Source: a virus
Virus record (IMG/VR): IMGVR_UViG_3300037325_000406
Coordinates: 1 to 27,380 of that record
Direction: 5' to 3' (one strand)
DNA length: 27,380 nt
Made by a program: the position numbers and the translations under genes. The notes below the pieces were generated by a model. The model saw only the letters and a list, made by a program, of their open reading frames with translations, ran no database searches and was not told the origin of the DNA. Within the stretch, counting starts at the first letter, position 1. Each line of letters opens with the position of its first letter. Positions 1 through 27,380 of the stretch are shown here, piece after piece.

Positions 1-17
1 AGTTTATTTTCTAGTAG

Positions 18-308
18 TTAGCCGAGGCGGGGTGCGGTGCTAGGGGTAAGTCTAGGACGCCTTGCGCCTAAACGAGGTTGTTTAAAACCTGGGGCTCTAA
101 ACCCTGTCTTCTTACGAAGAGCTAAGGCCCCGGCTCCTAAAGCTCCAGCAGCCGCAAGTCCGGCTCCAACCTTAGCTACTTTCCTTATACCGGCTCCACC
201 ACCTCTTGCTTTTCGCAATCGACTCTTAATTAGTCCCTTTCGGGCACTCCCTAACGCCCTCTGAATTCCGGCTACGGGTGAACGGGGCTTTCTTGGTTGA
301 CGTAACAT
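18..308 (-). CDS. small basic Gly/Ala-rich protein of the KISRAL-type array
   Basis: A 96-residue, very basic protein with ATG start, 5 nt downstream of the methyltransferase-like gene. The N-terminus (RQPRKPRSPVAGIQRALGSA) resembles a degraded copy of the RKP...KISRALKGK block of its neighbours. Residues about 46-64 form a Gly/Ala-rich hydrophobic stretch (VGAGLAAAGALGAGALAL) flanked by RK/KK, followed by an Arg/Pro-rich tail. The same layout (basic helix, basic linker, glycine-zipper-like hydrophobic segment, basic tail) is seen in the genes at 851-3982, so I place it in that family as the most divergent member. Function unknown; a DNA-binding or membrane-active virion protein is inferred from composition only. 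Confidence 0.6.
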   Translation of the reverse strand: MLRQPRKPRSPVAGIQRALGSARKGLIKSRLRKARGGGAGIRKVAKVGAGLAAAGALGAGALALRKKTGFRAPGFKQPRLGARRPRLTPSTAPRLG

Positions 309-313
309 CTTCT

Positions 314-850
314 TTAATTATTCCAATTTCGTATGTAAACTTTTCTTGTTCCTTGACTATGCTTCTTTTGCCATACAAACCAGGCGGTTGTAACAGAGTC
401 CGTACCCTTTTCACCCTCTCTAAAAGAGGGTCTCGGACCGCTAAAAATAATCTGATGAGATAGTCGATTACTTGTGCTTTGAAGCCAGTCATATCGTTCT
501 TGGGTAGGTTCGTCAAAACTAAGACGGAGAAGAAAGGCGACTCCTTTTCGGCAGTGTTGATATGTTTTTTTAACTATCGGAAACGCCTGTTTAAACGGGG
601 GGTTTCCTATTGCCCAGTCGAAGGTAAGTTTCGAGTAGAGTTCATCTTTGGTTGCGTCTAAAGAGAAGTCTGTAGGGTATCCCTCTTTAGGGTATAGTTC
701 GTTAGTGAGGCAGTTAGGGATAACTTGACTAATTCTTAAGTCTCCCGCAGTGGGCTCAAAAACGATATCTTCGAGGTCTAAAGGAACGTTGGAAAAAAGA
801 GAATCGAGTAGTCTTACTGGTGTTGGATAGAAGTCATTTGAAACTCTCAT
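314..850 (-). CDS. adenine-specific DNA methyltransferase-like protein (short)
   Basis: A 178-residue protein with ATG start directly after the stop of the preceding gene. Visible class I SAM-methyltransferase signatures: an N-terminal DFYPTP (residues 6-11), a motif I-like FEPTAGD (31-37) and motif IV NPPF (83-86), the catalytic signature of N6-adenine or N4-cytosine methylases. The C-terminal PRPSF...TDSVTTAWFVW segment is typical of short phage and bacterial methylase-like proteins of this type. Motif I lacks the usual second glycine (GxG), so activity is not certain. No cognate restriction enzyme is visible. It could protect phage DNA or modify host DNA. Its position inside an array of small basic proteins is odd for an enzyme gene. 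Confidence 0.75.
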   Translation of the reverse strand: MRVSNDFYPTPVRLLDSLFSNVPLDLEDIVFEPTAGDLRISQVIPNCLTNELYPKEGYPTDFSLDATKDELYSKLTFDWAIGNPPFKQAFPIVKKTYQHCRKGVAFLLRLSFDEPTQERYDWLQSTSNRLSHQIIFSGPRPSFREGEKGTDSVTTAWFVWQKKHSQGTRKVYIRNWNN

Positions 851-1270
851 CTACCGTCTATTCTTCTTCGTTGTTACTTTTGGTTTTTTGTGCAAAGCGG
901 CTCCTCCTACGAAGCCTAGTATTGCTCCTTCTCTAACTCCCTTAGTAGCTCCAGCAATGGCACCGGCACCGCTAGCAAGAACTCGGGCTTTAACCTTCGA
1001 CATTCCTTCAGGAAGAGGGCTATCACCGAGCTTAGTCCCTTGTAAAGCACCATGCCCTGCACCGTAGATGCCATCCAGCGAAGCCTGTCGAGCCGCACCT
1101 CGACCAGCCGAAGCTAGTCGGGTTTTACCGGAACCCCGACCCTTAACGAGGTAGTTAACTACGGAAACAGTGGGATTCTTCTTTTTAGAAGCTCCTCCCC
1201 ACCGGCCCCTTCCCTTTAGTGCTCGGCTAATCTTTTGTCGGGTAGACTCACTCGTTCGTTTACGTGCCAC
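851..1270 (-). CDS. basic KISRAL-motif protein with Gly-rich hydrophobic segments
   Basis: A 139-residue basic protein with a GTG start (ARKRTSES follows) preceded by a GGAAGA-type ribosome-binding site. Residues 5-20 (RTSESTRQKISRALKG) are a NUMOD3-like helix motif. A second block, NYLVKGRGSGKTRLASAGRG (39-58), is shared with the next gene (1274-1693), so the two are close paralogues. The C-terminal half has Gly/Ala-rich stretches (GAGAIAGATKG, 101-111; GAILGFVGGAAL, 115-126) and a lysine-rich tail. Known: NUMOD3 is a small DNA-binding module first described next to homing endonucleases; no nuclease domain is present here. Inferred: a structural or DNA-associated phage protein. Exact role unknown. 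Confidence 0.75.
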   Translation of the reverse strand: MARKRTSESTRQKISRALKGRGRWGGASKKKNPTVSVVNYLVKGRGSGKTRLASAGRGAARQASLDGIYGAGHGALQGTKLGDSPLPEGMSKVKARVLASGAGAIAGATKGVREGAILGFVGGAALHKKPKVTTKKNRR

Positions 1271-1273
1271 TGA

Positions 1274-1693
1274 CTATCTTCCCTTTTTCTTTTTCTTAGA
1301 CTTAGTGCCCGGTTTATAGTGGGTGGCTCCCGCTATAGCTCCTAATACGGCTCCTTCGGTAGCTACTTTTCTACCTCCGGCAACAGCGGCACCAAGACCT
1401 CCCGCTACGCCCGAACCTACATCATTCAAACCCCTCTCTTTCCCTAGCTTTCTTCCGGCGGCGACCCCTGCTGGAACATTTAGAGCTGCGCCTGCAATTC
1501 CTCCGAGAGCGGCCCCTCGTAAAGCACCGCGTCCGGTTGAGCCTAAGCGAGTTTCTCCCGAACCTCGGCCTTTAACTAAATAGTCCGCTACTGCACGAAC
1601 TCCACTTTTCTTACCCCCTTTCTTGCCTCTTCGGTTTTTTAAAGCCTGGCTAATCTTTTGCCGTGTTGATTGGCTTGTTGGTCTGCGTCCCAT
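1274..1693 (-). CDS. basic KISRAL-motif protein with Gly-rich hydrophobic segments
   Basis: A 139-residue paralogue of the gene at 851-1270. ATG start overlaps the upstream stop as TAATG, indicating translational coupling. Motifs: STRQKISQALKNRRGKK (9-25, NUMOD3-like), DYLVKGRGSGETRLGSTGRG (37-56, shared with the 851 gene), then three Gly/Ala-rich segments (ALGGIAGAAL 62-71, VGSGVAGGLGAAVAGG 92-107, GAVLGAIAGA 114-123) and a polylysine C-terminus. The repeated small-residue stretches with GxxxG spacing look like glycine zippers. Function unknown; an association with DNA and/or membrane is an inference from composition. Confidence 0.75.
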   Translation of the reverse strand: MGRRPTSQSTRQKISQALKNRRGKKGGKKSGVRAVADYLVKGRGSGETRLGSTGRGALRGAALGGIAGAALNVPAGVAAGRKLGKERGLNDVGSGVAGGLGAAVAGGRKVATEGAVLGAIAGATHYKPGTKSKKKKKGR

Positions 1694-2085
1694 TATTTTT
1701 TCTTACGTGCTATTGTGTTAATCGCTTCTTCGACCTGTGCTCTATTCTTCTTAAATCCCCAGGCTTTTTTAGTACGCTTGTCTCTTTTTTTAAGTTTAGA
1801 GTTATCGTAGCTAACAGGCTCTTCCTTCCAGCTTTTACCGGGGTCTAAAGAAGCCCCTCCAGGGGTAGATTCCTTGGAGGTAGTTACGGTTGTTGGGTTT
1901 GCTTCAATGGCTCTCTTCTTACTAATAATGCGTTGAGCGGCAATGCCCCCAATAGCCCCACCAACAGCTCCGCCTACAATAAGCTTTGCGGCTCTACCTT
2001 TTTGGTTCTTTTTCTTCTTGCCTTGAAGGGCTCGAGAAATCTTTTGTCGAATTTTAAGGGCTAGGGGCTTTCTTCGTTTTGCCAT
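1693..2085 (-). CDS. basic KISRAL-motif protein, MAKRRKP type
   Basis: A 130-residue protein with ATG start. It begins M-AKRRKP and continues IRQKISRALQGKKKK (12-26), then a glycine-zipper-like segment LIVGGAVGGAIGGIAA (35-50) bounded by RAAK and QRIISKKR. The remainder is basic and hydrophilic with a C-terminal IARKKK. The N-terminus matches the sequence that follows the LEF tripeptide in the three paralogues at 2577-3982, so this gene looks like a version that needs no leader removal. Coupled to the downstream gene by TAATG. No enzymatic signature seen. Confidence 0.75.
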   Translation of the reverse strand: MAKRRKPLALKIRQKISRALQGKKKKNQKGRAAKLIVGGAVGGAIGGIAAQRIISKKRAIEANPTTVTTSKESTPGGASLDPGKSWKEEPVSYDNSKLKKRDKRTKKAWGFKKNRAQVEEAINTIARKKK

Positions 2086-2094
2086 AAGGGCTCT

Positions 2095-2568
2095 CTACTT
2101 ATTTCGCTTCTTAAATTTGAAGTTAATCTTCTTCGTCGACTTTTGGCGAGTAGTTTGCTCTCTACGACCTACACCTGGGCCAGGGGCATCTGGCTGTTGC
2201 CGCATATAGGTACCGTTACCGGGAGTTTCTTTACGTCCAACTCCTCCTGGAAAGTTACCCGCTTTTTCAGGACCACCGGCTGCCAGGAGACCTTGCTTCA
2301 CAGACCCCCCTCCTAGAGCACCTTGGCCCGGAGCGCCTTTGCGTTTAGAGGCGAGTAGAGCTGCTCCGGCTAAACCTCCCGTAATAGCTAGTCCGGCTCC
2401 GACAGCTTTCTTTTTGTTAGCGGCGTCTTTCTTAGAAACCAGTTTCTTACCGGTTAGCTTAAAGAGAGCTTTATTAGCGCCTTTCAAAGCGCCTCTTTTT
2501 TTACCTTTTAGTGCCCGGCTAATATTAGCTCTAGCTGCTGCACTTGTTGGTTTTCTACGTTTTGCCAT
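2095..2568 (-). CDS. basic KISRAL-motif protein, MAKRRKP type
   Basis: A 157-residue protein with ATG start. M-AKRRKPTSAAARANISRALKGKKRG (1-26) gives the NUMOD3-like helix without a YLEF leader. A basic linker is followed by KAVGAGLAITGGLAGAALLASKRKG (54-78), a hydrophobic glycine-rich segment of transmembrane length capped by lysines. The C-terminal half contains GVGRKE and a second GVGRRE, and ends in KKINFKFKKRNK, echoing the conserved VGRKE...NLKAIKxxFKK tail of the paralogues at 2577, 3077 and 3593. The family is thus defined at both ends, which argues for true homology rather than mere lysine richness. Confidence 0.75.
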   Translation of the reverse strand: MAKRRKPTSAAARANISRALKGKKRGALKGANKALFKLTGKKLVSKKDAANKKKAVGAGLAITGGLAGAALLASKRKGAPGQGALGGGSVKQGLLAAGGPEKAGNFPGGVGRKETPGNGTYMRQQPDAPGPGVGRREQTTRQKSTKKINFKFKKRNK

Positions 2569-2576
2569 GATTTTTC

Positions 2577-3077
2577 CTACTTTTTAAATTTCTGCTTAAT
2601 TGCCTTGAGGTTGATTCCCTTTTTTGTATTCTGCTTAGGGTCTCTTCCGATTCTTTCTTTTCTTCCAACTCCTTGCCCCAAAGGTCTCCGAGTTCGTTCC
2701 CTATACACGCTTAGGTGTCCTTCACGTTCCGCCGCCCTTACCCTTTCAACATCTCTTTGGTATTTCATATCCGTGTTTAGAGTTCGAGGACCTTCTGGTT
2801 TCGGTACTTCCTTTCTAGGGGCTGGAGAAAGCCGAGCTGGGTTGGGTTTTCCAGAGTCTTTTAAAAGATTCTGAGGTTGTTTTCCAGAGCCTTTCCGGTT
2901 TTTAAGAGCTAAAGCTGCGACCCCGACTCCTCCAACAACACCTAAGCCGATAGCCGCTTTCTTCTTATTGCTAAGCTTACCTTTTTTCTTCCGTTTACCC
3001 TTTAATGCCCGACTAATCTTTTCTCTAGCTTGAGCACCAAGAGGCTTACGTTTTTTTGCGAACTCTAAGTATCCCAT
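2577..3077 (-). CDS. basic KISRAL-motif protein with YLEF leader
   Basis: A 166-residue protein; ATG start overlaps the upstream stop (TAATG). It begins MGYLEF-AKKRKP; after the F the sequence aligns with the true N-termini (M-AKRRKP) of the genes at 1693 and 2095, suggesting a removable six-residue leader. KISRALKGK lies at 20-28, a hydrophobic Gly/Ala segment (AAIGLGVVGGVGVAALAL) at 41-58, and the tail holds GQGVGRKERIGRDPKQN and GINLKAIKQKFKK. It is a close tandem duplicate of 3077-3583. Predicted substrate of the phage protease at 18482-19420 (inference). Role unknown; DNA condensation or ejection are candidates. Confidence 0.8.
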   Translation of the reverse strand: MGYLEFAKKRKPLGAQAREKISRALKGKRKKKGKLSNKKKAAIGLGVVGGVGVAALALKNRKGSGKQPQNLLKDSGKPNPARLSPAPRKEVPKPEGPRTLNTDMKYQRDVERVRAAEREGHLSVYRERTRRPLGQGVGRKERIGRDPKQNTKKGINLKAIKQKFKK

Positions 3078-3583
3078 TACTTTTTAAACCTCTGTTTAAT
3101 TGCCTTTAGATTAATTCCCTTTTTCGTATTTTGTTTAGGATCTCTGCTAATTCTTTCTTTTCTTCCAACTCCTTGTCCTAAAGGTCTCCGAGTTCGTTCC
3201 TTATACCGGCTTATGTTGTCTTCACGGTTTGCCATCTTTACCTTTCCAAGCTGTCTGTCGTATTTCATCTGCTGGTTAAGAGTTAGACGACCTTTTAGTA
3301 TCGGTGGGAATGGCCTTTTAGGGCCTGGAGAAAGCCGAGCTGGGTCTGGTTTTCCAGAATCTTTTAAGATCTTTTGAGGTTCTTTTCCCGAGCCTTTCCG
3401 GTTTTTAAGGGCTAGCGCTGCGACCCCTAACCCCCCAGCAACCCCTAAAGAAATGGCCGCTTTCTTCTTATTGCTAAGGCTACTTCCTTTTTTCTTCCGT
3501 TTACCCTTTAATGCCCGACTAATCTTTTGTTTTACCTGAGCCGTAATGGGCTTACGTTTTTTTGCAAATTCTAAGTACCCCAT
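3077..3583 (-). CDS. basic KISRAL-motif protein with YLEF leader
   Basis: A 168-residue protein, the closest paralogue of 2577-3077 in both protein and DNA sequence, differing mainly in the middle (around residues 90-125). MGYLEF-AKKRKP at the N-terminus, KISRALKGK at 20-28, glycine-rich hydrophobic segment KAAISLGVAGGLGVAALAL at 41-59, conserved C-terminal VGRKERISRDPKQN and GINLKAIKQRFKK. ATG start. The two genes are joined by a TAATG overlap, fitting a tandem duplication followed by divergence. No known domain other than the NUMOD3-like helix is visible. Confidence 0.8.
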   Translation of the reverse strand: MGYLEFAKKRKPITAQVKQKISRALKGKRKKKGSSLSNKKKAAISLGVAGGLGVAALALKNRKGSGKEPQKILKDSGKPDPARLSPGPKRPFPPILKGRLTLNQQMKYDRQLGKVKMANREDNISRYKERTRRPLGQGVGRKERISRDPKQNTKKGINLKAIKQRFKK

Positions 3584-3592
3584 TTAGACCAC

Positions 3593-3982
3593 TTACTTTT
3601 TAAGTCTCCGCTTAATTGCCCCGAGGTTAATTCCTCTTTTCGTATTCTGTTTAGGGTCTCTTCCAATTCTCTCTTTTCTTCCAACTCCGGTGTAGGTTTG
3701 CTCACCACGCGCCGAAGTAGCTCCTTCAATTGGGTCATTATTTCGACCATTATCCGTAGCTCCGGCGAGTAGTCCTTGAGGCTGAGACTTTCCTTTACGC
3801 TGAGCTAAGACTGCCGTAGCAGCACCTAGACCTCCGGCAACCCCTAAAGAAATGGCCGCTTTCTTCTTATTGCTAAGCTTACCTCCTTTCTTCCGTCTCT
3901 TTCCTTTTAATGCCCGACTAATCTTTTGTCTTACCTGAGCCGTAATGGGCTTTCTTCGTTTTGCAAATTCTAAATATGCCAT
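3593..3982 (-). CDS. basic KISRAL-motif protein with YLEF leader
   Basis: A 129-residue shorter member of the same family. MAYLEF-AKRRKPITAQVRQK leads into ISRALKGKRRKKGG; residues 41-60 are the hydrophobic Gly/Ala segment (KAAISLGVAGGLGAATAVLA), and the tail keeps GVGRKERIGRDPKQN and GINLGAIKRRLKK. The central Pro-rich spacer of the two preceding paralogues is largely missing. ATG start. It is the first family member after the tail-terminator candidate at 4002-4493, so the array sits directly after head-tail joining genes, where a tail-tube gene would often be expected. Confidence 0.8.
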   Translation of the reverse strand: MAYLEFAKRRKPITAQVRQKISRALKGKRRKKGGKLSNKKKAAISLGVAGGLGAATAVLAQRKGKSQPQGLLAGATDNGRNNDPIEGATSARGEQTYTGVGRKERIGRDPKQNTKRGINLGAIKRRLKK

Positions 3983-4001
3983 CTTTCCTTATTTTACTTT
4001 T

Positions 4002-4493
4002 CTAACTGTTCTGATATAGATCTTGAAACCCAATATCAAATCTTAAAAACGGGTAAATCGTATTTGTTAACTCATTAGCCGTTAACATATAGTTTGCCGC
4101 ATAGTTTTGCTGATTGGCCGCTGGAGGAAGCAGATCTTTAGTTGTCTGGCTATATTCCTGAAGCAGGTAATTTAACTGTTTTCCTACCCAGTACATTAAG
4201 TCGGGTAGAGTTCTTAAGTCCGGGTAACTTATGCTATACGTGATAGTCGCACTAGTATTTGTTAAAAACGTTCCTGGACGAAAGGTATCTCTACTTCGGT
4301 AGACTTTGAGTAAGGGAAACTCTGAAACGGGAACTCCGATATCATCGAAGTTTCGGGTCCCCTTTACCACAATAATATTGGGTAAGTTGGGGTTCTTAAG
4401 TCTCTCTTCCTGGTACCTTGTATTTATTCTATCACGCAAGTACAATACGAGATCTTGGCAGTATTCTTTCTCTCCTAAGAGCAGTTCTACCAT
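4002..4493 (-). CDS. putative tail terminator / head-tail joining protein
   Basis: A 163-residue acidic-neutral protein whose ATG directly follows the stop of the upstream gene. It has no basic repeats, unlike its neighbours. Predicted mixed alpha/beta: an N-terminal helix (about 10-35), a strand-rich centre (NIIVVKGTRNFDDIG, PLLKVYRSRD, SATITYSISYPD) and a helical segment (LPDLMYWVGKQLNYLLQE, 95-112). The size, the order after a tail-completion candidate (4926-5444) and the layout are typical of siphovirus tail terminator or minor tail proteins. I cannot point to a diagnostic motif, so the assignment rests on size, fold impression and position. Confidence 0.45.
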   Translation of the reverse strand: MVELLLGEKEYCQDLVLYLRDRINTRYQEERLKNPNLPNIIVVKGTRNFDDIGVPVSEFPLLKVYRSRDTFRPGTFLTNTSATITYSISYPDLRTLPDLMYWVGKQLNYLLQEYSQTTKDLLPPAANQQNYAANYMLTANELTNTIYPFLRFDIGFQDLYQNS

Positions 4494-4919
4494 TTATAGG
4501 AACCTTGCGAGAAAAGAACGACTCTCAAGTTTACCTTTTGCTTTATTTCGGGTATCTCGACTTTGCTCAAAAGCTTTACCCGATTTATAGCCATAAACTT
4601 TAGCCATGTTTGCAGGTCTATTTAAGGTCTTAACAAGCCCATCTACGTCTTTTTGGGTATAACGCTTACCTACCAGATCACCTCTTTTGTCGTTATACTT
4701 TTTGGCGATACCTACTATCTGGTCACCATCAACACTCTTCATGTGGCTATCCCAGTCTTTTTGCTTCTCTCGGTAACCCGCGTTCTCTTTTCTAATCCGG
4801 GCGATTGTAGTAAAAAAACCTCCCTCTTTTTTCTCTTTCTTTTGTTTGTTTTTTGTAAGAGCTCGACTAATCTTCGCTTTGTGAGCTGCGCTTAAAGGCT
4901 TTCGCTGTGTTGTTGTCAT
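4494..4919 (-). CDS. basic KISRAL-motif protein without glycine-rich segment
   Basis: A 141-residue basic protein with ATG start. MTTTQRKPLSAAHKAKISRALTKNK (1-25) is the clearest NUMOD3-like version and is nearly identical to the internal copy in the 466-residue protein at 6680-8080 (RRRKPLTAAHKAKISRALTQN). The rest is charged and helical (around GGFFTTIARIRKENAGYREKQKDW) and lacks the Gly/Ala hydrophobic segment of the 851-3982 genes. It lies between the two tail-completion candidates, so it is co-expressed with virion proteins. Function unknown; DNA or RNA binding is plausible from the motif and charge. Confidence 0.7.
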   Translation of the reverse strand: MTTTQRKPLSAAHKAKISRALTKNKQKKEKKEGGFFTTIARIRKENAGYREKQKDWDSHMKSVDGDQIVGIAKKYNDKRGDLVGKRYTQKDVDGLVKTLNRPANMAKVYGYKSGKAFEQSRDTRNKAKGKLESRSFLARFL

Positions 4920-4925
4920 TGGGTA

Positions 4926-5444
4926 TTACTTAATTGTTGTATTTTTATCGAACTTATCTTCTAGACCGTCGGCTTTAAGAAACACCTTAAGATAGGCTTC
5001 CGAGAGTTTATCTAAGAGTTGGGGGTGGAAGAACACAATAGGCCGTAGCTCTTGCAGACGGTCAGCGTAAGGAATCTTTGTTCCAAAAGAGTACTCGTCT
5101 TTTTCAAAGGTGTTAATTAGGTTAAAGTTGTATGTTGTAAGAGAGTTCATTAAAGCCCCACTATCAATATACACTCTACCGTTAGCCCTCTCAGGGTTAC
5201 TGAGCAAGTAGCTATGACTTAGTTGATGCCAATACTCTCCTCCCCAAACACCCCCGCCTGTTACAGTTGGCGGACTAGACGAGAATCTTTTACGTAAATC
5301 CTCCATCATAACTTCGCCTAAGGCTTTCTCAACCTCTACACGAAAGTCACTATCGTCGTCTAGTCGTTTTTTAAGTCTGCTGAGAAACGACTCGTCTTCT
5401 TCTTTATAGTTAAAGTCTTTTACGTCTAAGCTAATCTCAAGCAT
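4926..5444 (-). CDS. putative tail completion protein (HK97 gp10 / Mu gpG-like)
   Basis: I choose the ATG at 5442-5444 (protein MLEISLDVKDF...) because AAAGGAGA lies 7 nt upstream; a longer TTG-initiated version to 5465 is less likely. About 172 residues. The pattern of an early helical region ending in LRKRFSSSPP, a WGGEYW segment, an IDSGALMNSLT box and a later FGTKIPYADRLQELRPIVFF is the usual signature of phage virion-morphogenesis/tail-completion proteins (SGxLxxS..., YAxxxxxxxPxxxF). Such proteins join the tail to the neck. The first bases overlap the end of the frameshifted gene 5437-6017. Confidence 0.6.
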   Translation of the reverse strand: MLEISLDVKDFNYKEEDESFLSRLKKRLDDDSDFRVEVEKALGEVMMEDLRKRFSSSPPTVTGGGVWGGEYWHQLSHSYLLSNPERANGRVYIDSGALMNSLTTYNFNLINTFEKDEYSFGTKIPYADRLQELRPIVFFHPQLLDKLSEAYLKVFLKADGLEDKFDKNTTIK

Positions 5445-6017
5445 AAGGAGTCTCCTTTCTTCCAAATCTCTTCTTAAGACTGGACAGGATTTTTCTAGCT
5501 TTAACGGCTCGAGGACCCGGAGAGATTGATTTAACTCGTTGTTTAGCTGAATCTATGTTAAAGACGCGTGTTAAACCGGTTGAAAGACGACTAGCGGGTT
5601 TTTGGTAAGTTAAGGCCGGGACTCGAGAGTAGTCGGGACTAAATTTAAGTACTTCATAGCTTCCTGGAATATCGACAGCTCCTGTTGGGCTGTCTTTGTC
5701 TGTCTCTTGACTAGGGGCATAAAAGTTTCCTATTTTTTCTGGAGTAGATTTTCTTATATCGTTAAGAGCTTTATTATTATGCACAGTAGCTACCGCTAGT
5801 TTCGTAATCTCTGGCTTATCTATTTCAACTATTCTACGTTGAACTTGACTTTGTTCTACGGCTTTGTCCGCAAGTAACTTTTTCTTTACAGCCCTACGCA
5901 ATCGACCAGTACTTTTACTCTTTTTCCAGATTTAGTCTTTCGAAAGAAAGAATTCCCTTTACCTATAGGAGTTCCCGCTGTCTCCAAGTTTTTTTTCCAA
6001 CTACTAAAATTTAACAT
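5437..6017 (-). CDS. hypothetical protein with apparent frameshift
   Basis: Two reading frames together make one gene. An ATG at 6015-6017, overlapping the upstream stop as TAATG, opens a 43-codon frame (MLNFSSWKKNLETAGTPIGK...) that stops at 5886. The downstream frame (5437 to about 5931) has no ATG at its 5' end, only a TTG at 5899-5901 with no clear ribosome-binding site. Rereading one A in the five-A run at 5921-5925 joins them as ...TKSGKKSKSTGRLRRAVKKK..., about 193 residues, basic at the N-terminus and ending FGRKETPYA, reminiscent of the VGRKE tail motif of the basic array. It may be a sequencing indel, a mutation or a recoding site. Family not recognised; a neck or tail role is suggested by position. 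Confidence 0.55.
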
Positions 6018-6676
6018 TATAAAAACCTGTAATCAGGATCAAGCCATTCGACTCCGGGAGTTCGATTTCGGCTGTGGCGGGGGTCTGAGTCTTCTGAAAA
6101 GTATTCGTCTCCATGTTTCTTTCGGCCTCCCATTGGAACTACATAAGTGTAGTTACGGGTGATAGTATCCTGTCTCTCTCCCTGGCCTAGAAGCTTCTCC
6201 CCCGGAAGTCTGAGAGGCTGCTGTTCGGGCTGACCAACTAAAGAGTTTTGAGGTGCAGGTTGCGTTGGAATAAAGATGTTATGTCCAGCAGTTAAAGCCG
6301 CTAGCATAAAGTGAGCCTGTCTACTTAAATCAGTAGAGGACCCTCCTATATCGGCGGCTGGAACAATAGGGCTAGTACCTTCGAAGTGAACCTGTATCAG
6401 ACTACTAATGACTAGACATTCAGTCATATCCTTCATAATCTGTACAGTGATTTCGCTTGTTAGCAGCAGGGGGATAACATAAATCTGCCCTAGAACTAAG
6501 TTAAGGTATGCTTCTTTTTCATCAGCGACTTGCATGACCAATGCAGGATCAACTACCTGGCCACTAGCAGCCTGGCCATAGCCTGGAATAATAGTTATAG
6601 GTAGTTCTTCAGTTAGATCAATCTCAAGTCGTCCACGGAGCCTTCTAGCTATGTCTGAGAGGGTTGTGTATCTCAT
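6017..6676 (-). CDS. putative head-tail connector/adaptor protein
   Basis: A 219-residue protein, ATG start. The N-terminal 130 residues are largely helical with an opening MRYTTLSDIARRLRGRLEI that recalls DUF1320/gp36-like head-tail adaptors (an early YxTxxDL-type segment), followed by helices DEKEAYLNLVLGQIYVIPLL and ITVQIMKDMTECLVISSLIQVHF. The C-terminal third is Pro/Gln/Gly-rich, polar and probably disordered (PTQPAPQNS...PGEKLLGQ), ending in an Arg/Asp-rich tail. It precedes tail-completion candidates, as connectors normally do. Family assignment is tentative; no catalytic motif is present. Confidence 0.45.
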   Translation of the reverse strand: MRYTTLSDIARRLRGRLEIDLTEELPITIIPGYGQAASGQVVDPALVMQVADEKEAYLNLVLGQIYVIPLLLTSEITVQIMKDMTECLVISSLIQVHFEGTSPIVPAADIGGSSTDLSRQAHFMLAALTAGHNIFIPTQPAPQNSLVGQPEQQPLRLPGEKLLGQGERQDTITRNYTYVVPMGGRKKHGDEYFSEDSDPRHSRNRTPGVEWLDPDYRFL

Positions 6677-6679
6677 GAG

Positions 6680-8080
6680 TTAGGGGATAATTCCTTTTGC
6701 GCGTAACTTAGCTGCAAAACCTTTGGCTACCTTTTTGAAGGATTTTGCGTTTTTAATTTTAGTCTTCAGAGCGGCTTTTGCAAGGCCGATGCGCTCCTTC
6801 TGGTAAGGGGTTAAACCTTTTTCACCAAAGGCTCTACCGATACTTCCGACTCCAATACCGACCCCGGCAACACCTGCCCCGACGGAAGTAATCCGACGGT
6901 CTGTAATGCCACTCTTCATGGCTTCGCGAGTAATCTCCCCCGTTTTGAATCTATCAAAAGTACTGACCGCTTGAGAGCCAATAGCAACTACGGTTCCGAT
7001 AGTGGCTAGCTTCCTCTGGTTCTTATAGAAGTCCACCTCTTCGTTAGATTGACTAGGATTGTTCTGTGTTAAAGCCCGACTAATCTTGGCTTTATGGGCA
7101 GCAGTAAGGGGCTTACGTCTTCTACTGCCTCCGGACTTTTTTCCTTTTTTCCGCTTCCTGGAAGCTGCAAACTGTAAAAGCTCCTCACCTTCAAGCTCTT
7201 TTCTCTTTCCAAACTCTAACCAGAAATTTTCAGACGAGAAACCGAATATTTGTTTTCTTTTAGCCGAATCTTTCCTAGCTCGATTCTTTAGCACAGAAAA
7301 GAACTTCGCAGCCCCGCGACCTACCTTATACTCGGCACTTCCTTTATCGGGATCTGAATTTTGCATTTCAGAGGTATACGCTTCCTTGCCTTGTTTTGCG
7401 GCCTCCACTCTATCCGTAACGGGAGATAGCAATTTTTGAGTAGAAGCTTTTTTCTTTTGGAAAGCTTTTCCAAGACTTCGGCCTCTTTTACCCCAGGGGT
7501 CTTCTACATCAGGAAAAGGGTTGTTTAGCTCTTTCTTAAAGTTAGCCTTTGCTTTTTGAAAATTTCCTTGAAAGTGTTCTTGCGTTACTTCACCAGCTTT
7601 CTCAACGGTAGCTTTAGTCTTTTGAACGACTTCTTTTTGAGCCTGTTTTACCGTTGTTTTAGCCCCCTCGTAGAGGTCACTAGGAATATCGGCGGCGGCA
7701 GATTTTGCTTCGGTAACAGTCTTATTTAGTTTTGAAGCCGCAAAGACGCCCCCTCCTAGTACGGCTCCTGCACCGGCCACACCTCCAACAACTTTTACAG
7801 CAACTGCGACTTTAGCTGCATTTTTTTTCTTTTTCGCTCCAGCCCGAGCCGCCAATCGATCTTCAAGGTCTAACTTTAAAATGCTATTTTGAAGACCAAC
7901 GTTGCTATTTCGAAGACCAATATTCGTTTTTTGAAGTCCATAGGTCTCTCCAAGACTCGCTTTAGCCTTACCGAAAGCTCCGGGCTTTTTATTTTTGGAA
8001 TTTTTGCGCCCTCTCCTAGAGAGAGATTCACTAATTCTTTTTTTCCAAAGAGCTTTATTCTTAAACTTTCTATTTCTCAT
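6680..8080 (-). CDS. modular basic protein with two NUMOD3-like helices and internal WLEF site
   Basis: A 466-residue, strongly basic protein with ATG start and no clear ribosome-binding site. Order: NUMOD3-like helix (KNKALWKKRISESLSRRGRK, 7-26); three 7-residue repeats (GLQKTNI, GLRNSNV, GLQNSIL, 48-68); a lysine run then a Gly/Ala hydrophobic segment (VKVVGGVAGAGAVLGGGVFAA, 95-115); a helical, probably coiled-coil region (120-185); SSENFWLEF-GKRKE (282-295); LLQF-AASRKRKKGKK (301-315); a second NUMOD3 helix (RRRKPLTAAHKAKISRALTQ, 320-339); and a second glycine-zipper stretch (SVGAGVAGVGIGVGSIG, 399-415). The second half looks like a whole array-type basic protein fused behind a predicted protease site. 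No known family recognised. Confidence 0.75.
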   Translation of the reverse strand: MRNRKFKNKALWKKRISESLSRRGRKNSKNKKPGAFGKAKASLGETYGLQKTNIGLRNSNVGLQNSILKLDLEDRLAARAGAKKKKNAAKVAVAVKVVGGVAGAGAVLGGGVFAASKLNKTVTEAKSAAADIPSDLYEGAKTTVKQAQKEVVQKTKATVEKAGEVTQEHFQGNFQKAKANFKKELNNPFPDVEDPWGKRGRSLGKAFQKKKASTQKLLSPVTDRVEAAKQGKEAYTSEMQNSDPDKGSAEYKVGRGAAKFFSVLKNRARKDSAKRKQIFGFSSENFWLEFGKRKELEGEELLQFAASRKRKKGKKSGGSRRRKPLTAAHKAKISRALTQNNPSQSNEEVDFYKNQRKLATIGTVVAIGSQAVSTFDRFKTGEITREAMKSGITDRRITSVGAGVAGVGIGVGSIGRAFGEKGLTPYQKERIGLAKAALKTKIKNAKSFKKVAKGFAAKLRAKGIIP

Positions 8081-8276
8081 TTAGTTTAACTACGTTCTTA
8101 TTACTTATGATATCGTCTTTAGCCTTTAAAGTTTGTAGTCCACTCCCAAGCTTTTTCGGGAGGTAGCGCTTTGCACCAAGCTCTTTCCCGATCTTTGAGG
8201 ACAGGGTAAACATCCACGCCGATATCGAAATATAGGATAGGCCTGTAACTAGATTTTGAAATTCCCAAACACTCAC
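8070..8276 (-). CDS. small hypothetical membrane protein
   Basis: A 68-residue frame with a GTG start one base after the stop of 8278-8652 and an 11-nt overlap with the 466-residue gene. It contains one hydrophobic stretch (LVTGLSYISISAWMFTLSS, about residues 9-27) followed by a basic tail (KIGKELGAKRYLPKK). It fills an otherwise empty gap in the operon, which supports it being real, but the GTG start lacks a good ribosome-binding site and there is no recognisable family. An alternative is that this is an untranslated spacer. Confidence 0.4.
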   Translation of the reverse strand: MSVWEFQNLVTGLSYISISAWMFTLSSKIGKELGAKRYLPKKLGSGLQTLKAKDDIISNKNVVKLNEK

Positions 8277-8277
8277 T

Positions 8278-8652
8278 TTACTGCTTCTTTTTGTTTTTAA
8301 ATACCGGCTTCTGTTCGGCTAAGTACTTTTTGCTTGGGGGACCGAAACCCCTAACAGCACCATATCCGGGCTTTTCTCCCCCTGGGCCACTTCGAACCCA
8401 GCCTCCTCTTTGCGCTGTCTTAAGCTCGGAATCCGTTAAACTACGAACTTTACTTACAGAAGACCCGCCTCTTCTAAGTTTTGTTCGGGCTTTAGTAATA
8501 GCCGCATTTCGGTCTTTAGCTTTAACTACAATAGCAGTTCTACGGCCAGCAAACCAAACTCCTCTAACATCTTTCTCTCTTGTAAAAGACTTTACTCTTG
8601 TTCCATCTTTTCTCTTATAGGACGGTACTTTAGTTCTTGTTTTTTTACTCAT
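8278..8652 (-). CDS. small basic phage protein
   Basis: A 124-residue basic protein with ATG start, first gene leftward of the divergent promoter region at 8653-8699. The N-terminus contains SYKRKDGTRVKSFTRE, close to a short Y(T/K)RxDGTxVxxxxR motif found in many small phage and bacterial proteins of unknown function. The centre (AKDRNAAITKARTKLRRGG) is helical; the C-terminus is Gly/Pro-rich (RSGPGGEKPGYGAVRGFGPP) and lysine-ended. No KISRAL helix. Function unknown. Confidence 0.6.
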   Translation of the reverse strand: MSKKTRTKVPSYKRKDGTRVKSFTREKDVRGVWFAGRRTAIVVKAKDRNAAITKARTKLRRGGSSVSKVRSLTDSELKTAQRGGWVRSGPGGEKPGYGAVRGFGPPSKKYLAEQKPVFKNKKKQ

Positions 8653-8699
8653 TTAATGTAGTGCTAACACTCTCTTATTCAGTATAACTTGAGGTAACT
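8653..8699. promoter_or_regulatory. divergent intergenic promoter region
   Basis: These 47 bases separate the leftward basic-protein block (ATG at 8652) from the rightward HD cassette (ATG at 8700). AGTATAAC (8681-8688) gives TATAAC as a -10-like box on the plus strand, 11 nt before the ATG; its complement GTTATACT gives TATACT on the minus strand. GAGG at 8691-8694 is the ribosome-binding site of the plus-strand gene. The same octamer occurs at 24285-24292. No clear -35 box. Confidence 0.4.
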
Positions 8700-8963
8700 A
8701 TGGAAGAGATAATGCTCGAAGTAGGGGATTTTGTTGAAGCCCAGTGGCTACAAGGGCACCTGGCTAGTCTTGCCGGAGTCCAACCGAAGTTCGCCGCTCG
8801 GGAAAGGAGTGTGGCTGGGCGAGTAGTGAGTATTCGCGGAGACCACCCCACTGACCCCACCGAGATTCTTATTGGAGTGAGGTCTCGCACAGACCCTGAA
8901 GGAGAGACCGTATGGATTGAGACAGCGTGGGTTACGTCGATTGTTAAACAGGAGAAACCCTAG
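8700..8963 (+). CDS. hypothetical protein, first gene of plus-strand cassette
   Basis: An 87-residue protein; ATG at 8700 follows GAGG by 5 nt (a second ATG lies at 8712). It looks beta-rich: VGDFVEAQW, SVAGRVVSIRGD, EILIGVRSRTD, ETVWIETAWVTSIV, compatible with a small SH3-like or barrel fold, but no family is recognised. The stop codon touches the ATG of the next gene (TAGATG), so the three plus-strand genes form an operon ending with the HD phosphohydrolase. Acidic-neutral, unlike the basic proteins on the opposite strand. Likely an early or metabolic accessory gene. Confidence 0.6.
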   Translation: MEEIMLEVGDFVEAQWLQGHLASLAGVQPKFAARERSVAGRVVSIRGDHPTDPTEILIGVRSRTDPEGETVWIETAWVTSIVKQEKP

Positions 8964-9203
8964 ATGAAAGTAGTAGAGTATATTGATTGGAACGGAGATA
9001 CTAAAACGCGTTCTATACAAGAACATGTATTAGAAGCTCTTACCCGAAGTAACATCGAAACAAACATTAGCGCTATTGCTGACGTGCTAGGAGCTACCAT
9101 TGATGCCCTTATTCAAAAAGGTCTTTTAAAAGAAGAAGACCTGAGGCCAGAGTTCTTTACACTATTCAATAGCGAGGAGAGAATTATCGATGTCAATAAG
9201 TAA
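8964..9203 (+). CDS. hypothetical small protein in HD cassette
   Basis: A 79-residue acidic protein. ATG immediately follows the preceding stop codon, and AGGAG lies a few bases upstream within that gene. The sequence is mostly helical (SIQEHVLEALTRSNIET, ISAIADVLGATIDALIQKGLL) with a possible helix-turn-helix feel but no diagnostic residues. Its 3' end overlaps the start of the HD gene by 14 nt in another frame. Function unknown; co-expression with a nucleotide phosphohydrolase suggests an accessory role in nucleotide or host metabolism, which is inference. Confidence 0.6.
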   Translation: MKVVEYIDWNGDTKTRSIQEHVLEALTRSNIETNISAIADVLGATIDALIQKGLLKEEDLRPEFFTLFNSEERIIDVNK

Positions 9204-9720
9204 CTGGGTACTTACTCGTACGGGAAAAAGGTTCTATCCAGCAGCCCCCGTATTGAAAGACATAAGTATTATCGATATTGCTTGGTCTCTATCAATGCAG
9301 TGCCGATACACTGGGCACACCAATCGGTTTTATTCAGTAGCCGAGCATAGTTTATACCTCGCCGAGTTTGCAACTCCTGAAAATCAGCGGATGGCTCTTC
9401 TTCACGATGCTAGCGAAGCTTACTTAACCGATATTGCGGCTCCCGTTAAGCAGCAACTTATAAACTACTCGACTATGGAGGCAACTCTTCAAGAGGCTAT
9501 TGCGATAAAGTTTGATCTCCCCCTTAAGATTCCCGAAGAAGTTAAAGAACTGGACCGTCGAATTGTTCTAGACGAACTTGCCTTCTTTATGGGGGCTAAT
9601 GGAAATGACTGGGGAATAGCCGGAAATAAACTCGGAGTAATCTTTAACGCAGATTTCTCGCCAGAGTATTACTACCGTAAGTTTCTAGCGAAGTTTGACG
9701 AGCTCAGGACTCCCCTTTAG
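9190..9720 (+). CDS. HD-domain phosphohydrolase (YfbR/phage nucleotidase-like)
   Basis: A 176-residue metal-dependent HD hydrolase. The arrangement RYTGHTNRFYSVAEHSLYLA (39-58) with H53, LLHDASEAYLTDI (70-82) with the H72-D73 pair, and the later ELDRRIVLDE (120-129) is the classic signature of small phage and bacterial HD phosphohydrolases that dephosphorylate (deoxy)nucleotides. Full length for the family. Likely role is adjusting nucleotide pools during infection; some relatives (DatZ) are dATP triphosphohydrolases linked to aminoadenine genomes, but no PurZ- or MazZ-like partner is visible here. It ends 17 nt inside the convergent gene at 9704-10096. Confidence 0.88.
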   Translation: MSISNWVLTRTGKRFYPAAPVLKDISIIDIAWSLSMQCRYTGHTNRFYSVAEHSLYLAEFATPENQRMALLHDASEAYLTDIAAPVKQQLINYSTMEATLQEAIAIKFDLPLKIPEEVKELDRRIVLDELAFFMGANGNDWGIAGNKLGVIFNADFSPEYYYRKFLAKFDELRTPL

Positions 9721-10096
9721 AAGGTTGGACTTTATTCCTCAGTTTTTTAGGAATAGCCGCAAACTGCTTACCTTCCTTAGACCCTCTATATTTAGACTGG
9801 TTTAAGGAAGTCTTCTCTTTTTTAGAGAGCTTGTCCCAAACCTTCTTAGGTCGATAGCGGCCCTTGCTTCCTGATTTTTTACCATCAGAGTATTGCCAGT
9901 CTTCTTTTGACCACTTTTTAAGGCTATTGGAAGAAGAAGAGGGCTTTTTACCGCTGTAGCCCCCTCCCTCAGACTTATAGATTTTCGTAGCTATTTGCAT
10001 AGCCCTCGCCGAGTGTTTTCCGCCTAGTCGAGCTTTAGCTTTACTTTTAGCTGATTCCCAAAGAGAGGGGTTTGTCTTGTTAGCTGTCTGCGCCAT
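9704..10096 (-). CDS. DUF5872-like basic protein
   Basis: A 130-residue basic protein; ATG overlaps the upstream stop as TAATG, coupling it to the peptidase gene. The block MQIATKIYKSEGGGYSGKKP, then SLKKWSKEDWQYSDGKKSG and a C-terminal Lys-rich KQFAAIPKKLRNK, is the pattern of DUF5872-type proteins (GGGYxGxK...S.L..W..E.W) found in large phages and viruses; function undetermined. The 3' end overlaps the HD gene on the other strand by 17 bases with no room for a conventional terminator. No KISRAL helix and no hydrophobic segment. Confidence 0.65.
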   Translation of the reverse strand: MAQTANKTNPSLWESAKSKAKARLGGKHSARAMQIATKIYKSEGGGYSGKKPSSSSNSLKKWSKEDWQYSDGKKSGSKGRYRPKKVWDKLSKKEKTSLNQSKYRGSKEGKQFAAIPKKLRNKVQPSKGES

Positions 10097-11232
10097 TAAT
10101 AATTCCAGACCCGATAAAAGCCATCTGAGGCGACGTGAACAAAGCCTTTAGACGCTCCCTTGCCTACGCCTCCTACCTTCCAAGACTCTAGTACCTTACT
10201 CTGAAAAGTAAGGATATTCATACCTGGACAGAGGATATCGGTTGCAGAACCATTTAGGTGAGAGCTTCCCGAGGCTCCTCCAACAGCGGCGTTAGTCCTC
10301 GGATCTCGGTACCAGGAGGTTACTACTAGAGACCTATTACCAAGCCAAGCCCGCAGCTTATCGAGTTCCCGCGCCTGCTTAACAATGTTGTCAACAATCT
10401 GTCTTGTTTGAGGAACTCTTTCCCCGTTCTTGGTTGCTTCGGCCCAAGTAAAGTGGCTACCTGGGTAGATGGGATTCTCTAAATAAAAGTCAGAAGTATT
10501 ACCAGGCAAAGCAATTCGGGTTAAGCCCTTCTTAATAACAGGTACTTCCGAAGTAGGAACTTCAATCTCTACTTGCTTGCCTTGAACGTTGAAAAGGTTA
10601 AAGTGGGGGGTGTACACGTAGAAAGTACCCTCATTAATATTTTTGTGCTCATCAATACCCACTTCAATATGAGAGTTCTTTTCTTGAGGAAACTTCCAGT
10701 AGTCGACCTTAATCTTTTGGCCTTTCTTAATCTCTACAAAGTCACTTCCTTTTAAGGAAACGCTTTGCTCTGTTGAGGTCTTTAACCGAGTATCTTGCTT
10801 AGCGACTAAGCTATACTGACCCTGCAAGCTGGCTAGGTTTATACTGATATCTTCTTCGTCGTTATCTACGCTGTCCTCTTGGTGAATAACACTGATGTCT
10901 GTAGAATACTCGGCGCTAGGAAGATTTTCAATATAGCTGAAGTCGGGAATTAAGCCAGACTCTTCGACTAAAACACTCAAAGGGCGAGGTTCGTATTCTA
11001 GCTCTACTGGAGTGGGGTCGACTCCTCCGATCTTTTCAGTAGCTCGTTTGCGTCCTTGAATAGTCTGAGCTAGAGTATAGCCTCCGGCGACTAGAGCGAG
11101 TATGTCTGTCTGAGTTGGGGGTCGAACCTCTCTGCCAGGAGTCCACACGTTAAAAATTGAGCTAATAACTAAGACACCGTAACTCGCGATAGCAGCTTGG
11201 ATTGTTGTTGACTCTAAAAGCGATTTAGACAT
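10096..11232 (-). CDS. membrane-anchored M15-type peptidoglycan peptidase
   Basis: A 378-residue protein with ATG start. Two N-terminal hydrophobic segments (IQAAIASYGVLVISSIFNVW, 11-30; DILALVAGGYTLAQTIQG, 43-60) suggest membrane insertion. A charged linker and a beta-rich middle (KKGQKIKVDYWKFPQ..., about 165-245) precede a C-terminal peptidase M15-like domain: VTSWYRDPRTNAAVGGASG, then SSHLNGSATDI with H325 and D332, and GFVHVASDG with H366, the expected Zn ligands. M15 enzymes cleave peptide cross-links of peptidoglycan. It could be an endolysin with its own membrane anchor or a virion-associated lysin. The gene has its own TATAAT box at 11260-11265. Confidence 0.8.
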   Translation of the reverse strand: MSKSLLESTTIQAAIASYGVLVISSIFNVWTPGREVRPPTQTDILALVAGGYTLAQTIQGRKRATEKIGGVDPTPVELEYEPRPLSVLVEESGLIPDFSYIENLPSAEYSTDISVIHQEDSVDNDEEDISINLASLQGQYSLVAKQDTRLKTSTEQSVSLKGSDFVEIKKGQKIKVDYWKFPQEKNSHIEVGIDEHKNINEGTFYVYTPHFNLFNVQGKQVEIEVPTSEVPVIKKGLTRIALPGNTSDFYLENPIYPGSHFTWAEATKNGERVPQTRQIVDNIVKQARELDKLRAWLGNRSLVVTSWYRDPRTNAAVGGASGSSHLNGSATDILCPGMNILTFQSKVLESWKVGGVGKGASKGFVHVASDGFYRVWNY

Positions 11233-11259
11233 TCTTTAAAAATACAAAGGTTTACCCTT

Positions 11260-11265
11260 ATTATA
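11260..11265 (-). promoter_or_regulatory. putative -10 box upstream of the M15 peptidase
   Basis: Minus-strand TATAAT lies 27 nt before the peptidase ATG and just downstream of the terminator at 11272-11294. No convincing -35 at 17 nt. The terminator-then-promoter order suggests a fresh transcription unit for the lysis-type gene. Confidence 0.4.
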
Positions 11266-11271
11266 GACATT

Positions 11272-11294
11272 AAAAACCCCCTTAAATTAGGGGG
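11272..11294 (-). terminator. rho-independent terminator after the signal-peptide gene
   Basis: On the minus strand, CCCCCT, a six-base loop (AATTTA), AGGGGG, then TTTTT: a six-base-pair GC-rich stem with a U tract, 8 bases after the stop codon at 11303. A textbook intrinsic terminator, ending the tail-fibre/signal-peptide transcription unit. Confidence 0.85.
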
Positions 11295-11302
11295 CCGGGG
11301 GG

Positions 11303-11830
11303 TTACTGGCCGGGGTCTCCTCCGCCACCACCTTGCCGACGGCCAGGAAACTTATCACGATTTCCTTCAAGGTCAGCTTCGTCGCCTAATTGTTCATCGA
11401 AGGCAAGCTTCTCCGCTTCAAACTCTACGATTCTTGGATCGGGAATGTCTGTTCCATGAGTTCCAGCACCTCTTCGCTGTCCAGGAAACTCGCCGCGCTT
11501 ATCCTTCACGGTAGCGTCAAGGTCACTAAAGTAAGTCTCTATGCTGTTATAGGTACCAGAAGCCAGCTGTCGCTTAGCGTTGTATAGCTCACGCTCTACT
11601 TCGGCAAGCTTGTTGTTAGCCGCCACAAGAGCATCACTTCGACTAATCTCAGCGGCTCTAGATATTTTAGCTCCTAAAGGATTGGGTCTAGACGTTGAGT
11701 CTTCAAAACCGTCAGACTTTGTTTTTCCAGGATCCTCGGGAGGAGTAGCAAAAGCCTTTTCGGTTGGAAAGAAAGGCAGCCCTAAGCCACCTAAGGCCAG
11801 TAGAAATTTTCTAAATCGTATATTTTTCAT
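11303..11830 (-). CDS. hypothetical exported protein with FPG repeats
   Basis: A 175-residue protein with ATG start. The N-terminus (KNIRFRKFLLALGGLGLPFF...KAFA-TP) has the charge, hydrophobic core and AFA cleavage site of a Sec signal peptide. The mature part contains a helical, coiled-coil-like region (ALVAANNKLAEVERELYNAKRQL) and two related Gly/Arg units, RGEFPGQRRGAGTHG and RDKFPGRRQGGGGG. Phage proteins with signal peptides are usually lysis, superinfection-exclusion or surface factors; which applies is unknown. It is followed by a strong terminator and lies between the tail-fibre genes and the M15 peptidase, so a spanin-like or envelope role is possible but has no diagnostic motif. Confidence 0.6.
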   Translation of the reverse strand: MKNIRFRKFLLALGGLGLPFFPTEKAFATPPEDPGKTKSDGFEDSTSRPNPLGAKISRAAEISRSDALVAANNKLAEVERELYNAKRQLASGTYNSIETYFSDLDATVKDKRGEFPGQRRGAGTHGTDIPDPRIVEFEAEKLAFDEQLGDEADLEGNRDKFPGRRQGGGGGDPGQ

Positions 11831-11848
11831 GTTGTTATTTCTTAAGTT

Positions 11849-12229
11849 CTAGGGGATCGAGTCGGCTTCGTCGTCAGGTAGGATGTGTCTTATCTTCCAA
11901 CCCGCCAATTCAGTAGATATACTATGCCAGGTGTCGCCTTCCTGCGCGCAGTCGGTGAGCAGCGACGCCGGTAGCACCAACTCGCCTGCAATAGTAGTCC
12001 GAGCGCTCAGGCCCAGCCCAGGCGGTAGCTTGGCAATCGTTGCCTCTAGCGCGGCCTGCGACGGCACCATCAGGAAGAACCCAAGTAGCCAGCCCTGCTG
12101 CTCTGGAGTGAATCCCTGGGGGCCAGAGCGTAAATGATCGCGCAGCAGTTTGAGGGCTTCGGCCTCCAGTTCGGCAAAGCTCAGCCCAGGATTGGTGACG
12201 AGATAGGCGCGGAGTTCTTCGGGGGTCAT
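11849..12229 (-). CDS. hypothetical protein, possible tail-fibre assembly partner
   Basis: I choose ATG at 12227-12229 (MTPEELRAYLVTNPG), which overlaps the preceding stop as TAATG; a GTG at 12238 would add three residues. About 126 residues, acidic, with helices (SFAELEAEALKLLRDHLRSG, SQAALEATIAKLP) and a GC-rich codon style different from the rest of the window. Last gene of the ATGA/TAATG-linked tail-fibre module, a typical place for a fibre chaperone, but no family motif is recognised. Confidence 0.5.
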   Translation of the reverse strand: MTPEELRAYLVTNPGLSFAELEAEALKLLRDHLRSGPQGFTPEQQGWLLGFFLMVPSQAALEATIAKLPPGLGLSARTTIAGELVLPASLLTDCAQEGDTWHSISTELAGWKIRHILPDDEADSIP

Positions 12230-13050
12230 TATGTCCACACCAGCGTATTGAACAAGGTGGTCATCCGGGCATCTAGCAGGGCGAGATTTAAGTTAGTGCC
12301 GTTTGAGATTGCCGATTCTCGCACGGTACTAAAAGCTGTCCCATCACCTCTTGAGTGAGTGTGCAAATTGCCACTAGCCGGAGCTTGAGAAACTTGTGCA
12401 ATTGTAGAATTTGTTGAGTTAACCCTGATGTTTAGATTGGCAGAATCACTTCTACTAAAGCCTATAAATCCAGTTGCATTAGCATCGCCTACTAATGGCG
12501 ATCCACCGCCAACCCTCGACCTTAAAAATAAATCACCATTAAAGGGCACTATTACATTGCCTCCAGCAACGGCTGTATTGCCTAAGTAGCAACCCCCGCT
12601 GCTTGCAGTGTGAACATAAACAGCATTGTGATTGTCGTTTTGAGGCGTTGAGCTGTTGTTTACGTTCAGGTTTAGAGTCTGGTTTATGCCATTGCCAACC
12701 ATCCCAGTAGCAGGGTCTAAGCTACCTTGCACCAAAAGAATGTTGGTCGGTGCTGGCCCCTTGAATGGCACCAACGTACCCGCCAGAGTGCTCACGCCGC
12801 GTAGGAAGATCAGCTGCTCAATCGCAGCCCAAATTCCGTCAGCCTTGCAGCCAATCTCAAAATCAGACCAAGCCCTTTTGTTGATAGCAATCGCCAAAGC
12901 ATTCAGCCCAAATGTTGCCCCGATTAGCTCCACGCGCCGGAACCAATCCCCGGCTTCAGGGGCATACAGAAAGTCGAGAATCTTCGCTCCCTGATCGCGG
13001 TAGGCATCCCGTTGCAGCCCTATATTTTTGTGGGGACTGATTAATCTCAT
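12229..13050 (-). CDS. putative tail fibre / receptor-binding protein
   Basis: A 273-residue protein starting in an ATGA overlap with the upstream gene. The N-terminal half (WSDFEIGCKADGIWAAIEQL, GVSTLAGTLVPFKGPAPTN) leads into a Gly/Asn/Ser-rich beta region (GMVGNGINQTLNLNVNNSS, NDNHNAVYVHTA, ATGFIGFSRSD, NIRVNSTNS) resembling LamG-like adhesin segments that I associate with cyanobacterial and cyanophage tail proteins (pattern PAPTN...G..GNG...NLN.....PQN..H..VYV). The C-terminus ends in a short helix (ALLDARMTTLFNTL). Probably binds a host surface sugar or protein at the tail tip. Family resemblance is from memory. Confidence 0.6.
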   Translation of the reverse strand: MRLISPHKNIGLQRDAYRDQGAKILDFLYAPEAGDWFRRVELIGATFGLNALAIAINKRAWSDFEIGCKADGIWAAIEQLIFLRGVSTLAGTLVPFKGPAPTNILLVQGSLDPATGMVGNGINQTLNLNVNNSSTPQNDNHNAVYVHTASSGGCYLGNTAVAGGNVIVPFNGDLFLRSRVGGGSPLVGDANATGFIGFSRSDSANLNIRVNSTNSTIAQVSQAPASGNLHTHSRGDGTAFSTVRESAISNGTNLNLALLDARMTTLFNTLVWT

Positions 13051-13499
13051 GCGCCCCTCACAATCGCTACAAAATCAGGAGGCAGATTGTGCGCCTCGGC
13101 CATTACTGCCCAGGCTTCACGGGCTTCCGGTGTCGCGTCGCCTAGCTCACACAGCGCTGTGAATGCGATGGCAAATGAGGCTGTGCCCTCCTTCGCCACT
13201 TGCCCTAGCGCGACTGGCACTCCTAATGCGATAGCTGGAGCCAGACCCAGCACCGCCCCCAGCAAAGCATTTAGCGGCACATCGGCCAATATCGCCGCAT
13301 TGAACCCGTCCCAATTTGGCTCCGCTGGCTCTGGCTCTGGCTCTGGTGGGGTGTAGGGTTGCCAGTCGCCAGCGTCATAGGCGGCCTGGAGCGCGGCGCG
13401 AGTGTTGACGCTAGTGGAGTAGGCGGCATAGTCGGGGGTGCCGTCTTCGAGGGTGGTGAGGATGTGGGTAGCGCCCGATGGAAGAGTAATTTTAATCAT
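13047..13499 (-). CDS. hypothetical tail-module protein with (EP)n linker
   Basis: A 150-residue protein, ATG in an ATGA overlap with the upstream stop. An N-terminal beta part (IKITLPSGATHILTTLEDGT), helix (TRAALQAAYDAGDW), a Pro-Glu linker (PPEPEPEPAEP, encoded by a short hexanucleotide repeat near 13320-13345), and an Ala-rich helical C-terminal domain (NWDGFNAAILADVPLNALL to AHNLPPDFVAIVRGA). The style is common next to tail fibres in cyanobacterial prophages as I remember them. A small fibre accessory or connector is likely; not proved. Confidence 0.55.
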   Translation of the reverse strand: MIKITLPSGATHILTTLEDGTPDYAAYSTSVNTRAALQAAYDAGDWQPYTPPEPEPEPAEPNWDGFNAAILADVPLNALLGAVLGLAPAIALGVPVALGQVAKEGTASFAIAFTALCELGDATPEAREAWAVMAEAHNLPPDFVAIVRGA

Positions 13500-14071
13500 C
13501 GGTAATACCTATATGTCGCTGATGCTTGATAACCTCTCGATGGGACACTGCCCGTAATTGCGATGTCAAGAGATATTAAGTTAGCCATTTTCTGAATTGC
13601 AGGATTCCCATTCACATACAGCCCCAGCCTGTTAGCCGGAATTAGTACATTGACAGGAAAAGTTCTAAAGTAAGTCTCAAACTGAGCAAAAGAGAGGCCT
13701 GTAGAACTTAACGTGAAAGGAGAAAGAAACAGTTCAAATGTAAATCCGGGGGGATCTCCTGCAACTCTGCCCTGAATTGTGACATCATTGGCGACAGTTG
13801 GGGTAAAAGCATCAGAGAAGTAGGTATATAAAGAGGCGGTTTCTAATAATATTCCGTGAGTTGATGTAGGGAGAGATAAGATGTTAGCAAGACGGGCGGT
13901 GTCAGCAATAAGCTCACTAACCCAAAGTGACCTCGCTGCATCCCACTCCCAGTCACGCAGAATTCGACCATTAGCGCTACGCTCTCGCCAGGTCTGCCCA
14001 TTACTCGGCCCCACTGGTTCAGCCTGCTGGTCGAATGTAAAAGCTGGAATAGTGCGCTGAAGATTCCTCAT
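13496..14071 (-). CDS. putative tail fibre protein
   Basis: I take ATG at 14069-14071 (MRNLQRTIPAFTFDQQ), overlapping the upstream stop as ATGA; a GTG at 14119 would add 16 residues lying inside the upstream gene. About 191 residues. A Trp-rich segment (GQTWRERSANGRILRDWEWDAARSLWVSEL) resembles the repeated W-x-W carbohydrate-contact or chaperone-type domains of tail fibres. The rest is beta-rich (VTIQGRVAGDPPGFTFELFL, YQASATYRYYR), typical of an adhesin head. Codon use shifts within the gene: GC-rich start, AT-richer end, which suggests mosaic origin. Confidence 0.55.
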   Translation of the reverse strand: MRNLQRTIPAFTFDQQAEPVGPSNGQTWRERSANGRILRDWEWDAARSLWVSELIADTARLANILSLPTSTHGILLETASLYTYFSDAFTPTVANDVTIQGRVAGDPPGFTFELFLSPFTLSSTGLSFAQFETYFRTFPVNVLIPANRLGLYVNGNPAIQKMANLISLDIAITGSVPSRGYQASATYRYYR

Positions 14072-14937
14072 GCTACGCCCCACTTGATGGTTAGGTTCGT
14101 CGCCGTACCTGACACCCACCGCAGCCGCACATGGGTCAGTTCGGGAACAGTGGTTCGCCAGCGCAGTCCCGGTTGCAGGCCCGCATTGGCAAAGTCGCTA
14201 ATGTCCTGAACCGAAAATACTTCGCCGCTGAGCGTATTGCCGAGTAGGTGCCAGGTAGAGCCACCATCAAAGCTCCCAGAGAGGCGCACAACCTGAGGGG
14301 TGCTGGCTCCCGTCCAGAGCAACTGCGCTCCGAAACTGGTCTTTCCTGCTACCGCTACGGACGCGCTGAGGCCAAGGCCTGCTAGAAATCCTGAGGAAAT
14401 GACTGGGGCCGCATGGGTTGCGGAGACAGGTAGAGCAGTTTGGTCACTGGCTACCACCACGGACAGGGAGGTATCGCGAGCCTTCTGCCCTAGGGAGGAC
14501 GGGAATCGGCCAAAAAGAGTTGATATATTCTGAGCAATCCGCTGAAGTCGGCCGTTGAGGCCTGAGCTGGCGGTGTCGCTTTCAGGAGCAGGGTCAGTTG
14601 AATTACCTAGCCGATCCCGAACTTCATAAGTCGTATCTCGAACTGTTTGAGCAGTGGTATCTAAAGCCGCTCCCCCTAGGGTTCCTAAGTTTACAGTACC
14701 GGAGATAGGCTGAGTATCCCCTAACTCGACTTTTTGTTGAAGCTCAGTTAGGAGATTTTCAAGAGCCGTTACTACCGCAGGGTCACTAGCTGTAGCGCCA
14801 CTGCCTGCCGATTCAAGAATATCGTGCAAACCCCACGTCAAAGCAGAGTTCAGCAAATGCCGCCGCTCAAGTTCCTGTTCAGGAGTGCTTAACCAGTCAG
14901 CATATGCTTGGATAAGTTGATTTGGGGTCTGAGTCAT
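14068..14937 (-). CDS. putative baseplate/tail-spike structural protein
   Basis: A 289-residue protein with ATG overlapping the upstream stop as TAATG. The N-terminal 60 residues are helical (PNQLIQAYADWLSTPEQELE), followed by a beta/linker region with PISGTVNLGTLGGAALDT, then the common phage structural motif SLGQKARDTSLSVVVASDQT followed by ALPVS. The C-terminal part is a beta-sandwich-like domain (SGSFDGGSTWHLLGN, LRWRTTVPELTHVRLRW), typical of tail-tip or spike proteins. The 3' half is visibly GC-richer than the 5' half, which marks a recombination point inside the gene. Confidence 0.6.
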   Translation of the reverse strand: MTQTPNQLIQAYADWLSTPEQELERRHLLNSALTWGLHDILESAGSGATASDPAVVTALENLLTELQQKVELGDTQPISGTVNLGTLGGAALDTTAQTVRDTTYEVRDRLGNSTDPAPESDTASSGLNGRLQRIAQNISTLFGRFPSSLGQKARDTSLSVVVASDQTALPVSATHAAPVISSGFLAGLGLSASVAVAGKTSFGAQLLWTGASTPQVVRLSGSFDGGSTWHLLGNTLSGEVFSVQDISDFANAGLQPGLRWRTTVPELTHVRLRWVSGTATNLTIKWGVA

Positions 14938-15446
14938 TAGTTATCCTCGGAGAAGGTCAGCTCGTAGCTAGACCACTTCCCACCAAAAGGCAGAGGAATA
15001 CGAACATTTAAGTCAGCATAGTCAATAAAGGGAGAGTTCTCTCTTAAGTCAAGAACTTTTTTGGCCACAGTTTTTCCTATACCGGTAAGACCTTCTAGCT
15101 GCTCACGATTAGCTTCATTAATGTTAATGGGCTTAGTTGGGGTAGCGTCTTTATTACGTTCAGCTTTAATCTCTACGTCTTCAATAGAGTTAGAAGTATT
15201 GGGGTTAATTGTAACGTTATCGTTTTCGTCTCTCGTTACGGTGGGCTTGGGGGGAGTGGGCTTAGCTGCTGTAGAAAGATTGTTTGCCCCGGCATTAGGC
15301 TCGCAGTAGTATGTGGTATAAGCTTCTTTCGGAAGTTTGTTAGGGTCATAGATAGCGGGCCCGTACTTATTACGTCTACGGCTAATAAAAGTTCTAATGA
15401 GCTTGACCGGTTTAGCCAGGTCAAATAGCTCTTTTTCGTTTTCCAT
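14937..15446 (-). CDS. helix-hairpin-helix (ComEA-like) protein
   Basis: A 169-residue protein with ATG start. N-terminal basic patch (IRTFISRRRNKYGP), a disordered Pro/Thr/Asn-rich middle (55-105), and a C-terminal HhH domain: ININEANREQLEGLTGIGKT (107-126) followed by VAKKVLDLRENSPFIDYADL (127-146), the hallmark of ComEA-type double-HhH DNA-binding modules with the conserved GIG turn. No signal peptide is seen, unlike true ComEA. It is the first gene after the capsid terminator with its own TATAAT box. In a virion operon it may touch DNA at the neck or tail, an inference. Confidence 0.7.
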   Translation of the reverse strand: MENEKELFDLAKPVKLIRTFISRRRNKYGPAIYDPNKLPKEAYTTYYCEPNAGANNLSTAAKPTPPKPTVTRDENDNVTINPNTSNSIEDVEIKAERNKDATPTKPININEANREQLEGLTGIGKTVAKKVLDLRENSPFIDYADLNVRIPLPFGGKWSSYELTFSEDN

Positions 15447-15475
15447 GATTGCTTTTTATAAAAGTTGTCTCTTTA

Positions 15476-15481
15476 ATTATA
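15476..15481 (-). promoter_or_regulatory. putative -10 box upstream of the HhH/tail-fibre operon
   Basis: Minus-strand TATAAT within AGGTATAATTAAAG, 29 nt before the ATG of the HhH gene and right after the capsid terminator. No good -35 is present at the usual distance. It would start the tail-fibre transcription unit. Confidence 0.45.
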
Positions 15482-15485
15482 CCTA

Positions 15486-15516
15486 AAAGAAAGGGAGCAA
15501 TATAGGTATCACTCCC
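15486..15516 (-). terminator. rho-independent terminator after the major capsid gene
   Basis: On the minus strand GGGAGTGATA, loop CCTA, TATTGCTCCC (15516-15493): a ten-pair stem including two G-U wobbles, followed by TTTCTTT. It lies 26 bases after the capsid stop codon and should end the head transcript. Confidence 0.75.
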
Positions 15517-15542
15517 GTCAAAAGTTTGATAAAAACTAAGAA

Positions 15543-16658
15543 CTAGTCTTTAACCTGTAAGGCGTAGAGTAGTTTAGGATCGGGGAACACTGGAAGAACA
15601 GTAGCAACACCTTGAGTTACGTCAATAGGTGGTATAGGCTGTAGTTCACGGGTAACCACGTAGACTCCAGTTTGACCATCGTTTTCCAGAGTAGGACCCA
15701 TTGCTCTCTTACCCATGTCGGGAGAGAGAAATACGATCATGTTATCTTTCAGGAAACGTACGTTAGTTGTCGATTGATTGCTCATCTCATCTTTGTACAT
15801 TTCGTCAAAGGTGACGATCTCGGGAATACCGCGAGCTTTTAGAACATCACTTAAGAGGTCCATGCTCACAGTACCCACAGTAATAGCGGTACGGGAGTTA
15901 ACAGACTCTTTAGTGGATTTCTGTTCCATAAGGTCGATGCGTAGCTTACGGCTCATAACAATCTTATCAGGAATAAACCCGTTAGTATCGTTATAGTTAG
16001 TAATCGCGTCTTCTAAGTCTTTCATCCCTGTAGCCGTTTCATACTGATCCCAGCGAGCTTGGCCAGCTAGAGCAGCAGGAAAGTGGTTATAGGTAATGTC
16101 ATTACCATTACGGTAATCAATGACTGTTGGGAGTTTGCTACGAGGGTCAACTCTTTCGATTTTCCCTGTTTGCAGAACTTCCCAGGATAGAGCATCCAGT
16201 AGTTCAACTTGTGCTCGGGCCATCTGTTCGACTGTTCCAAAGAGGAACTTAGCGAGGTCTTCGTTAGAGCCAGGAATTACTTCCCCGGTTTTCATATCTC
16301 TGGTTGTTTGAACCATGATACGTTTGAGGGCGGCTTCTTCGATAGCTTTTTTCATCTCCCACTGACGATCTTCATCGTAGAAGAAGGAGAGACCAGTTTT
16401 CAGCAATTCAGCCTGAATTCTGCGGAACTTCCCGTGCTGTGTAACAGGGGGCTCAGTTCCGTATGCGATGACACTCGCCACAGTCTCAATACGCTCCAGG
16501 GCGTAGGCTAAGAAATTGCGGCTTGTGTATGTCTGGAAGGGCAGATAGCCATCCAGTAATTTAGATCTTTTTTTAAGACTATGAAGCGTATCGTCAATAA
16601 CAAGTTGAGCTACTCCTTGTTGATGCGCATCAGATAGCCATTTGGCAATCCAACCCAT
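15543..16658 (-). CDS. major capsid protein (lambda gpE family)
   Basis: A 371-residue protein; ATG preceded by GGAG. The layout matches the phage capsid E family: N-terminal helix (AQLVIDDTLHSLKKRSKLLD), a strand region (ETVASVIAYGTEPPVTQHGKF), RIMVQTTRDMKTGEVIPGSNED, a long helix (TVEQMARAQVELLDALSWEV), VIDYRNGNDITYNHFPAAL before a helical D-type segment (WDQYETATGMKDLEDAITNY), then FIPDKIVMSRKLRIDLME and the C-terminal MIVFLSPDMGKRAMGPT and VFPDPKLLYALQV. It forms the HK97-fold icosahedral shell. It directly follows the decoration gene, the D-E order of lambda. No EF-type cleavage motif is seen, so it is probably not processed by the phage protease. Confidence 0.85.
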   Translation of the reverse strand: MGWIAKWLSDAHQQGVAQLVIDDTLHSLKKRSKLLDGYLPFQTYTSRNFLAYALERIETVASVIAYGTEPPVTQHGKFRRIQAELLKTGLSFFYDEDRQWEMKKAIEEAALKRIMVQTTRDMKTGEVIPGSNEDLAKFLFGTVEQMARAQVELLDALSWEVLQTGKIERVDPRSKLPTVIDYRNGNDITYNHFPAALAGQARWDQYETATGMKDLEDAITNYNDTNGFIPDKIVMSRKLRIDLMEQKSTKESVNSRTAITVGTVSMDLLSDVLKARGIPEIVTFDEMYKDEMSNQSTTNVRFLKDNMIVFLSPDMGKRAMGPTLENDGQTGVYVVTRELQPIPPIDVTQGVATVLPVFPDPKLLYALQVKD

Positions 16659-16676
16659 GGGTTTTAAATTCTCCGA

Positions 16677-17522
16677 TTAGTTAATAATTAGTTTAGGAAA
16701 CATAGCCTCAAGAGCTTTATCCACGTAGGGCAAAGCTTGCCGATAAACACGGGAAGCTCCATGCACAGCGTTGAGGTCGACAGAAGGTCTGTCTGTAAAG
16801 TCGACAGAGTGCAAGTGAATACCGTAAACCTCTTCGAAGAGAGTTCCGATACACCCGCCAGCCGACACTGCCACAGCGGCATCACCCGTAAGAACAATAG
16901 TAGAGTCCTCCGAGTTCATAGAGCCAATAGTTCCTACTAGAACTGGCCCTGCTTCAAATTGTGTGCTAGCTGCGATAGTACCATCTCCGGTTTTACTTAC
17001 GGTAATGTTAGGAATGTCTCCCTTACTAAAGAGAGTCAGAACTGTACCGCTGGTAGCCTCTGCGCGATAAGCGTCAGAAATACCCGACATGTTAAGAGCT
17101 GCCACAACGTTAGTAACAACTGTAGCCAAAGTAGCGCTTCCTACCGGAGTAGTAAAACTACGATTACCAAGGTTAATAGTTACGGTATCTGCGGGAGCAA
17201 AAGTGCCTCCCAAAGTGATAGTTGCCTTAGGCTCTAGGCTGTAGAGAGTATCTCCAGGTAGAAATACTTCAGGCATACTAACCGGAACGTTAGGACTGTC
17301 TGTAACGATACCCCCAGTTCCAACAATATCGCGAGGTAAGAAACGATTAACGCCTTTTACCTTTGCAAGGAAGAGGCCAGCCTTAGCTAGCTTGTCGCCT
17401 TTATAATTTCGCCCAACGTGGTTAGAGGTAATATTGACAGAGGTTGTGGATTCTGTTTTTTCCACACTCCCGACAATAGATCTGTCCTGTTCCCAAGAAG
17501 GTTCACTTTTCCAATAAGCCAT
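16677..17522 (-). CDS. putative capsid decoration protein with inserted beta domain
   Basis: A 281-residue protein with ATG preceded by GAGGAG. The two ends resemble lambda gpD/HDPD-like decoration proteins: an extended N-terminus (WEQDRSIVGSVEKTESTTSV), AKAGLFLAKV..., and late VGTIGSMNSEDSTIVLTGDA and CIGTLFEEVYGIHL. The centre (about 95-190) holds an extra beta domain (TLGGTFAPADTVTINLGNRS, then VGSATLATVVTNVVAALN) of a kind often inserted in phage structural proteins. It sits immediately upstream of the capsid gene, the canonical place for a decoration protein stabilising the shell. Longer than typical gpD (about 110 residues) because of the insert. Confidence 0.65.
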   Translation of the reverse strand: MAYWKSEPSWEQDRSIVGSVEKTESTTSVNITSNHVGRNYKGDKLAKAGLFLAKVKGVNRFLPRDIVGTGGIVTDSPNVPVSMPEVFLPGDTLYSLEPKATITLGGTFAPADTVTINLGNRSFTTPVGSATLATVVTNVVAALNMSGISDAYRAEATSGTVLTLFSKGDIPNITVSKTGDGTIAASTQFEAGPVLVGTIGSMNSEDSTIVLTGDAAVAVSAGGCIGTLFEEVYGIHLHSVDFTDRPSVDLNAVHGASRVYRQALPYVDKALEAMFPKLIIN

Positions 17523-17543
17523 CTTTTTATTTAATCTCCTCGA

Positions 17544-18419
17544 TTAGGTATCTTGCTTTAACATTTCATAGCTAGCTTCAATTTGGCTGGCTAAGGTTTC
17601 AATTTCGGATTCATCGTATCCGTCATATTCTTCACCTTCGTAGGCAGAACTAAACTCGAAAGATGGTCCTAACGCTTCGAATACTGCGAGAGTAAACTCG
17701 ATGTTGGATAGTCTTTCGATAGGAGTGCTTTCCGATTCGTCACAAGCTGCCGAGAATTCCACATATTGGCTTTTCTCGTCTTGACCAAATAAAAGATGGT
17801 AGGCGCTAGGGGGCATAAATCCACCCTCAACTAAGCTACCCGCTTTCTGACTTAGATCGTCTAAGTATTCGGTAACGGCTTCCTTCTGACTCATTTCGTC
17901 GACAGCACTAGCATAGCGAGAGAACTGGCGCTGTAGAGCTGCTACTTGAGCAGAGGGCTCTTCATCGTACTCTTCATCGTACTCTTCCTCGTCATCGAAC
18001 TCTTCGTCGTCTTCGTATTGTCCGACAGCCCCCTCGTATTCGTCTTCCTCTTCATCATCTCCGTAGTCTTCCTCAAACTCCCCGGCCTCAATAGCCTCGA
18101 GAAGTTCTTCAGCGATATCGTAAGAAGCGACAGCACTAGCGTCCAGTCGATCAGCTTCGGAGTCAGTTTCACAAAGCTCTTGCAGAGTTTCTACAAGGTC
18201 TTCGGTGGGGAGCTGTTCACCGACCATTAGGCCGATAACTAGCTCTTCATTGATTTCAAATCCGGCATTTATTAGACCATCTGTGATGTCTTCAATGGCG
18301 TCATCGATATTGTCGTAATTAGCTTCCGCTAGTCTTAACAGTTCAGTACCAAATGGGTTTTCTGCAATAGCGCTAGAAAACTCAATTAGTCCCTCGAAAT
18401 CACCTTTATAAAAATCCAT
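17544..18419 (-). CDS. acidic scaffold-like protein with EF cleavage-type motifs
   Basis: A 291-residue highly acidic protein, ATG start. A helical N-terminal part (1-110) is followed by an Asp/Glu/Tyr-rich low-complexity region (113-155), then helices (QVAALQRQFSRYASAVDEMS; EAVTEYLDDLSQKAGSL) and an acidic C-terminus. Size, charge and place between protease and capsid genes suit an internal scaffold. Three motifs match the proposed protease site: LIEF-SSA (11-17), YVEF-SAA (219-225) and FEF-SSA (254-259). The FSRY segment (166-169) also occurs near the C-terminus of the protease gene product. Transcription probably starts at the promoter 18450-18478. No homologue recognised by motif. Confidence 0.6.
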   Translation of the reverse strand: MDFYKGDFEGLIEFSSAIAENPFGTELLRLAEANYDNIDDAIEDITDGLINAGFEINEELVIGLMVGEQLPTEDLVETLQELCETDSEADRLDASAVASYDIAEELLEAIEAGEFEEDYGDDEEEDEYEGAVGQYEDDEEFDDEEEYDEEYDEEPSAQVAALQRQFSRYASAVDEMSQKEAVTEYLDDLSQKAGSLVEGGFMPPSAYHLLFGQDEKSQYVEFSAACDESESTPIERLSNIEFTLAVFEALGPSFEFSSAYEGEEYDGYDESEIETLASQIEASYEMLKQDT

Positions 18420-18449
18420 TAGTTATTAGCCTTTATCACTACTACTATC

Positions 18450-18478
18450 ATTCTAGTCGGCATATAAAAAAACATCAA
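18450..18478 (-). promoter_or_regulatory. putative sigma70-type promoter for the scaffold-capsid genes
   Basis: On the minus strand TTGATG (18478-18473), a 17-base spacer, then TAGAAT (18455-18450), lying 31 bases before the ATG at 18419. Both boxes and the spacing match the vegetative consensus well. It would boost scaffold, decoration and capsid expression over the upstream minor head and protease genes. Confidence 0.6.
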
Positions 18479-18481
18479 CTG

Positions 18482-19420
18482 TTAACCTCTAACTTTTGCT
18501 TTTTTAAAAACTTTTGCATCTTGATATCGGGAGAATTTACTACTAGCAATATTCACTTTGTCTTTAGTTAATTTCTTAGGCATATTTTCGTCTTCACCTG
18601 TAACATTAAGGCCTGAACTCTCTTCTTCAGACTCCTCAGTTAAGCCAAACATCTCCTCTAACTCTTCAAGGGCATACTGCATAGCATCGTAGCTGGCCTG
18701 AATAGGGTTGTCTATTTCTTTACTTACTAACTCTTCATCACTCATAGAGGTGAGACTCGTCAAGATTGTAAATAAGTCTCCAACTAACTTGAAGTATTCT
18801 TTTTCCAGAACATTCTTTTTCTCTCTTCCCGAATATAGATCGTCAAAGCTTACGGCCTTAATCGGAATGTCGTTTCGGGAAGCTGGAACAACAGGGTCAG
18901 TTACGGGACTCGAAGCTTCCATTGCTTCAAACATGAGATAACCCGAACTGTCATTTTCATCAAAATTAAACTGGCTAAAGAGAGCTGGGCCCACGATAGC
19001 AGGTAACGGAGTGGCAGACACTTCAGCAAAAATTCCAAGGATGGGATCGATACCAGGGGAGAGGGTTCTAATAGATTTACTTAACACTGCGTCAACGGCC
19101 GCTTTGCCCTTAGCTACGACGTTATCCACGAATACCCCAAGACGGCCAATCAAGTGCTTGTACTTAGGATCGGGTAGATTGTCGGCGGTCAGAATCTCGG
19201 TGTAGAAATCACTTTCGATATCTCCGAGGTTATACTCTTGAGTTTTGTTATGGTCTCTCTGAAAGGGTACACGGCCTCCTTGAGCTAAGAACTGATTGGT
19301 TTTACTTACTAGGTCTTCGATTCGATCCTTATCAAAGATGTGAACCCGATGCTTGTTATCTTTATGTTGTCCCTCTACGAAGACCAGAGCGGACTTAGAG
19401 AGACGATATTCTTTTTTCAC
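18482..19420 (-). CDS. prohead maturation protease with scaffold-like tail (Mu I / S78-like)
   Basis: A 312-residue protein with a GTG start preceded by AGGAAG. Residues 1-155 look like a phage serine protease of the Mu gpI / S78 type: an N-terminal strand region, RVPFQRDHNKT with H57, a central GRLGVFVDNVVAKGKAAVDAV, SIRTLSPGID with S121, and IFAEVSATPLPAIVGPAL, matching the R-x-(L/I)-S-x-G/P...E(V/I)S...P pattern. Residues 160-166 (GYLMFEA) form an EF-like site at the domain boundary; beyond it is an acidic, helical scaffold-like tail (LEELEEMFGLTEESEEESSG) with a basic C-terminus (SSKFSRYQDAKVFKKAKVRG). Such proteins assemble inside the prohead, cleave themselves and other head proteins, and are then lost. 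Confidence 0.72.
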   Translation of the reverse strand: MKKEYRLSKSALVFVEGQHKDNKHRVHIFDKDRIEDLVSKTNQFLAQGGRVPFQRDHNKTQEYNLGDIESDFYTEILTADNLPDPKYKHLIGRLGVFVDNVVAKGKAAVDAVLSKSIRTLSPGIDPILGIFAEVSATPLPAIVGPALFSQFNFDENDSSGYLMFEAMEASSPVTDPVVPASRNDIPIKAVSFDDLYSGREKKNVLEKEYFKLVGDLFTILTSLTSMSDEELVSKEIDNPIQASYDAMQYALEELEEMFGLTEESEEESSGLNVTGEDENMPKKLTKDKVNIASSKFSRYQDAKVFKKAKVRG

Positions 19421-19423
19421 GTT

Positions 19424-22400
19424 TTAACTTCCTAAAAGTTTGTTAATTTCTTCGACTAAGCTTCTTAACTCCTCACTATACTGGGTTACCTTGTCTAAGT
19501 AACGCCCTGATAGGTCTTCAACTATTCCAGTTACATTCATTTCATAACCGTACTGACTGAGTTGCTGCGCATAGTTTCCGAGTTGTGTAATCTTAGATGG
19601 AGATATGGTAGGGGCATACTCAGATACCTTAACAATATCTGCTAACTTTCTTAAACTCTGCTCTCTTAATTCTAAGAGAAGAGTAGGGTTATCTGCAATA
19701 CTGGTTAATGCTAAGGTGCTCGGTTTATAGTTTTCGAGAACTGTGACTTTCTGCCTAACTTCTTGCTCAGCTAGGAAGTACTCACTATTAAATCTGTCTA
19801 AAGTCTCCCGGACACTGTTCTCATTCTTAGAAATCCGATTAAGCTTACCCGCTACTTGAGTCAAAGTACCTTTAGGACGCTTCGCTAGATTCTTTTCTAA
19901 GTCGGTGTTACGTATTACTTCAGCCATAATACGTCTATTAGCAACTAGGTCACTGTAACCGGGATTCGAAGAAGTGGTTGTTTTAAGCAAGTCATCGATG
20001 GCATTGACATACTGTTCTGCCTGTTGTCGGATGTTGGCTAAGTTAGGAACCTCTCCAGCTAAGGTTTTCTTGCTAATCATTGTCGGACTTCCTTTATCCA
20101 AAAAGACTCGGTAGCCGATAGCAAAGTCAGTGTCGACTCTTTGGATATTAGCTAGGTCAACAGGGCCCGCACTATTAGTAAAGACTCTTTGATAGGAAGC
20201 GTTCAACTCATCGACTAACTCTCGACCTACCGACGTTAGTTCTTTATTTAGAGCTTCAACAACCTTTGTTTTGATAACAACCGGGGGTAAGTCGTCAGCT
20301 CCGTAGTTACTAACGTACTGTCCTAATGTTTCAAAATCCTGGCTACTAACCCCCGAATTAATAACCTCAAGCATAGAGCTTTGCCTTGTCTCTAGGCTCT
20401 CTAAGAGGGCAGGCTCTGGAAGAAAAGGAATGTTTCGGCCTTCTAGGAGTTTAACCATCGAAGGCGGTAGGCTTGTCTTAAGCTCAGATATTACGGCTTT
20501 AACCTTATCCTTTCCAAGAGTTAGACCTTCCGCTCCCATGCTTAGAAGTTCAGGAATATTATCCTGTACATACTCGTCTAATTCATTCATTAAGTTGGAC
20601 TTAGATAGGAAGTAAAGAGCCCCTCCCATACCTAGGGCACCAGCACCCCCTAAGATCGCTGCTGAAATAATGGTATCCATTTGGCTAGGATCTTTTTTAA
20701 TCTCAGCCTGAGTTTTCTTATCGAGGTATTTTTGCATAAAGACTCCCGCATCGGTAACCATACTAGTTAGAAATCCAATGCGGTCTACTGTCTTATTGTT
20801 GACGACTTTCTTAAACTTCCTTTCAGCGGCAAAGAGAGTATCTATAATCTGGTTACGGCTATCCCCTCTTAACTCGGTTAGCTGAGCATACTCTTTCTCA
20901 GAAAGAGAATCTTGTAAGCCTTCGATATTCAGAATTTTATTAACTTCGTTAACGTTAGATAGGTCGACCTCCTCTCCTAGGATCTCATTAATCTTTAACC
21001 TCAACTCCTTTTGCTTTCTTTTAAGCAACCATTTACTCATCTTTTCCAAGCGAGTTCGGTTAGGCGTTTGCTGCCCTAAGAGTCGCGCTGCTTCGGCTTC
21101 AGTTAACTGCCCGGCCTGAAGTCTCTTTAAAATAAGGGCTTGGTCTTTCTTAGAAACCTTAGCCGCTGACATTTGCTTCTTATTTATTTTCTCCTCTTTC
21201 TCTCTATCTTCTTTTTTGTAGATAGGCTTAAGATAACTACGGCAGTTTAGGTGAGATGGAGGACACCAAATACCTACACCTTCAGCGTTCCTTGCGACTA
21301 GCTCACTGTTAGGAGGAGCAAAATGCGGGATTCTTGTTTTGGGATAAGGCTGACGGCCAATGTACGACTGAGGTAAAGACTCTCCGTCTGCTAGAGGTCT
21401 CATACCGATTTGAGCAAAGTCGGTAATCCTAAAGATAACTTTGTCTAAGGACCGACAGAAGACGCTCACTACAGGGTCATCCGCAGAAGTGTATTGAACA
21501 TACTGAACACCTTTGCTCATGTACGCTTGTAGTCGACCTAAGTTATAGGCTGCGGCTATCTCCGTAGATATTAGGGTAGCTGCGTAGGCTTCTGAAGAAC
21601 CCCCTGCTGAGTTACGGTTACTATCTCTTGCGTGCTTTAAGTCTTCCCAGCTAACTCGCCCATTCTTATGCGCTATATCAGGGTTAGTACGCTGAACTTC
21701 TTTTAGCTCGTCACTCGATAAGACAACTGTGTCTTCACTACGAGGAGTTACCTTATACTTCTTGGCTTTATATTTCTCAAGAATTATTCTCTTACGCTCA
21801 ATCTCAGCCCGTCGAGGATCGTTCTTAGCGACCTTAGCTTTATCTAAAGCCCGCGACTGCTTGTCTAAGTCCTGGTCATAGTTAGTTACCCCTGTTTGGA
21901 TATCCTCAGTTGTTGCCTTAGCTCCCATATCTGTTTGAAGCTTACCGTAGTCTCTCTGCTGTGTTCTCTGCACAGTCTCGAGACCTTGCAAGTAGCGAGT
22001 CTCGGGAACTAACTCTTTCTTAAGGTCACGTACTCTATCACGCTGGGTAGTTCTCTCTCTTTCCAAACCCTTTACTTCTTCTACAGCCGCCTTTCTTTCG
22101 GGACTGCCTTTTGGAAAGGTAGCAGCTCGAGTCTTAAGCTGTGTTAGTCTTCGACTTTTTTCTGAGACTTCTAAGGCATTTTCTTTAATTTGGGCTCTTA
22201 GGTCTCGGTATTTAGGATTGGTTTCGGTAGTATTTTCCCCTCCCTCTTCGTCTGAGCGAATGATTCTTTCGTGCTCGTCTACGTCATTTTGAACAGCTCC
22301 AAGGCGGTCAGCTCGTTCAATGTCAGTTCTCAAAAATCCTTGGGCTTCTCCTACTGCCTGTAGACGGGCTCTTCTGTCTTCGGGGGACGTTCCTAACTCC

Positions 22401-24274
22401 GGCTTAAAGCCCATCTCTTCACGAAGGAGTCTCTCAAGGTCTCCAAGCCGACGACCTTTTTCAGGACGAGTTTCGTTAACCCCAGGAGTTTTAAGATTAG
22501 TAATCCTTGTGTCGAAACGAAGAAGGTCACGTCTTATAGTTTCTGGTTCAGGGCTAACTCCTGTAAAGTGATCGGTTACCTGATCAATAGTTCCATCTTC
22601 TTCCTCAGTTAGCCGACCAAGTAGCCCATTATAATCACGAACCTTATAGCGATCATATATAGGCTGAACACGATTTCTTGCCGCCTGTTGGCCATCTCGG
22701 GTCTCTGTAATTTTACTGTTAAGTTGGTAAGCATTCTCATAGGAGTACGTCTCTTTCCCATTTGCCATAAGGTTATTGACATAACTATAGCCTGAAGTTT
22801 CTCCTACCCGATACTTCCGAATAGTGGACTTAAGAGTATCTTCAAGGTTACCTCTTTTCTGAGCTCTAGTCAGCGAGGCTGTGAGGCTTGTCTTTTCTTC
22901 TTGGGTTAGGGGTGTTGGAAGAGCCGCATTAATCTCTCGAAAGAGATCTGTTTGAGCAGCTTTAGTTGTAAGCAAACGATTCTTTTGGTCAGAACCGTAG
23001 ACCGGGTTCTTTAGAGTACTAGTGGGAGAACTTCGTCTAAAGGCTGTCGCGAGTTGCTCTCGAACAATAGCCTCCCGGGGACCTCTTTCATTACTTAACA
23101 CACTCCCTGCGCTAGACTTAATACCCTTCATAATACCCTGAGCAGCATAGGTCGGATCTTGTTGCCTAATGTACTCAGCTACCTCTTCTCGCAGCCCTTC
23201 TTGAACACCATCGGATAGGAATTTAGAAACCGAAGCTTTTCTTTTATCTAAGTAGACGTTAGAGAATTCTGATTTACGGTTCAACGCTGTATAAACGTTA
23301 TCAATAGTGTTGAACTCTTCTCTTGCGTCTGTAGCGATAACTCTCTTAAAAGCTTTGTCGTAGCTATTTATTTGAGCTGCATTGGCTTTAGCTTGTCGGT
23401 TTTTTGCCTTTAGATAGGAGGGAACCTTTAGCTCTCGTCGGTTTCTAACAGCGTCGGCATACTCCTGCTCCTGTTTTAGAGCTTCGTTTCTTTGTCTATT
23501 CTCTTCCAATAGTCGAGCTTGTCTTTCGGCCTCTGCCTTTCGAATCGCAGGGTCCGCTCTCTTGCTTTGGGGATTTGCGGCAGCTAGTTCTTTGGCCGCT
23601 TTTTCTTGAGCTAGTCGAGCATTGTGTTCGCTCAACTCTGCTTGGAAGCGAATTTGTTTGAGTTGGGCTTCCTGTTGCGTAAGTCTCAGTTCTCTAAGGT
23701 CGGTTTCCAAATACCCAATATTATCGAGGAGAAGACTAATGCGTTCTTCATCTTGAACTGGCGAATCGTATATCTCGTTGCGCTGTTCAATTAGTCGTCC
23801 ATACAACTCCTCACTAAGGTTTACATTTTTTACAGCCGCCCGAAACTCTCGGCCACTCGAAGTAATATCTTTTTTGATATCTCCTTTGGTACGATTTTTG
23901 GCAAACTCCACATACCCTAGAGAGTTGGAAGAGGTAAAGTCTAAAGGAGATGCTGGAGCCATGAACTCGGACTCCCCGTCTTTAAGCCCCCAGTACAAAG
24001 CTTTAGACCAAAGGTTATCAACTATGTTTGTGATAGCATTAGATAATCCACCTTTGACGTTTAGCTCTTTGGTTATAGCGGCTGAGTCTAAAACTGAGTC
24101 TTTGTTAAGGCCGCTCAGTAGGGTATCTACTGAATGGTCAAGCTTAGTAACTAAAACACCATTCCAGATATCTAAGAGAGCATCAAAGGTTCCATGAACC
24201 TCATACTCGTTATGCTCGACTTCTAAAACTGTATCAGCAAACTGGCTAATATCATTTAGGGAGGGTGCCATCAC
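19424..24274 (-). CDS. giant minor head protein with Mu F / SPP1 gp7-like domain
   Basis: A 1616-residue protein starting at GTG 24274 or the adjacent ATG 24271. Residues 1-110 are helical (FDALLDIWNGVLVTKLDHSVD; ITNIVDNLWSKALYWGLKDG). GYVEF-AKNRTKGD (120-132) is a predicted protease site. Residues 150-290 are charged coiled coil. Residues about 885-1020 form the phage head morphogenesis domain: ISTEIAAAYNLGRLQAYMSK, VQYTSADDPVVSVFCRSLDK, and PPSHLNCRSYLKPI with the conserved Cys/His pattern. A Gly/Ala hydrophobic stretch (AILGGAGALGMGGALYFL, about 1200-1220) resembles those in the small basic proteins. Usual family members are 250-500 residues, so this one carries large extra modules. It may be injected or attached at the portal. 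Confidence 0.78.
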   Translation of the reverse strand: MMAPSLNDISQFADTVLEVEHNEYEVHGTFDALLDIWNGVLVTKLDHSVDTLLSGLNKDSVLDSAAITKELNVKGGLSNAITNIVDNLWSKALYWGLKDGESEFMAPASPLDFTSSNSLGYVEFAKNRTKGDIKKDITSSGREFRAAVKNVNLSEELYGRLIEQRNEIYDSPVQDEERISLLLDNIGYLETDLRELRLTQQEAQLKQIRFQAELSEHNARLAQEKAAKELAAANPQSKRADPAIRKAEAERQARLLEENRQRNEALKQEQEYADAVRNRRELKVPSYLKAKNRQAKANAAQINSYDKAFKRVIATDAREEFNTIDNVYTALNRKSEFSNVYLDKRKASVSKFLSDGVQEGLREEVAEYIRQQDPTYAAQGIMKGIKSSAGSVLSNERGPREAIVREQLATAFRRSSPTSTLKNPVYGSDQKNRLLTTKAAQTDLFREINAALPTPLTQEEKTSLTASLTRAQKRGNLEDTLKSTIRKYRVGETSGYSYVNNLMANGKETYSYENAYQLNSKITETRDGQQAARNRVQPIYDRYKVRDYNGLLGRLTEEEDGTIDQVTDHFTGVSPEPETIRRDLLRFDTRITNLKTPGVNETRPEKGRRLGDLERLLREEMGFKPELGTSPEDRRARLQAVGEAQGFLRTDIERADRLGAVQNDVDEHERIIRSDEEGGENTTETNPKYRDLRAQIKENALEVSEKSRRLTQLKTRAATFPKGSPERKAAVEEVKGLERERTTQRDRVRDLKKELVPETRYLQGLETVQRTQQRDYGKLQTDMGAKATTEDIQTGVTNYDQDLDKQSRALDKAKVAKNDPRRAEIERKRIILEKYKAKKYKVTPRSEDTVVLSSDELKEVQRTNPDIAHKNGRVSWEDLKHARDSNRNSAGGSSEAYAATLISTEIAAAYNLGRLQAYMSKGVQYVQYTSADDPVVSVFCRSLDKVIFRITDFAQIGMRPLADGESLPQSYIGRQPYPKTRIPHFAPPNSELVARNAEGVGIWCPPSHLNCRSYLKPIYKKEDREKEEKINKKQMSAAKVSKKDQALILKRLQAGQLTEAEAARLLGQQTPNRTRLEKMSKWLLKRKQKELRLKINEILGEEVDLSNVNEVNKILNIEGLQDSLSEKEYAQLTELRGDSRNQIIDTLFAAERKFKKVVNNKTVDRIGFLTSMVTDAGVFMQKYLDKKTQAEIKKDPSQMDTIISAAILGGAGALGMGGALYFLSKSNLMNELDEYVQDNIPELLSMGAEGLTLGKDKVKAVISELKTSLPPSMVKLLEGRNIPFLPEPALLESLETRQSSMLEVINSGVSSQDFETLGQYVSNYGADDLPPVVIKTKVVEALNKELTSVGRELVDELNASYQRVFTNSAGPVDLANIQRVDTDFAIGYRVFLDKGSPTMISKKTLAGEVPNLANIRQQAEQYVNAIDDLLKTTTSSNPGYSDLVANRRIMAEVIRNTDLEKNLAKRPKGTLTQVAGKLNRISKNENSVRETLDRFNSEYFLAEQEVRQKVTVLENYKPSTLALTSIADNPTLLLELREQSLRKLADIVKVSEYAPTISPSKITQLGNYAQQLSQYGYEMNVTGIVEDLSGRYLDKVTQYSEELRSLVEEINKLLGS

Positions 24275-24327
24275 GTTTGTATATGTTATACTATATTAGA
24301 AGTCGTAACTAAGATAACTAATAGCGT
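24275..24327. promoter_or_regulatory. divergent promoter region between minor head gene and HU gene
   Basis: 53 bases, AT-rich. GTTATACT at 24285-24292 (AGTATAAC on the minus strand) is the octamer also found at 8681-8688. On the minus strand it lies 10 nt before the GTG start of the giant gene, which would give an almost leaderless transcript. On the plus strand TATACT could serve the HU gene 36 nt downstream. No clear ribosome-binding site for either gene. Confidence 0.4.
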
Positions 24328-24624
24328 ATGAATCGCACAGTCCTAGCTCATTTGATCCAAACAACCCTAGCTAATACCGGAACCACTGTTTCGAAAGCTA
24401 CCAGTTCTATCGTTCTAGATAAAATTCTATCGTATATTACTGATAGTGTTGCAAGTGGGGAAAAGATTTCCTTATCTGGATTTGGAGCCTTCACGCCCTC
24501 TGAGCGTAAAGCTACCGTCAAAAGTAATCCTCATCGTCCGGGGGAGATGCTAAATATCGCAGGATATAAGTGTGTTAAATTTCGTCCCTTCAAGGAGTTC
24601 AAGGAATCGGTTAGAAAAGGCTAA
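24328..24624 (+). CDS. HU/IHF-family DNA-binding protein
   Basis: A 98-residue protein with ATG start. Helical N-terminus (RTVLAHLIQTTLANTGTTVS), then the family core GEKISLSGFGAFTPSERKAT followed by the DNA-arm VKSNPHRPGEMLNIAGYKCV with the minor-groove-inserting Pro in NPHRPGE, and FRPFKEFKESVRKG. HU proteins bend and compact DNA and assist recombination, replication or packaging. Full length for the family. It is on the plus strand, convergent with TerL (5 bases apart) and divergent from the minor head gene, so it is regulated apart from the virion operon. The SNP replaces the usual RNP at the arm. Confidence 0.92.
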   Translation: MNRTVLAHLIQTTLANTGTTVSKATSSIVLDKILSYITDSVASGEKISLSGFGAFTPSERKATVKSNPHRPGEMLNIAGYKCVKFRPFKEFKESVRKG

Positions 24625-24629
24625 AAGCT

Positions 24630-26963
24630 TTAACTGAACAACTCTCTTAACTCTTTGACTCTTAGATTCCCTTCAGGTCTAAGAGTCTTTTCTGTGTCGT
24701 AGTTTTCGATAGATAGGTCTTGCGTATAAAGACTACCCGTAAAGACTTGGCGAAAAGACTGCTTTGTCTCGAAGTAGTTAAGCGCTTGAGTCATAGCGTC
24801 GACTTGGTCATTGTACTTACCTCGGGGGAAGAACGATACTTCATGCTCGAAGTCGACAATCCAGTCTTTATCCATGAGTTTCTTGGAAGGAAAGACTACA
24901 CGCCCAGCTTCAAAGAGGAACGTAGTCGCCATAGCTCTCACGGTTTTATCACCACCTCCAATCTCTCGCGGATTAACTGGCAGTAGATTAGGAACCTCCC
25001 GTCTTAGTAAATCAATAACGGCCGATCCGTTAGCCCGATTCTCTACAAGAATGGTACTACAGTAGGGGTGCTTCTTAGCTAAACGTTTGATAGCTTCTAA
25101 CTGGTCAACAGTATTAAACTGTCCTCTTACTTGGTCGAGCAAATAGTAATCGAGAGTCTTGCTCTTACGACCCCACACTTGTCCAACACAGAAAGAGCCT
25201 TCTCGGGATCCAAAGCTGAGGTCCCAAGAGGTTAGGGTGAAATCAAAGACACCCCTAATGTTGTAGGGCGTATAGATATCGTTATAGTATTTAAACCATT
25301 TGTCTTTAATAATACCTCCACCAAGAGGTACGGGTCTTTGCTGTAATTGCCCTGCTACCCCCCACTCACCTAATTGTTTCTTAAGGGGGATGAGTATGTC
25401 AGGTGGAAAACGCTCAGGCCATAAGATCTCTCCTTTCTTTGTCCGTGGGTCTTCCCAACCAATACGCGTTATGTATCGCGTAGGCTCGTACTCCATGGGG
25501 AGATTGAGGTGAGTCCAATTATCTAAGCCTTCTTCTTGTAAGATAAATCCAGCTAAGTCCTCCTGGTGCAATCTCTGCATAATAAGAATCTTACGCGAGT
25601 CGAGGCTATTGGCACGGGTGGATACTGTTTGTTGCCACCAATCGAGAACGGCTTCTCTTTTAGGTTTGGAGTTAATCTCTCCGGCTTTGTGGGGATCGTC
25701 GATGATGAGGATGTCGTAACCTTCACCAGTACCTACACCTCCAATAGATGTGGCCAGACGTTTACCGCCACTCTGGTTTTCATAGCGAGACTTCTGGTTC
25801 ACATCTCCCGAAAACTCAAACCGGTCTCCCCACTGGCCTTGGTACCAAGGACTCTGGATAAGAGAACGTGATCTAACAGAGTCGCGTAAGGCTAGCTCCT
25901 TACCATAGGAAGCCGTAAGGAATTGAACTTCGGGCATACCTAAGGGACCCCACACCCACGTAGGAAAAGCTACGTTACACATAGAGGAGTTGTGTGTAGG
26001 AATTGCAGACCGGCCTACTAGGTAGAGTCCATCTGGAGAGTCGACGGTAATGCAGTTTCCAAGAACTGGGCTAACCTTCTCAATGGTTCTTATACTTATT
26101 CGTTCTTGGCTTATCTCGCGAGTTGGAAAAGAGAAGTCTACGAGACTAGGTCTTTGGCCTAGAGATATTAAAACGTCTGTGATATCTTCTATTAGCTGTT
26201 GGCTAGGTCTTCCCTGGTTACCCTTGATCAGTCCCTCAATTAACTGAAGTCTTTGGTCAATCGATCCTCTTTTGTAGATATCGGGGATTCGCGTTTCCCC
26301 CCTCAGTCCAAGTCCTAAGGAGTAAGGGTCGATAGGCAGAGAAGCTTCCTCATTCTCTAAGGGAGAGATATTTCTTAAAAGGTAGCGGCCTGGAGTCTTG
26401 TCGTTAAGGATCTTTAGATTTTGGGTCTCTACTATTTTGTAGCTTTGCGAGAGGCTATCGCATACTTCCCAAAGATGATTCTCTCCACAGCGGATAGTCT
26501 CATTATTACTAAACGTAACCTGGTAGTCTACGTTTACATTGGGGTGTACTTCCTTAACGAGAATCGCCTTTCCCGAAGGATGGTAGACCGAGTCTCCTAC
26601 TTTTAAGTCTCCATGGGTAACATACCCTTTAGGGGTTAGAACTAGCTCTCTCTTAGCTAGCGGCTTCGAATGTCTCGGAGGTATGTTAATCATGAGGTTC
26701 ATGATTTGTTTCTTAGCTAAGGCTTCTAAGTGTTCAGCGATAGCTTTAAAGTGCCACCCTGGTATGTAGGGACTTGGATCATATATATCCCAAGACGATT
26801 TGTAGTAGAAAAAGAAAGAACGTTCACATTCACCTGTGCTCTCCTGTTCCAAAGAATCTAGCAGTTGACGATTGATAACCTTCTCTTCAGCATCGAGAGC
26901 CATAAGCTCTGCCTCTAAAAAAGCAATCTTTTCTCTAACGAGCTTACTGGATTTAGAATTCAT
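24630..26963 (-). CDS. terminase large subunit interrupted by a class 3 intein
   Basis: A 777-residue precursor; removing the intein (101-325) leaves about 552 residues, normal for TerL. ATP-ase part: the Walker A-like NIPPRHSK (93-100) is split by the intein and continues SSMCNVAFPTWVWG (326-339); Walker B is DILIIDDPHK (417-426); a motif III-like KILIMQR follows. The nuclease domain shows TSWDLSFG (D581), ILVENRANG (E641) and GKYNDQVDAM (D719, D722), the acidic residues that coordinate Mg for cutting concatemers. TerL drives DNA into the prohead. ATG start without an evident Shine-Dalgarno. Enzyme activity requires splicing, since the intein interrupts the ATP-binding loop. Confidence 0.93.
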   Translation of the reverse strand: MNSKSSKLVREKIAFLEAELMALDAEEKVINRQLLDSLEQESTGECERSFFFYYKSSWDIYDPSPYIPGWHFKAIAEHLEALAKKQIMNLMINIPPRHSKPLAKRELVLTPKGYVTHGDLKVGDSVYHPSGKAILVKEVHPNVNVDYQVTFSNNETIRCGENHLWEVCDSLSQSYKIVETQNLKILNDKTPGRYLLRNISPLENEEASLPIDPYSLGLGLRGETRIPDIYKRGSIDQRLQLIEGLIKGNQGRPSQQLIEDITDVLISLGQRPSLVDFSFPTREISQERISIRTIEKVSPVLGNCITVDSPDGLYLVGRSAIPTHNSSMCNVAFPTWVWGPLGMPEVQFLTASYGKELALRDSVRSRSLIQSPWYQGQWGDRFEFSGDVNQKSRYENQSGGKRLATSIGGVGTGEGYDILIIDDPHKAGEINSKPKREAVLDWWQQTVSTRANSLDSRKILIMQRLHQEDLAGFILQEEGLDNWTHLNLPMEYEPTRYITRIGWEDPRTKKGEILWPERFPPDILIPLKKQLGEWGVAGQLQQRPVPLGGGIIKDKWFKYYNDIYTPYNIRGVFDFTLTSWDLSFGSREGSFCVGQVWGRKSKTLDYYLLDQVRGQFNTVDQLEAIKRLAKKHPYCSTILVENRANGSAVIDLLRREVPNLLPVNPREIGGGDKTVRAMATTFLFEAGRVVFPSKKLMDKDWIVDFEHEVSFFPRGKYNDQVDAMTQALNYFETKQSFRQVFTGSLYTQDLSIENYDTEKTLRPEGNLRVKELRELFS
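25989..26663 (-). other. class 3 intein in TerL Walker A, endonuclease decayed
   Basis: 225 residues (P101-N325) between PPRHSK and SSMCNV. Block A is PLAKRELVLTPKGYV, with Pro instead of Cys/Ser at position 1. Block B CGENHLW has H163 and W165; block F GNCITVDSPDGLYLVG has C304; block G IPTHN has T323 before H324-N325, and Ser is the +1 residue. W-C-T at B12, F4 and G5 is the class 3 signature, where the block F Cys starts splicing. Between blocks B and F, DPYSLGLGLRGE (212-223) and QRLQLIEGLIKGNQG (237-251) look like LAGLIDADG motifs that have lost their catalytic Asp residues, with the intervening segment deleted. Confidence 0.85.
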
Positions 26964-26998
26964 GTAGGATAAAGAGGAGAGTTTATATTGATCTAAAC
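26964..26998. promoter_or_regulatory. divergent intergenic region between TerL and PAS gene
   Basis: 35 bases. Plus strand GAGGAGAGTTTATATTG contains AGGAG about 20 nt before the PAS ATG, probably too far to be its ribosome-binding site, and TATATT as a possible -10. Minus strand AATATAAAC lies about 20 nt before the TerL ATG. Promoter assignment is weak. Confidence 0.25.
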
Positions 26999-27380
26999 AT
27001 GTTAGAAGCGGATGTTTTAGTAAAGGCCCTGGATCACTTAACAGATGGGGTTCTGTTAATTAATACAGCCAGTCTTCAAATCTTATACGTTAATGATACT
27101 TATGAAAGTATAACAGGTTTTAGTAAGAAGGACCTAGTAGGCACTCGCTCTTACAACTTTGTAACAGGTGAGTTAGATACCACTCAAGAGAAGACCGTAG
27201 CTCTTAAGGTAAAAGAGTGGGAAGGAGGTATTCGGGATGTCTTTTTCTCGCAGCGTAAAGATGGGAGTAGCTATCAGGCTAGTCTACATAGTTTTGTAGT
27301 GCCCACTGCTACGGCTAATATTTTAGGCATTGTTCATCGTGACGTAACCGAAACTTACGAAGACCGTCAAAGCCTTGCTA
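26999..27380 (+). CDS. PAS-domain protein, N-terminal part (runs off the window)
   Basis: An open frame from ATG 26999 to the window end, 127 codons without a stop. The translation begins MLEADVLVKALDHLTDGVLL and continues INTASLQILYVNDTYESITG, FSKKDLVG, then ...FFSQRKDGSSYQASLHSFVV, GIVHRDVTETYEDR. This is a clear PAS fold: DGVLL, YVNDTYESITGF, DLVG and RDVTE are all in canonical order. PAS domains bind small ligands or mediate dimerisation and usually precede a kinase, GGDEF or other output domain, which lies beyond the window. It is transcribed away from TerL. A sensor gene beside a terminase is unusual for phage; a prophage or giant-genome phage context is possible. Confidence 0.85.
   Translation, partial: MLEADVLVKALDHLTDGVLLINTASLQILYVNDTYESITGFSKKDLVGTRSYNFVTGELDTTQEKTVALKVKEWEGGIRDVFFSQRKDGSSYQASLHSFVVPTATANILGIVHRDVTETYEDRQSLA

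Follow-up and report, generated by a model that had tools for sequence, protein, structure and literature searches.

The closest described counterpart of the system considered here is that of bacteriophage T4, whose internal proteins IPI, IPII and IPIII (NC_000866) begin with leaders of 10-19 residues that start MKT[YF]xEF. Positions 4 and 7 of these leaders serve targeting and positions 8 and 10 processing, and cleavage takes place after Glu (PMC9026906). Many head-protein propeptides, with several sites in each propeptide, are removed by a prohead protease that also cuts itself in phages phiKZ, 201phi2-1 and SPN3US; these propeptides are again cleaved after Glu, and in SPN3US they mostly comprise 111-254 residues (two have 20 and 24). 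In phage P1, the N-terminal part of DarA is removed by the head protease (PMC12810830); the protein thereby loses about 9 kDa, and the Dar internal proteins are co-ejected with the DNA.

We analysed a 27,380-base IMG/VR virus record (hereafter the window), which encodes small basic proteins starting with MxYLEF. The data suggest, with a probability of about 0.8, that YLEF is a capsid-targeting leader and that a protease cut right after its Phe would free a basic, probably DNA-binding cargo. The likeness to T4 and its gp21 protease lies in a short N-terminal leader carried by several internal proteins, variable in length but with a common start, and in a protease gene situated among the head genes. 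Cleavage in T4, in contrast, falls behind a Glu located a few residues past EF, whereas the junction found here follows Phe; moreover, the cargo proteins have no demonstrated sequence homology, and the capsid protein and protease families differ. The leaders described below (4 to 16 residues) are also shorter than the propeptides of SPN3US, and what DarA loses is not a heptapeptide. Like P1, a sister clade of the window virus offers a possible case of this kind, a leader on a SNF2-type helicase. A search of a literature collection found no description of head-targeting leaders in these phages.

The window and its basic paralogues

The head module lies on the minus strand and encodes a terminase, a MuF-like protein, a protease, an acidic protein, a 281-aa protein and the major head protein. 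Beyond it are tail and accessory genes, followed by a row of small basic proteins at the left end of the window; the putative cargo genes cluster with the head genes (Table 1).

Table 1. Features of the window discussed in the text (hyphens within motifs mark the proposed junction)
Feature	Position	Strand	Remarks
Leaderless NUMOD3-like basic proteins (two), other starts	851-1270, 1274-1693	-	ORFs, NUMOD3 scores
Leaderless basic paralogue, M-AKRRKP	1693..2085	-	net +28
Leaderless basic paralogue, M-AKRRKP	2095..2568	-	net +34
Basic paralogue with leader, MGYLEF-AKKRKP	2577..3077	-	166 aa, net +36
Leader MGYLEF of gene 2577-3077	3060..3077	-	predicted cut between F6 and A7
Basic paralogue with leader, MGYLEF-AKKRKP	3077..3583	-	168 aa, net +40
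Leader MGYLEF of gene 3077-3583	3566..3583	-	predicted cut between F6 and A7
Basic protein with leader, MAYLEF-AKRRKP	3593..3982	-	129 aa, pI 11.7, net +27; NUMOD3-like N-terminus, Gly/Ala-rich segment
Leader MAYLEF of gene 3593-3982	3965..3982	-	predicted cut between F6 and A7
Leaderless NUMOD3-like basic protein MTTTQRKPLSAAHKAKISRAL	4494..4919	-	ORF
Basic protein, 466 aa	6680..8080	-	candidate internal sites (weaker, motif only): FWLEF-GKRK (F codon 7211-7213), LLQF-AASRKRK (7169-7171)
Major head protein	15543..16658	-	query for relatives
Probable scaffold, net charge -77	17544..18419	-	four candidate sites: 1, LIEF-SSA (F codon 18378-18380); 2, RQF-SRY (17922-17924); 3, YVEF-SAA (17754-17756); 4, FEF-SSA (17652-17654)
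Candidate head-maturation protease	18482..19420	-	homologue family match, model match, invariant DH, Ser aligned in one of two alignments
MuF-like minor head protein, 1616 aa	19424..24274	-	candidate site GYVEF-AKNRTK (F codon 23903-23905)

The sequence-only reading had pointed to five minus-strand paralogues, named by their gene 3' ends (a usage kept here), and the translations confirm that three of them start MGYLEF or MAYLEF followed by AK(K/R)RKP, and two M-AKRRKP. Their cores consist of a basic stretch, a NUMOD3-like motif and a Gly/Ala-rich segment, with net charges of +27 to +40. The N-terminal basic motif resembles NUMOD3 (PF07460) at scores of 16.4 (gene 3593), 16.7, 12.6 and 19.3 bits, which do not reach the curated cutoff of 20.4, and the proteins differ from NUMOD3 proteins also in having no nuclease domain.

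An identical stretch of 18 nt (GCA AAA CGA AGA AAG CCC) follows the leader in gene 3593 and the ATG in gene 1693. These two genes hence differ by precisely the leader, 15 bp in frame or five codons placed after the ATG; in gene 3593 this segment, GCATATTTAGAATTT, is flanked by GCA. No hidden leader was found upstream of genes 1693 and 2095, both of which have in-frame stops a few codons 5' of the start. Since an initiator Met preceding Ala is normally removed, leader-bearing and leaderless forms would both mature to AKRRKP. This start is not universal among the leaderless proteins, because those at 851, 1274 and 4494 begin MARKRTSES, MGRRPTSQS and MTTTQRKPLS, respectively. The existence of leaderless paralogues speaks against the main reading, as it would mean either that some members can do without the leader or that those members go elsewhere.

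The predicted proteins of the window contain Y[LV]EF five times (0.11 expected from shuffles, with a maximum of 2 in 2000) and [LIV]EF[AS] six times (0.64 expected, maximum 4). Independent occurrences are fewer, because three are the leaders of tandem duplicates; the others are in the scaffold candidate (LIEF-SSA and YVEF-SAA, FEF-SSA being alike) and in the MuF-like protein (GYVEF-AK). When paralogues were counted once, no over-represented tripeptide stood out in the window or in the related contig L059. The leader is present in one paralogous family only, and its bearers amount to a single lineage. The window alone is thus weak evidence, supporting the leader idea without establishing it, because the three leaders derive from one duplicated gene; the claim that these paralogues are the strongest single argument was overstated.

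Leaders in a related viral contig

Known relatives of the window virus infect cyanobacteria. Among annotated phages, only the Pseudanabaena phages Pam2 and PA-SR01 matched both the capsid protein (34%) and the protease (28-30%). Closer relatives were found among viral contigs, namely L043 and L044 (protease 48%, capsid protein 53%) and the 121-kb L059, whose capsid protein is 52% identical to that of the window; PA-SR01-like genomes are also numerous there. Direct searches with the basic window proteins found no relatives in viral contigs (by protein or DNA pattern), in annotated phages or in genome contigs. An alignment search yielded only a double NUMOD3-like protein without a leader, encoded by L010, and a profile search of the relatives with the window paralogues gave no homologue, apart from an endonuclease of PA-SR01 that matched weakly through NUMOD3. 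For this reason, the basic proteins of L059 are considered syntenic and similar in design, and are not counted as homologues of the paralogues.

L059 encodes five such small basic proteins in syntenic positions, with the leaders MYEF, MSYYEF, MSYYEF, MINF and MKFIGQTSNLNF. The set comprises four distinct leaders, between 4 and 12 residues long, each of which joins its core at [EN]F-ARK(R/K)GSRD. Four of the genes surround the homologue (47% identical) of window gene 4002 and start MKFIGQTSNLNF-ARKRGSRDKK, MYEF-ARKRGSRDKK, MSYYEF-ARKRGSRDKK and MSYYEF-ARKKGSRDKG. The remaining one, homologous to window 8278-8652 (42%), has a possible start MINF-ARKKGSRDLK, which holds if an internal ATG is used (starting at a GTG further upstream lengthens the protein); the window gene is without such a leader. 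In the alignment of the L059 proteins the invariant columns begin at F, and the basic ARK(R/K)GSRD stretch is conserved along with the leader. The pattern [LIVYM][EN]F[AS] occurs nine times in the L059 head region (1.08 expected), five of the nine being the basic paralogues themselves, and five times in the rest of the genome (6.8 expected). The pattern [EN]F[ASG] alone was too loose to reveal enrichment (11 versus 6.2).

One leader on unrelated proteins in the sister clade

In the sister clade (PA-SR01, Pam2 and environmental genomes), 31 distinct proteins of 13 families carry a leader of seven residues, MxHF[AV][N/D]F; nearly all of them are basic, and a SNF2-type helicase is among them. Some are internal to longer ORFs and may reflect an internal Met or a gene fusion. 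Past the leader, the 13 families have no detectable homology to one another. The residue F7 is present in all 11 ORFs with MxHF starts (pI 9.2-10) of the complete PA-SR01 genome, and in 32 of 34 such ORFs in a later viral-contig scan, for which most loci had been fetched by a pattern including F7 and in which chance probably accounts for a small number of very short or unusual ORFs. ANF was the top over-represented tripeptide both in the PA-SR01 head-region proteins (11 versus 0.83, p 1.6e-9) and in L053 (10 versus 0.69). In this clade the site ANF (also AEF, ADF and AQF) is present in the scaffold, in the protease and in the proteins encoded between them.

The pattern M-x-HF[AV]xF gave 36 matches in 7 of 8 genomes, which make up the 31 proteins above, and its reversal none. 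As these matches comprise 30 different DNA spellings, the peptide rather than the DNA is conserved. The location at start codons would suit a translation start or promoter signal that is read as a peptide by chance; this explanation is scarcely credible in view of the freely varying synonymous positions, the unequal YLEF codons of the window paralogues and the presence of the motif inside ORFs as well. Almost as improbable is common descent alone, by which YLEF would be a functionless N-terminal extension of recent duplicates. The three window copies are indeed adjacent duplicates, but L059 has different leaders with the same ending, the motif is also found in non-homologous window proteins, and MxHF is distributed across the sister clade.

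Two published data sets concern the virions of these phages. The PA-SR01 gel bands were assigned to genes by size only (PMC7431792) and are consequently no test of the leaders, and virion mass spectrometry of Pam2 has been published (PMC9382816).

A constant junction behind leaders of variable length

Searches of the translated loci with sister-clade cores revealed homologous cores behind leaders of 7, 12, 14 or 16 residues, with the F junction throughout. The core GYVKxANKQLKRL is preceded by MQHFANF, MQHFADF, VEHFANF or MQHFTHFRSFEADF, and the related GYVKEANK by MQHFVNFGTIDF. Similarly, SNS[TA]RKSFTRQK follows MQHFADF, MQHFASF or MMHFTSFLPTNVVSDF; ALGDTELG follows MQHFANF or MQHFAHFNSQNANF; xNIYQTGL follows MKHFAEF or MKHFVYFAAPTANF; and [IV]RL[ST]D follows MQHFANF or MQHFTHFGSSTASF. 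The later viral-contig scan added MQHFASFQSPLASF-IRLSD and others. F directly precedes the core in 40 of 50 distinct contexts, the exceptions being mostly partial matches to Gly-rich segments whose start is not defined. The residue before the junction F is E, N, D, S or K, and F is invariant. The predicted proteins thus demonstrate both the modularity of the leader and the constancy of its F junction.

The sequence-only reading had interpreted YLEF as a processed leader. When the boundary between leader and core was checked for free variation in relatives, it proved constant at F in the five L059 paralogues and in the sister clade, while the leader itself varied, which supports that interpretation. 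A prohead sorting tag had been offered as the alternative; the tag itself can be kept, though not as something separate from a processed leader, and the two are best combined because 13 unrelated families exceed the needs of a cleavage site.

The same observations bear on the view that YLEF is purely a cleavage site, with entry into the head depending on basic charge or on the basic stretch past the cut. The strongly basic cargo and strongly acidic scaffold would agree with it, as would the basic core kept in leaderless paralogues and the ARK(R/K)GSRD stretch conserved together with the leader in L059. We nevertheless regard it as unlikely, since sister-clade leaders as long as 12 to 16 residues still begin with MxHF, well away from the cut, and the cores past the cut are unrelated. 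The retention of the MxHF head in long leaders suggests a bipartite leader, with a head for targeting and an end for cleavage.

Candidate sites in other head proteins and the protease

In the scaffold, F14-S and F222-S are invariant across the window, L059, L043 and L044; the residue preceding F is E or N. The candidate site of the MuF-like protein aligns with a homologous IIEF-ASKK in L059. Both candidate sites of the 466-aa protein are upstream of an embedded NUMOD3-like module.

The window protease gave no direct family match, and a PDB fold search with its model returned nothing significant. Its homologue in PA-SR01 has a match at 4.1e-5 to phrog_976 (head maturation protease) and was identified by HHpred as Mu-like prophage I protein, PF10123, by the PA-SR01 authors (PMC7431792). 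The window model, with a mean pLDDT of 59.1 (poor overall, good in the N-terminal domain only), matches, at 1.7e-6, a protein of Gordonia phage Jumbo annotated as "Capsid maturation protease". DH is invariant at H57, and Ser121 is conserved in one alignment and slightly displaced in another. A match to head-maturation proteases (phrog_976; PF10123) in sequence or fold was therefore obtained via the PA-SR01 homologue and the window model, and the gene is a candidate for this function.

A tag might also target proteins to the head and stay on, like an uncleaved cargo-loading peptide; one heptapeptide on 13 unrelated families requires targeting alone. This reading seems rather improbable, even somewhat more so than a pure cleavage site, because the xF motif recurs within the scaffold, the large MuF-like protein and the protease and between the units of fused ORFs, and because the core begins directly after F at any leader length, as expected of a cut.

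Discussion

From these data we infer targeting, cleavage after F and packaging. Probably via the acidic scaffold, the leader would draw its cargo of small and strongly basic proteins, which probably bind DNA, into the immature head. There the head-maturation protease would cut the leader off directly after F, leaving mature proteins that start AK(K/R)RKP, and the same enzyme would cut the scaffold, the MuF-like protein and itself at [E/N]F sites. The fragments would then exit, and the cargo would remain with the packaged DNA, probably to be ejected together with it. Leader and mature protein are separate modules, as relatives preserve the junction and alter how long the leader is or how it is spelled, or place it on unrelated proteins. 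Paralogues without a leader would arrive at an identical N-terminus once Met is removed; they may enter by charge, via leader-bearing partners or not at all.

On the best reading of the candidate sites, P2 would usually be Glu, Asn or Asp. A cut one residue earlier, between E/N and F, is less likely, given that leaderless proteins start M-AKRRKP and that the P2 residue varies. A T4-like cut after Glu was set aside, since E is replaced there by N, D or S in other leaders and F is invariant.

As in T4, a short leader is common to unrelated proteins in the relatives; the junction after an invariant F does not fit the cut behind Glu that a gp21-type protease makes. These leaders would therefore work like those of T4 without being members of that system by its defining protease specificity. 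YLEF of the window and YYEF of L059 fit [YF]xEF, and the aromatic residues of MxHFxxF occupy positions 4 and 7, which in T4 serve targeting (PMC9026906); the residues in question are F4 and F7 in the PA-SR01 clade and Y3 and F6 in the window, and vary in L059. The resemblance of YLEF, YYEF and HFxxF to the T4 leaders is striking, but the motif is short, and convergence and descent appear alike possible.

A broader proposal appears reasonably probable, if less so than the main reading: a clade-wide portable leader (MxHF[AV][ND]F, or MxYxEF in the window clade) would bring over twelve unrelated proteins, the SNF2-type helicase among them, into the heads for delivery to the host. It would be removed by a head protease that cuts after Phe, unlike those of T4 and the giant phages, which cut after Glu; the heptad would be the targeting part, physically apart from the cleavage part where the leader has 12 to 16 residues. 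The natural pairs with short, long or absent leaders make targeting and cleavage separable experimentally. If true, this would be a second, apparently independent case of T4-type targeting, with another protease specificity. A readable leader would mark, from sequence alone, proteins that are carried in the head and probably injected, most of which are now hypothetical.

Leader-bearing helicase and other proteins

An SNF2-type helicase that starts with a leader was matched to the phrog_62 DNA helicase (1.1e-45) and is predicted to be head cargo. In the Pseudanabaena phage PA-SR01, the helicase unit with MEHFANF/TDET (slash, predicted cut) is embedded within a longer ORF.

Genes of the leader-bearing helicase
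Product	Start	Location	Strand
SNF2-type helicase	MKHFADF/ADERQPIT	L030 5540-6952	-
SNF2-type helicase	MKHFADF/ADERQPIT	L011 15082-16491	-

Contig L010, from an unrelated phage, encodes a leaderless, very basic protein (3028-3603) among its head genes; this protein carries the NUMOD3 motif twice.

Intein-like insertions ending in ..HNSS were seen in the terminases of the window (24630-26963, minus strand) and of a 121-kb relative (L059 110-2833). An intein-like insertion also lies in the MuF-like protein of L044 (280-5457) and is absent from that of its close relative L043. The window ORF at 314-850 (minus strand), which contains an NPPF motif, is possibly an adenine methyltransferase fragment. 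The label 'botulinum neurotoxin type B' of Pam2_03 (ON014754 2064-3905), located in a phage structural region, is probably a misannotation.

Candidate cut sites were also observed in other proteins. The protein at L066 4601-5293 (121-kb relative) ends in ..QGINF/ARKRRR, a possible cut site directly preceding a basic C-terminal tail. Two long ORFs (L012 14010-15932 and L053 15132-17168) contain Gly-rich repeats with several RKSANF/ sites in between, and resemble head polyproteins that would be cut into units.

Follow-up and report, generated by a model that had tools for sequence, protein, structure and literature searches.

A short motif ending in phenylalanine, (Y/W)(L/V)EF followed by Ala, Gly or Ser, recurs in the proteins of this virus, and we consider it probable, at roughly 70%, that it shows where the phage's own head maturation protease processes its substrates, with T4-like targeting followed by cutting, and with Phe at P1. 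The window, i.e., the whole stretch of 27,380 nucleotides that was analyzed (IMGVR_UViG_3300037325_000406), carries all of the features described here on its minus strand; a hyphen within a motif denotes the candidate junction. Every motif instance named in the original prediction was located in the window sequence. What the sequence itself shows is where the sites lie, that they recur and are conserved, that leaders are shared, and that mature homology starts after the Phe.

The pattern [YWF][LVI]EF[AGS] occurred 6 times in the 8,268 residues of window proteins, compared to a mean of 0.068 (maximum 2) in 2,000 composition-preserving shuffles of these proteins, and the looser [LVIF]EF[AGS] occurred 9 times, compared to a mean of 0.98 (maximum 6). 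Because three of the six strict instances lie in close paralogs, they amount to about four independent instances. The (Y/W)(L/V)EF-type motif in the window proteins is genuine and above chance, and since it was defined after the fact, its independent test is recurrence in relatives. A relaxed four-residue motif was 1.4–1.7 times denser on the structural strand, a weak enrichment over a considerable chance background, and its use as a whole-genome classifier was dropped for that reason. Tagged genes were found preferentially on the structural strand. The junction residue was Phe (or Tyr) at all 57 candidate sites listed, a count that is descriptive, since the sites were picked by motif.

Three small basic proteins of the window carry the N-terminal leader: MGYLEF, followed by AKK, at 3060..3077 (gene 2577-3077) and at 3566..3583 (gene 3077-3583), and MAYLEF, followed by AKR, at 3965..3982 (gene 3593-3982). 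They are just three of about eight paralogs, to which the N-terminal leader is confined in the window, and an unsupervised search of the window alone gave no significant leader pattern among non-homologous proteins. Two untagged paralogs (1693..2568; genes 1693-2085 and 2095-2568) begin M-AKRRKP, exactly at the YLEF-AK(K/R)RKP junction of the tagged copies. IMG/VR was scanned at the DNA level for exact matches to M(G/A)Y[LVIMF]EFAK(K/R/other), a scan that may leave out records very near the window, and no other contig was found; thus, leaders spelled as in the window are not widespread. Searching phage records by tblastn with a YLEF protein gave no match, and a search of IMG/VR with the paralog family gave one weak match.

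Leaders with other letters were found in related phages. The top pattern of an unsupervised search in the Pseudanabaena phages PA-SR01 and Pam2, both of them cultured, was M(Q/K)HFxxF, present on 8 and 7 non-homologous proteins, respectively, where the shuffled maximum was 4. Tagged genes of Pam2 lie at 37932, 39106, 39862, 40482, 42825, 98812, 138659 and 139411. Among the tagged PA-SR01 proteins, one matches PHROG 220 (minor head protein and DNA pilot), and in an SNF2-type helicase MEHFANF adjoins the helicase domain. Duplication of a 5' DNA element was discounted as the source of the shared leaders, given that their codons vary synonymously while the upstream DNA is unrelated. In G011, a 117-kb relative of the window, nine proteins carry MFFLSD...(V/L)EF-(A/G/S)(K/R) or a similar leader; these nine leaders end in F or Y and are followed by a basic block, with the constant part, MFFLSD, separate from the EF junction. 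In G007, there were three tags only, and no significant unsupervised pattern. PA-SR01, Pam2 and G011 each have, as T4 does, one leader on otherwise unrelated proteins. Virions of PA-SR01 were analyzed by SDS-PAGE only in the published study, which called for mass spectrometry (PMC10286775).

Homology restarts directly after the Phe in three families, namely the window paralogs, the GYVK relatives of Pam2, where the leaders differ in length and alignment starts at the position following Phe, and the basic-block (KDKKKRK) family of G011, where F or Y precedes 16 of the 19 matches. The predicted combination of Phe with a small P1' residue was constant across the phage groups, with P1 sometimes Tyr, but (Y/W)(L/V)EF proved too narrow a description, as E, N, D, Q or H can stand at P2.

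The head maturation protease of the window (312 residues; 18482..19420) is encoded next to the scaffold and close to the major capsid gene, in the order minor head protein, protease, scaffold, second head protein, capsid. Of 11 aligned relatives, ten match the head maturation protease family PHROG 976 (best 2.5e-8); the window protease itself has no direct match, but is 48% identical to the protease of L010, which has one. The putative catalytic residues H57 and S121 are invariant across all aligned proteases, that of G011 included. Similarity to Mu gpI was not detected by hhalign with a single Mu gpI sequence, and the authors of the PA-SR01 study reported an HHpred match to the Mu I family at E 4.5e-18 (PMC10286775). 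A structure search with the low-confidence protease model returned the KSHV protease as its best PDB match, a weak one (E 0.014), and a BFVD match to a capsid maturation protease (E 1.2e-6). A protease profile scan of 84,980 cellular species genomes found no relative.

Within the protease, the candidate site YLMF-E (GYLMF-EA; 18929..18940), a looser form of the motif, ends in F164, a Phe invariant in 13 proteases. The AlphaFold model has low overall confidence (mean pLDDT 50) and places F164 in a very-low-confidence stretch (residues 139-202) between the predicted protease domain (about 9-149) and a helical region (192-257). This agrees with the original prediction that GYLMF-EA lies at the boundary between protease and tail, here a disordered linker in that low-confidence model. 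Toward the C-terminus, a further candidate, SSKF-SRY, ends in F296 (18533..18544), and relatives carry ESDF-SRY and LAQF-NLS near their C-termini.

The acidic scaffold protein (291 residues; 17544..18419), encoded between the protease and capsid genes, was compared across homologs in 15 distinct scaffold sequences. Position F14 in LIEF-SSA (18378..18389), in the disordered N-terminus, is Phe in window-like and G011-like scaffolds and Leu in PA-SR01-like ones. In FEF-SSA (17652..17660), F256 is Phe in 15 of 15 scaffolds and stands where the last domain helix ends, ahead of a disordered stretch. F222 in YVEF-SAA (17754..17765) is likewise Phe in all 15, but sits inside a predicted helix, so that its invariance may be structural, and YVEF-SAA is uncertain as a cut site. 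Taken together, Phe is kept at the linker positions of protease and scaffold across proteins that are about 20–50% identical. NIEF-T of the scaffold was rejected as a site, since its column varies between F, Y, I and K; it had been one of three further candidates absent from the original prediction, alongside SSKF-SRY of the protease and ELLQF-AAS of the 466-residue basic protein.

That basic protein contains WLEF-GKR (FWLEF-GKR; F290; 7211..7222) and, as a second candidate site, LLQF-AAS (F304; 7169..7180), upstream of its RRRKPLTAAHKAKISRAL block. The minor head protein of 1616 residues contains YVEF-AKN (GYVEF-AKN; F124; 23903..23914), and L010 and L011 have VIEF-E at a similar distance from the N-terminus. 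The major capsid protein (15543..16658) is not an obvious substrate, because its N-terminus is without a leader-type site.

Given that sites of this kind are also present in the scaffold and in the protease, they are probably where the phage protease cuts during head maturation. The original prediction of shared protease-maturation sites is supported in part, by Phe-P1 sites kept in linkers and homology restarting after Phe, while cleavage itself is what we infer from them. In the sequence of events that we propose, proteins bound for the head interior would be drawn into the prohead's scaffold core by a short N-terminal leader ending in hydrophobic/small-polar-Phe, after which the protease would cut between the Phe and a small residue (Ala, Ser or Gly). 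For the window paralogs, this would mean loss of the leader and a new, strongly basic N-terminus. Internal cuts of the same kind would be made in the 466-residue and 1616-residue proteins, and the protease would also cut its own linker at F164 and the ends of the scaffold, so that the core could be cleared before DNA packaging.

The T4 protease gp21 cuts after Glu, whereas the candidate junction residue here is Phe, and the letters of the leaders differ. Targeting and cutting have been established by experiment in T4, while in the present phages they are deduced from sequence. The systems are alike in that the protease and scaffold genes are adjacent, ahead of the capsid gene, and in that a short N-terminal leader is shared by head-interior proteins with no other relationship (PMC3012670). 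Leaders are specific to each phage group and, by analogy with T4, probably double as head-targeting signals. We think it unlikely that the leader is solely a targeting, scaffold-binding signal, like the T4 capsid-targeting sequence, with YLEF or HFANF recognized by the core rather than cut, and any cut made elsewhere or not at all. The T4 ipI leader, MKTFKEF, does itself hold the (F/Y)xEF pattern, and gp21 cuts farther along, after Glu. T-even internal proteins also have nothing but such a leader in common (PMC3012670). Against this stand the restart of homology exactly after Phe in three unrelated families, the Phe-small junctions of the protease linker and of the scaffold ends, neither of which requires targeting, and the distinctness of MFFLSD from the EF junction in G011. 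Somewhat less likely still is that the sites are kept for structure or interaction, with Phe as a hydrophobic anchor in scaffold and leader helices, and that the likeness of leader and scaffold is partly chance. The predicted helix around F222 and the chance background of the four-residue motif would fit such an account, but leaders on non-homologous proteins are far above shuffled controls, and F14, F256 and F164 lie in regions that are flexible or at a boundary.

The original prediction knew of no description of such a site; a phage-related Phe-Ala site is already known, as the staphylococcal protease Prp cuts Phe-Ala after a short N-terminal leader in ribosomal protein L27 and in the capsid and scaffold proteins of phage 80alpha (PMC5744158, PMC9405229). 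Phe at P1, Ala or another small residue at P1' and a short N-terminal leader are shared by YLEF-AKK and similar sites. Prp is a host Cys-His protease, whereas the window enzyme is phage-encoded and contains no cysteine in its 312 residues, so that a Prp-type Cys-His dyad is absent, and the substrate set of the window phages appears much larger. The Prp site MLxx(D/N)LQ(F/L)F-A(S/H)KK, closely like YLEF-AKK, and the host origin of Prp (PMC9405229, PMC5744158) would suit removal of the leaders by a host protease. We regard this as very improbable, given that the phages encode a maturation protease with matching sites in its own linker, that leaders vary between phage groups, and that the text of the Prp review does not mention cyanobacteria.

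The preferred reading, cutting by the phage enzyme after Phe, also has a parallel in SPN3US gp245 and phiKZ-type systems, where one protease has many head substrates, N-terminal propeptides are as short as 20 residues and a C-terminal propeptide is self-cleaved (PMC10052503); there, in contrast, the sites have Glu at P1 (A-X-E in SPN3US) and the propeptides are mostly long. For DarB of phage P1, the N-terminal 30 residues suffice to route a foreign protein into the head (PMC9024508). The SNF2-type helicase of PA-SR01 with its MEHFANF resembles this case, but head targeting is experimental in P1, the leader sequence differs, and no shared Phe cut site has been described.

The group concerned comprises freshwater phages, some infecting cyanobacteria. 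Tentatively, and at slightly less than even odds, in a freshwater phage clade that includes the Pseudanabaena phages a Phe-ended leader may load diverse accessory proteins into the head and then be removed by a Phe-specific phage maturation protease, with lineages having swapped the leader letters and kept the Phe-small junction. The accessory proteins in such a packaging code would include basic glycine-zipper proteins, the SNF2-type helicase and a possible kinase-like fusion. If true, a phage-encoded Phe specificity would stand beside the Glu-type sites known in T4 and SPN3US, and co-evolution of leader, scaffold and protease would be suggested. Sequence alone would then predict which orphan genes of poorly annotated freshwater phages encode internal head proteins, which would probably reach the host cell; among them would be a helicase with a possible role like that of P1 DarB.

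The window, a 27-kb stretch of a tailed phage, encodes on its minus strand an insertion-bearing terminase, a minor head protein of 1616 aa, a protease, an acidic scaffold, a second head protein and the major capsid protein, along with further genes that include a run of small basic proteins. The original prediction was that a (Y/W)(L/V)EF-(A/G/S) motif shared among these products marks sites cut after Phe by the phage's own protease, and each instance that it named was found in the sequence. The pattern [YWF][LVI]EF[AGS] occurs 6 times in the 8,268 residues of window proteins (shuffled mean 0.068, maximum 2 in 2,000 trials), a count in which three of the six copies are paralogs and for which the motif was defined post hoc; independent tests were therefore sought. 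The looser [LVIF]EF[AGS] occurs 9 times against 0.98 in shuffles. Because a relaxed four-residue version of the motif shows only weak enrichment on the structural strand, context matters, i.e., position in a leader, a linker, or a basic block following the site. The claim is carried by the relatives, the window by itself being insufficient. Amid the minus-strand head genes lie three plus-strand genes, for an HU-like DNA-binding protein (24328-24624), a protein with a weak HD-domain match (9190-9720) and a PAS-domain protein truncated at the edge of the window (26999-27379).

The closest named phages are the Pseudanabaena phages PA-SR01 and Pam2 (28-30% identity in the protease, 34% in the capsid protein), in whose proteomes many proteins begin with M(Q/K/E)HFxxF. 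This leader is N-terminal on 8 of the 165 annotated PA-SR01 proteins (shuffles: mean 0.006, maximum 1). In an unsupervised search for any three-residue N-terminal pattern common to non-homologous proteins, the HFxxF type ranked first in both PA-SR01 (8 proteins) and Pam2 (7), with a shuffled maximum of 4, although these two phages and a further relative, G007, are mutually related and their counts are not independent. Applied to lambda and to a 50-kb portion of T4, the same search returned nothing exceeding chance. Since the leader codons vary and the upstream DNA is mostly dissimilar, it appears to be the protein that is under selection. A family in Pam2 illustrates the boundary: its members read ...VNFGTIDF↓GYVKEANK, ...RSFEADF↓GYVKQANK, MQHFANF↓GYVKQANK and MEHFANF↓GYVKQANK (arrow, candidate cut position), the alignment starting at GYVK after leaders that vary in length and all end in Phe.

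Two PA-SR01 copies of the tag are internal, each beginning at a Met within a longer protein. One is MEHFANF at residue 128 of an SNF2-type helicase (25081-26877, minus strand); because a relative in another record (L014) begins exactly at MKHFADF, the annotation may place its start too far upstream. By analogy, this could possibly be a head-packaged helicase like DarB of P1. The other lies at residue 193 of the protein at 4964-5920 and is followed by a glycine-rich segment. An unannotated 47-aa open frame beginning MQHFANF was also seen between two annotated genes of PA-SR01 (4481-4624, plus strand).

A different leader was found in G011, a 117-kb metagenomic relative (identity to the window: capsid protein 35%, protease 34%, terminase 37%). 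Here nine proteins begin with MFFLSD, followed by a spacer ending in VEF, LEF, TF, SEY, NY or TY and then A, G, S or K. In most of them a common basic block, e.g., GRGKDRKKRK or ARTLGAKDKKKRK, directly follows the F/Y. When this block was searched as a regular expression in G011, three further records (L092, L089 and L059) and the window, F or Y preceded 16 of the 19 matches; the exceptions were a false match in the window, an untagged start and a match that begins two residues inside a block that does have its EF↓. Because in G011 the constant head of the leader stands apart from the cut site, targeting and cutting are suggested to be different elements. In the G011 region 7302-9153 (plus strand) we observed AAFSMADMEAIYNSENAEF↓GYRQ in the C-terminal tail of the protease, and the next gene starts with a nearly identical leader, AAFSMEDYERLTRNAYQAAEF↓KRGKDKKK, as though the protease had acquired a tagged cargo protein by fusion.

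The structural strand carries more of the tagged genes than expected (9/11 in PA-SR01, 9/10 in Pam2 and 9/9 in G011; binomial 3e-5 for G011). Tagged proteins of the window and G011 are strongly basic, most with one glycine-rich hydrophobic segment, and one in PA-SR01 has a match, at E 3e-6, to PHROG 220 (minor head protein and DNA pilot). These features would be compatible with internal or ejected head proteins. In the window, a KISRAL-type core is common to eight related small basic proteins, three starting M(G/A)YLEF↓AK(K/R)RKP, with leader codons that vary synonymously, and two starting M↓AKRRKP; were the former cut after Phe and Met removed from the latter, their N-termini would be near-identical. 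The tandem run at 18-4919 (minus strand) comprises about 8 or 9 such paralogs, only three with the YLEF leader and several with a glycine-rich hydrophobic segment.

By its relatives' profile matches (10/11 to PHROG 976), gene order, and the invariance of H57 and S121 in alignments, the window enzyme is a maturation protease. The authors of the PA-SR01 study (PMC10286775) reported matching the Mu I family by HHpred; our direct comparison with the single Mu gpI sequence found no match. A Prp was ruled out, since the translated protease is without cysteine. Phe164 is kept in all aligned proteases (alignments A5 and A6; 26-50% identity to the window protease), as YLMF↓E, IITF↓E or TANF↓A/S/T, and G011 has SYGNF↓G within the same linker. 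In a predicted structure of low overall confidence, F164 falls in a linker that joins the protease domain to a helical region and is itself modelled with very low confidence. In every one of 15 distinct scaffolds, Phe occupies the F222 and F256 columns, the next residue is S, A, G or T, and the preceding one varies; the F14 column is Phe in window-like and G011-like scaffolds and Leu in PA-SR01-like ones. F14 and F256 are at flexible or boundary positions; F222 is an uncertain candidate because it lies within a predicted helix, and F242 was rejected. Among 57 pooled candidate sites, picked by eye with the motif in mind and so descriptive only, 52 have F at P1 and 5 have Y, 43 have S, G or A at P1', and E, N or D predominate at P2.

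The large terminase subunit (24630-26963, minus strand) carries a ~225-aa insertion (residues about 101-325) that is absent from relatives, BLAST rejoining 100 to 326 in G011 and PA-SR01. Its first residue, Pro, follows PPRHSK, and its end reads THN↓S (arrow here, insertion boundary). Class 3 inteins are a known kind, and the placement of W, C and T suggests that the insertion is one. A study of mycobacteriophage inteins includes terminase (PMC5050341).

The site had been put forward as undescribed. This needs an exception for Prp acting with phage 80alpha, where Phe↓Ala likewise closes a short leader (PMC5744158, PMC9405229). The open-access literature searched gave no account of these leaders or of a phage-encoded network with Phe at P1. 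T4 similarly places a single leader on diverse internal proteins (PMC3012670), and gp245 of SPN3US has many head substrates, although its sites are A-X-E (PMC10052503). A T4-like core assembly accounts best for these observations: leaders would bring proteins into the scaffold, after which the maturation protease would cleave the leaders, its own linker and the scaffold ends, each time after Phe.
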